DNA of 64,000 nt from Favolaschia claudopus. Taxonomy: Eukaryota; Basidiomycota; Agaricomycetes; Agaricales; Mycenaceae. The stretch is taken from NCBI GenBank assembly GCA_037176885.1, contig JAWWNJ010000170.1, forward strand, positions 62,001-126,000, given 5' to 3'. The translations under genes and the position numbers were made by a program. The notes below the pieces were generated by a model that was not told the origin of the DNA, did not search any database, and worked only from the letters and a program-made list of their open reading frames with translations. Below are positions 1 through 64,000 of this stretch, piece after piece. The number at the start of each line of letters is the position of its first letter. The stretch's first letter is position 1.

Positions 1-213
1 ACTGCAACAATCAAGCGAAACGGCCCAGAAACGGGCTCGAAAAACGTGTTTTCGAGCTGGTCAATTGAGTGGGTGCCAAAATCAACATGCAGCAATGTGT
101 CTATATTGTACATACAAAAATAGCAGAAAATCATAGGAGTAGGACACTGCAACAACCAAGCAAAACGGCCCAGAAACGGGCTCAAAAAACCCGTTTTCGA
201 GCTGGTCAAGTGT
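1..213. repeat. Imperfect direct repeat, two ~63-bp units
   Basis: A unit beginning CACTGCAACAA and ending TCGAGCTGGTCAA occurs at about 1-62 and again at 146-210 with a few substitutions. The units share the core AACGGCCCAGAAACGGGCTC. The window starts inside the first copy, so the array may extend further left. No coding potential is seen. Confidence 0.7.
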
Positions 214-267
214 CAGGGGTCCTGGGCACAAAACACCTACGTGGGACCTCCCAGCCAAATTTTTCGG

Positions 268-284
268 GCCCGCCTTCGGCGGGC
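268..284. repeat. Short GC hairpin
   Basis: The 7-bp perfect stem GCCCGCC/GGCGGGC with a TTC loop is followed by several dyads of the GGGACNTCCC type (for example near 310 and 345). It could be a terminator-like or TE-terminal hairpin; no partner end was found. Confidence 0.4.
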
Positions 285-985
285 GGTACTTCCCATATAT
301 ACGGCCTCTGGGATGTCCCAAGCATAAAAAAACGAAAGGACATGGGACGTCCCATCGTATGGGAATACCTATCAGGAAACACCCTCTTAGGCCAGTTAAG
401 TCAATGAAAAGTCAGGCCTAAGAGGGGGGTCTAGGGGGGTGCCCGAAGTGCAGCTTGGCTGTATTTGGCAAAAGCACACTCAATATATGTTCAATTTTTG
501 ATTCATGATTTGAGTGTTAGAAAGGAAGGAGCTCCATCATACTAACCTCTGTGGACCTGTTTCAAAACATTCCACTCAAAAGTGACTGAGAAATGAGTAG
601 ATTTGATGGTAACTTCCTTATTTGGATGTCACGTGGTAGGTGGGTCCAGGAGAACGGTCCCTAATAATTTTTTTGTTCGGTTTCAGTACCCCCTTGATTC
701 CAGCACCGTCACCATGATGCTGTTGAGGCAGAGCACGGGGAGAAAAAGATCGCAAACTATTGACGTGCAGCACTGTAAACAGACGTTAAACGAGACCAGA
801 CTCCTCGTAGGTAGATTGGTGTGGGTGGACAAGACAGCTCTGGCTTCAAACACGACGTTGTGGTGGTGGGTAGGCTCGAATCCAGCCTGTGTATGAGGGG
901 GGGATGGATTATACTCGCGCGGTCCACAGTCTGAACTGCGAGTTTACGGGGAACTGGCCGGCCGCTTGTATGGCAGGACCTCTGG
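285..985. other. No gene recognised
   Basis: Only short unsupported open frames occur here. I see no conserved motif, splice pattern or recognisable TE terminus. Confidence 0.4.
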
Positions 986-989
986 CTGG

Positions 990-1312
990 CCCGTCGATAC
1001 ACAGGCTGGTCGATCTGAGTTTGAATCCCGCTGTCAATCGGGTTACCAAGAAAGGTTATTCGCAACTCACCCATTATTTACTCAAATCAAGAGGTTTTTG
1101 CGCTGTAACTGAGCGATTTGTACGCCACAGTTATTCTGCGCTCATCCGGGGGTTTGTTCTTGAGTTTTTAGGGTGCAGGAGCCAGAATGGCCTGTGTTGT
1201 TCTTGTTTGTTCGTGACGTCACTCACTGTAATGAATAACCTTTTTTGGTAACTCAGATTGACGACAGATTTCAAACTCAGATCGACCGGTCTGTCTATCG
1301 ACAGGCTTGCCT
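990..1312. repeat. Diverged inverted repeat, MITE-like
   Basis: A left arm at about 995-1062 (containing GGTCGATCTGAGTTTGAA and ending AAGGTTATTC) is found inverted at about 1222-1308 (starting GAATAACCTTTTTTGGT). The arms are 65-85 nt with mismatches, and the loop is about 160 nt. No transposase is present. This suggests an old foldback or MITE copy; flanking duplications were not resolved. Confidence 0.45.
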
Positions 1313-1326
1313 CCATAGACAGACGG

Positions 1327-1760
1327 TCACCGGTCTAGGTGGTGGGAAGCAAAAGGAATCAACGACATGAGATGGGCAAGCACGGCCAAATTGCGAACAA
1401 AAGGATCTCGTTGATCAACTGGGCCCCTGGCGAAATCTTCGAGCCCACTCTTCCAAACGTCTCTTATCTCAAAGTTTCTGCTTTCCCATTCCGAATGAGA
1501 GGAGAATGCGGCTTCGAGCAACGCGTTGTTTGCGTCTATGTACGCGATTGATGGAGACACGCGGTGATTTTAAATCAACGTCCTCCGACTCCTCGTCATC
1601 GTCGACGGCGACAACGTCCAAGCAGTCCTCCTCTGGCTTCAACTCTTTTGGCAACTGGCTACCTTCCATACACCTTCTACTCATAGCTGGCTTTCGGTCG
1701 ATGGGGGCTCGAGGAAGCTTCCGAAGATGAAGATACTGTACCACATTGTGATTCACCTGG
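1327..1760 (-). pseudogene. Possible unidentified gene remnant
   Basis: Two overlapping minus-strand frames (1560-1327 and 1756-1469) look protein-like: one with an acidic DDDEESEDVD run and basic patches, the other ending in a leucine-rich stretch. They are out of frame with each other and abut the truncated start of element A. I do not recognise a family. It could equally be chance open frame. Confidence 0.2.
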
Positions 1761-2203
1761 CCTCACATTCCTCGACGAGCTCAACCACCAAGACATCATT
1801 CAGCTTGGAATGTCCCTATCCGAGGACCCGGGACTCGCTATTTAAATCTAAAAGGGATCTACGAGACGATCGAGGGGAACCCTGGGATAAGACGTTTCGT
1901 CTGGGAACATCTGCATAACTTGAACCGAGTTATTCAGAGGATTAAATACTGTGGAGGCACCTTTTCAGGGACTAAAGCCATCCTGTGCAAAGACGAGTTC
2001 CCAGTGGTTGGGCACATTTGTTCATTCGAGGGTAGAAGACCGTCAGAAGACAGGATAGGTGTCATCGAAAGGTGGCCACCACTCGAAAATGTCTCAGAAG
2101 TTAGACAATTTCTGGGGGTTGTTGGGACCATGCGGATGTTCATCAAAGCCTTCTCGATAATGTCTAGACCCTTAACCATGCTACTTAGGGCAGACATTTT
2201 GTT

Positions 2204-3814
2204 GATGGCTTTCAATCAGCAACCATCACCACCGCAAACAAAGGACCCCGCCGCTCCGGCCAGGTTCACCATTCACGACCTCCACCAAGCCATCTATGCC
2301 CTCCCCTTGCCCAAGGCCACCGCCAAAACATGTTCAGTCACCGTTGACGCCATTAACAACCTACGAAAACTCGTAGCGCAGCTCGTACAACAAAAGACAC
2401 CGTCCTCATCAGAAACCACAAGCCGTCTTGACTCCCTCGTATCCAAATTCGATGCTCTTAACAACACTGTCAAAGAATTAGCCTCAGTAGCTGCCCATGC
2501 ACCGCAACGCACCTATGCCTCCACACTCAAAACCTCTGCTCCAGCCACGACAGCTCCCTCCACCGCTTCGGCGGCCCACCACGTCACACGTAACACATCA
2601 TGTGATCTCGTCCTTACTCCGAAAGACCGCCGATCCCCAGCTTTCCAGTCTGCATCCCCCGCAGCTGTACGCGACCAATTCAACTCGCTGACAACACGCT
2701 TGGGGATCACGTACGAAGCCCTCGCTGGGGATGGGGAAACATATTTTCCTCAGACCCCGTTGGCTCGTGCAGTCGCCCTGTATCGTAACGGTGACATCCG
2801 CCTCACTCTCAACTCTCCGGAGGAGGTAGTGACCCTTCGAGACCAGGAGAGCTCATGGCTACCCTCGTTCTCCAGCCTTCTCAAAATCCGAACCCCACTC
2901 TTCGCCGTCATTGTCCACCGAGTGTCAACGTCAACCCGTATAGAGGCAGATGGAGATACCTCATGGGTACGAGACCTCGTCGATGACAACGAGTCTCGGA
3001 TTCCGGGCATCGTCACCAACCTTCGATCAGTCCATTGGATTGGCCGCCGCTCCCAGAGCAGCTCCGAGCAACCAAACGCCACTCATCGCTTGTCCTGTAT
3101 TTCGACGATGCAGACGTGGCGAATGCCTGTATTCGAGAGCGCCTGGCTCTTGAAGGATTCCTCCACCGTGTCGAGAAGTACCGGCCTCGTCCCAGCCAGT
3201 GCTTCAAATGTTTCCGATTTGGTCATATTGCCTCCCAATGCCACAGCAAGGCTGTCTGTGGCACCTGCGCTGGTCCTCATCCCACTTCAGAATGCCGTTG
3301 CCCCAACACCAAACCCTGCAAATCTGGCAAACAGTGCCCCCATATCGTCCCGAAATGCGCTCTGCGTGGCTGTGGTGGTAAACACTCAGCTACGGCGGCG
3401 GAGTGCCCTGTCCGTCAGATACTCTTCCGTCGCATCGAGGATGAACTTTCTGCCTCTGGATCCTTCTTTGCTACCATGCAAAGTGAGCACCGAGGCGAGT
3501 CCGTTTAACACTTATTCCCCCTCCCCTCATGCCCCTTCTCCCTCACGTACAATTAACCGTACCTGGACTTCCGCTCCTAGAGCTTTTCGCCCCATGAACC
3601 ATACCTTACTCTCAAGTTTGTCCCCCCCCCATGATCGTTTTCTCATGGCCTCGCATTTACTCGTGCCCGTGTCTACACCTACTCTGTTGATCTACTCATC
3701 ACGACTACTCGTACCTACCACAGTACCTACTGTTAGCTACACAGAGGCATAGTAGCGACATATGCCCTAAAGGGCATGAAACGTTACTTAATAAATTGAT
3801 TCCATCATCATCAT
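2204..3814 (+). mobile_element. Non-autonomous LINE with 13-bp TSD
   Basis: It is flanked by the perfect 13-bp target-site duplication CAGACATTTTGTT (2191-2203 and 3815-3827), which interrupts the element A pol between RT and RNase H. The 3' end carries the palindrome TGCCCTAAAGGGCA and a short (ATC)n tail, typical of LINEs ending in a microsatellite. It encodes only an ORF1/gag-like protein and has no endonuclease or reverse transcriptase. Confidence 0.85.
2205..3508 (+). pseudogene. LINE ORF1 (gag-like, CCHC zinc knuckles), frameshifted
   Basis: The ATG at 2205 is the second base of the element. The N-terminal half is Ser/Thr/Pro/Ala-rich with a short coiled-coil-like stretch (LDSLVSKFDALNNTVKEL). 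Around 3045-3075 the reading frame shifts. The downstream frame then carries the RNA-binding part with knuckles beginning CFKCFRFGHIASQC, followed by a second Cys/His cluster (CGTCAGPHPTSEC) and further cysteines, and ends at TAA 3508. This arrangement is that of ORF1 proteins of Tad/I-like fungal LINEs, which coat the RNA and act in cis with ORF2. ORF2 is absent. The single frameshift means the copy is inactive. Confidence 0.75.
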
Positions 3815-6172
3815 CAGACATTTTGTTTAACTGGGGAGAGCTAGAGCAAAAATCGATGGACTTGATCAAGTACTCGGTTAGGCATTGCGAGGCTCTAAAA
3901 CCTTTAAACTATGAATGGGAAAGCAGCATAGTCCTAGCAGTAGATACTTCTTGGATGGCAGTTGGGATAGAGTGCTATCAGTGAGACCCATATGATCCCA
4001 AAAAGAAGTATTACGCTAAGTTCGATTCAATTCCCTTAAACGATAGGGAGGCGAGATTCTCTCAGCCAAAACGGGAACTGTACGGATTATTAAGAGCCCT
4101 ACTCCATATGCAATATTGGCTACTTGGCTGTCGAAAACTGGTGGTAGAGACAGACACTCTATATATAAAGGGCATGTTGAACAATCCAGGGATGGGGCCA
4201 AACACCACGATAAACCGCTGGATAGAGCAAATACTTATGTTCCACTTCGAACTTAAGCATGTTAGAGGTCTGACATTTTCACCAGACGGTCTATCTAGAC
4301 GGAGGAGAGTACCTGGGGACCCAGAATACCCTAATCCAGGGCTTGGGTACGAAGATAATCCTCCACCAGAAGATCATGAAGACTGGGAATATGACATTCC
4401 TCAACCGTACGACTTTGAAGAATTTAAGAGGGAGATTGACACACGGGGAGGGTATATTCAAGAAATATATCCCGACCTGGGAGAAGTCCCTTCCTTCGAC
4501 AAAGCTGTACAGCAGTTTAGCTTGGACTGCGCGGAAGAGTATAGGGAAGAGCTAGTAATAGGGAAACGGGTTAGAGCGGCCTACGAGGATGAGGGATTGA
4601 AATTCCCGGCATATCTAATGGACCAGACCCAAGAACCTGAAAAACTGCTCCCCGACTCACATTTTAAATATGATCCTTCCAAGTGGGAAAAATATCCGGA
4701 GGAACATAGAACTGAGTCTGCCAAGAACCAGGATAGAAAACTGGAGCTACTAAAAGAGTGGTTTAAAGACCCTCTAAAGCGGCCTGAAGAGTTTAACAAT
4801 AAACAATACAGGCGCTTTATAACGTACTCAAGAAAATTCTTTCTGGACAAGGGACAATTGTATCGGAGGGGAGAGAACTCTGGCCATAGGCTAGTCGTGA
4901 ATAAAGAACACAGGATGTATATAATGAAGGCGTCCCACGACAGTCTAGGACATAAAGGCATTTTCTCTTCGAAATCCATGATTGAACTTCGCTTCTGGTG
5001 GCCAGAAATTGAACGAGATCTGGATTGGTATATTAAATCCTGCAAAATGTGCCAGGTTAGACAAAAAGAATTAATGAGGATACCTCCAGTTGCTACATAC
5101 ACGCCCAGTATTTTCCAAAAGATACATGTGGACGTAATGGTAATGGGAGTACCTTCAAACGGGCATAGACTCTTAATTGCAGCCAGGGATTCCTTAACTA
5201 GATATCTCGAGGCGAGGGCCTTACGCTCGGATACAGCGGAAGCAATAGGACGCTTCTTGCTCGAGGAGATTATTTGCCGATGGGGTTGCCCCGCTTGGAT
5301 AGTGTCTGACAATGCTGGACAATTCTTAGCGGCGCTAGCCTGGCTTAACTCCAAATACGGGATTGCTGGGATAAGAATTTCCCCTGATAATTCCCAAGCA
5401 AACGGGCCAGTAGAAAGGGTTCACTAGGATATAAGACAGTCGCTATATAAAGCTACTGGAGGCGACGCTAGAAAATGGTTTTGGTTCTTATCCCAAGTAC
5501 TATGGGCAGACAGAATCACTACTCGACGCGGCCTGGGATGTTCTCCCTACTTTGCAGTCACCGGTGCTCATCCTACAATTCCTTTGGACTTAGACGAGGC
5601 GACTTGGCTAGTTGAATATCCAGGAAAGATAATCAGCACCGAGGAACTCGTTGGTTTAAGAGCGAAAGCTCTAGCCAAGCATATCCAACACATAGAGGAA
5701 ATGAGAGATAGAGTCACGCAGGAGAAAGTCATTGCGGCAGAAAGATATGCTCGAATTCACTATAAAACGATTAAAGACTACAACTTTGATCCGGGTGATT
5801 TAGTCTTAGTCAGGAATACCACGGTTGAAAAATCGCTTAACTCCAAGATGGACCCGCGGTTTCTCGGACCTATGGTAGTCGTAAGACGGACAAGAAACGG
5901 GGCATACCTCTGTTGCGAGATGAACGGGGCAATGTTTAGAGGGAAGCTGGCGAAGTTCAGAGTTGTGCCATTCTTAGCTAGGGAAAAGTTAGACTTACCC
6001 AGCAATATCGAAGAATTAATCGACATGACTTCGGCCGAGCTAGATGAATTGGCTGAGTCCGAAGATAATCCAGTCGAATATAAAGGGAAGGACCTACAAT
6101 TCGACAGGGTTCATCTGAACCCAGACTGGGATCAAATGGACGAAGCAGACTTGTCTGAAGAGGAACCAGAGC

Positions 6173-7876
6173 CTAGCGAAGAGGAAGAGGACTTAGAAGA
6201 TTTAAACAATAGCTGGAACGCGGAAAATCCGAGACGGTCCAAGCGAATAAATGTTTAAGACTCTTAGAAGTCACTCGAATGGTTAAACACGCAACGGCAA
6301 ACGGGTAATTCTTGTAAAGACAGTAACGAGTGGGTAAACGTAAGGACGGTGGGGAGTTTGACTGGAACTGAGCGGAGGCGCGTACAAACAACGGCGGGCT
6401 TTGTCTAGCTAATGGAAAAGTTAGCACAAATAGCTGTTGCGTCAAAGCAAAGGAAACATACCTGGAAGGGCGGGTGTCGCTTGCCTTAAGGCCGCGCTCG
6501 GCCAGCAGGGCCACCAGTCGCTCCTGTTCATTAACAAGTTGCTCGGCTATAAAGCCAAAATATTCCAAGCGATGGATAATGAAGCCAAACTCGGAGCGGT
6601 TCTCGTATTCAGCACGGATAAGCGCGGCATCGGTAATATGTGCAGGCTTGTGAATAACGAGCTTCTGGGCATGCGCGATAATGTCTTTGGCAGAACCGCT
6701 GCCTTGCTCAGTCACTAAATAAACCGATAAGGCACTTAGCTAGAACTGAATACGGGAAATGGAGACTGACCCTGGGGAGATGGGTTAGCCTCGACGAAGG
6801 AATTAGCGCGGCGGCGCTTGCGGCTAGATTGGGGTACCTCGCTAGCGACCTGGGCAGCCTCCTTGGGATTCGTCTTGCTAATGACCTTCATAGCCTTGTG
6901 GTAAACACGGGCGCTACGGTTAAGGCGAGCAATGCGAATATAAGGAATGCGTACTGTCTCAGGACGAGGAGCCGGTTTAGACTTGGGGATTTTGGGCTAA
7001 GACGAAGGATAGTTAAACAAAATGGGAACACGTCGTGGCTTAGCGAACGTACCAAGGATTTAACTGGAGTCTTAGCTTTACCCTTGCCAGCGTTCTCAAT
7101 AGCGTCAATTTCTGCCATAAAAGCCTCTTCATCGATGGGTTCGGTGGAGGTGTCCTATTATATAATGTAACGGTTAATGAGGGAAAGGTTAAGACGGGTA
7201 AAGGACAGTCCACAACGGATGCGTCGTCCATGGCGACGTCTTCCTCGGGAAGGGCCTCCGCGATAATCTCTACCTCGTCCTCGGTGTCATGGATGTCGGG
7301 GGCGGACTTCTTCTTCTTGCTGCGAGACTAACGGAAGGATGGGGCTTAAATAGGGAAAACGGGAGATGACTAGCTAGAACACACCTTGCGAGTCGGACCC
7401 TGGTTGGCCTCTTTAAGAGCCTCCTCCTTCTCCTGACGGCCTCTCTCGCGCGCGTCTTGCTCGGCGGCAGCCTTGTTGGCACACAAACGATTACGAACCT
7501 TCTGCAGCTCTTCAATATAAGCAAAGACCGCTTCAATAGAGGAAGGGATAGGGCGCTTCTTGTCCTGTGTCGACCAGAATTGACGGAACTTGTTCTGATA
7601 GCGAAAGAAAGCGTCGTAGATAGAAAGAATGGGTGCGACAACTTTGGGATAAGGGAATAAGGAGGCCTTGGACAGATTGCTCGGTTAAAACGATGACTGG
7701 CTAATCTAGCTAAGACGTACCATATGCTCCGCGGTCTGCTCGAATTGTTGCACCGTTCGATGAGGGAGATGGGCTGGGAAATTGCAGGACACCGTGAGCG
7801 TGATGTTCTCCTCGACAACCTTCCAGAGGTTGGCGATTTCCGGGGGAATAGTCTCAGACGCAGTTTCGGCAGACAT
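6173..7876 (-). CDS. Element A antisense gene A1, Lys/Glu-rich protein
   Basis: A spliced minus-strand gene directly downstream of and converging on pol. The first exon runs from the ATG at 7876 (MSAETASETIPPEIANLWKV) to a GTACGT donor near 7720. Later exons, separated by 50-60-nt introns, encode a Lys/Glu-rich coiled region (IPSSIEAVFAYIEELQKVRN), an acidic stretch (DTEDEVEIIAEALPEED), a basic KRRRAN patch and a C-terminal helical segment (RAEYENRSEFGFIIHRLEYF). The last exon may overlap the end of the A pol in antisense. The order of parts resembles gene B2 of element B, so I take it as the A copy of that gene. Function is unknown; the basic patches suggest a nuclear protein. Exact splice sites and the 3' end are uncertain. 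Confidence 0.5.
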
Positions 7877-8544
7877 AGTCGAAGTGGGAAACGAGAAGAG
7901 AAGTGGATACGATACTGAAAGAGGGACATAAGGGGAATAGTGCTTAAATAGCTCGCCCATTGTCTAGCAACTGGGACAGTTGGAATTTAAAAATGGGGGA
8001 GTGAGACTGTGGTTAATCAGGCGGAATTTTCGAACTTTCCTTGATCCTACGGAGCTCCACTTGAATTAAATTAAAGCAACGTCTGACAGTAGCTAAGGGA
8101 TGAAGCGTTTTTGTGATCAGGAACCCTTCCCTATTTGCAAATTAAAGAGCCTGGGCATGGCGCGAACAAGTGTGGTTAAGGCCAAGTGGACGCTGGATAA
8201 ACGATTCGGAGGATAGGCTAAGAAAAGGTCTGACTCCAAAAACGCCCAGCTAGATGCCCTACCTTAGCGAAGTGCTTGTCGGCACCTCAGGACGGCCCCT
8301 GCGAGCTGTCTAGTTAGATCGATCGCAAAGTCAGGCTAATTAGACAAACACATCATTCCGTCGGCTTAATTTAAGAATGAGGTCATGATGGCGGCTAAAG
8401 AATGACACAATCTGTCAATCAAAGGCTTAGCTAGAGTTTATGACCTCAAGAGGACGAAGCCAGACGATTCACAAGCTAAACTAAGTTTAATTGTGAAAAG
8501 GCCATACAAACATCCTACTAGATAACGCCTACTGAGCAAGGTAA
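7877..8544. other. Intergenic part of element A
   Basis: No gene seen. The stretch holds repeated TAGCTA, GGCTAA and CTTAGC motifs characteristic of the non-pol part of element A. Confidence 0.4.
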
Positions 8545-10194
8545 CTAAAAGTCGCTGGCGGCATCCTCCCCAAAGATAAGGGCGGTATCAATGCAGTCAA
8601 GCACCGTGGAGATAATGTCCTTCTCACCGGTGGACTCTTTAGCTAGCTGCTCGCGAACGAGAGAACCTCCGACAGCGCTAAGGCTAGTGTCAACAAAGAT
8701 AGACACGGAGCCCTCGGCTAAGTCAGGGTCAGGGCCGTTAAGGATGGAACGAGGCGACCGGACGGGGATGTCGTCTTTGTACTGGTCGTTGATGAGTGAA
8801 GCGAGGGTGGACCAGTTGAAGGCTGCACTCGAACCATCGGGCATAACACCCTGGATAGATGGGCCAGCGACGGGGTCAGGATTAACGCGAGTGTTGGTTA
8901 AGGGGAAAATCCTAGCCTGATGAGGGGAGTCCGTCGGTCCCATAGGGAGGGGTGCGATCCAAGGAATATCTGGATCAGCCGCCTCCACGGCGGGGAATTT
9001 GAACTCACGCCGCGAACTGTCACAGTGACGGTGTGACGGTGTGGTACCCCTATGATATGGTTATTGAATCACAAACTTGTATCTCTTCGTTCTTCTATGG
9101 GTATCGTGTGTAACTGGATAGGTGTTATGTTTTGCGGGTGGTCGCAAGTTCGATCCTCAGCCTTGTGTTTTTATTTCGTTACCAAACCACTGTACATATT
9201 TAGTTTGAGCCGCGCGGCGAGCGCTAGCTCCACGCAGTGGGCCTCCGCGGCGAGCGGAAAGCGCCGCGCAGCGGTCGGGGTCTGGGGTGGAAAACCCCAG
9301 CCGTCCGGGCCGGCGCCCGCAACACAATACCACTCACAAAACAAAGGAAAAAAGTCTATTCAACACGAAAATACATCGGCTAAGTACTCCGAAATTTTGG
9401 AGCTGCTTCCGGTCGGTCAACAAGAAAATTGTCATACACGCCGCGCGGCAGCTCCACGCAGTGGTGCGCCGCAAATGTCGGCGGGGAGGCCAATTTTTGC
9501 GTTGACCGACCGGAAGCAGTGGAGAAATTGAGGGAAAACACCACTGGTATGCAAGATAAGAGATGTGCGCCAGTGGGAGGGCAATTCCAGCAAAAAAAGG
9601 CGGGCCTGGGGTAAGTAGAGGGAAATTGAGTTCGCGAATGTGACGGCGTGACAGTCACAGTTCGCGGCGTGGGTTTGGTCTTCCCACGGCGGCGCGCTTG
9701 CGAGTAACCAGAGTACGCAAAATAGTACTGACGGGGATTCGACCAGGGAGGGAAGTCTCAATAACCGACAGGATAACGGAGAGCGAGTCGAGAGGGAGAC
9801 GAAGTTAATCTAATGTTGGGTAGATGAAAGAGAGGAAAACGTACTATGGCTACGCATAAAAGCGGCCAAGCCTTTCTCGTGCTCCTCGACAAAACGATTA
9901 ACGTCCATAAACTCGCAAGTTGAGTAGAGTTGAAGGGTGCACTCGCGGCAACCAGTCCCAGCGCGAGTGGGAGTGCAGAGGATACCTGCGTTGACGCAAT
10001 TGCCGCAGGGACGCTTAGGCTAGAAGAGTGGGGGAGTTAGCCAGAGACCTGGGCTTCTAAATAGCGAAGCTGAGACTTACACGGCGCTCCTGGAGCATCA
10101 ACAAGAAATCCACCACTGTAGCTGGGCTAGGCTCGTTTAAGCCAACGACCTGCGCGGCAATGTCGAGTAGAGTAGAATCGGCAGTTGGGGCCAT
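8545..10194 (-). pseudogene. Element A antisense Zn2Cys6-like gene (gamma), MITE-interrupted
   Basis: Exon 1 starts at the ATG at 10194 (MAPTADSTLLDIAAQ) and ends at a GTAAGT donor near 10081. Exon 2 (about 10018-9845) carries CGNCVNAGILC then CRECTLQLYSTC, with spacing C-x2-C-x6-C-x8-C-x2-C-x7-C, which matches the fungal Zn(II)2Cys6 spacing. A third exon holds basic residues (LVTRKRAAVGRPN) and runs into a 666-bp MITE (9671-9006). On the far side an open frame (8988-8545) beginning near AADPDIPW continues to a stop, probably the original C-terminus. The finger loop lacks the usual run of Lys/Arg, so DNA binding is not assured. The MITE probably truncates the protein at a TGA just inside the insertion. 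Confidence 0.55.
9006..9671. mobile_element. MITE with CACGCCGCGAACTGT termini
   Basis: The termini CACGCCGCGAACTGT (9006) and its inverse (ending 9671) form a perfect outer repeat of about 15 bp that continues with mismatches. It is GC-rich with no transposase. A second inverted repeat, GCTTCCGGTCGGTCAAC, lies inside (near 9405 and 9502), suggesting another nested or subterminal structure. No clean target-site duplication was found. Confidence 0.6.
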
Positions 10195-10406
10195 ACAGAA
10201 AGATTAGAAGAAGGGAAGAAGAATTAATTGGGAGACGAAAAGGCAGAGTCCATTTAAATAAAGGTGGATCGCTGGCGAGTCAACCCCTCCAAACTGTCTC
10301 AAGTTTAATTCGATCACCCTGGATCTATAACCGAACTACCGGATAAGATACAGGAGGGTCTGGGCTAGACTAGAACGAGCGGCTGGGTAAACTAAAGTCC
10401 AATTAA

Positions 10407-10995
10407 TTAAGCTTCCCCTCGACAAATCTCTTGGAGACGCAAGACACAGTACTTGTGGCTTAGCCAACGATAGGCAATCGCGCCAAACTCGAGGCGGTCA
10501 AAATAGGTACGGAGATGAGCAATCTCGGCAGTAGACTCAGCTGCGTCGATACGACGTTTAACTTGGTCGCAACGGGCCATATAAGTCTCCTCCCAAATAG
10601 TCTCCATAATCGACTGTATGTGAAGGTGAAGGAAGGCGTAGGGGAACATCACCCGGCCAAAGCGGGGACCTGTCAAGCGTCTTGGTTAATTGACTTAGCC
10701 GTTAATTAGGCAAGGAACTTACGGAGCGAAGTGAACTCAGGAGAAAGCCGGAACATCTGCCAGCGATAGAACCAACGGAAGCTGCAATGGTTGCAAAGCC
10801 TCTCCTCGCAAGCAGTGCAAGCCCTGCCACAGAAGGAGAACACGCAGTCTTGACCACGGTCTACGCACTGAGTACACGAGTTAAGAGACTAGAAAGGGAT
10901 AAGCCGTTATTTACGAAGGACAAGGATAGGAAGCCCACGGGGTGATCCTCTAGATAAATAAAGGTGTATTCCTCCTCCAGGGAGTTAAAAGGCAT
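10407..10995 (-). CDS. Element A antisense Zn2Cys6-like small protein (delta2)
   Basis: A three-exon gene. Exon 1, from the ATG at 10995, encodes MPFNSLEEEYTFIYLEDHP and ends at GTGGGC. Exon 2 (about 10882-10722) encodes CTQCVDRGQDC...CTACEERLCNHC, spaced C-x2-C-x6-C-x8-C-x2-C-x7-C as in fungal Zn(II)2Cys6 clusters. Exon 3 follows a CAG acceptor just after 10670 and encodes a helical C-terminus ending CRGEA at the stop at 10407. It is a tandem paralogue of delta1 (11756-11110) and shares exon structure with gene B1 in element B. The likely role is zinc binding, possibly DNA binding, but the loop between cysteines 2 and 3 has little basic charge. No damage is seen. Confidence 0.6.
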
Positions 10996-11109
10996 AGCGA
11001 AGGTGGAAGTAGAAGACAAGAAGTGGTATATTGGGATCGACCAGCTAAGCCGGACTTTATACAAATCAGGCCCTAACAGGGGTCTGGCTAAGATAGAGGC
11101 CAAATAGAC

Positions 11110-11756
11110 TTAGCGCTCAAAAGTACGGCGCGGGTGCATAACTGGGATGGTTAAACCAGGGTCCGAGCGTAGCCAAGCTGCGACTCCAAAAGTCCCTCCC
11201 CCGTGAGCCCGTTCTTGCGCCCTATACACTTCCATGGCTTCTGCAGGCGACGCCTGCCTAACCTTAAGAAGAGCTATCTCAAGCCTCCGTTCGTAAGCGG
11301 CCACGTTCCGCTTAAACAAGGGCTCGAAATAAGCCTCAAGGTGGGACTCTGGGAAGTAGTCTCCGCCGTAGCGGAGTTCTAGATAGTCGAGTCAGGACCT
11401 AGCTAGAAGGCGATAAAAGGGATAAGACAGACCAGTCTTCTCCCATAACTCAGACTTGCGAAAGTCAAGGAAAGCAGGCCACTGGGCGTAAGTGCAGTCC
11501 GACTGGTGGTGGAGCTCGCAGTGTTCGCAGCCTCTGCCCCAGGCCTTGAATTTGCAAGTCAGCCCGAAGACATTGCAAGACTGGCATAAGCTTCCAGCCC
11601 CAGGCTAAGGGAGCGCTCTGGCTAAGCAATATCTAAACGGCAAAAGCAGAGGGAACTTACCTTCTTATCTTCTAAGAAGTAATAGGTGAACTCTTCCTCC
11701 AGCGAAAGATAAGCCCCCAAGGGCTTCAGAGTAGTTGTATGTGGATTGATTGCCAT
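11110..11756 (-). CDS. Element A antisense Zn2Cys6-like small protein (delta1)
   Basis: The ATG at 11756 opens exon 1 (MAINPHTTTLKPLGAYLSLE) ending at a GTAAGT donor. Exon 2 (about 11606-11411) carries CQSCNVFGLTC...CEHCELHHQSDC, spaced C-x2-C-x6-C-x8-C-x2-C-x7-C. Exon 3 encodes a Glu/Arg/Ala-rich helical tail (YERRLEIALLKVRQ) ending PRRTFER at the stop at 11110. The exon boundaries, the LEEEFTYYFLED segment just before the first intron and the cysteine spacing match delta2, so the two are tandem duplicates lying head to tail about 110 bp apart. Function is unknown beyond zinc coordination. The frame appears intact. Confidence 0.6.
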
Positions 11757-12424
11757 AGTTAAGCCTCGGACCCCTATGAGCCGGGCTAACCTGAAGGTCA
11801 TCCAAACTAGGAACTCGATCACTTCAGCTAGAACTGACAGCTTGATTTTACTAAATCGGGAAGTCAATCAAAATGACATCACTTAGACGAAGGGTGGACA
11901 GTGCCTAGCGATTCATAATGCAGAAAGACCAGCTTGGACTCTTAACTGTTGACTTAAGGCTTAGCTAAAAGGGGAAAATGGTCTTAGCCAGACTTGGCTA
12001 AGTAGAAAACAGCCTACCCAACGACTAGCTTAAAGAATTCAACCGTTATCAGGCAAGACGGACTCTGGGTAGACCGGAATGCCCAACTAACGAGGCTTCC
12101 CAAGTAAAATTGAGACCGGCCCTCAAGTAGTTGACGTTCAGAGAATAAGAAAATGGTACTGAGCAACTTTCTTATAAAAAGTAATGAGTCCAGAAGGGCT
12201 TGTTCTCACACAAGGAAGGACAGTATACAAAAGCTTTTATAGATACCCTCTAAGCAGAGAGGGCATCCTATAGACGATACATTTTTTTATTCTAGGGTTA
12301 CCGATAATCTAACTATGGAGGCCTAGTCCAAGAACATAGTAGATGAAAAGCATTATAAAAAGAAAAACGAAACAGCGCGTAAGAAGCGCGCGCAACGAGC
12401 AAACGGGCGAGCAGAGTCCATGAG
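11757..12424. other. Intergenic part of element A
   Basis: No gene seen. It contains repeated CTTAGC/GGCTAA/TAGCTA motifs and the probable upstream region of delta1. Confidence 0.4.
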
Positions 12425-13124
12425 CTACCCCGATGCCACAGTATCCACCGCCATCTCCGTCCTGCTGGGATCCGCGTCGATCGCCGACAAGGAGGCCTAG
12501 ATAAAGAAGGGGTGGTTGGTTAGTAAAGAGTGGTAGAAGGGGAGAAAGCAAGGTGACTTACTGGTTGCTCCTCGTTGTTCTCGGCAGCGACGGCAGTAGC
12601 GAGCGCCTCGCGGTTGAGTTGAATGGCGTGCTCGTCCTCCTGCAGCTTGGCCGACGGAAGGACCGGCTTCAAGTTGGGGGTCGACGCCGAGTTGAACTGC
12701 TTGACGAGGTGTTCAAATTGAACACGAATGTCGGCCGGGCTGACGTCGACCGTCGACGGCGGAGAAGCGTGACAGGAACTTGTCGAGGCCAACTACCGAG
12801 ATGATGTCGACGGCGTGTGCGTGGTAGTGGCGGAAGGTGGCGGCGAAGTCCTTGGCGGCGGCGCGTGCGATGTTGGCTGTGTCGACATAGTGATGGTAGC
12901 GCGACAGAAGGACTTCCCCAAGGTGGTCGGTGTCTAAACAAAACGGGTGTTAGCTAAAGTCAGAATAAAGGAAGAGAAGTGGGACTTACAGTTTGAGAAC
13001 CTGGCGATGCGAGGGCCCAGTTGGTGGTAGAACTCCACCAGCTCCTCGTCGCACTTCTCAAACTCACACGAGAACCCCTTCCTCTGACAAGCGCTGCACT
13101 TTGCACCAAAGGCCGCTGGGACGC
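12425..13124 (-). pseudogene. C-terminal half of A antisense gene epsilon, cut by element B
   Basis: The exon at 13124-12991 begins in the middle of a zinc cluster (KCSACQRKGFSC) and continues LVEFYHQLGPRIARFSN to a GTAAGT donor. Exons at about 12936 to 12425 encode a helical region (AARAFAATF-like, HYHAHAVDIISVVGLDKFL) and end in TVASG with TAG at 12425. Near 12745 the frame must shift, where GTCGAC is tandemly repeated, so the gene carries a small lesion besides the 30.8-kb insertion. The N-terminal half is at 45482-43891. Reading across the insertion, with one ACGC copy removed, gives C-x2-C-x6-C-x8-C-x2-C-x6-C, a canonical Zn2Cys6 spacing. Confidence 0.65.
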
Positions 13125-14899
13125 TGTAACGACTGGTCATTTTTGCGCGTTATATCTGGCTATTTTAAGTCAAGTGCGGCCCTAAACAACCCAACTACCC
13201 GCCACGACTATAGTCTTACTCGACTATCAATAGGAAGTCAGTACCTCTGTTGGTGACACTAAGGAGGGTCAAAGTGAGCTCCGAGCTGTTGACCGTAAAA
13301 CCCATCACAGGAGAAAGGCATTATATTAATAGCCTACTGCAGTACTATGGATCTGTTCCATAACAGAACCCTCAGAAGAGTGACGAAGAGTCAAGTACTT
13401 GTGTACTACGGACTTAGACGAAGGTCTACAAGGATGTAGGAGGCGCCGCGGGGGCTATCAGAGTCAACATCAGTCAAAAGACAGATGCCGCGGGCTGCCG
13501 ACTATAAATAGACGGCTGGAACAACGCAAAGGGATCTCATACAGGAGATGCCGGTGCTAGGATCAGAAGGCAGAGTCATGGCAAGACATGAGGTCTTTGA
13601 CAGGAGTGATGATGATGTGATGTTGAAGCCGAACCAGTGCGGCAACTTCATTAGAAGTCTATTTCTATATTGGAGTCAGCGCGGATGACTTGGTGGCTTG
13701 ATAAATTGGACAACAGACGAGCCTGTGATATTGCGAGTGAATGGAATGTCCCAAGAATAGTCTTAGGAGTTATTAGAGGCGTTGATGGCACCACCGGAAG
13801 GGTTGCCGCAAGTAACGGATTGACGGGATCACCAATGATGGTGTTCCGCGGGCTTCCGCAATTCAGTGATTCAACAGTGAGAGTCATAAGTGCTGACTTT
13901 CTACCGTTGGATCGACAAGCCAAGAGGCTGCCGAAGGTCCTCCGGGACACCCAAATACCAATATACCATATCTCTACTCAATTGGATCGACATTGCTTAC
14001 TCTGTACTATTTATGTGATGTATTTCTTGGCATTAGTATAAAAGGACCTGTATTTCTCGTTGAGCTGGAGGACATCGCGCTCAGTCTATTGGACAGCGTT
14101 GGTGAACTCAGGCAGCAACGTAGAGGCATATATAAAAGATATTGTCTACTCGTTTGTCTTAATAGAAATTGTATTGAAGTTCAGTTCAAGTGTGAATCTA
14201 AGCATCGTTTCGAGAGTGTTCACCCGCGGAGGCTTTGCTTTCGAGTAGCTTTGTCGTGGCCTTAGTGTGTAAGGAACTGCCTGCCTCTACTGCCCGCGGA
14301 CTGTCTATCTCATTGTGAGGATACGTGTGCTCGAGAGTGAACTAGTATCTCCCTGAGTCTGAGGAAGAGTGGAACTGTCCATCTGCTGAAGCATTGCGTT
14401 GGGACTGCTGGCGCATAACCGGAAGAGATCTGATTAGTCCTCGTCTGAAAGGCTTGTGCTATATAAAGGAGTGTCAAAGGTTCCTGGAATTTGGAGGTTC
14501 AGGTCTATAGCGTAACTGGCGCTATAAGAATTGTGCATTCCGCCGCGGAAACTGTCTGTGGCCATTGTTTCAATCTCGCCCTGATATTCAACTTCGTTGG
14601 GTATCTTGTATCCTACCGTTTATAGTTCCTATTTTTAGGAAAGGTCCGCGGACGGAATCACTTCCATCTACGGTGTGTGAGAGCGTGTTTTGTGCAAGGT
14701 TCTTACTTGCAAGTCGACTTATATCCTCGTCACTGTGACATCTGGATTTCGGATCGACATTTGAGTGTATCTTGTGGAGATATTTGTGTTGTAGTGTTGT
14801 GTGTGTTGGTTGATTGTGTTATATATATATTTTGGTGGTAGATTCTCTGCTGCGCTATATTTAGCACTTCAGTTGATATATTCAAGTGTCAGCGTTACA
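13125..14899 (+). repeat. Element B 5' LTR
   Basis: 1,775 bp, starting TGTAACGACTGGTCAT and ending CAGCGTTACA, with 6-bp inverted termini. It differs from the 3' LTR by two single-base changes noted by eye and by lacking about 22 bp near 14755. Several TATA-like sites occur (14036 TATAAAAGG, 14459 TATATAAAGG). Seven CCGCGG sites lie within it. Confidence 0.9.
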
Positions 14900-14901
14900 T
14901 C

Positions 14902-14919
14902 TGGAGCCCACCGCGAGGG
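14902..14919 (+). other. Element B primer binding site
   Basis: TGGAGCCCACCGCGAGGG begins two bases after the LTR, in the position and TGG-start form of a tRNA primer site. The identical sequence follows the A-type LTR at 55078. I could not assign the tRNA. Confidence 0.65.
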
Positions 14920-14994
14920 GTTCGGTGGTAATTTGTTGATAAAACAAAACGCGTTGCTGTAGTTGGGAGAGTCTAGAGAAGGGACTTTCCTGGG

Positions 14995-16863
14995 TTGTCG
15001 AGAATTCCAGCCCAAACCAACCCTCGTACTAGAAAGACGTCGAGGAAGAGCAGACATCAGCGCAGCCCGTCTCCATTAAATACAGGAGCAGGTGCCAGAA
15101 GTTTGCTAGAGCAAGCCAGGGTTGCACTACAAGAACCCGCTCAAACGTCGACTTCAAGGAACAGTCTTATACCCGAGTCTGTAAATTGGGGACCATCGAC
15201 GTCTGGCAGAAAACCGCGTACGACCAAAAATTCCAGTGCAGGACGGTCGTCTAGTTCGTCACCAGTTAAGAGAAGAAGGAGAGCGCGTTCCGCGGAAGCT
15301 ATAAATACTTCTGCAGCATTACCCTTTGAGGGACACGCAATCCACTCGGACGGCGAGCTATCTGATCATTTGAATCAGACCATCGAGGCTATTTCGAACT
15401 CCGTAGCCAAGATAAACCCCCCACAAACAAACACTATGGCTACCTACGACGAGATTGATAAGAGCAAGATCCCGGATATTTTTGGGAGACATAACCTGAA
15501 ATTCGATGACGAAACAGGGGATTTGCCCAAGTATTTGGAAGGGATCGAAGATATCATCGCGAAGCAAGGAAATCTTAGTGAGCAAAGCAAGAAGTGGATA
15601 GCACACCACTATGCGAACAGTAAAGTGCAGAAAGAATGGCAGGCTTTGCCCACCTATACGAATGGAACGTATGAGGAATGGAAAGCGGAATTGATGGATG
15701 CTTATCCTGAAGTTCGTGCAGTAGAGAAAGGTTCCCGCGCGGGCTGGGCATCTTTCTTGAAACAGTATTCAGACCGTCCGGTGAGAATTGACGAGGAAGT
15801 TGAGTTTGCCAACTATTGTCGAAAGTTCCGCGGACGAGTTGCAGTGATGAACAAGGACCGAGAGATGCTCTCAAGGCGCGAATTGGCGCAAGACTTTTTG
15901 AAAGGTATTCACCCTACCTTCAGGGAGACTCTTCGCAATATCGTGCTGGCCAGAAGTCCGACGGAACTTACCTCGTATCAGCGAGCAAAAGCTGAATATG
16001 AAGCTGTAGCTGCGAACAAAGGGAAGGCCTATAAACCGGCCTACACTCACCCTGACGACCTGTACGAATGGGGAGACTTTGAGGAAATATTGAAGTCGTT
16101 GATCAAAAGTAATGACTCTATTTTCTTCACAACTCCCTCGGATACAAAGAGGAAGGCTGTTCTATTTTCGGGTAGTTCAGAGGGTGGAGATGAAGCTGCC
16201 AAGTTGAAGGCTAGATTGGAGAAGCTTGAGGCTGATTCCAAGGCCAGAGAGGAGAAAATTCTCCAGTCGAGCAAGGAGATTAAGGACAAAATGGAAGAGA
16301 CCCTGGCTAATCATTTGGACAAGTTTACGATGGACCAAAAACAGGTCATGTCCAAGATGCATGAAGCCTTGTCGAAGGGGACCTCCAATTATCCTAGTCG
16401 TCCTGTAGAAAGAAGAGAATACGGGCCTGACAGACCATCGTATACACCGGATAGGCCGCCTCTTAGAGAAGGCAAGCCTACGGGCTGTTACTATTGTTGG
16501 GATCCTTCGCATTTTGTTGCGGACTGCAAGCACAGAAGGGATGATATTACTGGGGGCCTGCTAATCCTGAAAGATGGGCGTATGTTCTTCTATGATGGAA
16601 AGGCTTTGCCGCGGGAACCCAAGAATAAGAGCTACATGACCAAAGTGCGGGATTACTATAACAATCGCACTCAGGTGTACTATAACCAAGAGGCGTTTGA
16701 GTATTATTATGCTAGTGACCCCACTGCACCGGCCGCGGAGTCGTTTGCGAGTGAATCCAGGGAAGAGTCAGACTCTCCTGCCACCGCGGATAGACTAGAC
16801 AGAATCGAGGAGTCTGTTGCAAAGATAGCGCAGTTTATGGCGGCTCAGAAGGATTTTCAGTGA
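14995..16863 (+). CDS. gag: Element B Gag with CCHC knuckle
   Basis: The open frame runs from about 14995 with no ATG until 15436 (MATYDEIDKSKIPDIF), so initiation is at 15436 or non-AUG/spliced upstream. The upstream part is Ser/Arg/Thr-rich with RRRRAR. The middle is a capsid-like helical region (roughly codons 150-360), then a charged coiled coil (KLKARLEKLEADSKAREEKI). A CCHC knuckle CYYCWDPSHFVADC sits near codon 497-510. It ends at TGA 16861-16863, six bases before the ATG of the next ORF (16869). Gag forms the particle and binds genomic RNA. The frame is intact. Confidence 0.85.
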   Translation: MSRIPAQTNPRTRKTSRKSRHQRSPSPLNTGAGARSLLEQARVALQEPAQTSTSRNSLIPESVNWGPSTSGRKPRTTKNSSAGRSSSSSPVKRRRRARSAEAINTSAALPFEGHAIHSDGELSDHLNQTIEAISNSVAKINPPQTNTMATYDEIDKSKIPDIFGRHNLKFDDETGDLPKYLEGIEDIIAKQGNLSEQSKKWIAHHYANSKVQKEWQALPTYTNGTYEEWKAELMDAYPEVRAVEKGSRAGWASFLKQYSDRPVRIDEEVEFANYCRKFRGRVAVMNKDREMLSRRELAQDFLKGIHPTFRETLRNIVLARSPTELTSYQRAKAEYEAVAANKGKAYKPAYTHPDDLYEWGDFEEILKSLIKSNDSIFFTTPSDTKRKAVLFSGSSEGGDEAAKLKARLEKLEADSKAREEKILQSSKEIKDKMEETLANHLDKFTMDQKQVMSKMHEALSKGTSNYPSRPVERREYGPDRPSYTPDRPPLREGKPTGCYYCWDPSHFVADCKHRRDDITGGLLILKDGRMFFYDGKALPREPKNKSYMTKVRDYYNNRTQVYYNQEAFEYYYASDPTAPAAESFASESREESDSPATADRLDRIEESVAKIAQFMAAQKDFQ

Positions 16864-16868
16864 TTCCG

Positions 16869-18245
16869 ATGAGGGAGACTCGCTCACGGAAAGCTCCTGA
16901 GGATCCGAAAGCCAAAGACCGCGTTCCAGAAAAACAGAAAAACCAACAAAAAGAAACAGTAGCCGAGAGAGATAATGGGAAGGTGCCCATTAAGCCAGCC
17001 AGAGAGAATAGAGTAGAAGTGTTGCTACCGAAGCGTTCTACTCAACCTACGAGGAAAGTCACCGTCGAAGAAGTCAGTGATTCTGAGGACGAGTCGGTTG
17101 GTGTCAGAAACAAAAATCAGAAGGAAGAACTTCCGTTCAAGGATGTGAAACCTCTGTCTGACCCTCCCGTACGACCCGCGTTCCCACGAAAACCAGCAGA
17201 GGAGCAACATGGCCAAGGGTCATCAGGTTCACGAAGAACAAGAGTGCCTAAAGATACTCAGCGGCGAGACAAAGCTACCGCGGAGATCGCAGACGCTATT
17301 CGGGAAACTGTGATACCAGTCAAAATAGGCACATTGCTGGATAGTAACGAGATGCTCCGGAAAACTCTTGAGATTGGGGGTCTGCGGAAGAACAAAGCCA
17401 AGTTTATGAAGACTACTTCTGGTGATATTGTTCCTACCAAGGTGCACAACTTTGTCGTCCAACGGGTATTTGAGGATGAAGACTCAGACTCTGAGAGCCC
17501 CGCGGATGATGAAAGTGAAGCAGAGGATAACGTTCGAGTTGAGACAACCACTTGTGAAGTTGTAGATGAGGATGGAAAGACTGTGTCGGTGTTGATGTTT
17601 GACACGTTCCCTGAATTGGTTACCTCCAATGATCATGATTTACCGGAGGGAAGCGTTATTTGTGGGGACCCTGTCCTTCAATACTATGAGTCTCTACCAG
17701 ACGGAGAAAAAGCGAAAGCTGTTAAAGTCCCGGCCGCGGGCTCCTCTGCAAAGCTCAGATGCATTCATTCGTCGGTAAATGGCAAGTATGTGGAAGCCAT
17801 TACGGATAGCGGCTCGCAGATTGTATCAATGAATGCTCAGTTGGCCAAGGAAATTGGTTTAACTTGGAATACAAATATAGTCTGCGAGATGGTTGCTGCA
17901 AATAGCCAGATTCAGTCCACTTTGGGCTTGGCTATAAATGTGCCGTTTAATTTTGAAGGGATAGTGATGCACCTTCAAGTTCATATTATTGATGAGGTGC
18001 CTTATGAAGTTCTTTTGGGACGCCCCTTCGAAATTTTGTCAGAAGCTGTGTTTGCGAGCAAGAGAACCGGCGAAGTCGAGATCACAATTACGGATCCGCG
18101 CACAGGGAACAAAAATACCTTTGCAACCTCTCAGAGGGGGGTCAAGATAGATCGAGACACAGGAAAGCCAGTCCAGACAGCTCCCGCGGAGACCAAACCG
18201 GATTTTTGCAAGTCTTCGAGGAACTCAAAGATGGGGGAGAAGTAA
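16869..18245 (+). CDS. Element B protease ORF
   Basis: A separate frame after gag. The N-terminal half is a highly charged linker (KAPEDPKAKDRVPEKQKN, then basic and acidic blocks). The C-terminal part is a retropepsin-type aspartic protease: the catalytic DSG in AITDSGSQIVSMNAQLAKEI near residue 315, and the flap-distal EVLLGRPFEIL typical of retroviral-like proteases. It would process Gag and Pol. Its stop TAA (18243-18245) overlaps the next ATG (TAATG), suggesting termination-coupled reinitiation, or alternatively -1 frameshifting from gag. The frame is intact. Confidence 0.75.
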   Translation: MRETRSRKAPEDPKAKDRVPEKQKNQQKETVAERDNGKVPIKPARENRVEVLLPKRSTQPTRKVTVEEVSDSEDESVGVRNKNQKEELPFKDVKPLSDPPVRPAFPRKPAEEQHGQGSSGSRRTRVPKDTQRRDKATAEIADAIRETVIPVKIGTLLDSNEMLRKTLEIGGLRKNKAKFMKTTSGDIVPTKVHNFVVQRVFEDEDSDSESPADDESEAEDNVRVETTTCEVVDEDGKTVSVLMFDTFPELVTSNDHDLPEGSVICGDPVLQYYESLPDGEKAKAVKVPAAGSSAKLRCIHSSVNGKYVEAITDSGSQIVSMNAQLAKEIGLTWNTNIVCEMVAANSQIQSTLGLAINVPFNFEGIVMHLQVHIIDEVPYEVLLGRPFEILSEAVFASKRTGEVEITITDPRTGNKNTFATSQRGVKIDRDTGKPVQTAPAETKPDFCKSSRNSKMGEK

Positions 18246-18826
18246 TGGCCGCGTTTGAGTACAACGACCATGGGGAGTTGGTGTGCACAGGATATGGTTT
18301 ACCGAAAGACGGGGATGTTGTTACGCAGGATGACAGGACGATGGCATATTTATTGGCGTCTAGGAACGCATTTGCAGGAGATAAGAATGCTAGTGTATTG
18401 TTGAATCAATACGCGGGGCAGGTAGAGAAAGATAAAGGCACAGATGTCTTCTTGTTCACGGAATCTGGAAGCCCGGGAAGCCCGAGAAAATCGAACCGTG
18501 GAAAGCATGCACCTAATCCGGGTGATAGCTCGGCTAAGTCTGCGTTTGCCTACATGGAGCGAGATTCCCGCGTGAATGATGATAAAGATAGTTCCGCGGA
18601 GGCGGCGGACCGTGCGCCGAAAGTGAACCGTAGAAAGCAAAAATACAAGAAGAAAAAGAAGAAGAAGAAGTCTAAGAAGACTTCGAAGGCAGAGGGAGCT
18701 AAGACAGTCCCTGCTGCGAAGGGGAAGCTGAATTTTGAAGTACCGGTGCCGGAAGTACCAAGAGAGCAATTTATTTTTTGGAAATTTGGGCATCTCTATG
18801 GGAAAACAGCGAGTATTTGCGACTAA
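18245..18826 (+). CDS. Element B Lys-rich linker ORF
   Basis: The ATG overlaps the protease stop (TAATG at 18243-18247). It encodes about 193 residues: an N-terminal globular-looking part (MAAFEYNDHGELVCTGYGL), an acidic/serine middle and a striking poly-lysine block (YKKKKKKKKSKK) near 18640-18690, ending at TAA 18824-18826. The next ORF opens at 18798 inside it in another frame. It may be a nucleic-acid-binding spacer between protease and RT. Alternatively it is the N-terminus of Pol joined by recoding. I do not recognise a family. Confidence 0.55.
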   Translation: MAAFEYNDHGELVCTGYGLPKDGDVVTQDDRTMAYLLASRNAFAGDKNASVLLNQYAGQVEKDKGTDVFLFTESGSPGSPRKSNRGKHAPNPGDSSAKSAFAYMERDSRVNDDKDSSAEAADRAPKVNRRKQKYKKKKKKKKSKKTSKAEGAKTVPAAKGKLNFEVPVPEVPREQFIFWKFGHLYGKTASICD

Positions 18827-21800
18827 GAAGTACAAACCGGTCGCGGAAAAGATTAAGCCTATCCTTGGAAAAGTGGATGAGAAGTTCAGGATTGTGCGGA
18901 ATATCACGGGGGATCCTTTGAAGGATATGCCAAAAATAGAAACGGATATTCCTGAGATTCACCCAGTAGGAAGATATACCGCGGAGCGAATGGAGGCATT
19001 TGAAAAGACTCATAACACTGGGTTCTTATTGCCTGAAGAGATGAAGTTGCTTCATCATTTTATGATGTTGCATAACGAGCATTTCGCCTGGGAAGAGGAT
19101 GAGCGAGGGCAATTCAAACATGAATATTTCCCGCCCGTTGATATGCCTGTGGTACCACATACACCATGGGTATGCTCGCAAATTCCAATTCCGCCTGGAC
19201 ATTTTGAAGAGTTCTGCCGCATCATCAAGTCTAAGTTAGATGCTGGGGTGTATGAACCATCCAACTCGTCCTACAGGTCACCTATTTTTGCGGTGATAAA
19301 GAAAGATGGAAAGTCATTGAGAATTGTACACGCGTTAGAGAGGTTGAATGAGGTTACAATTCAACACTCTGGGGTACCTCCAGCCACGGAGAAACTAGCA
19401 GAACATTTTGCTGGTCGAGCGTGCGGAGCTTCGTTGGATATGTTTGTCGGATATGATAACAGGGACTTAGCGGAATCTTCAAGGGATTATACGACCTTCC
19501 AGACGCCGTTTGGGGCACTGAGGTTAGTAAAATTACCAATGGGATGGACCAATTCTGTTCCCGTGTTTCACGAGGATGTTTGTACCATCTTGAGAGATGA
19601 AATGCCGCATGTAACAATCCCTTACATAGACGATGTACCTGTCCGCGGGGGACCTACGAGGTACGAGACAAAAGATGGCGACTGGGAAAGGATTGCGGCG
19701 AATCCTGGAATTAGAAGATTTATCTGGGAACATCTCGACAATTTAAATCGAGTTGTGACTAGAATGGCTTATGCAGGAGGAACTTTTTCAGGGAAGAAGT
19801 TGGTCCTCTGTGCGGATGAGTTTGAGGTTGTGGGGCATATTTGCTCTTACCGCGGAAGAATTCCCGATCCTAAGAGGGTGGACGTTATTAATAACTGGGG
19901 TCCTTGCGACTCTTTCACGCAAGTGAAGGTGTACCTGGGCACCGTTGGTGTTCTGAGGAGCTTTATTGAAGGGTACGGCGACATTGTTGCACCTATCAAT
20001 GAGTTAACGAAGAAAGACGTTCCCTTTGTATGGACCGCGGACTGTGATGAGGCGCAGGCCAAGATTAGAGAAAGGTTGAAAAACTGCCCAGCTCTAAAAC
20101 CCCTGCGGTACGACTGGGATTCGGACATAGTAATTCAAGTGGATACGTCGTGGAGAGCTGTAGGAATTATTATCTACCAGCTAGACCCAGATGATCCTAA
20201 GAAGAAGTACTTTGCACGATTTGCAAGTATAACGTTAGGGAAGACCGAGGCGAACTATTCGCAACCTAAACGAGAATTGTACGGGTTGATGAGAGCTCTA
20301 GAGGCCATGTATTATTGGATTTTCGGAGCAAGGAAGCTTGTGGTTGAAACCGACGCGTTATACATCAAGGGCATGTTGAAAAACCCTGGAATGGGCCCCA
20401 ACGCCACGATTAACCGCTGGATTGAAAAGATCTTGATGTTCCATTTTAAGCTGAAGCATGTCCCTGGTGAAAAGTTTGCACCCGATGGGTTATCAAGGAG
20501 AGATCCTTTCCCTGGGGATGAACAATTCAAAAATTCGGAAGAGGGTTATGACCAAAATGAACCTCCCGAGGACCATGAGGACGTTTCCGCGGAAGGCCCA
20601 CAGCCGTTGGAATTCGAGGACTTTAAACACCTTATTGATACCAGAGGTGGATATTTCCAGTCGGAGGACGAACAGCCAGAGATTGTGGACGTTGATGCAG
20701 TTTGTATGAAAGATTTCCAACGTGATTGCAAGAGTGCCAGAATGACTGAAGCTAATCTGGCGAGAGCACGTAGAGAAGCGTACTCGAAGGAGAATAAGCA
20801 GATCCCTGAGTATATTTTAATGACGGAGCCTCTCATTCCAAATTTAGAATTGAAATGGGATGAGTCGAAGCGAGAGCCTTACGATGAAGAGCATCGTTCG
20901 GATTGGATGAAAAAGCGTGATGCTAAATTACCATTGGTAAAGGAATGGTTAGCGGACCCTATGCAAAGGCCCGCGGGAATGAATGATGATGCAGAGTATA
21001 GAAGTTTTATGCGCTTCGCCTCACATTTCTTTTTGAAAGGGGGGAGGATGTATAAGAAATCTTTTGGCACTGCGAATCAATTAGTTGTTGACAAGGAACA
21101 CCGCATGTACATGATGAAGGCCGCTCACGACAGTCTGGGTCACCGCGGAAGTTATGCAACTAGAGAATTGATTACGCTGCGATTCTGGTGGCCAGGAATA
21201 GAAGCAGATGTATTTTGGTACATTGCGTCTTGCGACGCTTGCCAAAACCGACAACATACACTGTTGAAAGTCCCGCCAGTTTTGACCCATACTCCAAGTC
21301 TATTTCAGGTCATCCATACCAATGTAATGGTAATGGGGCAAGTGTCCAATAAATGTGGACTAGTTGTTGATGCGAGGGACTCTTTGAGTTCTTGGTTAGA
21401 AGCGAGACCGCTTGTGAGAGACACGGCTCACGCAATTGGAATGTTCCTATTTGAAGAAATCATTTGCCGTTGGGGTTGCCCAAAGCAGATTGTAACGGAT
21501 AATGCGGGGCAATTCAAGAAAGCTGTGGAATGGTTGAAACAGAAATACGGGATTCCAAATATTCAGATTTCACCATACAACTCTCAAGCGAACGGGAAGA
21601 TTGAAAGTGGACACTTCCAAATGCGTCAGGCATTGTTCAAAGCGACTGGCAAGAACCCATCTAAATGGTTCTGGTTCTTCCATGTTATGCTTTGGTCAGA
21701 CAGAGTTACGGTTAGAAAAGGATTAGGTTGTTCACCTTATTTTGCGGTCACTGGAGCGCATCCAATTCTACCGTTGGATATTGAGGAAGCTACTTGGTTG

Positions 21801-22469
21801 GTTGAAATACCAGGTCGAGTGTTGACGACCGCGGAACTGATAGGGCTAAGAGCCAGAGCTTTAGCAAAGCATGTTGCCCATGTTGAACACATGAGGAAGC
21901 GTGTAGATCATGCTAAAATGGTTCAAGTCCGTAAACTCGAACGGTACAATGAACATACGATTAAAAACTATGATTTCAAACCGGGAGATCTGGTTCTCGT
22001 GCGCCATACTGAAGTAGAGAAATCTCTGAACTCTAAGATGGATCAGAAAGGGAGATACCTTGGCCCAATGGTTGTTATAAGACGTACCAAGAGAGGAGCG
22101 TATATCCTAGCTGAAATGAACGGCGCGCTATTTCATGACAGGATAGCCGCGGGGCGTGTGGTTCCATACTTAGCACGTCGCCGAATGCAACTTCCGCTCA
22201 ACATCCAAAAGTTTATTGATGTATCTACGGAGACACTCGAAAAGCTAGTGGACGATATTCCCGCGGAAGGGGAAAAGACAAAGGAGCGCAGCTCAAAGAA
22301 GATAAAGGATCTAGCCTCCGATAAAGTAAATATAAGGGTAACACCTGAAGACTTCGAAAAGGCTGAGTCCTCAGAATCGGAGACTGGGAACGATGATGAT
22401 GAAGCAGAGTCGGACGATGAGCCAAAAGAGTCGGTTGGTCCTAGACGGTCCAAACACAGGAAGCATTAA
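18798..22469 (+). CDS. pol: Element B Pol: RT, RNase H, integrase
   Basis: The start is taken at ATG 18798 (MGKQRVFATKKYKPV), 29 bases before the previous ORF ends; the frame is open from 18735. Order: RT (LDMFVGYDNRD around residue 213; YIDD around 276), RNase H (VDTSWRAVG around 448; VETDALYIKGML), integrase HHCC finger (HDSLGHRGSY...CDACQNRQ from about 776), catalytic core with DNAGQF Asp at about 901 and NGKIESGH Glu at about 936 (35 apart), GPY/F module (RYLGPMVVIRRT) and an acidic tail ending RRSKHRKH. The first catalytic Asp of integrase, present in element A as HVDVMVMG, is Asn here (HTNVMVMG, residue about 842), which should abolish integration. No chromodomain. The frame is otherwise intact over 1,220 residues. 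Confidence 0.9.
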   Translation: MGKQRVFATKKYKPVAEKIKPILGKVDEKFRIVRNITGDPLKDMPKIETDIPEIHPVGRYTAERMEAFEKTHNTGFLLPEEMKLLHHFMMLHNEHFAWEEDERGQFKHEYFPPVDMPVVPHTPWVCSQIPIPPGHFEEFCRIIKSKLDAGVYEPSNSSYRSPIFAVIKKDGKSLRIVHALERLNEVTIQHSGVPPATEKLAEHFAGRACGASLDMFVGYDNRDLAESSRDYTTFQTPFGALRLVKLPMGWTNSVPVFHEDVCTILRDEMPHVTIPYIDDVPVRGGPTRYETKDGDWERIAANPGIRRFIWEHLDNLNRVVTRMAYAGGTFSGKKLVLCADEFEVVGHICSYRGRIPDPKRVDVINNWGPCDSFTQVKVYLGTVGVLRSFIEGYGDIVAPINELTKKDVPFVWTADCDEAQAKIRERLKNCPALKPLRYDWDSDIVIQVDTSWRAVGIIIYQLDPDDPKKKYFARFASITLGKTEANYSQPKRELYGLMRALEAMYYWIFGARKLVVETDALYIKGMLKNPGMGPNATINRWIEKILMFHFKLKHVPGEKFAPDGLSRRDPFPGDEQFKNSEEGYDQNEPPEDHEDVSAEGPQPLEFEDFKHLIDTRGGYFQSEDEQPEIVDVDAVCMKDFQRDCKSARMTEANLARARREAYSKENKQIPEYILMTEPLIPNLELKWDESKREPYDEEHRSDWMKKRDAKLPLVKEWLADPMQRPAGMNDDAEYRSFMRFASHFFLKGGRMYKKSFGTANQLVVDKEHRMYMMKAAHDSLGHRGSYATRELITLRFWWPGIEADVFWYIASCDACQNRQHTLLKVPPVLTHTPSLFQVIHTNVMVMGQVSNKCGLVVDARDSLSSWLEARPLVRDTAHAIGMFLFEEIICRWGCPKQIVTDNAGQFKKAVEWLKQKYGIPNIQISPYNSQANGKIESGHFQMRQALFKATGKNPSKWFWFFHVMLWSDRVTVRKGLGCSPYFAVTGAHPILPLDIEEATWLVEIPGRVLTTAELIGLRARALAKHVAHVEHMRKRVDHAKMVQVRKLERYNEHTIKNYDFKPGDLVLVRHTEVEKSLNSKMDQKGRYLGPMVVIRRTKRGAYILAEMNGALFHDRIAAGRVVPYLARRRMQLPLNIQKFIDVSTETLEKLVDDIPAEGEKTKERSSKKIKDLASDKVNIRVTPEDFEKAESSESETGNDDDEAESDDEPKESVGPRRSKHRKH

Positions 22470-22525
22470 AGATTGTGGTGGTATGCGCCTCTGTAATCTT
22501 AAATTAGGACTTCTCCACGGAAGGA

Positions 22526-23281
22526 TTAAAATGGGAGATCGTACTTGTCAGGCGATTCGACGGAGTGAATGGAGATGCCAGGAGGAAGGAGCTTGGACAT
22601 ACGAAGCTCGACGAAGCCGAGAGCGGAGTTGTCGTAGCCGTGAAGGATGAGTTCCTTGCGCATATAGGCGAGTTCATGAAGATCATCGATCTTGTTGACC
22701 GCTTTGATGAACTGGGCCTTGCGAGCCTTGATGGAAAACTCATGGTGGTAGGCGAAGGCTTCGTCAAGCTGGTTAAGCATGGTCTCCAGGTCGACGGTGC
22801 TGCGACCGAAGATGATAGCTGAAGGGGAGGATTAGCGAGGAATAAGTCGGGAAATCTATAAATGGACGCACCAGGACCTCCGCGCTTCTCCCAACTTTCG
22901 ATCATCTTGTCCTTGCTGGTGAAGTCGCAAGGATGGAATTGAATAAGACAGTTGTGGCAAGGAGGACCCCAACTAGTCGGAGCGCAAGGCTCGACATTGT
23001 GTTTCTTGGCGCAGCAAGAGCACTGTTCAGTCGGCTGGTGATAAAAATAGATCAGTCGAAGTTGAGAGTAACAAGTACTAAGGACACACCTTATTATCTT
23101 CCATAAGATAGATGGCGGCTTGGAACTTGGGAAGGATCTCGTTGACAGGGACCAGGATGTCGCGTTTGAAGGCTGCGAGAACGGCAGGATCCATTTCACC
23201 GAATGCAAGTTCGTCGGGGCTGACGTAGAGATAATCGTAGTAGTCGTCGTTCTCTTCGTCGTCTAAGCCGTGGATGCTCAT
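22526..23281 (-). CDS. Element B antisense gene B1, six-cysteine zinc-cluster-like protein
   Basis: Three exons. Exon 1 from ATG 23281: acidic N-terminus (MSIHGLDDEENDDYYDYLYV) through IYLMEDNK to a GTGTGT donor. Exon 2 (about 23034-22879): CSCCAKKHNVEPC...CHNCLIQFHPC, spaced C-x2-C-x8-C-x8-C-x2-C-x6-C, a variant of Zn2Cys6. Exon 3 (about 22818-22526): helical tail (MLNQLDEAFAYHHEF, MRKELILHGYDNSAL) ending KYDLPF. Exon structure and position match delta1/delta2 of element A. It converges tail to tail with pol (57-bp gap). The KDZ transposon sits 145 bp upstream, in its promoter region. Role unknown; a zinc-binding regulator is a reasonable guess. Confidence 0.6.
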
Positions 23282-23433
23282 GCAAAAGAGAGAAGAATAT
23301 TATGGGAGGAGACGTTCCTATGAGGCACTGTTTAAATAGTAAACACTGCTGAGGAGATGTTTTGCCTGTGATTATTTGAATCAGATTTTGTATTGATCAT
23401 AAGCGGGACGGCGGAAAGTAAAGGAGTGAGACT

Positions 23434-23790
23434 CACCTATACTGCCCACATAACCCCAGTAATAAGTGTGGTACAACATTGTCCACCTACAACACTAACT
23501 AGTGGCGAAAACCGTGGCGCAGAGCTCCTGTCGATATCTTTCGGAGATCTTTTCAATAACTTTCAGCAAATATATATATTGAGGAGAAGTACAGCTTAGC
23601 TCAATAACTTTGAGTATCTTTCATTAACTTTCAATAACTTTGGGACTTGTAGATGGTCCACAGGCATCTACTGCCCAAAAAGGAAATGTGGTCGTAAAAT
23701 ACCATTAAAATAGTCGTAAAATACATGGAAAATCAGCGAAAAATATAGCGTCTATGGGGCGTGCCAAAAAAGGAAGTATGAGCGGGGGGA
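23434..23790. repeat. KDZ left TIR
   Basis: About 355 bp, inverted copy of 35772-36131, with a few mismatches and length changes in the inner G/C runs. It contains repeated CAATAACTTT/AACTTTCA motifs and a TATATATATT tract that could be transposase binding sites. Confidence 0.9.
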
Positions 23791-23809
23791 GGGAGGGGGG
23801 AGGGTGATG

Positions 23810-26260
23810 CTACTGTACATGTCCACTGGGCTCCCCCCCAGCTGGTGGTGGAGGGAACACATTGTTCTCGGTGGGGGGTTGGTGGAGAGAAGCAGGACGA
23901 AAGCCGGGGGGGCCCTTTTTCTTGCTTCCCTTGACTGTGTTCTTACGAGCAGGGGCTTGGACAGGGTTGCTTTGTCCTTCTTTCTCCCTGTCGTCTCCTC
24001 CACCGGACCCACCCTGGGCACTCGAGCCAGCCGCATCCTCATCACCAGCTGCTATCCCCTCTGTTGCATCCTTCTTCTCCTTCTCTTCCCTCTCTTTCCT
24101 CTCCCTCTCCCTCTTTTTTCTCTCCGCTCTCTGCTCCTCCGCATGCTTCGCCAACCACTGGTTGTCAGCCACCCACTGTTTCTCCCGATCTGCCTTGGCC
24201 TTCATCGCCTCGTCATGTCGAGCCTTCAGGTTGGCAGGACCGGTAAGCTTCTTAGGTACAGCCTTTGGAGCACCCTTGAAGGCGGCAATGGGAGCAGGTC
24301 GACGTGGGTTGGGGGCATTGGAAGGCTTCTTCTTCTTCCTGGTCGACTCCTCCTCCTCCTCCTCGTCCTCCAATACCTCCTTCCGATTCCTCTTCTCCCC
24401 CCGAGGTCCCTCGCTCGACTTCTTCCTCTTCTTCGGAGGCTCTTTCTCCTTCTCAGCCTCCTCATCCTCCTCGTCCTCGTCATCACCGCCCGACTTCCGC
24501 TTTCGGGAAGACTTGGACACGGTCTGACGAGACCTCGTCACACGCACGGCCTTCCCCCCAACATCTTCACTGTCATCTTCCTCTCCACCTGCCCCCCCTG
24601 TGATCCCCCCCCACTCCTCGTCGTCGTCGTCGTCTTCGTCGCTCGCCACCTCCTCCCTGCTCTTCCGCTTCCCTTTCCCCTCCGCCTTCCCTATCGTTCT
24701 TTTGTTCGGCCCCCGACTCTTCCCACTATCCGACCTCTTCTTCCTCCCCTCGGAAACGATCTCCCCGCTGGAAACCTTCTCTTCATACAACGCTCGCCAT
24801 CTCTTCTTCTCCTTCTCGTTCAGAACCTTCCACCGACAGCTTCCATCCTTCAGGGCGTCTCGGAGCTTTCGAATCTTCTCCACGGTGCTGATTTTGTTCG
24901 GAGGGCCCCAGTCAACGTCTTTGGGCCATCCAATCAACTCACAGCCGTACGACAAAACCACGGACTGGATGTATCGCTCATAGTTCATGGCGCATTGCTG
25001 TCGTTTCGATGCGATGACTATATTAAGGGTAAGCAAGACCCTCGAGCTGTCTGAGAAGAAACTTACCCAAGCCGCTCTTGATCATTCGAGTCACCTCCGA
25101 GCACATCGACTTCAAAGTATCAGCGCCAGCTACGATGCATCAGTGCATGGTTCCTTGGAGTCCGATGAAACCACCGACCATCTCCCTTGGCACAAGCCCA
25201 CTGCTCGAACTTCGCATTGAAGTCCATAGGGTCCATCCCGATTACCTCTCGAATAAAGTCCAACGCACCCGCGGACTGAATTATACGGGGGTTCGTAGTG
25301 TCTTGCACATGCCCTTTCGAAAAGAAGGAGAAGCCCTGCATGCCACAGCTTCGGTACAGGTACTGCACCTGGGGAAAGGTCACACTCTGCTCTATCAAAC
25401 GACTGATATCAAGCACCTACCTCGTCATTCATCCTCTCCAGCGAATTCTCCGCCCCAACCTGCGCGGCTTTGTTTGTTGCCCTAGTCCCAGACACTTTCA
25501 GCTCTCGGTGGTCCAAGACACCCTGTATCAAGTCTTTCTTCCTAGCCTCGCTCATGTCGACGAACTCAGGGTCATTCTCATCGAGGGCCCGCTGTCGAAG
25601 TACCTCCAAGGCCACCTTCTCCCCAGGGCGAAGACCTATGGAGAGTCGAAAGGGTCAGCCCTATTTAAGTGTAGTCAATATCGGGAAACACATACCTCGA
25701 TTCAGCTTCTTCCCCAGGTAATGGATTTTAGCCCGAAGCAGAGACGGTTTTCGAGTGCTTTTCCTCCGACCACCCGCTAGCCCTGCTCGCTGGCGAACCA
25801 GTTTCTCCTTGAAGCCGTGCTTAGCAGCCAAGTCTGTGACCGCTATATTATTCGCCTCTTCATGAGCCAAGATATCCTCTTGGAGGGCAGCTGCTCGTCG
25901 CTTTCGATTAGCCCGAGCATCGTTGAGGGTTCGACGCTGCTCAGGCCCTAGCACCCTCTTTACCCGTTTCTGGAGAGGAATGAACCCCTTCCCTGGGTTA
26001 CGCTCCGCCCAAGAGCTAAGGCCACCCGCTGGCAGGTTCTCCTCGTCGGAGTCCGGAGAGAGGTGAGGGATGGGTTTGGTGGTTTTTTTTGACTTGTGTT
26101 GTTTCCCCTCATCTCCAGACTCCTCATCCTCCCAGCCTTCATCGTCTTCCTCTCCATTCAGCACAGGGGGTATCGCGTCGTGTGAGCCACTCGAGAGTCC
26201 GGACGCGTCTTTGTCGTTTGGGTTGCCAGTATTGTTGGGAGTGGATGAAGCAGGAGGCAT
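23810..26260 (-). CDS. KDZ-associated nuclear-type protein, possibly the divergent HMG protein
   Basis: A multi-exon gene from ATG 26260 (MPPASSTPNNTGNPND). Exon 1 is acidic then basic (KRRAAALQEDILAHEEANN; an RKPSLLRAKIHYLGKKLN motif near its end). Short exons near 25640-25420 (ARKKDLIQGVLDHRELK; ATNKAAQVGAENSLERMNDE) and 25390-25165 (GMQGFSFFSKGHVQDTT) follow, then one near 25140-25070 (CSEVTRMIKSGL). The last exon (from about 25026) has MNYERYIQSVVLSYGCELIG and ISTVEKIRKLRDALKDG, followed by a long low-complexity Lys/Glu/Asp/Ser tail ending near the left TIR. Proteins of this type recur beside KDZ transposases in Agaricomycetes, and a divergent HMG domain has been reported for such elements. 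Assigning it here is inference. The tail resembles nuclear chromatin proteins. Confidence 0.65.
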
Positions 26261-26550
26261 AGCACAGTTGAAGGAGACACAGTTGAGTAGACAGAGTCGA
26301 GGTGAGTGCAAAGATAGAGTGGCGAAGACGACAAGTCTTTTGTTTGGTCACAGCACGTGCTTTGGTCACAGCGATCCTTTCCTTCAAAGACAAGACGAAA
26401 ATCATTCATTTCATTCACAGGTCAGGTACAAAAAGAGGAGCACATGGGGACAGGGTATAGTAGAGGAGGGAGGTAGCGCACAAAGCAATGTAGTCAAGAA
26501 AATCAAGAAGAAAAGAAAACGAGTCCGTAATTTCAAGAGCGTCCAAGACG

Positions 26551-28094
26551 TCAAGCATCCGATGTGTCCATGACTTCCACATCCCCCTCCTCCTCCTCAA
26601 CCTCCCCCTGCTGCTGCTGCTGCTGCTCCTCCTCCTGCTGCTGACGTCTACTCTCCACCATCATCTCCAGCATACTCACCATGTCCTCCTCCCCAAGCAC
26701 ATCCACCTCCCCTTCCTCCTCAGCAATCTTCAATGCCTTCCTTGGATCCGTCATAATCTTCCCCTTCCTCGGGTTCCAAAAGAACAGCCCGCCAGCGCTG
26801 GAAGTGACCGACGCCGAACCTGCACGACTTGCCGACGAAATCGACGACAGTCCCCGACCCCCCTTAGAACCACCGCCATGAAGGCGAGAAGAAACGCTGC
26901 TTCCTGCTTTGGAAGACGCCGAAAGCCCCGATGGGCCGGGGGTTGCATTGCGACGAGGTGCAGGGGCATGGGAAGAGGAAGAAGAGGTCGAAGGTGAAGC
27001 CGGAGGGATTGTAGCGACGCTGGGACCAGAGAGGGTGGAAGAGGAGAGGGAAGAGATAGAGGTAATGGAGGGGGACATGGGTGCTGAAGAGCGGAGCCGG
27101 GACAGGGTCGAGTTCTTGTAGGTTGATGCGCGAGTGGTGGTCGGAGTCAAGTCAGAGGAACGGGGAGTGGAGGCCCGCGGTCGTGGAGTCGCTGCCACCT
27201 CAGGAGCAGGGGTAATGGACCCCCGAGGGGCCACCATCTCCTCCACAACCTCAAGCTCGTCGTCGGTGTCATCGCGGAACAACGGGACTTTGGGTGACGA
27301 CGAGTCCCGCTCGAATTTGATGGGTGACGACGAGTCCCGCTCGAATTTGACCGGAGTCGGAGTTCGGAACTTCACCTTCGTCGGGGCCTTGATATATTGT
27401 CGGGAGGGCGGCGTTCGGGGCCCCTCGATGATGGTCGGCTGCCAGTCAGCCGGGGCGTCGGGCCAACCCGTTTTCGACGGCCGGATGTGCGCCATTTTGA
27501 AGTCCCATGTAACGATATCGGTGATGAGGGGCTGGGAGTTCTCCTCGTCAGAGCCCTCGTTCTCGGACCCGGACACAGACTCCCGCCCGAGTTCGGCACT
27601 ACGGATACGAGCGCGGCCCACAGGACCGGTCCGACTGCGGTCCCGCTCTAGCGCGAGCCGCCACACCTCCGCGAGGTCGCAGGTGGTACGGTGGTTGTGA
27701 ATACAATTCACCCGCCACCAGTAACAGGCCTGCGCGATGGTGTTGCACCGAGCAATCTGAAAGGAGCCCCGCTCGGGCAGCGCGGCCTCTGCGCCACTCC
27801 TGAAAGAACGAGAATCAGTAAGGAATTCGGGAACGTCGGCGACAGCACCTACTTGAGAGGGTACGCTCCCGCGTCTGGTCCCGACCTCACGAGCCAAAAG
27901 TAACGACGAGGGGCCCGATCTTGAGCGTCGACGCCGGCCCAGTTCCTACCGGTGATGATGACTCGGGGGAAGCAGAGCGGTCGGCCGTCGCGGTGCTCAA
28001 GAAATTCGTAGGGCTCAAAGTCATCGCGGTCGATTTCCGGCCTCGGCTGCGACTTGGATTTCGCCTTCGACGATATCCTCGAATTCGGAGCCAT
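26551..28094 (-). CDS. Uncharacterised KDZ-borne protein, Ser/Pro/Thr-rich
   Basis: Two exons. Exon 1 from ATG 28094 (MAPNSRISSKAKSKSQPRPE) reaches RRYFWLVRSGPDAGAYPLK at a GTAGGT donor near 27850. Exon 2 starts SGAEAALPERGSFQIARCN after a TTTCAG acceptor near 27798. A possible zinc site CYWWRVNCIHNHRTTC lies just downstream. The rest (about 370 residues) is low complexity: a duplicated VKFERDSSSP-type repeat, Ser/Thr/Pro runs, a short basic GGLFFWNPRKGKIMTDPRKA motif and a poly-Gln/Glu C-terminus. The N-terminal YFWLV...GAYPL pattern faintly recalls RNase H1/viroplasmin-type N-terminal domains, but this is weak. I do not know its function. Confidence 0.55.
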
Positions 28095-29135
28095 GTGGTG
28101 GGGGTCGTCGTCGACAGCAACGAGGACTCAAAGGAGTGGTGCGGAGTAGTCGTCGACGTCGGAAACAACGGCGACGATAGCGGGCGGTGACGACGAAAGA
28201 GAAGAGGAAAGGCGGAAAAGAAGTCACGTGACTGGCACGTGATTTGACACGTGCTGGGGTCGCAGGAGAAAAAGAGACGGCGGGGCGGGGCGGTCGAGAC
28301 GAGGCGAGGGGGAGTTTACGAACGTAAACGTCAAACGTTCGCGAACGTTTGACGAACGTTTGACGGGGCGGGCGGGCGCGGACGCGCGGGCGCGAATGGG
28401 CGCGGGTGAGACGAGGCGGGCGAGCGAGCGAGGCGAGCGAGGCGGGCGGGGGCGAGCGAGCGAAACGGGCAGGCGAGTGGCGCGGGTGGGTGAGCGAGAC
28501 GGGCAGGCGAGTGGCGGGGAACGAGACGGGCGCGCGAGATGACGAGCGAGGCGGGCGGGGTCACGCGAGCGAGACGGGCGCGCGAGTGGCGGGGGCACGA
28601 GACGAACGGGCGAGTGGCGGGGGGAACGAAACGAGCGCGCGAGACGGGGGCGCACTAGACGAGCGCGTGAGTGGCGCGGGTGAGTGGCGCGGGGGTGCGT
28701 AAAGGGGAGCGGGCGGGCGGGCGAGGCGGGCGAGAGGGCGGCGTCCTCAGGAAGTTGAGGGGGTGGGTCGGCGTCGACGTAGCGCCGTCGACTGGGGCTC
28801 AGTTGACGAGATTCGGGTCGACGGCGGGTCGACGGCGGCGGCGGTCAGCGTCGACGACGACGGCGGCGGCGGCGGTTAAAAGACGGTGGCAAGGGGTGGT
28901 GGGTGGGGCTTGAGGCTGGGGTTGCACCGCCGCGACTTTGCACGAGGCGGAGACGCTGTGAGGGGAGAGGGAGGTGGAGGAGAGAGGACAAAGGGATGAA
29001 AATCCCACGAGGCAAACGCGGTCACGTGACCGGCTCGCGCGCTTCTTGTCTTCGTTTCTTCGATTGTTCGTCGATCGCGTCAATTGAACGGTTCTTAAGA
29101 TGGGTCAACGTCTTCTATTGTGACAATTTGGTGTA
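28095..29135. other. Very CpG-rich, low-complexity block in KDZ element
   Basis: From about 28230 to 29060 the sequence is dominated by degenerate repeats of GAGCGAGACGGGCGCGCGAG and GAGTGGCGCGGG. Open frames here are compositional artefacts. It begins upstream of the 28094 gene start and contains a 24-bp palindrome (28330-28353). It could be a promoter/CpG island or a structural subterminal region. Confidence 0.6.
28330..28353. promoter_or_regulatory. 24-bp perfect palindrome
   Basis: Half-site GTCAAACGTTCG followed by its exact complement, with another half copy (GAACGTTTGAC) ending at 28363. It lies about 235 bp upstream of the start of the 28094 gene, at the edge of the CpG block. It suggests a dimeric DNA-binding site. 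Confidence 0.5.
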
Positions 29136-29414
29136 CTAAACTTGGTGAATTAACAGCATTTCATCTGAAATAATCAATTTCGCTTTCTTTCCCGCTAAAT
29201 ATTTTCGTTTGACTTCCAGAAATTGGTCGGTGAGCTGCACCTTGAAATCCTCCCCTCGGGTAGCGACGGTTTGATCGATAAGTTGAACCCCTGCCAAGTC
29301 ACCGTGGCCGATGAATTGCAAAAGAGGAAAATAGAAGTCGGTGAAAGAAGAAATTCCGAACTCGGCGATGTACGTTCTGGGGACTTGAGTCAGGGAGCTG
29401 TTCGGAGGGCCCAC
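29136..29414 (-). CDS. Possible exon of unknown gene
   Basis: An open minus-strand stretch of about 90 codons with ordinary protein composition (RTYIAEFGISSFTDFYF; GHGDLAGVQLIDQTVATRG; LEVKRKYLAGKKAKL), lacking an ATG and ending at a stop at 29136. It could be the last exon of a small gene between the CpG block and the TET/JBP gene. No family recognised and no clear upstream exon found. Confidence 0.25.
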   Translation of the reverse strand: MGPPNSSLTQVPRTYIAEFGISSFTDFYFPLLQFIGHGDLAGVQLIDQTVATRGEDFKVQLTDQFLEVKRKYLAGKKAKLIISDEMLLIHQV

Positions 29415-30123
29415 AATGAATGAAACTCACTGTTGTCGCTTTCTTCTCACCCCGCGGATAAAAAAAACAGATTAGACACTTATCGTAGATGGTCAGTGGG
29501 CTTCTTTCTACCTTTCTCTGTATTTCCTATCCGAAGATTTTCGATCTGCCTTCCGCTCATCTTCTCCGGAGCTGGCTCGATTGGCCCTCATTCTTTCTCT
29601 CCCCTTGGCACGCAAAATCTCAGCATTTCTACATGTGTATCAGAAAATCAGAAGTCCAGAACCCAAGAAGTGGAAAGAACTTGCTTGATTTGGTATTTTC
29701 GGAGAGCGAGACGTCGTTTTCGACGCTCAGCACCGGTCCTCATTAAGATATGGAAAAAAATTGGTAGTGAGTGGGAGGTGGAAAGGAAGAAAGAGGTAGA
29801 TGATGGGCTTCGCCACAGTAACTTACGCTATTCAGCAGCCGAATACCAAAAGCGTGTTCGTGATTGATACAAAATGCATTAGATATCCACAACCGATGAC
29901 TCTTTCGGTACAAAAATTTGGAAACATGTTCGGAGTGCTCTTTCAAACACTTTTGTCAAAAAACAAATCAAGAGCAGGAGTTGACCCCTCCAAAATTTTC
30001 AAAAAGAGGCTTTGTCCGACGTTTCGGACTCATCGGCCGAAGCCTTAGGAAAATGTCGACCAAGTCCTTCAAGGTCATTGTGTATTGAAATTGAGCAAGG
30101 TTAAGCAAAAAAGTAATCGGATT
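29415..30123. other. No gene recognised
   Basis: AT-richer sequence between the TET/JBP gene end and the preceding open frame. I see no supported coding region; a few short open frames are unconvincing. Confidence 0.35.
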
Positions 30124-31810
30124 CTATGGAACTACTCTAAACATGTCTACGCCCGTCTGCCACCTCGTCTTAGCCTCAGCTTTTCGAGCTGCTTTGTCTT
30201 CCGACGTTGCGTTTAGCTCATACGCTGCGTCAGTCTGAAATCCGTTTCGAATCCAGCGAAACAGGCCACCTGCGGTGTACTGGGTGAAAGAGAAACGTTT
30301 CTCGTTAATGCCGACCGGAACGTTTGAGTGTCGGAGAATAGCCGACGGAATCAAGATCGTGGACCCGGGAGGAAATCGGATAATCAGCTTGAGATCCCAT
30401 AGGATAAGGTGCCCACCCTTATCTGGATCATACCATCCGAGGGCGGTGATGGCGCACCATCCCCAAGCGAGATTTCCGAAGTCGAGATGGACTCGAGTGC
30501 TTGCGCGGGGACCTAGATTGAAGGTGCATGCCGCGAACACGCTCCCCAGGAAGGGCCAGTTGAGTGCGGAATTCCATGCCGAAAGCAAGGCAAGCTGGGC
30601 TTGGTAGAATGCGTATAGGGCCGGGGCGAAGAGTCGAAAGAGACCTTGGACTGAATTAGAAGAAAAGAAGCGGAACAAATTTTGAGACTTACAGTTGCTA
30701 AACCCGCTGATCCGTTGGAAGCACTCGTGCTGGAGGAGCTCGTCGCTCACCCGTTCATTCCTAGGGGTGTTGCAGAGTTCTCCGGGAGATACTTGACCGC
30801 CTCCGTACGACACTCCCCGAGAAATGGTGGGGTACGGGGTTTGCTCGTGCGCGCGTCGGTGGGTATACTTCTCCTCGGGAAAAGTCGCGGTGGAGAGAGC
30901 CTTGTCGAGGAGTCGTGAAGCGTCGTCGGTTACCTTTTGCCAGCCCTCGAGGTCCCTGGGTTTGCCGCCCAGAAGTGCGAGAAGTCTTCGATGAGAGTCG
31001 AGGATAGGAATGCTGATTCTACAGCGGATTCAGACACAAAACAAGGTTCGGAAAGATAAGAACATACTCCCCAAGCCAATTGAGATAGCAAAAGTTTTCG
31101 GTACCCGTTAAAGAATCGATTTCTTCCTGAGTATAGAAGGTAGGTCCGAGCCCAGAAGGAAGAGCGGAGGAATCGACGCGGCCCGAGATCGGAGAGTCAG
31201 ATCCATCCTCAGCGAGAAGCTTGCCGATCCACGCCGGCTTGGAGTGCGGGAGGTCGGCGGAGTCGACGTCGACATGAAGGAGATTTTTCTCCGCCTCGGC
31301 ACGACGAGCCCGATGTACCTCCTTGAGGTGAGGTTCATCGGACTCCTCAAGCGCCACCTGCCGCTTCCGTCGACGCCGATCCTTGGACGCGAGTTTCTTG
31401 CGCTCCATCGCGGTCAAGTCCTCCCGGGGCGGGTTTGCTGGCAGGTCACGTGACTTCCAGAAAAAGGGATTCGGGCTCGGTCGAGGGCAGTCGGCGCAGG
31501 AGGGGCTCGAGGAAGGCTCGGAGGAGGGTGCCAGTGACAGGGGGAGTGGTGTGGGAACAATGTCTTCACCTTCATCAAGGATGTTGGTGAGATCTTGGGC
31601 AGTGAGCCGTTCTTGACGACAAGTGGCAACCGAGAAGTATTTCGGAGGTTCCCAGGCGGTGCCGACAGCCAGATCGAAAATAGAAAACTCCTTGCCACTG
31701 CGTAGCGTTCGTCTTGAAAGGCCTGATTCGAATATCGCGTTAATTCTTTTGGAGACAATAAAATGATTTTTATAAGAAAAAGTAGTAAAAAAGAAAAGAG
31801 GGGGGGCCAT
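30124..31810 (-). CDS. TET/JBP-family 2OG-Fe(II) dioxygenase
   Basis: Predicted to oxidise 5-methylpyrimidines in DNA using Fe(II), O2 and 2-oxoglutarate. Three exons are readable: an N-terminal exon (to about 31067) with RRTLRSGKEFSIFDL, a basic KDRRRRKRQ patch and FYTQEEIDSLTGTENF; a middle exon (about 31018-30694) ending CFQRISGFSN; and the catalytic exon (about 30654-30124). The catalytic exon has SVFAACTFNLGP, the HxD motif in TRVHLDFGNL, GGHLILWDLKL, IPSAILRHSNVPV (distal His), KRFSFTQY (Arg for 2-oxoglutarate) and GGLFRW. All expected ligands are present, so I predict activity. The start is uncertain; 31810 is the most upstream plausible ATG, and a TATA-like TATAAAAA lies near 31770. 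It is divergent from the transposase gene, sharing the region 31811-32203. Confidence 0.88.
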
Positions 31811-32203
31811 TGGCGCGCAGAAGTTCCAAGGTCGGATCTCATTGCACCTCCAGCCCCCCAAAGAATAAATTGGGCCGGTCAAAACGCGAAAATAACAGCA
31901 AAAACGCGAAAATGGGGCTTTTGGTGCTCAGAAGTTCCAAGGTCGGATCTCATCGCACCTCCAGCCCCCAGGAGGGAGGAAAAGCAAGAAAAGGGAAGCC
32001 ATAGACTCACCTAACATGCTTGCCCACAATCCACCCGAAGAAACCGAGCTGAGAGGCCGAGTTGGTGGTGAGGTGGTGGTGGTGAGCTGTGGTGAGTTGT
32101 GTGACGGTCACCATGGTCATGTGAATATCACATGACGTGACGATCCGTGCAACCAACAGCCACATCGCTGCCACGAGGACTTTGCTTCCTCTTGTCCTCT
32201 GTG
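31811..32203. promoter_or_regulatory. Shared divergent promoter of TET/JBP and KDZ transposase
   Basis: Between the two divergent genes. It contains a near-exact duplication of a ~42-bp block including CAGAAGTTCCAAGGTCGG and GCACCTCCAGCCCCC, at about 31817-31860 and 31929-31972. The duplicate is a candidate shared regulatory element. Confidence 0.5.
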
Positions 32204-35200
32204 ATGTCTTCAACAAAGAAACGAAAATTTACAGGCTCCTCAAACTCAAAGAAAGTCATTCTTATGGGCACCACCTCGACTGCTTCAACGAGCCGAAAAC
32301 AATTGCTCAATCGGGCGGGCCAAGACCGTTATCGTCAGAAGGGGGCTGAAGAGCTGAAGACAAGGATGGAGAGTGGGTGAAAAAAATTAATTCTCTACCT
32401 CTTTTTATTGAATGACAGCTAGACATGAACGAGGATGAGCTGGAACAAATTCGAGCGATTCGGTCGTTTGGGGAGGGACCTTCGGAGGATCGAGAGCAGA
32501 GTCCGGATTTTGTCAATATGAGTGATGTGCTGGACGGGAGTGCTAGAATTGAAATAAGCCATGCGGGAGGGGAATTTCTTGAGACACTTCAAGAAGGTCT
32601 GGAGGATGAGGTTCGGAAAAGGTCGAGGTGAGTTTTTTTTTCGCCTGTTTTTCTTTCGGCACTTCTTCGAAAATATTAATGCTTCACTTTTCAGTAAAAA
32701 GTCGCGTCCAGATTACCGAATTCGGGACGATCGTACCCAGAACTTGGTGAACGGCTGGGATTCTCAGATGGATCGACTGGTGCCTGCGTACATGGAGTGG
32801 TGTGTGGATCAGGTCGATCCCGCTTCAAAATCTTCGACCTCGACACCTAGCTCACCAACACCGAGCTCTCCACAGGCCATAGAGGTTAAGGAGATACACG
32901 TCGTGGATTTATTTGGTAAGCTAAGAATCTCGAATTTCTGAATTTCTTGTAAATCTGATGGACCTCTTTATCAGAGACGGGAACGAAGGAGGTGGAATTG
33001 AATAACGGGGGAAAGGGGGTGCCTGCCGCGTTGGTGAGACAAGGCTTGATACCTTGCTCTCCGTACACGCCTTCTGTAGCTGTGACGGTGAATGTGCTGG
33101 AGCTGTATCGGGTGACTCATTCCCGTTGCCCCCAGCTCTCCATTCAAGCATTTGTGAAGACATTGAGTGATATTCATGGGGTAATTCAGCCGTTGCTTTC
33201 GAGTATATGTTAACTCACTAGCTTTGAAGGTTCCTTACCGACCATATTTACGACAGCAGTTTTCGATATGTTATGATCTGTACTTGGAGCTTCGACGACA
33301 AACAGACAAGAAAGTAAACGAGGCGTTAGGCCGCGACACACCTCACTGGCGTCTGAAGCATGCATGCCCAGCATGCATGTACAAGCTTCGGGACGAGGAG
33401 CGGCTCGTCTTCCGTTTCCTCTCTACGATCGATGGGAACAATTCTTTGAAGCGGGTTTTGAGAAGGCGGAAGACGGATGGATCGGAAACCGAGCCGACTC
33501 TCGGTGATTCTATCGAGCACGATGACTCTCGAGATGGAGGAGGGGACTACTTTCTTTCGAGGGAACAGGTGGATGAGTGGGCGAAGGGAAGGCTTGCGGA
33601 GATGCTGTCGTCTGATGAGGTGTGTATCTTCTATCCTTATCTTTGTTGTTTGCCTGAAATACTTTTCAGGTTGGAGGTGATAGCGAAGCCAGTCCCTGTT
33701 CGGGTCGATGGAAAAACATGATCGAAGATGTGACGTCGAAAATGTGGGGGATCTTCGACGAAACCGGGATCTTCCTGGCTCTGTGTCGACACGGGTTCGT
33801 CTTGGTGGTGACGGACATGGTCCGGAGCGGGGAGCTGTATGTTCTTGGGTTCCCTCTTCCCTTTGTCGAATGAAGCTAATGTCTTGAAAAGGTCAAAGTA
33901 TCCCTTGGCGGCAGTCAACGCCCTGCTCGATGCGTTTAGCATCGATGCGGTGGAGACGTCGTCGGAATCGGAGGAGGAGTTGACTGAGGAGGAGGAGGAG
34001 CTCGTAGTTGGGTTCGATGTGGGGTGTAATTTCGGAAAGATCGTGAAGAAGAGCCCTTTGGCAGAGAAGGCCAAGGCTCAAGGATTCCGACCGCTAGTGG
34101 GGTCTTTCCATGGGCATGCCCATAACCGGCTCTGCCAGCTCTCCTTTCTTGCGACTTATGTGGAGGGTATGGGATTGGAGGATTTGGAGGGGTGTGAGAG
34201 ATACTTCTCTCGTTCCAATGGGTTGGCCAAGTGCACTCGTTATGCGAGCAAATTCCACCGTAGGCAGGAAATCACGACCTTCATGAAGCATATCGATGAC
34301 TTCGAGACCTACGCCAACCTTAGTACGTGACTTTTTGTGAGGAAGGATTGTTGCTGATTGTCTTTAGGCAAATTCATCTGCAATAACTATCGACAGGCCC
34401 TGACAATTCTCAAGACGGAGCCGGCCTTGAAGAGTTGGATGGATCAAGAGAATGTAGCCGGCTACGACGCCTTTCATGTCTGGCTGTCGGAGGAACACGA
34501 TTATCTGATGGGGCTTGAGAACGGCTTGCCAAAGAAGCGGGAGGAAACCATTGAGATGGAGTACGTTCAGAGGCTGGTCAATTACAAGGGGAGCCAGTAA
34601 GTCATAAACATATCTTGATCGATTCATTGGGCTTATGTTACTATTCAGGGGACGACTCTCGAAGATCCTAGACCAGGAGAGGCGGGCTAGAGCTGATGAT
34701 GCGGACTATGACCCCAAACCCGTGTCCCCCGTGGCTCGACGTCATGCTATCGAGCAGCGAAATCGAGACATAGCCTTGGTCGAAGACCTGGAGGAGAGGA
34801 TGAAGATTGAGGAACGTTGGGCCGAGAACTCTTCGGAGTGGGACCTTGCGATCAAGGCTTTGGCTGATCTGCGTTATCAGAAGGCTCTGGATGAGATTGA
34901 GCGGGTAATTGTTGAGCGTTTGCTGGAGATGACCAAGGCTGGTCAATCTGATACCTGTGACTTTCCCTTATCTCCTCCTTTGCCTTCGCTAATCAGGTCT
35001 CCATAGGTTATGAGCTTCGTCAACACATTGCAAAAGCACTCCAAGCTCGTTCCAAAACTATACGAAACGCCATCGAACGGTACAATCTCGTGGCCCTGGA
35101 GATGGACCCCCCTATGCCTACGCTCCTCGCAGATGATGTCGTTCGTTATGGATTTCTCTCTGACTTCGATCTGCTGCGCGACACAACAGACAGTGTTCGA

Positions 35201-35731
35201 AGTAAGCCTTGGACTCGTCCTGCATATCGACTGGCTATGGACAAGTACTTCAAAATTTGTCGGGCTCGAGAAGAGATTCAGCGGCTGAATGTGGAGATTC
35301 GACGACTGGTGACCTGGATTGATGATGAAGATAAGTTTCTTCGGGGGAAGTATCTTTCCTTCAAGTCGTCAGACCCCTCGCTCGCCATCCAGATAGATCT
35401 ATACCGTCGGAGAAGAGCTCGCTTTGACCGGACACACATGGAACGACTGTGGGCCTTGGCGAAGACTCCAGGTTTCACAGGCTCGGTTTCCCCAGGTGTT
35501 TCATTGGAAAGGCAGGCAGAGCTGGCCAGGGATATGGATGTTGAGATGGAGGAGCCAGGTGAGTTTGACAGGAGATGGAATGAGGGACGTGAAGAGGGAT
35601 GGGAGGATGAAGGCTCAGGTGATGAAGGGGAGGACGCAGAGCAGGAGAAGGTCTCTGGGCTTCTGTACCAGCTGAACATGCTAGCGGTGGATCCAGAAGC
35701 GGGGAGAACCACTGCGGACTTGACTTTGTGA
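32204..35731 (+). CDS. KDZ-family transposase
   Basis: A spliced gene of about ten exons from ATG 32204 (MSSTKKRKFTGSSNSKK) to TGA 35731, ending 40 bp before the right TIR. N-terminal basic region, then RPDYRIRDDRTQN. The KDZ core follows: ELYRVTHSRCPQLSIQAFVK, HACPACMYKL (zinc ligands), the first catalytic Asp in TIDGNNSLKR, FDETGIFLALCRHGFVLVV, the second Asp in FDVGCNFGK, HGHAHNRLCQL (zinc) and the Glu in GLEDLEGCERYFSRSN, then a large helical C-terminus with an acidic tail. This is the RNase H-like fold of KDZ transposases. Introns are 40-60 nt with GTATGT/GTGAGT-type donors. All catalytic residues are present and I see no frameshift. Confidence 0.9.
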
Positions 35732-35771
35732 TGGTATTTCCTTTCCTGAAGCTTTCCCCGTCTGTTTCCCC

Positions 35772-36131
35772 CCCTCCCCCCCTAGTACTTCCTTTTCTGG
35801 CACCCCCCCATAGACGCTGTATTTTTCGGTGATTTTTCATGTATTTTTCATGTATTTTACGGCTATTTTACGATTACATTTCCTTTTTGGGCAGTAGATG
35901 CCTGTGGACCATCTACAAGTCCCAAAGTTATTGAAAGTTAATGAAAGATACTCAAAGTTATTGAGCTAAGCTGTACTTCTCCTCAATATATATATTTGCT
36001 GAAAGTTATTGAAAAGATCTCCGAAAGATATCGACAGGAGCTCTGCGCCACGGTTTTCGCCACTAGTTAGTGTTGTAGGTGGACAATGTTGTACCACACT
36101 TATTACTGGGGTTATGTGGGCAGTATAGGTG
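35772..36131. repeat. KDZ right TIR
   Basis: Inverted copy of the left TIR (23434-23790), ending GCAGTATAGGTG, followed directly by the 8-bp duplication GTGAGACT. Confidence 0.9.
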
Positions 36132-36161
36132 GTGAGACTTGAAGTCTAGGCTTGCCGAGAC

Positions 36162-36410
36162 TCAGAGGCGCAGAATATCCAGTGGAATAAGGACTTCAAG
36201 GAGCATGTAGGCGGTCACGGCAATGGAGTCGTTCACAAAAAGGCTTCCGCGGCGGCTTGAAGTACTTGAGAAGTTGAAGTAGAACTGGACGATTGGAGTT
36301 CTATTTTTAGAATTTTGAGCGCGGAAAAAGGGTCTTACAGAACTCCTGAGATGTCCAAGATACTGCGGGAAATCGGACGAAGTTGGCTTGACAAAACAAT
36401 TGTATTGCAA
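36162..36410 (-). CDS. Possible small element B antisense gene (B1b)
   Basis: An open frame from 36410 (MQYNCFVKPTSSDFPQY) with a GTAAGA donor near 36345 and a CTAAAAATAG acceptor near 36305. The downstream exon is Arg/Phe-rich with stops in two frames, at 36162 or earlier. It lies between B2 and the KDZ insertion. There is no recognisable domain and the 38-nt intron is short. Low confidence. Confidence 0.25.
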   Translation of the reverse strand: MQYNCFVKPTSSDFPQYLGHLRSSVRPFFRAQNSKNRTPIVQFYFNFSSTSSRRGSLFVNDSIAVTAYMLLEVLIPLDILRL

Positions 36411-36581
36411 GCACTGCTAAGTATATACGAGACACCCGGGGATTTGGACAGTTGCTGGTTGAACAGCAAATATGTGCGGTTGAACGCACGACGATACAAT
36501 AGGGAACACTGAGAGTCGACGGTTTATGTGTCTAAAGAGTGAAGGCACATAGGTATATAGGCCGCGGGAGGACGATCAAGT

Positions 36582-38274
36582 CTAGGAGGCGGAAAGGTTT
36601 AACTGGAGAGCTATAAAAATAAACGCAGAGACATACCGCGGAATTAGCAGGGCGCATAATGGGATCCTCGTTGTCGGCATGATGGATCTTCATGAGCTGC
36701 TCGAGCTGGTCATCCATCTCCTCGTAGGCGCGAAGCCAGTAGCGATACTTGAAGGAAGCGGCGGCCATGTTCCGGCGGAGGTAGCGCTCCCGAGCCTTGA
36801 AACCTTGCGCGTCCAAGTGCTTGAGTTGGTTCTGAGAAACCTTCCAGGTCTTGTTGACATCGTCCGAATGCATGATGGCGATGAGGTCCTTGTCCATGGT
36901 GTCTATAATAAAATTTAGACGAAATTAGATCAAGGAGAAGATGAACTCGTACCAGGGACTTTGGGCTCGTAGTCGAGGTCGACGTCATCCGGTTCGGTAC
37001 GGGCACGCTTGTTGCTGCGGTTGGACACAGGGTTCAACGACAAAGCAGGCTATGAGCGAGAATTAAGCAGAGAAACGGAGTTGACGAATATTTCACGCAC
37101 CATAAGTGGTTCCGCGGGCACCATCTACAACAATTGATGAACGTTAAGCGAGAATTCAACCGTGGGATATGGGTTACGTACCTTCTCGTCCTCGTCAGGA
37201 CAAGTGGAAGATGTGTCGGAGTTCTTCGCCTTGGGGCCTTTGCCCTAATAAAAAGGATGTTATAAAAATAGAACAAAGTGAAAAGGCAAACGCACAGGAA
37301 CTTTACGAACATTTTTGAACATGTCCTCTGGAACGGGATCGTCAATGATGCGCACGGATTTGCCGTCGTCTTGAGGAGCCTTACCGGCAGGGATACCGTC
37401 CTTGGGTTTGACAGGGCAGTTGTCCTGGCCGTGCTGGTGAGAAGAGCAAGACGAACAAACGGAAATCTGGGTGAATGAAGAGGAAAGTGCAGAGGGATAA
37501 AAATAGACGCACAGTGTCGTTCTTGCCCTTTGGCGCACTGTTCTTCTGGAAGGAGAGACCAGGGGGCAAAGAGGAGCCTCCTGCGCGATAGTTGGCTCCC
37601 ATGGCAGCGATATAGAGAGGGTTGATTCTACCTTCGTCCTTGTCGAGATCCATCTGGAGTTGGTTAATACCATAGATAATCTTCGTAACGTCTGAGGAAT
37701 ACCTGATCAGCGACGGAAGCTTCCTCCGCGGAGTCGTCGTCCCCGGAATCGTCGATGACTTCAACAGACTTACCCTGCATTATAGAGGACAGTTCAGGAC
37801 CAGGAGGCATGCGACGAACACGAGAAAGCACCTGTTGAACTTGAGCCTTAGCACGGTGGCCCTTGATGGCTGCCGCGGCCTTGTCGCGCTTGCTATTCTT
37901 GGCGTTGTGGTAGTTGTTGAGCATGCGGTCGATAGCGCCAAGCTGGGAAGTAGGGATCTTGAACTTGGAGATCTTGTACTCGTCCCTCATAGCGTTGGAG
38001 GCGGCAGTAAGAGCATTGACGACCTTCTCGTTGGAGGGGTGCTGAAGGGACTGAGCGAACAGTTTGAAGTCCGACTAAAAATAGACAGAGTTAGCGCGGA
38101 AAGCGTTTGGGCATGCAGAAAATATGGACGAACCGCCGCGGCTGCGAACGTGCTGAGCGTAGAGTGAATGACAGCCGCAGGGAGAGAGTCTCTGAGGGCG
38201 AGGACCCGTTGAAAGTCGCGTTCAGCTTCAAGGATAAGGTTGGACGCTTCGATGAGCGCAGAGCGTGGTGCCAT
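36582..38274 (-). CDS. Element B antisense gene B2
   Basis: A spliced gene starting at ATG 38274 (MAPRSALIEASNLILEAERD). It has at least seven exons with 40-60-nt introns whose acceptors often read CTATTTTTAG. Exons encode a helical region (FKIPTSQLGAIDRMLNNYHN), an acidic segment (VIDDSGDDDSAEEASV), a small Cys/His-bearing piece (CSSCSSHQHGQDNC), an acidic/basic region near 37200-36960 and a C-terminal helical domain (HLDAQGFKARERYLRRNM; YWLRAYEEMDDQLEQL). The order and residues resemble A1 in element A (for example IPSSIEAVFAYIEELQKVRN against the IPTSQLGAIDRML segment). Function unknown. Confidence 0.55.
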
Positions 38275-38279
38275 GGCAT

Positions 38280-39330
38280 GCGATGAAGGCCTGTAGGCGA
38301 CGAAGAAATGAGCAGAGCACAGAAGTCAATTTATAGTTTTGACTAGGAGAGCTTGGTTAAATTATTAATGACCGGCCACGATCGTAAAAACGAGCCAAGG
38401 CTGTTGGTTGCACCTCTAACTGAATTGAATATGCGAGGACGCATCTTTTTTCTTTAGTGAGGGGGAGAATATAGAGCAACAGACAACCGCGGGAGGGTAT
38501 TGCCACCGCGGGCCTTGCAAATTTACCCATAAAGAGACAGGGAAATTTCGTTTTGCTAAAATTAGACGATTTTGAGCTGGAGCGTTGCAAAAGCCAAGTT
38601 GCGGAAGAGTTTTAAGGCTGAATAATGTCGATCGGTTCCTATACGATCAATTTTAAGAGGCAGTTAGGGATGATAGTGGGTATTCTATTAAGCAAGAGAC
38701 TTGTAGAATATACAGGCGGGAGTACAGAACTCTACCTTGAGTACCCACCGCGGTACTTACATGAAAGAGAGTTGGACTGTGCTAAAAATAGACCCGCGGA
38801 AAACTGAAAGAGAAGAGTTGGCTAGAGGAAACTTTTTGACGACTTGAAGAAAAGTGTCAATTAAGTGTCAAGTGTGACTTCTGATTGAAGTACAGGAGAA
38901 ATTGGACTGATTCCAATAAAGTTGAAGAAGGATTTTGACGATGGACTTGGTCAAAATTCAGCCTTCGGCAATCTCCGAAGAATTGATGACGGCATGATGG
39001 CCGGTTGATGTTGACTTAGTGGATTTCTTGGAGACTAAATTCTTACAAAGAATTCACACGGTTGAATTAGAGCATCAATAGGCGCCAGTGGGCGCCAGTG
39101 TATTGGACTCAAGGTAGCGGGTTTACAAACACAGTAAACTAAGCTATGGCTACTGAGTCTAGATATATACAAGGTTGTTTTTTTTGAGTTGGTCTACGAT
39201 ACGGCTGGAGACAACAGCACTACAGAGATATATCTTCGATTGTTTAAGGACTGGAAGAGGACAGTCCGAGTACATTTGTAGGTAAAAAAAACAATTTGCA
39301 AAAAGTCAAGACGAACGCGAGTTGCACGAG
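38280..39330. other. Element B intergenic region
   Basis: No convincing gene. Holds four CCGCGG sites (38490 to 38795), a tandem GGCGCCAGTG pair near 39080 and repeated TAAAAATAGAC-type motifs. Confidence 0.4.
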
Positions 39331-39333
39331 AGT

Positions 39334-41252
39334 TCAGCCGCGGTCCACACCCTTGCCCTTATCAACCGAGGAGGGCGTCTCAACTACCTTCCCATGGCGA
39401 GCCTTTGACGAACCGGGAGATGGTGTCTCCAACAAAGGCGCCGATCCAAACGTAGGAGGCGGGGTTGGTGGCCTGGCTGCAGGAGTAGAAGTCGCAGGAG
39501 CAGGCTTAGATGAAGAGGGCCCCGCGGATGAAAGATCGTCGAAAGAAGCGACGGGACCGAGTTTAGGATCCACCGTCTTCAAGACGCCCTGGAGATCTAA
39601 ATCGGGGATGAGACGAGCGGAGAACTTGGGTTGATAGGTGTAGCTCTCGATGTCGCCCGCTGCGTTCGTTACTGGAATTGCGCCGGAGGTAGCCTCATGA
39701 GCAACGAAGTCTCGTTCCAACTCATAGAACGGCTTCTGCGACAAGACGTGCGCCACAAAATCGCGAGCCAGGTCCGCGCCTTCTTTATCCACAAAGAAGT
39801 CGTTGAACTGCTCGACGGCGAGAGAACGCTCCGCACCGGAGATCGTAAGGGCGGAATCTTGCGCTTGCAAGCGGAGATTGTTGAGAGCACGGACGTGGGC
39901 GAAACTCGTGAACTGAGCATCCTCGTACGCCTGCACAAGACGCTGAAGTGCGGCGGCGATGGTGTGGGGAGCTACCGCGATGAAGGGTCGCATACACTCA
40001 GCGAACCGCTTGAATTCGAGAGGCGTCCAGTTGTGAGAGCACTGATGCTTGCGGTCCGCGCAGCGAGTGCAGACGGACGAACGACCCCCGACGGGCCTGC
40101 ATTCGGCGTAGTTGAGAACGCAATTCAGACAGGGAAAGGCGATCTTGGACAGCATGGGTGGCACCAGGGACGTCTGGACGTAGGACGTAGGGATCTTCAT
40201 ATGCGCTGGAGAAGGCATACCTGGAATAAAAGAAACCAAAGATGAGCCATTGTACGAAGAGAACAGAACCTTCAGACTTACCAGTCTCGGGAATATCAAA
40301 GAACATGTTGATTAACTGAGCACGAGTGGTAATGTCGAAGATAGGACCCACAGGGGTCATAGAACGCTCAGACGGAGGAGCAGGAGTCGGCGAGCGACCA
40401 GGCGAAGGAGAGATTGCCATGCGCGGACGCTTAGCAGGTGGCTCCTCGCTATCTGACTCTTCGCTGTCAGAGAAAGCGGGAACCCGGGGCCTTCTTGTGG
40501 GAACGGTGACGATGCTGGGGACGCAGAACCCCGCACCGTAATGCTTGCCTTTCGGGTCCGCGGCGAGGATGGTGTCTTGAATTTCAGAGGAAGGACGGAG
40601 ATCACGGTATAGCGCGATCAATTCCTCCGCTGCGGCGACGTCGGGAATGACTTTGGCGATGTGACGAGCAGCGCGCGCGAGGGCCCACAGGAATGCCTCG
40701 ACGTTCAAAGGCAGGTTGGGGTGTTCGCGACGATAAGGGGACTAAAAGAATAATAAGTATTGGATTAAGGATGAGAAAGACATAAACACGTACGAGGACT
40801 GGGGTCAACAATACTAAGCTACGGATCTGTTCGTCCGACGGCGGCGGCGGCTTGTGGATAAAAAGCGGGATGAGGTCGCGCGCGAAAGAGTTGTCGAAGG
40901 GAGCCCAGAAAGCAGCAGTGGGATCATCCGAGGGAATCTGCGGTGGTGGTTCGAACAGAGCTGCATGAGTCGAGGGACCGGCAGCGACGACGACAGGCTC
41001 CTCCGCGGGTGGAGACTTGATTTTGCGAGAAGAAGAGGGCGCGGGAGGTTCTGGGGTCGACGCCGCCGACTCTTCTGATTCGGGAAGGTCTGGCTCGACG
41101 TCCTTGGGAACGACGACAGAGGAGCGGCCAGGGCCCACTTTAGCACCAGCCTTATTCTTGCGCGGACGTTTGGCCGCAGAAGTAACCGACGTTCGTGTGG
41201 ATCGACGAGGTGGTTCAGCACTGGCAGCGGAGTCTTTCTTCTTTACGGGCAT
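39334..41252 (-). CDS. Element B antisense gene B3, Zn2Cys6-like protein
   Basis: The largest antisense gene, upstream end facing the 3' LTR. Exon 1 from ATG 41252: basic N-terminus (PPRRSTRTSVTSAAKRPRKN, a likely nuclear signal), Pro/Ser-rich linker, then FWAPFDNSFARDLIPLF. Exon 2 (about 40740-40285): helical region (VEAFLWALARAARHIAKV), basic/acidic SDSEESDSEEPPAKRPR. Exon 3 (about 40219-39334): CLNCVLNYAEC...CTRCADRKHQC, spaced C-x2-C-x6-C-x9-C-x2-C-x6-C, a canonical Zn(II)2Cys6 spacing, then an Ala-rich helical region and a Pro/Ser tail. Layout matches the split gene epsilon of element A (VYWAAFNHPCARSL...). Candidate DNA-binding regulator, though the finger loop is weakly basic. Confidence 0.65.
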
Positions 41253-42080
41253 GGTCCGGCGATGAACACCAGAGGGATGTTGTTGTTGGGAATGAACAAG
41301 TAAAAGAAGGAACCAAGTAGGAGGCTACTCGGCGACGTAAGCGTCGAGGAGCGTGTCAAAGGACCAGGAGAATAACCAAGAAGACGGCCACAGGGTGTAA
41401 GACACTGTGTGTGGTGGTGGTGGAAGGAAGGAAGAAGTGGGCGCTAAAAGTCGCACCCACTCAACCTATAAGTCAGCGCGGACTTAGAGAAATTTTCTCT
41501 AAGTCGCCACGCCTTCAGAGGACTGAATTGAACACTCAGTGACTCACCTTGAAGGAAGAATAGAAGACGAAAGTTAATCTAGGGCGCAGCCACAGTAATT
41601 AGAAGCCAGTATTAAGGTTTGATGAAGAACCTAGGGCTGATTGCCAGGGCAGAGGCGGCCGCGGCGAAAGATAAGTCGGGGGTACAGATTAGATAAAGCG
41701 GAAGTGCAAACACACTTAGGATTAGGGTTGGCGAGAGCCAGGACGGCGAAAATTTGACCAAGTGGAAGAATATAAGGAAAAGAGGTGAAAAACCCCTGTC
41801 CGCATATTTCAGACAGAAAGTGTCAATGACGTCATATGCCGTAATGATTGGCGTCCGCGGAAGCAACTGTCTAAATTAACAGACGGAAGGTCTTAGCGAG
41901 TAGTGCAGGAGGACTTGACGAGAACAAGTCGCTCGAGGAAAAAGGGACAGAGAAGTAGTTTGCAGTTGGTCTAAAAATAGACGTCCGCGGGAGTTGTCAT
42001 CCTTGCGGTCCACTAGATTTAAAGCCAAAAATAAGCACAGGCTTTGGTGCTGGCTATAGACCGAGGACGGTCTAGATTTA
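41253..42080. other. B3 upstream region
   Basis: No further gene. Contains CCGCGG sites (for example near 41650, 41855 and 41990) and the palindromic context GTCTAAAAATAGACGTCC near 41970. It should include the B3 promoter. Confidence 0.4.
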
Positions 42081-42092
42081 GTGAAGGGGAGA
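42081..42092 (+). other. Element B polypurine tract
   Basis: GTGAAGGGGAGA lies immediately before the 3' LTR, the position of the plus-strand primer. Confidence 0.7.
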
Positions 42093-43890
42093 TGTAACGA
42101 CTGGTCATTTTTGCGCGTTATATCTGGCTATTTTAAGTCAAGTGCGGCCCTAAACAACCCAACTACCCGCCACGACTATAGTCTTACTCGACTATCAATA
42201 GGAAGTCAGTACCTCTGTTGGTGACACTAAGGAGGGTCAAAGTGAGCTCCGAGCTGTTGACCGTAAAACCCATCACAGGAGAAAGGCATTATATTAATAG
42301 CCTACTGCAGTACTATGGATCTGTTCCATAACAGAACCCTCAGAAGAGTGACGAAGAGTCAAGTACTTGTGTACTACGGACTTAGACGAAGGTCTACAAG
42401 GATGTAGGAGGCGCCGCGGGGGCTATCAGAGTCAACATCAGTCAAAAGACAGATGCCGCGGGCTGCCGACTATAAATAGACGGCTGGAACAACGGAAAGG
42501 GATCTCATACAGGAGATGCCGGTGCTAGGATCAGAAGGCAGAGTCATGGCAAGACATGAGGTCTTTGACAGGAGTGATGATGATGTGATGTTGAAGCCGA
42601 ACCAGTGCGGCAACTTCATTAGAAGTCTATTTCTATATTGGAGTCAGCGCGGATGACTTGGTGGCTTGATAAATTGGACAACAGACGAGCCTGTGATATT
42701 GCGAGTGAATTGGAATGTCCCAAGAATAGTCTTAGGAGTTATTAGAGGCGTTGATGGCACCACCGGAAGGGTTGCCGCAAGTAACGGATTGACGGGATCA
42801 CCAATGATGGTGTTCCGCGGGCTTCCGCAATTCAGTGATTCAACAGTGAGAGTCATAAGTGCTGACTTTCTACCGTTGGATCGACAAGCCAAGAGGCTGC
42901 CGAAGGTCCTCCGGGACACCCAAATACCAATATACCATATCTCTACTCAATTGGATCGACATTGCTTACTCTGTACTATTTATGTGATGTATTTCTTGGC
43001 ATTAGTATAAAAGGACCTGTATTTCTCGTTGAGCTGGAGGACATCGCGCTCAGTCTATTGGACAGCGTTGGTGAACTCAGGCAGCAACGTAGAGGCATAT
43101 ATAAAAGATATTGTCTACTCGTTTGTCTTAATAGAAATTGTATTGAAGTTCAGTTCAAGTGTGAATCTAAGCATCGTTTCGAGAGTGTTCACCCGCGGAG
43201 GCTTTGCTTTCGAGTAGCTTTGTCGTGGCCTTAGTGTGTAAGGAACTGCCTGCCTCTACTGCCCGCGGACTGTCTATCTCATTGTGAGGATACGTGTGCT
43301 CGAGAGTGAACTAGTATCTCCCTGAGTCTGAGGAAGAGTGGAACTGTCCATCTGCTGAAGCATTGCGTTGGGACTGCTGGCGCATAACCGGAAGAGATCT
43401 GATTAGTCCTCGTCTGAAAGGCTTGTGCTATATAAAGGAGTGTCAAAGGTTCCTGGAATTTGGAGGTTCAGGTCTATAGCGTAACTGGCGCTATAAGAAT
43501 TGTGCATTCCGCCGCGGAAACTGTCTGTGGCCATTGTTTCAATCTCGCCCTGATATTCAACTTCGTTGGGTATCTTGTATCCTACCGTTTATAGTTCCTA
43601 TTTTTAGGAAAGGTCCGCGGACGGAATCACTTCCATCTACGGTGTGTGAGAGCGTGTTTTGTGCAAGGTTCTTACTTGCAAGTCGACTTATATCCTCGTC
43701 ACTGTGACATCTGGATTTCGGATCGAACCCCACGAACTCTTCGAGAGACATTTGAGTGTATCTTGTGGAGATATTTGTGTTGTAGTGTTGTGTGTGTTGG
43801 TTGATTGTGTTATATATATATTTTGGTGGTAGATTCTCTGCTGCGCTATATTTAGCACTTCAGTTGATATATTCAAGTGTCAGCGTTACA
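42093..43890 (+). repeat. Element B 3' LTR
   Basis: 1,798 bp, nearly identical to 13125-14899. It has a ~22-bp segment near 43725-43747 missing from the 5' LTR and one extra T near 42711. Followed by the target duplication ACGC. Confidence 0.9.
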
Positions 43891-45482
43891 ACGCAGGTCT
43901 GGTTAAGCGCAAGGCACTGGATACAGATCCAGCCGGGCTAGAATGGAAGGATAGTTAGTTAAAGAAAGGATCGTTTAGACAAGCAAAAAGGGACTTACGA
44001 TCTTGGCTTTACCGAACTCCAACTCCATGATGGGCGCGGGGTCGAACTTGGGAAGGTGCTCGAAGGGAGGAGGAGGAGGCGCGAGCTCCGGCTTCTGAGA
44101 CACCCTGGTCATCGTTCCAGGCGAGAGGTAGTTGTAGAACCGCGGCGGGGTCTTGCCCTTGAAACGCACACCGTAGAGGTACGGGTGGTTGAGGGGGGTG
44201 ACGATGTTGAAAGGTGCTGGAGGGTCGAAGTCCTCTGACGGGACTTCAGTCAGTACAAGTAAAGGTTAAGTCAGTAAAAAAGCAGACTTACCGGAGCCTG
44301 TGACCGACGCGTTCAGAAGGCGGTTTTGGAAAACTTGGACGATCTGCTTGGAGAAAGCTTGGATCTCGCTTTGAGTCGGCATAGTCGTCTTGGCGTTGGG
44401 GTACTGAATAGAACCAAGCTTGGCCCGACGAGGGATGGTGAAGCCCTGGCGACCGTCAACGACCACGACGGGCGCGTTGGAGGCAACTTCGTCCTCGCCA
44501 TCGCTATCAGCCTAGAAGGAGAACAAGGTTAGCCAAGTAAGAGGAGGGCGGTCTAGCTAAGAAAGGCTTACCTGGACGGACTCTTGCTCCTTCGACTTGA
44601 CTACCTCGGTCTCCCCGCTATCCCCAAACTTGCGCTTCAGGCTCTTGCCAGCCTGGGCAGACCTAGATAAGGGAAAAAGGGCGGGGGTTAGCTAAAGGAG
44701 GCTGGCCAAAGAGATAGGGGACTTACGACGAACGAGTCTGAGGGACGTCAATCCCGTCAAAGAAACGACGAATGGGAGGGTCACGAACCTCGGGTTTCGC
44801 TGAGAACAAGGGGCGCGGCTTGACGGGCGGCGAAGAAGTCGATGCAGACTGGGCGTCCGCTTTCTTGGGGTCCTTCGCGTCAATGGGTGAAGGCTCCTTG
44901 AAAACGGAGCGACGCTTGATTGGAACGGGCGGCTCATATGGTGGGATCTCGAGCTTAGTGAACGGCGACGTCTTGACGATCTCCTGCTTGATGATGGAGA
45001 AAAAGGGAGGGGTCGACCAGTCGTACTGAGTGAGGTTGAGGTTCGGCGCAGCGGCGAACGGGATCTTGAAGTTGTCGGGGAGGACGGGGTACTAGAGAGA
45101 GTTAGAAATAAAAGGCAAAAGGGAAAATCGTGAAGCGTACCTCGGCGTAATCCTCGGGCAGAGCCTGCACAATGGAGCCCCAGAAGTTCGGGACGACGTC
45201 CAAGAACTCGAGGAGGTTGGCCATCAAGCCGTTCCAGGCGTGGCATTCCTCCGGTTGGGACTCCCAAATCTGCTCGTCGTACGCGTACTCAACCGCTGGA
45301 AGGGCTTGGCCGAATGCAACGTAGGCGACCTCTTTCTCGACGGGTACGGAAGCGGACAGGAGGATTTTGTTGAGTGAACGAGCGCAAGGGTGGTTGAACG
45401 CGGCCCAGTAGACAAGAGAAGGGTCGATCTCGGGTGACGCAGGGCGAGGAGCGACTTTGGCGGGGACACGACGACCAGACAT
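43891..45482 (-). pseudogene. N-terminal half of A antisense gene epsilon
   Basis: From ATG 45482 (MSGRRVPAKVAPRPASPEID), followed by VYWAAFNHPCARSLNKILL, then short exons: one at about 45090-44730 (FKIPFAAAPNLNLTQYDWST...), others near 44660-44580, 44515-44293, and 44237-44000 (RFYNYLSPGTMTRVSQKPEL). The last exon, near 43944-43891, encodes CIQCLALNQTC and is cut by element B at the ACGC duplication. The second half of the zinc cluster resumes at 13124. Introns are 45-60 nt. Homologous in layout to B3. A frameshift in the other half suggests it was decaying anyway. Confidence 0.6.
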
Positions 45483-46102
45483 CGTGGTGGGGGGTGAAAG
45501 AAAGGGAAATGGCGAAAATTTTCCTAAGTCCCTCTTTTAAGAAGACTGCGGACGCAGCCTTCTTTTGAAGAAGGACTTGGAAAAACGGAAGCACTGAGAT
45601 AGAGTTTGAGACTCTATTGAAAAGAAGCGCTAAAAAGTCGGCGATTCTATCAATAGAGGCTCTAATGAGAACTTACTGAATCGGGAACGACTGATAAAGT
45701 TCAGATTCAGGGAAAGTTTTCAAAAGAAAGGACTCTTACCTGCTAATGAAAAGACAAAATGGGGACTTGTTGGGTATCAACAGGGAGGTATTGAGCAAAG
45801 GAACATATCCCAGACAGGGGACGAACCTTTGAATCAGTTGCTCCCGCGGAAACACAAAATCAGTCGAGGATTGATGGGTTAATTAAAGAGATGACGTAAA
45901 TTACGTAACTGCTGGCCGGGGCAAAATGCTTAAGGGACTCAGGACTTAGAAAGTCTTGGTTAAACCCTGACGAGTAGTAGCTAAACCCAAGTGGCGGCAG
46001 TTTAGTGATTTGAGTGGATCTTGAGTGGTGAGGCTTCAAGATAAGCCCTAGCTTAGTCTAGATTAAGGGAACTAGAGTTGACCGGGGACGGTCAAAAGCA
46101 AA
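45483..46102. other. Epsilon upstream region of element A
   Basis: No gene seen. Presumably holds the epsilon promoter, just inside the A LTR. Confidence 0.4.
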
Positions 46103-46114
46103 GAATGGGGGAGA
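46103..46114 (+). other. Element A polypurine tract
   Basis: GAATGGGGGAGA directly precedes the LTR start TGATAAGC, parallel to the tract before the B 3' LTR. Confidence 0.65.
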
Positions 46115-46671
46115 TGATAAGCAGGCTATTGGGCTAGTAGTGGAATGTGCAGGAATTTGCGCATTTTACTAACTAGCACCTGCCTATTAAGCTCCAGAGG
46201 GTTAGTACCAATCCCAGGTAGCTAACCAAGGCATGGCTAATCCAAAGCAATACCTGGGCGCATCGTAAGGAAATCACCAGACCGAACGACGTCCTCAAGT
46301 AAAGGTGTTTGGGCTCAGCTAAGAGTATAAAGCCTAAATATCACAGAAGGGATTTAACGATGGCCGTCCCTCGTTCACTACGCACTTTAGCTAGACACAT
46401 CAGCTGCTTGGCTGAACGGTCTGATCAACGGGAGCACCATGATCAGAGCGGCTGGCTAAGGCATCACTCCAAGGCACTCACGGAACAACCGTTGTCACTT
46501 AGACACATCAGCAGATCACTGGATCTATCTCAGGGAACACAAGCCGAACTCTGGATAGAGTTCCAGATCCCGTCCTTGGCATGAACCCAGGAAATATGGG
46601 TATCTAAATGACCGTTAGATACTCAGCTTTCTGTTTCTGCAACAACCCAGGCAAAGGCTTAAGGGAGGAGC
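46115..46671 (+). repeat. Element A LTR, left part
   Basis: Begins TGATAAGCAGG after the purine tract and is interrupted by element C at 46672. The remainder is at 54278-55075, giving an LTR of about 1.35 kb. Function of the short open frames inside is not supported. Confidence 0.7.
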
Positions 46672-47034
46672 TGTAAGGGCAACCCCGAGGCCCGAGATAA
46701 CTCAAGAGTCCTGACGAGGGAGAATCCAAAGATAAATAGAAGTACGCTACGACAGTACAGGCACTAACCTGACGAGGGAGAATCCAAAGAGAAGACAGGA
46801 ATGGATTCTCCCACGTCAGGGGTCTAGCTATATAGTCCCTACAACTATCACATGCCTCGGGAACGGTTGGCCCGACAGTAATCACGAGCTTGGTCGCAGG
46901 CGCGGTCCCAGTCGGAGGTCCGGGGCGGAGGAGCGGAGGCCGGGGGTCCGGAAGCCAGAAGAACGGAGCCGGGGGCCGGAGAAACGGAGTCCGGGGCCGG
47001 AGCCGGAGGGAGTGAAGCGGGGGTTCCCCTGACA
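46672..47034 (-). repeat. Element C 3' LTR
   Basis: TGTAAGGGC...CCCTGACA on the plus strand. Adjacent at 47035-47048 is the complement of a polypurine tract (nine G in the element's sense). Contains a duplicated GACGAGGGAGAATCCAAAGA block and many CCGGA motifs. Confidence 0.9.
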
Positions 47035-48492
47035 TCACCCCCCCCCTTGGATTGCGGCGCCTCGACGCAAAGAGCGGATTTGAGCCGGCGTAGCCAGAGG
47101 GTCTCGGAAGGGCAGAGAGTCGAAGGCGGTGGCAGCAATGGCACACGGAGCATTGGGGTTTTTCCGGTAGAATTCCACGACGGCCTCGGGAGCGAACAGG
47201 TCGGAGTGTTTGACCCATTTGTTGTGCGAAGGGTCGTAGCCTTTCCAGCTGACGAAGTACCACAGATTCCGGTAACACATCTTCGCTTCCAAGATTTCGT
47301 CGATTTCCCATTGCTGGTCGTCCGGAGTATCGAGGACCGGAGGGGGCTCCTCGTGGCGCGGCCGGGTCGGAAACGGGTCGTCCTCGACTAGCTTCAGCTT
47401 CACCACAGGGAAGACCGGGTGGAGCCGGGAGTACCGGGGCGGGAGGTCCAGCTTGAACGCTCCGTTCCCTACCACCTTGGTGACGGAGAAGGGGCCTAGG
47501 CGGCGATGGGAGAACTTGGGAGAGGGGCGCGTCGTCTGGATGTCCGAAGCGTCAAGCCAGACGCGGTCTCCGACCTTGATGTCCGGGGCCGGAGTCCGGC
47601 GTCGGTCGTAGTACTGCTTGTACTCCGACTTAGCCTTGACCAGTGCCGCTTTCGCCTCGGAAACTCCGGAGGAAATCCGGTCGTGGAACTCGTTGACAGT
47701 CTCGAGCCGGGAGCGGGGACCTCCGGGCTCGAAACCCATCCGCGGGAGCCGTCCGGTGTCCGTCATGAACGGCACCTGCTGCGTGGAGGAGTGAACGTGG
47801 TTGTTGTACGCGAACTCCGCTGCGGGCAACAGCTCGTCCCAGTCATCCTGCTTGTAACTGGTGAAGAGCCGGATGAACTGCTCGAGCTCCTGGTTCACGC
47901 GCTCCGTCTGGCCATCCGTCTGCGGGTGGTACGCGGTGGACGTCGCTGGGGAGATCCCGACTAAGTGCCACAGTTCTCGGGTGAACTCCGCGATGAACTG
48001 GACTCCGCGGTCGGAGATGTACTTCTCCGGCAGCCCGTGGTGGCGCCAGACATGTCGGTAGTAGAGCCGGGCGGCTCCGACGGCGTCCGTCTGTGTGTGG
48101 CACTCGATGAAGTGCGCGCGCTTGCCGAGCGCACAGACAACGACCATGATGGCGTCGTAGCCGTGCGCGGGCGGGAGCTCCACGATGAAGTCCACCGAGA
48201 CCGTGTGCCAGCGCTCCTCCGGCACCTCCGTCGGGTGAAGCTCTCCGAAAGGGAGCTGCCAGAGGACTTTCGTCCGGTTGCACAGGTCACAGGTCGCGAC
48301 GTACCGGCCGACATGGCGGGAGAGCTGGGGCCACCAGTAGTTCCGCGAAATCAGCTCCAGAGTCTTGAAGCGGCCGGAGTGTCCGGCCACTCGAGAGTCG
48401 TGGTGCTGCTCCAGGATGCGCCGACGGAGGTCCTTGTCCCGGGGTACGACTATCTTGCCTCGGAAATAGAGGAGCCCGTTGTCGCGGGTCCA
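47035..48492 (-). CDS. pol: Element C Pol, integrase and chromodomain part
   Basis: Continuation of element C Pol after the inserted TIR element. From [16 protein letters not shown] it reads an HHCC finger ([11 protein letters not shown]...CDLCNRTK), the catalytic core ([35 protein letters not shown], that is D, D, E), a GPF module ([13 protein letters not shown]) and a chromodomain ([27 protein letters not shown]). Integrase inserts the cDNA; the chromodomain is thought to steer chromovirus integration to chromatin. Ends by the polypurine tract. All catalytic residues are present, but the ORF is separated from its RT half by the 48493-50076 insertion, so this copy is disrupted. Confidence 0.88.
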
Positions 48493-50076
48493 CATCAGGA
48501 AAAACCTCCCTAGGTATTTTCGGCAAATCGCCCCGAAATTATGACATCGCTTGAGAATCTCGTAACATTTCCAGAAATTTAGCGAAATTTGGGGAGATTT
48601 CGCGTTTTTCCTTGCGGCCATACGAAACTACGGGAAATTTCGCCAGCATTCCGCCAAATGTACCCCAGTTTTGGCTTCATATAGGCTGCTTAGCAGAATG
48701 TAGCAGAGGGTGTAATCAGCCTCTTTTGCTTGGAGTTGCTTGAATGAGCCTATTCAAAGGCTTGATGCACCAGGACTTTGAGAAAATGTCATATGAAGCT
48801 ATGTAGCTAGGTAGTTGACTGAATTTCTGCTCAGCGCAGATACGGGAGAGGGTGTTGGGTGCAAGAGGACTTGCCAAAATTCACCAAGTCCATAGCCGAA
48901 GCCACCATCAACTCCGGTGCCGGAATTGAGCCGGTTCCGCGGATGCCCATGCCAACAACGACACGTGGCACCTCAATACGTCCGCAAGTGTCGTAATGCC
49001 AGCACACTATCCTTTCCCTCTTACCACCACCTTCCCCCACCTTCCCTTCCCTCTATTCTCTCTCCCCTCTCCCCTCCGCCCTTTGTCCTGTCCTCATTGC
49101 GTGATATGAGCCCAACGTCGCTACAGGTCATTGCCCGGCTTCACCACATGCCAAATATCCTCGCCGCCTTCACCGTTGTGTCATATACCGCTGGCACCTC
49201 GAGGTCTCTGTTTCTTCTCATTTATCCTCTGCCCGTTCGCTTTCTGATTCTACCCACAGCCTCTCGACTTCAGCCGAGACCTCGAGCCCTCAAGTCATGG
49301 TTGACTGGTGGTTGGTTGGTGGTTCCAGTTACAGTGACGTGGCATCGGTACGTCTTTTGCTAGGTTTTCTGCCTCCCCTTGCTCATCCTCGCACTCTTTC
49401 CTGCATATTTGCTTGTCTTCTGTAAGTACTAGCTCAGATAGTCCTCTCTCAGCTGCTCACCACTCTGTTACCAGGTTCCCCTTCGCCCATCCCCTCTTCG
49501 TCCGTCCATTCCTCCCCGTTCCCATGGAATGCAAGTTCCCACTCTACCCGGTTACAATTATGACCACCCCTTGCGGTACGTCTTTCTGCTCTTTTATTCC
49601 CATGCCCGCGTTGACGACAAAATTGTTGCTCTCCTCAGTCCTTTCGCTTGTGCTCGTAGTATCCTAACTGTAAGTCTGTCAATCTGCCCATCTCATCGTC
49701 TGTGTCTGATTCCTTGTCAGATCTGGCTCGGTTTGCCGGTTTCTACTCTTCGCTGGGTCTAATGTAGCAGGGTGTGCCATTGGGTACATAGTGTCAACTA
49801 CATTTACAGTTGCATGTTGTTATATTAGCTTTTTCAATACACATTTTTGTTTGCATTTTGTGTCACTTGAGCAATGGTTTTGAGAATCTAGCTGGGAATA
49901 ATGTCGCGAAATGCTTCTGAAATGTACCGAAATTTCACCAAATTTGGCACTGAGCTTCCGGGCGATATCATATTTTAGCGAAATTTCCCGAAACGCCGAA
50001 ATGACAAAAATTTCGCGAAATTTTCCGATTTTTTCGTGAAATTTCGCCAAAATACCTGGGGAGGTTTTCCCTGATG
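48493..50076. mobile_element. Non-autonomous TIR transposon in element C pol
   Basis: 1,584 bp with ~28-bp TIRs (CATCAGGAAAAACCTCCCTA and its inverse with two mismatches) and a 2-bp duplication CA. Subterminal regions carry many GAAATTTCG-type motifs on both strands. Removing it plus one CA restores the pol frame (SSE then WTRDNG). It has no recognisable transposase; open frames inside are short and unsupported. Superfamily not assigned. Confidence 0.75.
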
Positions 50077-52598
50077 CACTCGGAGGACCGGGCGGACTTT
50101 ACTCCGGCCACTCCGAGCAGTTTTCCGGCGGCCTTGGCTACAGGCTCTTCGAGATCCGGGTCCCGCGCGAGGGAGTCTCGGATGTCGCGGAGGATAGTCG
50201 CACCGGGGCCAGAGACGGAGGCGGCCTCCATCGCGCGGGCGTGGAACAGCTCCGGACGGAGGAGGGTCACGTCCTGGTTGTCCGGAGCGGAGCCGTGGTC
50301 CGGGCGACGGGAGAGGGCATCCGGACGACCCATAAGACGTCCGGGTTGGTGGTGCAGCGTGAAGTCGAAGCGGGAGAGGTAGAGGGACCACCGAGCTTGC
50401 CTCCGGTTAAGGTTCTGAGCCTTTCGGAAGTGCTCCAGGTTCTTGTGGTCCGTCCAGATCTCCACTGGGTGCTCGGCGCCCTCAAGGAAGTGTCGCCACT
50501 CCTCAAGGGCGCGGACGATGGCGAGCATCTCCTTGTCGTGGATCTCGTAGTTCCGCTGCACTTCGTTCAGACTCTTGGAGTAGAACGCTACCGGATGCCA
50601 TTTTCTGTCTTCGCCCGGCTGGGACAGGACTGCTCCGGTCGCCCGGTCGGAGCTGTCTGCCTCCAGGCGGTACGGCCGCGCGGGGTCCGGGAGGGCAAGG
50701 ACTGGCTCGCTCGTCACCCGACGCTTGAGTTCCCGGAAGGCGGAGGATTCCTCCGGCCCGAAAACCCAAGCGATGCCCTTCTTTGTGAGGTGAAAGAGGG
50801 GCTGGGCGACGTCCGAGAAGGCCTTGATGAACCGGCGATAGAAGTTGGTGAAGCCAAGGAACTGCTGCAACTCCTTCTTGTTCTCTGGTTCAGGCCACGC
50901 CGCAACTCCGGCGACCTTGACGGGGTCCATCTCGACGTGATTGTGGGAGATGATCACGCCGAGGTACTCAATCGACGTCCGTTCGAACTCGCACTTCTCC
51001 GGCCGGAGGAAGAGCTTGTTCGCCCGGAGACGCCGGAGGACCTCCCGGACGATCTCCCGGTGCCGGGCGATGTCCGAGTGAGCGATGAGGATGTCGTCAA
51101 GGTAGACCATGACATCTCCGGACAGGATGAGGTCCTGGAAGATGTCGTTCATCATGGTCTGGAAGGTCGCGGGGGAGTTGGTGAGTCCGAAGTACATGAC
51201 GAGTGGTTCAAACAGCCCCCGGTTGGTCCGGAACGCTGCCTTCCACTCGTCACCCTCCTTGATCCGGATGTTGTTGAAGCCCCACCGGACATCGAGCTTG
51301 GTGAAGTACCGAGCCCCCTTGAGACGATTAATGAGGTCGTTAATCAAGGGTAGCGGATACCGGTTTTTCACCGTCATGGCGTTGAGAGCTCGATAGTCCT
51401 GTACGAAGCGGAGTCCGCCGTCCTTCTTCTTGACGAAGAAGACCGGGGACGCCATGGGGGACTTCGACGGCCGGATCCGACCGGTACTCAACCCTTCCTC
51501 GATGAAGGCGTCCAGCTCCTTCTGTTCGAGGGGGGAGATCGGGTAGACCTTGCAGTTCGTGGGCTTGGAGTCGGGGACGAGTTCAATGGTGTGGTCCCAC
51601 GAGCGGCGCTCCGGCAAGGAGTCGAACGACTCCTTGCTAAAGACGCTGTCAAACTCGCGGACCCAGTCCAGAATGTCGGAGCTGGCCGGAGCGGAGTTTT
51701 TGGCATAAGCCTCCGCCAGGCGCTGCGACACGGTGCTTCCGGCACGAATCTCCTCAGACGGGAGGAACTGCGTGTACCAAACGCGGTCCTCCGGGTCCAG
51801 GGGTTCGTCATCGAACTCGTCCGGCTCATCGCCGGAGTCGGAGTCGTCGTCCTCGTAGTCCGGGAAGAGCTCCGGCAAATCGTCGTAGCCTTCCTCCGGG
51901 TCTCCGAGGTCGACCGCGCAGATCCGGGGGAGTGGTCCGGCGCGGAGCTGCCGGAGGATCGCGGCGGCTACCCTCGACTGTTGGCGTTCCGTCCGGGCCT
52001 CGTCTCGACACGTAGAGCACGTGGAGGGGCAGCGGCTCATTTTGACTTCTCGGGTGTCCCAGTCGATCTCCGGGTTGTGGAGCCGGAGCCAGGAGTACCC
52101 GAGTATGAGCTGCTGCTTTCCGAGGCCAGTGACGGCGAACTGCATGCGTTCGGAGTGTCCGCGATAGCGAAGCACAACGTCCGCGACTTCCCTTATTGCT
52201 CCGGCCTCGTTCGGAGTTCCGTCCACATTGAAGACCGGGATTGGCTGCGACAGCTTCCGGACGGGGATCCGGGCGGCAGCGACAAACTCCGAGTCAATGA
52301 AGTCGGAGGTCGCGCCACAGTCGACCAACCCGTTGAGGGCGATCTTCGTGGAGTCTTGGACGGACTCGATCTCGAGGGGGAGGACAAGGGAGTTGCTACC
52401 CGGGGCGGCAGCGACAGTGTAGCGCTTGGGGAGCTTGCGCTCCCAAGCGGGAATGCGGGGAGGCCGGGTGGATGCCTTACAAGCGGGAACGCGGGGTGCG
52501 TCTATCGTTTGGGCAGGTTCAAAGGATGATATATTGGCAGACTCATCATACAAACATGCGAAACGATTAGAAGACGCGACGGAGGGCGCACTGCTCAC
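50077..52598 (-). CDS. pol: Element C Pol, protease, RT and RNase H part
   Basis: Overlaps the gag stop by four bases (GTGA), so expression is probably by -1 frameshift or reinitiation; the frame has no ATG at its start. Order: aspartic protease with DCGATSDFID, then LGYSWLRLHNPEIDW; RT with FVKKKDGGLRFVQDYRALN, TKLDVRWGFNNIRI and YLDDILIAH; RNase H with LEADSSDRATGAVLSQ, KEMLAIVRALEEWRHFL and WTDHKNLEHF; then the connector where the TIR element cuts it (50076). Apart from that the frame is intact. Makes cDNA in the particle. Confidence 0.9.
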
Positions 52599-53752
52599 TC
52601 GTCGCGCAGCTGAAAACCCCGTTCGGACTCCGGCTCCTCCGGCACGTCTTCCGGAAGAGCCGCGGAAGTGGCCACCCGGGCAAGGAGCTCCCCGAGGAGG
52701 TCACCCCCGAGTTGTGCAACAACCTCGTCGAGGATGTCGATGCTGCGCACGTCGGCTGGGGTGGGGCAGTCCCGGACGAGGTGCGGACCTCCGCAGCGGA
52801 AGCACGCGCGGCGAAGGGGTCCCTGGGCTCGGGCACGGTCGACGTCCATAGGGACGGCCGGAGGAAGGGGAGCCGGAGCCGGGCCGGCGCGGGCGGCCGG
52901 GGGGCCGCGCGGAGCCGGAGCTGGAGGGGCCCGCACGGCGTGGAGCGGTGCCGGAGGACGGGGCCGGGCGGCCGGGGCAGAGGCGGAGCGGGATGCGTGG
53001 CGAGCGGCATCAGCTCGGATATTCGCCTCGTACTGGCGGTAGGCCCGGGTCTTCCAGCCGGCGTAGTCTCGGAGGTCCGGGGGGTCGCTGGACGTGGTGA
53101 TGAAGTGGTTAATGGTCGGGTCGAGGCTGGACCGATACTTCGTCACCTTCACCAGCTCGTCCTTGAAGTCCGCAAGGTCGACAAGGTCCTCAAAGGCGTC
53201 CGTGTACTCAAAGACGTCGCGGGAGCCCATGAAGTACGCCGGGGACTCCAGCTTAGCCAGGGCGTGGTTCTGCTCGTTCTCCTCGACAAACCGGAGTTTA
53301 AAGTCGGCGAGGAAGAGGCCCCAGGAGGGGTAGGGAAAGGGTTCCTTATTGGAGGCCCGCTCCGACCACTTCTGCGCGGAGTCCTTTGCCATGTACGACA
53401 TGGCGAAGCGTACCGCTTTTTCTTCGGACGGAGTGCCGGAGGAGTCGAGGAACAACTCCGGCACGAGCCGGACGTAAGTCCGGACGGCGTGAATGAACGC
53501 CCGGCACTGCGTCCGGTCGCCGTCGAAGACGAACGGCGGGTTCGGCTTGAGAGCCGTTTTAGTGGTGTGGGCTAGCCCCGTGAAGAGTCCTGGACTCTCG
53601 ACCGGAGATGGGGCGTCAGGGGTCGGAGCAGTAGCGGTGTTGGCGGAGTTGTTTTGGGCGGCTAGAAACTCCGCGATGGTGGTAATGGCTGCCTCCATCC
53701 GGTCCATTCGCTCGGAGGCGGCTTGTGCAGCGGCGACCGGGTCGGACATCAC
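52595..53752 (-). CDS. gag: Element C Gag
   Basis: 385 residues from ATG 53752 (MMSDPVAAAQAASERMDRME). N-terminal coiled helix, capsid-like core (FVFDGDRTQCRAFIHAVRTY; YFMGSRDVFEYTDAFEDLVD), Pro/Ala-rich basic linker and a zinc knuckle CFRCGGPHLVRDC (near residue 315) with one residue fewer than the standard CCHC spacing. Stop TGA overlaps the pol frame. Forms virus-like particles and packages RNA. Intact. Confidence 0.9.
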   Translation of the reverse strand: MMSDPVAAAQAASERMDRMEAAITTIAEFLAAQNNSANTATAPTPDAPSPVESPGLFTGLAHTTKTALKPNPPFVFDGDRTQCRAFIHAVRTYVRLVPELFLDSSGTPSEEKAVRFAMSYMAKDSAQKWSERASNKEPFPYPSWGLFLADFKLRFVEENEQNHALAKLESPAYFMGSRDVFEYTDAFEDLVDLADFKDELVKVTKYRSSLDPTINHFITTSSDPPDLRDYAGWKTRAYRQYEANIRADAARHASRSASAPAARPRPPAPLHAVRAPPAPAPRGPPAARAGPAPAPLPPAVPMDVDRARAQGPLRRACFRCGGPHLVRDCPTPADVRSIDILDEVVAQLGGDLLGELLARVATSAALPEDVPEEPESERGFQLRDE

Positions 53753-53899
53753 CGGAATAGCAGGCGGGGAGGAGGGGACAAGATTCGGAGCGTCAGACGG
53801 GGCGTCGGAGTACGATCGGAGTCCGGAGGAGTCGGAGTCGGAGTCTGAGGCCGCGTCAGGGGGCGAGAACTTCGTAATCTTGGCCGGTTAATCCCTAGA

Positions 53900-53912
53900 A
53901 TTCCTGTCTTCT
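53900..53912 (-). other. Element C self-priming PBS
   Basis: In the element's sense the site reads AGAAGACAGGAAT, two bases after the 5' LTR. It is the perfect complement of 13 nt inside the LTR (54033-54045), the expected 5' end of the transcript, as in Tf1-type self-primed elements. No TGG tRNA site is present. Confidence 0.7.
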
Positions 53913-53914
53913 GC

Positions 53915-54277
53915 TGTAAGGGCAACCCCGAGGCCCGAGATAACTCAAGAGTCCTGACGAGGGAGAATCCAAAGATAAATAGAAGTACGCTACGACAGTA
54001 CAGGCACTAACCTGACGAGGGAGAATCCAAAGAGAAGACAGGAATGGATTCTCCCACGTCAGGGGTCTAGCTATATAGTCCCTACAACTATCACATGCCT
54101 CGGGAACGGTTGGCCCGACAGTAATCACGAGCTTGGTCGCAGGCGCGGTCCCAGTCGGAGGTCCGGGGCGGAGGAGCGGAGGCCGGGGGTCCGGAAGCCG
54201 GAAGAACGGAGCCGGGGGCCGGAGAAACGGAGTCCGGGGCCGGAGCCGGAGGGAGTGAAGCGGGGGTTCCCCTGACA
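53915..54277 (-). repeat. Element C 5' LTR
   Basis: 363 bp, same as 46672-47034 except one seen substitution. Carries the promoter (next entry). Followed on the right by the duplication GGAAC. Confidence 0.9.
54040..54080 (-). promoter_or_regulatory. Element C LTR promoter
   Basis: A TATATA box (54072-54077, reading ACTATATAGC on the minus strand) lies about 30 bp upstream of 54045, where the sequence complementary to the PBS begins. This fits a TATA-directed start placing the primer sequence at the RNA 5' end. Confidence 0.6.
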
Positions 54278-55075
54278 GGAACCCAGAACCAATGAATCTC
54301 CTTGCAAGTGGACATATTTGATCGTGGTTGTGAAACGATCGGAAACCAGGGATGGAGGAAAGGATCATAAATTATCTGAATGCCTATTGGACAGTGTATT
54401 ATATAGACCATGGACAGTCGCGCAGTAATCAGTAAATAGTAAGCCAGAATGTACAGTATATAAGGCCGGTGGTAGAAGGTGTTCAGTACTGGATTCCTGA
54501 CCTAGCTAGGGCGAGTCGGTTTAACTGGCCAACGTCCCGAATAAAGGCAGAGATCTAGGGCTTGACATCCTATATCACCTCTATACCAAGAGCTCTGTTT
54601 AGCGTTTTGTACAAGTTTCTCAATCTACTCGCGCCCACTCTTAGTGTGAATTTGGACTTAAGGCCGTCTGTGTGGTATCAGCGGTATTGGACTTGGATTT
54701 TGTGTGAACTTTGTGTTTAGCTGTGTGGTATCAGCTTGATTGGACTTGGAATTGGACTCAGCTTGGCTGTGTTGTATCAGCTAAATATTGGACTTGAGCG
54801 CTCGTTTGGCTTTTGGTCAAGAGAGGACTCGATTCTATCTAACACTCTACCGTATTTAGCACTAGTTAAAAGGTTTCTATCTTAGGCTCCCTTCGATCAT
54901 CTTAAACAAGTGATCAAACGAGCTGTACTCGGCGTAGTTATAGTACCATTACAAGGGGGAAAGTAGTGAGGATTGGGTTTGTTGGTTTATTAGCGGTTGA
55001 AAGCTAAACAGGCCTTCAGGGTTAATCCACAAACTAACTAGTACTTGCTGTACTAGACCGCGTGCAAGCGTTTCA
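54278..55075 (+). repeat. Element A-type LTR, right part
   Basis: Continues the LTR interrupted by element C and ends TTTCA two bases before a PBS identical to that of element B (TGGAGCCCACC at 55078). Contains repeated GTGTGGTATCAGC units (54670-54785). Confidence 0.65.
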
Positions 55076-55077
55076 TC

Positions 55078-55095
55078 TGGAGCCCACCGCGAGGG
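55078..55095 (+). other. Primer binding site
   Basis: TGGAGCCCACCGCGAGGG, identical to the element B site at 14902, two bases after the LTR. Confidence 0.65.
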
Positions 55096-55199
55096 GGTTA
55101 AAGATAAAATCTTTGTGCTATTTCTCGGTTTTTGTGTTTTGGTAGACTTGTTCTCCGAAAAGCTTAAACAAACCATTCGCCATTCTACCTAACAATCCG

Positions 55200-55848
55200 C
55201 AAGGAGAGGAAGGGGAAGAAGAGGTTTTACAGGCCTCGGGCACACAACCGTTAACCTATTGGGATAGGCCGTCTTCACGATCTACTCGAAGGTCGACACT
55301 AGCAGGAGTCTCGGTTGGATTACCCACCGCTACTACTAAAAACAAGTCGGCAGCGCAACGGGCAAGGGAAGAGCAGGCAGCTAGGACTAACTCGAGGACT
55401 CAAGCTTCACGCGAAAGAGCCTTAGTTAACCCATCTATCTCGACCGCACCTATTGCCTCCACATCTAGTCCAAGGGAAACTCCTTTGGCTACATCTACAC
55501 CTATAACAGACGAAAAGCTGGCGGATCAGGCTTCCACTTCGTCTACAGCGCCTATCCAGACGCCTATGTTTATACCTACTGTTGATCCCTCTACGGTCAA
55601 CAACCCCACCCCTACAGTTATTCAGCCACTTGCACAACCTCAACCAGCTAGAATGGCTTCTCAAACTGGAATCCGTATGCCCGCACCCTGGGATAAAAAT
55701 GGGCCTTCGTTCGATGGGAAATCGGCTAATTCACTTAGACGATTCTTTAAGAATATGGCTACTGTTATCCTGACAGGAGGGCTAACCACGGATAAAAAAA
55801 AGAAGGAAAAGGTCTTGGACTATGTCCATGACCAAGACATGGTGGTGG
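55200..55848 (+). pseudogene. gag: A-type gag fragment
   Basis: Open frame after the PBS. It is Ser/Thr/Pro-rich up to the first useful ATG at 55653 (MASQTGIRMPAPWDKNG), then matches the start of the capsid region in layout (PSFDGKSANSLRRFFKNM; compare KFDDETGDLPKYLEGI in element B Gag). Homology seems to stop near 55845 and the frame runs on into unrelated sequence to 56048. Like the B gag, the frame is open upstream of the ATG. Truncated; inactive. Confidence 0.55.
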
Positions 55849-56672
55849 CCCTTGTCGAGCGAAAAAGAATGGGGAAGGTGGACGTCGAGGCGCGGGTTGT
55901 GATGATTGAGGTCGGAGGAGACAGCGCGGCGCCGTATGGACGGGATTTATTCGAATCAGCGAGAGATGGGAATGGCGAACGCAGATGCGGATGCGGGTGG
56001 ATACGGGTGGATGTCGAGGAGGACGCATGCGCCCGAGTGACTCCTTAAGCGTACTAGGGCTGGCAGTGCTGACGCTCGACGGTCGTGGGGAAGAGGGAGG
56101 AGGGACGATGGATTCGCTTGTCTGCGGCGGTGGGCTGGAGATGAGATGGGAATGAGGAGGAGGAGGAGGGAATGGGATGGGATGGGATGGCGGTCGTTTG
56201 AGAGGTCGAAGATGCGGAACGCGTGGCCAGGACATATGCAGACACGCACATATGCACGTAGAGGTGCGGTGAGTTCTTTCTCTTGTATCATCAGTTGTAA
56301 TATCGTCGCTGACTCGTCCCCACGAATACAGCTATGGCTCGGGTATACTGCTCGTCCCTCGCCAAGGGATATGCTGCCTTCTGGTCCGACCGGCGTGTTG
56401 AGGCGCACGTACGAGTCTGCTTGTTCGTTGTCGTTGGCCCTGCCCCGCCGTCGTTCCCGTTGGGGCCGTCAGGGATCCGCGAATCATGGCCTGGTGTGAT
56501 GTTATGATCCATGGCCGGCGTGAGCAGGGGTGCATGCGATACGAATCCCCGTTGTGGCTATGGCTTCCGTTTGCGCTCGACGCAATACTGCGTCGGGATG
56601 GAATCAGGAAAAACCTTCTCGATGCTGCGTCGCGATCGATCTCGACGCCTGAGCAGTCTCTCTCTCTCACTC
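55849..56672. other. No gene recognised
   Basis: Apparently non-TE sequence between the gag fragment and the hAT-like element. Short overlapping frames on both strands lack motifs or splice structure that I would trust. Confidence 0.35.
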
Positions 56673-56680
56673 TGCACATT

Positions 56681-59600
56681 TAGTGTTGCTGCGGTTAGGT
56701 TCAGAACTGATTCCGAACCTGAACCGAACCCGAACCGGACCTCAATTGAGGTTCGGGGAGGGTCTCTGCACCGAACCGAACCCCAGGTGCGGTTCGGGGT
56801 TCGAGGATCTTGGAAATTTCCGAACCACCTGTGGTGCCCAATATTTCCCTATAGTTATAGCTCCCAGTTGGTACCCATGGAAGCTATAGTTATAGGTCGA
56901 ACAATCTTCCATGACATCCACGGAAAGGCATCTCCACGGCTTCCACACAGGACTTGTCCAGAGCGAAAAATGAGATTTTTCCACCGTTTCCATGCCTTTT
57001 CCCGCTACAAAAACCCCCTTCAAAGGGTACTAATGAATTCCATGACTTCCATCAGGTTTTGTATACACTTCCACGACTTCCATGAAGTAACAAAGTTGTA
57101 GTAGGGCTAGTATACCCTTCCACCGCTTCCATGAGGGACTTGTACCATATATATAGGTGGTGATTTGATCTTCCACCACTTCCATGAAGATATTTGACTT
57201 TGATACGCTCTTATTGACCTTCCACGACTTCCATGAGACCAAGTAACTGTGATTAATCAGTATTTGAATCTTCCACTGCTGCCACAAGTCTATTCCAGTC
57301 TACTGTGCCCCTTACCATCCCCTGCCTTCTCTCACTCACTCTTCAACAGATACCCTTCACCACTTCCCCTCCTCCACATCATCATATTTTTCCCACTCCC
57401 TAGTAAACTGACAACCGTTCCACATCAGTATCCTCCTCTCCACCATCCTGCTGTGTGAACTCTCCATATAATCTCAATGAAGCAGCTGTCACACTATCTC
57501 AAATGGTTCAAACACGAGTATATACAAGAACAGTGTTTCAAACACTCCATGTGATCACAAAATCCCGGTGCCATTGCATTCTTCCACAAAGGCATGCTAC
57601 CTCACTGAGAGGGAAGTCCTGTTCATCCTTGATATATACCACTATCTCAACATTCAGCTCAATCTTGAAGTAAGGGTGGGCAGCAAGATTAGCCTGATAC
57701 CAAACGAGTACTAAAGGTCACAGAGAAAGCTGACATAGGAGAGGAGTGTATAGACAATATCCCCTTCTTTTGTGTGAGTGCTTACCAAGGGGGAATTAGG
57801 CTTTAGTAGTAGTACATTTGATATAGCAATATAGAGCTTTGTGAATGGTGTTAAATTGGGATTTCTCAATTTGCAACCTGTAGCAATGTAGCTTCGTCCC
57901 ATGCACATTCATATTATCTGAGATATGCCTAGGCTGAATGTTGTTACTTGTTCACACAGTCCACTCTGGATTTCTATGCCAATTGGTGGGGTGTAGTTTC
58001 ATATTTCTGCTTCCCAAAGTGCCCTCAGAGGGGTTGGAAGCAGGATGTGAAGACAATGGGCCTGGGAAGAGTCATGTTTATGGAATGGAGGAGGCTGCCT
58101 GTTGACAAAGCACATAAATGCTTTGATTTATGGTGAAAAAATTGTAATTCCAGCACTTCCATGTCCAACTCTAATGAGGTCCACTGCTTCCACGGCAAGT
58201 TGTATTCAAATCCCACGGCTTCCATGGTATATTGTATTGAACTTCCACCACCTCCATGAGGATTTGTATTGAATTTTCCACTGCTTCCATGAATTGTGGT
58301 CACCTAACTCGTCGTTGTGTGGTCGCCAACTCGTAGCACTGAAATCAATTTTGTTTTCACCATTGCATGAGAACAAGGAGCAATATTGAAAATCTGAGGA
58401 GGCAGATATCATTAGTTACCTTGGGAGTATGTCTTGAAATATTTTCAGGTTTATTGTTAAATTCTGTCTGTCTCAATACGTCTGAACACTGTATGAGCTG
58501 AAACTTGCTTGAATCCATATATTCACCTCACAACTTCTTCAGCTTTGAAACACAACTTTTCATATCTGAACTCAATATGAAAGATTACTTCAAGTAGGGT
58601 CTGAAACAAGATTTTCCAGCCCCTTTAGACACTTCTAGCATTCAATTCAAGGGGGGAATCATCAAAAAGGCCTAAAACTCCGAAATTGAAAAATTTAATC
58701 TGGATGTCCCCTGCCTTGCTACAAACTCCTGGAAACAAAGCAGGAGTGTTTTGGTGATTGCTGAAAGGCATTCTGAGCATATCACTCTCATGAATCACTT
58801 CACAATATACAGTTTTGGCACTCACCCATGATGTTGTGTCCTACAACCAATCTGACTCTCAAAAAGGTCTCAAACCATTCTCTTCTGCCCCAGAGCCCTG
58901 GATATTGATTTATACATGCCTGATACCACACTTTCACCATGTCAGAAGCATGTCAGGGACAGGTTCACAACATTTTTGTATTGTGAATCAAATCTGTTAC
59001 TACACTAGTACAAGACATCTACTCAAGCTGAATGTTGGGTCCCATGTTCTAAGAGGTGTCCTGGTTCAGATAAGGTAACTTTGGTAGCCAGCAAAAATCC
59101 TCAGAGAGTTTAAACAGCAATTGATATCAAAATCAAACAATTTTGTTTCGTCTTTCAATTGTTGTTTTTGCTGTGCATTCTCTGTGGCATAAGTAGCAAT
59201 CTGGATTCTAGAAATGAGTAGTGTGCAGTCAACTCAAGAAACTGTGCATGGTAAGAAAGAAAAGATTCACACAAATCTCTGAATCTCATTCCACTCAATC
59301 TTCGGTTATCTTATGTTCAATATCAGACATTTACATTTAGCTATTGTGGATGCAACAACTCCCCCATTATTGGTCCTTGATGGTGAGTTATCTCCCTCTG
59401 TCATCCTTCAATTGACATGTAGCATATGTCCTTGCACTATATTGTGCAATTTCGAATTCCTAACATTAGAGACGGTCAGCATAGGATGTTTGGCGTGATT
59501 GAGGTGATAATGGGTCTCTTTATCAAGTCAACTGTTGAATAGTCCATTGCCTCAGACCTAGTGTTAGTTACCATTTGACTTGATTTTCCCATGGTTTAGA

Positions 59601-60726
59601 GCTATATCACAGTAATAGTGAGCACAATTGCCCTCAGCGTCAAGGTAGAAGTGCCTCCTCTCACGGAGCATTGAATCAAAGTTTATCTCACACTTCCAAA
59701 ATCCATAATTAACTGAGGGGATGAAGAAATGATGTAAGGATGGACCCCGATCAACACATCAAACATAGACAAATATGTTATGTGGAAGCAGTGGAAGATT
59801 CAAATACTGATTAATCACAGTTACTTGGTCTCATGGAAGTCGTGGAAGGTCAATAAGAGCGTATCAAAGTCAAATATCTTCATGGAAGTGGTGGAAGATC
59901 AAATCACCACCTATATATATGGTACAAGTCCCTCATGGAAGCGGTGGAAGGGTATACTAGCCCTACTACAACTTTGTTACTTCATGGAAGTCGTGGAAGT
60001 GTATACAAAACCTGATGGAAGTCATGGAATTCATTAGTACCCTTTGAAGGGGGTTTTTGTAGCGGGAAAAGGCATGGAAACGGTGGAAAAATCTCATTTT
60101 TCGCTCTGGACAAGTCCTGTGTGGAAGCCGTGGAGATGCCTTTCCGTGGATGTCATGGAAGATTGTTCGACCTATAACTATAGCTTCCATGGGTACCAAC
60201 TGGGAGCTATAACTATAGGGAAATATTGGGCACCACAGGTGTTCCGAACCTGTGCGAACCTCAACGAACCCGAGCTGAAATTTCTGAGAAATGTGAGTTG
60301 ATTTTAGTAGAATGAACGAGTTTCCTTACCATTTTCAGGTCCTGGCAAGTGAAAATGTGTTCAGGACACCTGAATAAATGTGAATTCGACTCACCCAGTG
60401 CCAAGTTTGACTATTTGACCTGCTGACAGCTGAGCTTCTGGAGTGTTTCTGTCCCAATCTTGTTGAATTTATGGAATTGGTGAGTTAAAATGGTTGAAAA
60501 GAAATGATTGAGACCCGCTCACGCACACCGAGCTTGAATTTTTCGGATTTCGATCATGGGAAATGGCTTCAGGTTCGAAAAGGTTCGAACCCGTGCTGAA
60601 CCTCAACGAACCGAACCCGAGGTTAGGTTCGGGGTTCGGGAAATTGGCCGAACCGAACCCCAGGTGCAGTTCGGGGTTCGGATTTTTTGGTCAAAAACCG
60701 AACCTAACCGAACCCCGGCAACACTA
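56681..60726. mobile_element. hAT-like non-autonomous element with long inverted repeats
   Basis: Termini TAGTGTTGC...GCAACACTA and an 8-bp target duplication TGCACATT (56673-56680 and 60727-60734), as in hAT transposons. The arms (about 56681-57290 and 59776-60726) are inverted copies; the right arm has about 300 bp extra (60245-60580). GAACCGAACC-type repeats are subterminal, and each arm carries about ten copies of a CTTCCACNNCTTCCATGA-like motif, with a few more in the centre. No transposase ORF. Confidence 0.8.
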
Positions 60727-60747
60727 TGCACATTCGATCTACCGAGT

Positions 60748-61059
60748 ATGGGGAGCATTCGCCTCCTGCTCGTCTTGTCGTTTGTTACTTCTACGCTCGC
60801 GACGTATGTGGGTCATTCCTCGAGCGCCGCCATAGCCGTTTCTTTCGTCTTTTTCGGTAGCAATATTTTGCGGATCCATAACTTGGGGAAAGTATGGATG
60901 CGTATGATTTACTCAGCTAGTGGAGTGGTAGCTGCGACACCGGCGGCGTATGTATGGGACAAGTGGCCCGCCATCGTATTCTTAACGGTGTCGAGCGAAG
61001 CGTCGACGCTGGTATATAGTAGTAGACCCGAAGGGCGTGCGCCGTGCGGTCTTCGCTAA
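60748..61059 (+). CDS. Possible small membrane or secreted protein
   Basis: The open frame from ATG 60748 encodes MGSIRLLLVLSFVTSTLATY, which looks like a signal peptide, followed by hydrophobic segments (AAIAVSFVFFGSNILRI; PAIVFLTVSS) and a stop after 103 residues. The hAT-like element sits 21 bp upstream, so the true 5' end may have been separated. No family recognised; may be chance. Confidence 0.3.
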   Translation: MGSIRLLLVLSFVTSTLATYVGHSSSAAIAVSFVFFGSNILRIHNLGKVWMRMIYSASGVVAATPAAYVWDKWPAIVFLTVSSEASTLVYSSRPEGRAPCGLR

Positions 61060-61956
61060 ATCATCTGTCTGTCTAGGCCCTTTGTCTCAGCCTCTCGAGA
61101 CTATCCGGGGGCGAAACTGAACGAGACCCAACTGGATTGTAGCCGTTTCATCGACGTTCTCCGCCGCTCATCCACTGTTGCCTCCTTTTCCGGCACTCGC
61201 GTCACCTTCGCTGCTGTCCTCTTCGCCGTCGCCGACGCTGCACGACTGTGTTGTGGACACCGCCGCTGGCCACCTCCGCTGTCGTCTTATCCTCCTCTTT
61301 TCTTCGTCATGCCTCTTGACATCTCGTCCACCATCGCGAGATCATGGTTTTCTCCTTCGTTGTATCTTTGTTGACATGCAACACATGAATGCGAAACCCG
61401 ATTAATGTTCCTGCAAGGCCAGCAATTGCATATCTGTGTGGAGCATCATAGGCCGGTAAAGTGCACCGTTGCGAACATGGTTCGCCGATTGAGGCTCCGG
61501 TTCGCTAGGAAACTTGCATTCATCCCGGAATGTCAGTAGCCTCCTCTTCTCGATCAGGAGTTCGTTACACTTTCATCTCGCATCCCGGCGACGGAAAGGG
61601 CGTAACTCGATTTGCGTCGAGCGTCCATTATGCAGTTCGTCTTCGGGAGCATCGCTAAATGGAACCATTGCCGTTCCCTTGTTTGTCCTCACACTGCTTG
61701 TGGTCTTCAGCTTCAACGACATCGATGCTGTATCGGTACTATGAACCCGTTTCAGTTTCGTGAATCTCTTACTATACCCTCCGAGTCTGCCTTACTCGCG
61801 AAGTGCCCACTTGGATCGTGACATCGTCAAACCATGTATGTACTCACTAGCCAAAAAAAAACTTGAAAAACTCCATCGTCCGTTGATTTCGCTCTTTGTA
61901 GTCGCCAAATCTTCATAAAAACTCAAGCGAAGCTCTAGTTTCTCAGCTTTGGAACC
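61060..61956. other. No gene recognised
   Basis: Some Ser/Leu-rich open frames (for example 61178-61405) but no coherent exon structure. Includes the upstream region of the 61957 gene. Confidence 0.35.
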
Positions 61957-62846
61957 ATGGTTCTCTTCTGCATCAACTTTGCTATTACTCTCATCGTTGC
62001 TTTCTCTGCATTTGGCGACATTTCCGCGATCACTCTCAAGAGTCTGCACCCTGCGGCACACGCCTACGGACTAGAACCCAACTGGACGATCGCGTACGAT
62101 CACAACTTCACGGAGCTTGCTAGATATCATACTCCGGGAAATCTGCTCGACGCTGCCGTCGAAAGACCTGCGCTGGGCGGAAAGTGTACTGCACTCGCTG
62201 TTCATGAGTTGACAAGCCGTACGTTTGCATAATCTAAGTGGTCCACAATCTTAGTTCAGTTGATTATTTTTGTAGTCCCTGGATGGCCGACTATTGCTCA
62301 GAATATTAGGGACCATTTTGGCGGTACAACCTATAACCTCTGGACGACATGGGTAAGTACTATACCTCGGCGATATCGACCCATATGCCTCCTAAATCTT
62401 CATCACAGGACGGTGTGACCCACGCACACTCCTGCGTCGGAGACACGATTGTGTCGCTGGTTCCAACTGGTAAGTGGACACCATTTGCGCTGATATTCAG
62501 CATCGACTCGCGCCGCTTCCCCATAGGAAAGCGTCAATGTACACTCAACAATATCACCACTGATGGCGTGCTTGTGGGTACTAGTGGAACCACTTCTATC
62601 ACTATTTCATCCGGGTTTGCGGCAACTGCTGGAGAGACGGTAACGAGTGCGTAGTAATCTCACTTCGCTCTCAACTTGAAAATAATCGTGGTATTACTGC
62701 AAATTGCCTTTTTAGAGCAATCAACCCTCGCAGGGGCATACACGGCCTCCATCGTTGTGGGCGTCCCAGACATCTTCTCAGTCGGGGCATCATATACCAT
62801 TGGAGTGCAGTTCACCAACACACTGTACGGGTCTAGGCAAGGATAA
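61957..62846 (+). CDS. Putative secreted protein, five exons
   Basis: ATG 61957 in good context (ACCATGG). Signal-peptide-like N-terminus MVLFCINFAITLIVAFSAFG. Exons join across four introns: GTACGT at 62219, GTAAGT at 62353, GTAAGT at 62471 and GTAACG at 62639, with acceptors TTTGTAG, CATCACAG, CCCATAG and TTTTTAGAG. The mature part contains LEPNWTIAYDHNFTELARY, CTALAVHELTS, PGWPTIAQNIRDHFGG, CVGDTIVSLVP, CTLNNITTDGVLVG and ends YTIGVQFTNTLYGSRQG at TAA 62844. About 215 residues with four cysteines after the signal and several N-glycosylation sequons. I do not recognise the family; it may be a host gene rather than TE-derived. Confidence 0.65.
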
Positions 62847-63735
62847 TCTTGTTATTGCTTAACAATACCGCTCCATTAACTATCGCGGTTTGCTTAGTTT
62901 TGAAACCAAAGTCAACAATCAGGTCCGAATGAGGAAAAGCCTCCCGCGGCAATTCCCCCGAATTGCCGGCAATTGCCCCAAATTCGACGGAATATCTGCG
63001 ATTAGACCAGTTACCTTGCTAGCAACGTTGAAATCTAGTTACCTCTAATTAGGACCCAAATTACCTCGAATTACCTGTACTTTCTGGGGTTCTTTTACCA
63101 CTTTTTGCTCTCAATCCAGTCCGGTATATCTGCAAGTCGATCATGTATTGCAAGACTACATAAGACAGAAACAACTAGGTACATAAATCACGAGCACCGG
63201 TGCTGGGGCTCGCCCCCGAAAAGTAAATGAACGGGACATGGAATCCCACCTTTGAGGTGTGAGGGTTAAACGAAGACATCCTGTTTATAGTGAAGTCAAC
63301 AAGCTGTCGTGAAAGGAAAGGCATATATTCTAACCTTACTCGGCACCGTGCACAGTCCGGTCAACGAAAAGTGGGAGTCCAATTTCATTCTGCAACATAA
63401 TTTCAGTGCTGTATTCATGTACTGCGAGAATGACGAACGCACCAAATATTATTAACTGCACACACTCTTGACCGCATGAAGGCTCGGTTGGGAGTGAGTC
63501 GAGACCGAGTTGAGAGGAGCGGGTATTTACAGAGTCTTACATGTCGGTAGATGGCGCTGAAACGGCGGGGAAGGCTAGGGCGTTGACGACGGACGAGACA
63601 AAGCCACAGCCCGGTCCCGAAGGGCGTGCGCTATGCAGTTTAGCTGCTGCATAAAGAGTCAAAGATCAATACACGTACCAAAACTTAAGTGCAGCGTTCC
63701 TGCCAAACTCAACTCATCCGGTATTCCAACGGGAC
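62847..63735. other. No gene recognised; possible TE end
   Basis: At 62932-63000 the sequence AGGAAAAGCCTCCCGCGGCA with AATTGCC/CAATTCC dyads resembles the termini of the 48493-50076 transposon (AGGAAAAACCTCCC then CAAATCGCCCC). No opposite end was found, so it would be a truncated relative. A CCCGAAGGGCGTGCGC motif at about 63617 repeats one at 61028. Confidence 0.35.
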
Positions 63736-63737
63736 GA

Positions 63738-64000
63738 TATGAAAGGATTGCCTTGATGTTAGATCGTGATGTTAGATTGAAGCCCGAGAGCGGTCCCACG
63801 GGTTTGCGGTGAGAAGGCGGAGCGGCGTCCTAGTCGTGCTTTCGGCCTTCAACGCGTTTGACTATCACCAATTCGACGAATTCATGCTAAACACCAATGC
63901 TTTCGAACCAACTGGTCATATCCAGCCAGATAACATGTGGGCTTATTCTAGCGGCGAAGAACGTCTCGAGGTGCGTTTCTACTTTCTTGCTCACCTTCCT
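63738..64000 (+). CDS. Possible start of a gene cut by the window edge
   Basis: A protein-like stretch near 63850-63970 (FDYHQFDEFMLNTNAFEP; GHIQPDNMWAYSSGEERLE) ends at a plausible donor GAG|GTGCGT at 63970. The start is not clear and no family is recognised. Confidence 0.25.

Follow-up and report, generated by a model that had tools for sequence, protein, structure and literature searches.

Antisense intron-bearing genes between pol and the 3' LTR in Ty3/Gypsy elements of Favolaschia claudopus, including a multi-version gene next to the LTR

Two related LTR retrotransposons, A and B, were found in the analyzed stretch of 64,000 nucleotides from Favolaschia claudopus (the window). As a preliminary description of this DNA had claimed, both carry antisense, intron-bearing genes, predicted to be spliced, between pol and the 3' LTR, five in A (A1, gamma, delta1, delta2 and epsilon) and three in B (B1, B2 and B3). 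Comparisons among copies showed that these antisense gene sets, with their conserved intron sites, are kept intact by purifying selection. Moreover, the gene adjoining the 3' LTR, B3 in B and epsilon in A, exists in several versions. This hyperdivergence is the strongest feature of the cassettes and is new beyond the preliminary description.

Elements A and B and their antisense cassettes

Element B (13125-43890) is inserted within element A, in exon 6 of the epsilon gene, with ACGC at either edge of B, and the sequence of A picks up after B at 43891-43893. The gene models were derived from the divergence between copies and then placed in window coordinates. The features are:

3985-6258, plus strand: 3' part of A pol (RNase H, integrase), two ORFs (3985-5427, 5428-6258)
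6462-7876, minus strand: A1, at least six exons (7876-7721, 7666-7385, 7327-7214, 7154-7053, 6996-6771, 6714-6462)
8545-10194, minus strand: gamma, three exons (10194-10081; 10019-9845, with the six-Cys cluster; the third to 8545)
10407-10995, minus strand: delta1, three exons (10995-10939; 10888-10723, cluster; 10669-10407), open in the window
11110-11756, minus strand: delta2, three exons (11756-11661; 11604-11433, cluster; 11378-11110), open in the window
12426-13124, minus strand: 3' part of epsilon, remainder of exon 6 (to 12990), exon 7 (12933-12562), exon 8 (12496-12426)
13125-14899, plus strand: 5' LTR of B, ends TGTAACG...CGTTACA
14977-22469, plus strand: gag-protease-pol stretch of B, from Pfam scan and ORFs
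14977-16863, plus strand: B gag, zinc knuckle by eye, no Pfam match
16794-18245, plus strand: B protease ORF (PF13975, PF13650)
18732-22469, plus strand: B pol, RVT_1 under the cut-off (E 5.6e-4), RT_RNaseH and Integrase_H2C2 above it
22466-23281, minus strand: B1, exons 23281-23090 (acidic), 23022-22872 (Cys cluster), 22818-22545, 22490-22466, open in the window
23434-36131, no strand assigned: 12.7-kb TIR element with a KDZ transposase domain, between B1 and B2
36532-38274, minus strand: B2, exons 38274-38134, 38074-37703, 37653-37513, 37466-37296, 37244-37182, 37124-37101, 37049-36953, 36902-36532
38950-41850 (approximate edges), no strand assigned: hyperdivergent block around B3, from copy comparison
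39334-41252, minus strand: B3, exons 41252-40794, 40741-40282, 40220-39334, cluster at 40039-40131
42093-43890, plus strand: 3' LTR of B, with a GGGGAGA purine tract just before it
43891-45482, minus strand: 5' part of epsilon, exons 1-5 (45482-45141, 45091-44727, 44662-44572, 44511-44292, 44234-43999), exon 6 start at 43937
46115-46669, plus strand: start of the A 3' LTR (TGATAAGC...), cut by element C
46670-54277: element C, interrupting the A 3' LTR, with A sequence back at 54277

B has all the features of a Ty3/Gypsy element, with TG...CA direct repeats and gag, protease and RT-RNase H-integrase in that order, and its two LTRs are 98.6% identical to each other. The same check on A covered the 3' part of pol, which is 54.7% identical to B pol across 741 aa, and the start of the LTR. 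The A of the window is a damaged copy: its pol stretch is in pieces, its epsilon is kept in two parts by B and its gamma is disrupted by an insert of about 690 bp (at about 8994-9683). The elements had been described as giant. B does span 30.8 kb in the window, but solely owing to the nested 12.7-kb element, and the LTR-LTR spacing was 15.6-16.3 kb in 8 of the 10 B pairs among the matches listed. The nested element possesses a KDZ domain (PF18758, E 9e-37), TIRs of 326-366 nt and an ORF that, by eye, we take to be TET/JBP-like, the one dioxygenase match staying under the cut-off (PF13640, E 0.058). B copies without the KDZ element still have the cassette, which rules out that the cassette is part of it.

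The product of A1 is helical-looking and basic/acidic, and its modelled exons are stop-free in the window. The B2 model, of eight exons with an uncertain 3' end, contains a CCHC-type knuckle (CSSCSSHQHGQDNC). By eye, delta2 resembles delta1 in layout and in the end of exon 1. The B3 model equals an NCBI-annotated protein (P0003, on the contig of copy L029) over all 597 residues, and this annotation appears to back B3 as a gene.

The intact motif C-x2-C-x6-C-x8/9-C-x2-C-x6/7-C occurred four times in the six frames of the window, always antisense (delta1, delta2, gamma and B3), and in none of 100 first-order Markov simulations of the window. The motif of epsilon is whole in other copies; in the window its exon took the B insertion. 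The cluster of B1 has x8 rather than x6 between the second and third Cys. The Cys positions were kept in 416 of 417 cells across copies (epsilon, delta2, gamma, B3 and B1). GAL4 matches the PROSITE-style Zn2Cys6 pattern. The zinc-cluster label of the preliminary description held for the spacing, as epsilon, delta1, delta2, gamma and B3 fit the Zn2Cys6 spacing C-x2-C-x6-C-x5-12-C-x2-C-x6-8-C (PF00172, PS00463) and B1 fails it. The basic residues typical of fungal zinc-cluster factors are missing, however: none of the six clusters matched the PROSITE-style basic-residue pattern between the second and third Cys. In addition, no cassette cluster scored above threshold with PF00172, for which delta2 gave only a partial match (E 0.46).

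In epsilon, delta1, delta2, gamma and B1, one of the two introns beside the cluster exon is in phase 0 and the other in phase 1. Because the flanking intron phases agree, gene structure supports a probable common descent of this exon. The proposed pairing of A and B genes stood to that extent for the deltas and B1, but whole-protein homology was undetectable by hhalign for A1 with B2 (E 0.34, probability 0.2%) and for epsilon with B3 (E 0.014, probability 3.2%). Pfam scans of the cassette models found no bZIP domain. AlphaFold2 gave no usable fold for B3, with a mean pLDDT of 37.5 for exon 3 (3 sequences) and 37.2 for the full length (5 sequences), and no meaningful match to the B3 profile was found among PDB sequences (best E 0.15). 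The protein database yielded two matches to B3 exon 3 and five to the B3 profile, for which the 7995 candidates with most shared words were scored; all were F. claudopus proteins. These matches do not imply absence from other fungi, because transposon genes are often masked in annotation. One of the five, P0006, is B3-like in its N-terminal part alone and appears mis-modelled. The same database gave no match to gamma.

Selection, splice sites and retention across copies

The dN/dS ratios of the cassette genes over copies were mostly 0.04-0.2, far below the value near 1 that would speak against function. Between the window and copy L016, they were 0.05 for delta2, 0.05 for delta1 exon 3, 0.14 for gamma, 0.19 for A1 and 0.14 for epsilon exons 1-5; epsilon of L009, L013 and L014 and the deltas of L014 were unalignable. 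The ratios of B3 in four copies against L029 were 0.05-0.14. Among 15 A copies, each of the five genes had a mean dN / mean dS of 0.05-0.15, calculated from 91 pairs for the deltas and 105 for the others. These copies, picked by pol alone, were 15 of the 19 fetched, with the window excluded; left out were L018, with a deletion in epsilon, L009, with another epsilon version, and L013 and L014, which run into other sequence. Counter-cases were the last modelled B2 exon, with ratios of 0.52-1.05 in three copies and five nonsynonymous and no synonymous changes in a fourth, and gamma in one pair (L022), with 0.98 on 8 changes. Some copies carried a stop or a frame-changing indel: L011 in A1, L019 and L027 in epsilon, and L023 and L025 in gamma.

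Conserved antisense introns had been proposed as well, and donor and acceptor sites were kept in 377 of 381 cells. In a frame control of 13 exon comparisons (B3, gamma, A1, delta2 and epsilon), the modelled frame was open with ratios of 0.05-0.15, and of the six frames it alone was both open and low in dN/dS; the four frames other than it and the mirror sense frame were mostly above 1. It is highly improbable that the antisense frames are not genes but by-products of codon bias or antisense regulatory RNA. Regulatory antisense RNA is known in retroviruses (PMC10186651) and discussed for plants (PMC7264820), some exons face ORFs of 150-214 aa on the sense strand, and dN/dS is low in the mirror sense frame too. 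However, the mirror frame has 3-14 stops, in all 13 comparisons, whereas the modelled antisense frame is open, the splice sites are conserved and one model equals an annotated protein. The dN/dS ratios and the six-frame control contradict a codon artefact.

The genome holds at least 31 pol ends of A, 73 of B and 30 of D, a third family that carries diverged counterparts of the cassette. In A, gamma was found within 3.5 kb of the pol end at 31 of 31 listed places, with the full exon-3 frame open at 26. In B, B2 was found within 6.5 kb at 64 of 73 listed places; the B of the window is among the nine without it, solely because of its 12.7-kb insert. Retention in two families, as previously claimed, is thus borne out. 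Among the pol matches listed, D retained the cassette in 28 of 30, and its cassette matches were antisense to pol in all 26 elements entered. The sister families B and D were 85-87% identical in pol, mostly 44-46% in B1, 30-38% in B2 and 34-41% in B3 (30 of 31). In a family E (pol 66-67%), B2 was undetected in 39 of 39 among the listed matches and no B1 match was placed. The B, D and E pol counts rest on 142 of 150 listed matches, the best 150 of 766 candidates. Because contigs C13 and C25 share match positions near their starts, the assembly may hold both nuclei, and copy counts may be inflated. Taken together, the functional reading of the cassette in the preliminary description is supported.

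The hypervariable gene next to the 3' LTR

The block around B3 differed by a median of 24% between B copies, compared with 2.1% in its flanks (45 pairs of 10 copies, chosen to span the B3 identities and hence a non-random sample of block divergence; L030 was omitted, as its B3 is one base off that of L029). Block and flank distances were uncorrelated (rho 0.06, 45 pairs). Among 63 B copies whose B2 exon was at least 94% identical, found as a piece only in three of them, the B3 exon fell into three classes of identity, 87-100% (20 copies), 71-82% (22 copies) and 27-32% (21 copies). This pairing took in 106 of 124 B3 and 105 of 113 B2 matches, shorter secondary pieces being left out; a B3 partner was present for 97 of the 105 B2, and five of the eight without were B copies. 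Moreover, of the 40 LTRs listed as closest to those of B, with 40 of 587 candidates scored, 16 adjoin a B3, with identities of 27-100% (65 of 124 B3 places were paired, family D and pieces being left out). LTRs and flanks were about 97% identical whatever the B3 version, where checked. The fetched versions, of 71% and up, are under purifying selection, and those of 27-32% are known from open frames alone.

Similar to B3 in B, epsilon is the divergent gene in A. Its median dS was 0.168, versus 0.013 for gamma, 0.040 for A1, 0.040 for delta1 and 0.025 for delta2, and it had the top dS in 97 of 105 pairs. In three A copies, epsilon exon 7 was at 41-43% while gamma was at 97%. The divergent region of A is less sharply edged, as L022 and L026 fall to 0.78-0.89 between epsilon and the LTR as well.

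The block (4490 differences) and the backbone (215 differences) have similar substitution spectra, which rules out a hypermutation device such as a diversity-generating retroelement or a RIP-like process. Since dN/dS inside B3 is low, its divergence is old, and positive selection was not directly seen. Because the B3 versions are unlinked to LTR differences, the target of B3, if it is the own element, would not be a co-varying LTR sequence; it would have to be a protein or a site within the block itself.

Candidate functions and known systems

We tentatively favor the reading, drawn from the sequences, that the cassettes encode trans-acting accessory regulators, with B3/epsilon as a class-specific self-recognition factor. 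Antisense transcripts would start presumably in or near the 3' LTR, and their spliced mRNAs would encode three kinds of product: small nuclear proteins that have a Cys6 metal cluster (delta, gamma and B1), a protein of helical or knuckle type (A1/B2) and the B3/epsilon protein of 600 aa. As introns of the opposite strand, the cassette introns would stay in the sense genomic RNA and thus persist through every round of reverse transcription. Like phage immunity repressors or the Ty1 self-restriction factor, B3/epsilon would control the activity of elements with the same version, and a copy with a rarer version would escape control, so that several old versions would be held at similar frequency while recombination homogenises the rest of the element. 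The cassette might even be a retrotransposon immunity locus, in which B3/epsilon shuts down incoming copies of the same version and antisense coding lets the introns survive; we consider this doubtful. If it were true, rare versions would gain, and a handful of ancient versions would coexist on a single recombining backbone, as the retroelement equivalent of phage immunity regions.

The accessory genes may instead be real and useful while the B3/epsilon versions persist without balancing selection, because they differ too much for recombination with one another, whereas their surroundings are homogenised by template switching between co-packaged RNAs. The B copies examined share similar block edges, dN/dS is low in B3, and the more similar B3s (e.g., L036) show stepwise identity to L029, as recombination gives. 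This account is nevertheless somewhat unlikely, as drift alone is not expected to give the near-even 20:22:21 split, nor the same pattern at the same gene position in a second family. By analogy with VANC of the Arabidopsis VANDAL elements, the cassette might also encode anti-silencing proteins that counter chromatin or RNA silencing, with B3/epsilon diversified to escape host counter-measures. The accessory genes do diverge far more than pol between B and D, and related VANC proteins are described as acting on different element spectra (PMC5735166). However, VANC targets vary between related elements according to the same source, whereas the LTRs and flanks here are near-constant where checked, and no DNA-binding domain was recognised in Pfam scans or the PDB profile search, which makes this reading unlikely. 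That a single gene varies while the remainder is constant would also fit integration targeting, in which the pre-integration complex would be tethered to chromatin by B3/epsilon and the versions would persist via different genomic niches; we regard this as improbable.

For the favored reading of accessory regulators, the divergence of B3/epsilon marks which gene may be the specificity module. With three families and more than 100 copies in one genome, the function of antisense accessory genes is directly testable, and a many-version gene in an otherwise constant retrotransposon would clearly exemplify competition, within one genome, among the copies of one transposon.

VANDAL elements are DNA transposons, unlike the LTR elements here. 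Similar to B3/epsilon, their VANC in Arabidopsis is a transposon accessory protein that diversifies between related elements (PMC5735166), but VANC targets in the element vary and the backbone here is constant where checked. Fungal KDZ/TET-JBP DNA transposons also carry accessory genes (PMC12730594), whereas the cassette genes here lie outside the nested KDZ element. Extra ORFs of bdelloid rotifer LTR elements (PMC5408684) and accessory genes of Ectocarpus transposons (PMC12477816) are a different thing, as far as those accounts go. Ty1 copy number control in yeast (p22/Gag) is likewise a case of a retroelement that controls itself and has a divergent module which recombination moves, as gag differs between canonical Ty1 and Ty1' (PMC7055915); the module there is sense gag, whereas here it would be an antisense gene of its own, whose versions share as little as 27% amino-acid identity. 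Among retroviruses, the 3' LTR drives antisense expression of HBZ (HTLV-1), APH-2 and ASP (HIV-1); splicing is described for the transcripts of HBZ and APH-2, and the nuclear HBZ protein counteracts sense transcription (PMC10186651). In contrast, the elements here are not retroviruses and have several antisense genes, and no bZIP was found in Pfam scans.

In the literature surveyed, mainly open-access, no fungal case of antisense genes in LTR elements was found; the word "antisense" is absent from the available text of "LTR Retrotransposons in Fungi" (PMC3248453), and the words fungi and intron from the main text of the review PMC7264820. That review describes the plant aORF-3R elements (maize Grande gene23, rice RIRE2 and Silene Retand), LTR retrotransposons with antisense additional ORFs of function given as unknown and, for Grande, reported nuclear localisation. 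Similar to them, the elements here have antisense coding genes between pol and the 3' LTR in most copies. Different from them, however, they belong to a basidiomycete and each hold several such genes (five in A, three in B) that are rich in conserved introns, one of the genes existing in multiple versions.

Nested elements and their surroundings

The genome surveyed for copies was that of F. claudopus (Agaricales, Mycenaceae), which comprises 264.6 Mb in 460 contigs. The preliminary description had called elements A and B giant. Both were real Ty3 elements, but the size of B results partly from nesting, because 8 of the 10 B LTR pairs examined were only 15.6–16.3 kb apart.

Mobile elements of the window
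6258: pol end of element A
13125–14899 and 42093–43890: LTRs of element B, 98.6% identical
23434–36131: TIR element of 12.7 kb inside B, between B1 and B2; TIRs of 326–366 nt, about 95%
33812–34330, plus strand: KDZ transposase domain of the TIR element
46670–54277, minus strand: element C, a Ty3 element of 7.6 kb; LTRs of 365 bp, 99.7% identical

Element B is nested in A, as other A copies read through the site of B and then match the window from 43893. The 3' LTR of A starts at 46115 and element C begins 555 bp past that start; most likely, element C was inserted inside this LTR. No antisense cassette was apparent in the ORF list of element C.

The TIR element also contains an antisense dioxygenase-like ORF (30124–31029), which is TET/JBP-like by eye. 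At 1752–3985, the upstream pol of A is broken, with an RT-like part followed by a zinc-knuckle protein (2987–3508) that by eye resembles a LINE ORF1 fragment. At 54277–56048, past the remainder of the A LTR, a sense gag-like ORF (55146–56048) overlaps a match to the sequence downstream of the A LTR in the element copy L028; the window therefore contains either a second copy of A that is truncated or an LTR that is shared. Finally, a pair of 469-bp inverted repeats at 56818–60248, 99.4% complementary and 2.5 kb apart, is probably a recent non-autonomous DNA transposon.

Antisense genes, their constraint and their retention

Gene models were built from the divergence among copies, in which synonymous changes mark the frame and GT-AG introns of 46–67 bp join the frames. 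The predicted cassettes consist of A1, gamma, delta1, delta2, and epsilon in A and of B1, B2, and B3 in B. Splice donors and acceptors were conserved in 377 of 381 cells across copies (for epsilon, without copies L009, L013, and L014). The B3 model of L029, the B reference copy, was identical over all 597 residues to the NCBI-annotated protein P0003, whose contig is equally long, a match that supports the model by independent annotation and not by an RNA result. In searches of the protein database with B3 and gamma, every match among the candidates scored was a protein of F. claudopus, and structure prediction for B3 (pLDDT 37) gave no usable structure. In the window, gamma exon 3 carries an insert of ~690 bp (8994–9683) that is missing from the compared A copies and includes an imperfect inverted repeat (9403–9519). 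At 37296–37466, B2 possesses a CCHC-type knuckle, CSSCSSHQHGQDNC, which was found in all six distinct B2 proteins compared.

As expected of the functional genes proposed in the preliminary description, dN/dS across copies was mostly far under 1, the last B2 exon being an exception. Between the window and L016, the A reference copy, the ratios were 0.05 for delta2 and delta1 exon 3, 0.14 for gamma and epsilon exons 1–5, and 0.19 for A1. Those of B3 in four copies compared with L029 ranged from 0.05 to 0.14, and those of B1 and B2 were also low, on few changes. For the last B2 exon, whose model may be wrong, dN/dS was 0.52–1.05 in three copies, and a fourth copy had 5 nonsynonymous and 0 synonymous changes. 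The frame was controlled by six-frame scoring in 13 exon comparisons (five of B3 exon 3, two each of gamma exon 3, A1 exon 2, and delta2 exon 3, and one each of epsilon exons 2 and 5). Only the modelled frame was both open and low in dN/dS; the mirror sense frame was low as well but contained 3–14 stops.

The cassette genes were also retained in related copies. In A, gamma was found at most 3.5 kb from the pol end at 31 of 31 places, with the whole exon-3 frame open at 26. Among the pol matches listed, B2 was within 6.5 kb of 64 of the 73 pol ends of B, a diverged B2 was present at 28 of the 30 pol ends of D (the sister family of B, pol 85–87% identical), and B2 was detectable at 0 of the 39 pol ends of E (pol 66–67% identical). 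The identities of the D counterparts were mostly 44–46% for B1, 30–38% for B2, and 34–41% for B3 in 30 of 31. Moreover, the D cassette matches were antisense to pol in all 26 elements entered. Since diverged B1, B2, and B3 are present antisense in D, three families (A, B, and D) carry the cassette. The accessory proteins of B and D have diverged much further than pol.

Six-Cys clusters and gene counterparts

The window contains four intact six-Cys motifs, all antisense, compared with 0 of 100 simulated windows. Across the copies of epsilon, delta2, gamma, B3, and B1, 416 of 417 cells kept the cluster cysteine. A phase-0 and a phase-1 intron border the cluster exon of five genes (epsilon, delta1, delta2, gamma, and B1), and these shared borders argue that the five exons descend from one exon older than the split of A and B. 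B3 differs in that its cluster sits within the long final exon. Profile–profile comparison of the cassette genes revealed weak, cluster-centred similarity (best gamma–B1, 48% probability, and delta2–gamma, 43%) and no similarity between A1 and B2. Thus, the pairing of A and B genes by layout proposed earlier is plausible but mostly unproven by sequence. The cassette clusters, apart from that of B1, share the Cys spacing of fungal Zn2Cys6 proteins; however, they were not assigned to these proteins because the basic signature is absent and no profile score was above the cut-off.

Divergent versions of B3 and epsilon

Compared with L029, the B copies were mostly 96–100% identical along the compared stretch, except for one block whose edges were alike in all copies examined. 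This block consists of B3 and its intergenic edges, and identity drops to 55–75% in the more distant versions. Among 10 B copies, the median difference was 24% in the block versus 2.1% in the flanks, and the two were uncorrelated. The substitution spectrum of the block was ordinary. Similarly, epsilon was the lowest-identity stretch of the main A subfamily, with less clean edges; two copies, L022 and L026, were also low between epsilon and the LTR. In 105 pairs of 15 A copies picked regardless of epsilon, the median dS was 0.168 for epsilon versus 0.013–0.040 for A1, gamma, delta1, and delta2; in 97 pairs, epsilon had the highest dS of the five. In three A copies, epsilon exon 7 was 41–43% identical, yet gamma was 97% identical.

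Among 63 B copies with B2 at ≥94% identity (another 5 B2 in this range lacked a B3 alongside), B3 exon 3 was 87–100% identical to that of the window in 20, 71–82% in 22, and 27–32% in 21. These counts may include allelic doubles because contigs C13 and C25 have cassette and pol matches at the same coordinates near both contig starts, a pattern that points to haplotype copies or to duplication of a chromosome end. The B3 versions compared as DNA are old and constrained, given their dN/dS of 0.05–0.14 relative to L029, and have no in-frame stops at mapped codons; the versions at 27–32% are known as open frames only, and examples of the most divergent lie near C48:1441448 and C166:278397. The B3 of copy L035 looks frame-shifted, as its automatic model switches frame and its match ends at residue 234. 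The automatic B3 models of L031, L033, and L038 retained the second intron.

Old versions at similar frequency amid homogenised surroundings are the pattern of a specificity factor, the putative role of B3 and epsilon. Such a candidate recognition factor would act through its own version, in self-control and superinfection control. Among the best 40 LTRs closest to those of B, 16 adjoin a B3, and the B3 identities beside them were 100, 96, 96, 91, 91, 90, 79, 76 (five times), 31, 31, 28, and 27%. Because the LTRs examined do not vary with the B3 version, a version-specific recognition factor is favoured over an LTR-reading factor as the putative role. It is conceivable, though doubtful, that the versions are neutral and persist because they do not recombine with one another within the block. 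That the cassette encodes anti-silencing proteins appears unlikely, and an integration-targeting role of B3 and epsilon is still more improbable.

As putative version-specific recognition factors, B3 and epsilon belong to a cassette whose layout has parallels elsewhere. With their introns, their conservation, and their position near a 3' LTR, the antisense genes described here resemble the additional antisense ORFs of plant elements (PMC7264820) and, in layout, retroviral HBZ (PMC10186651).
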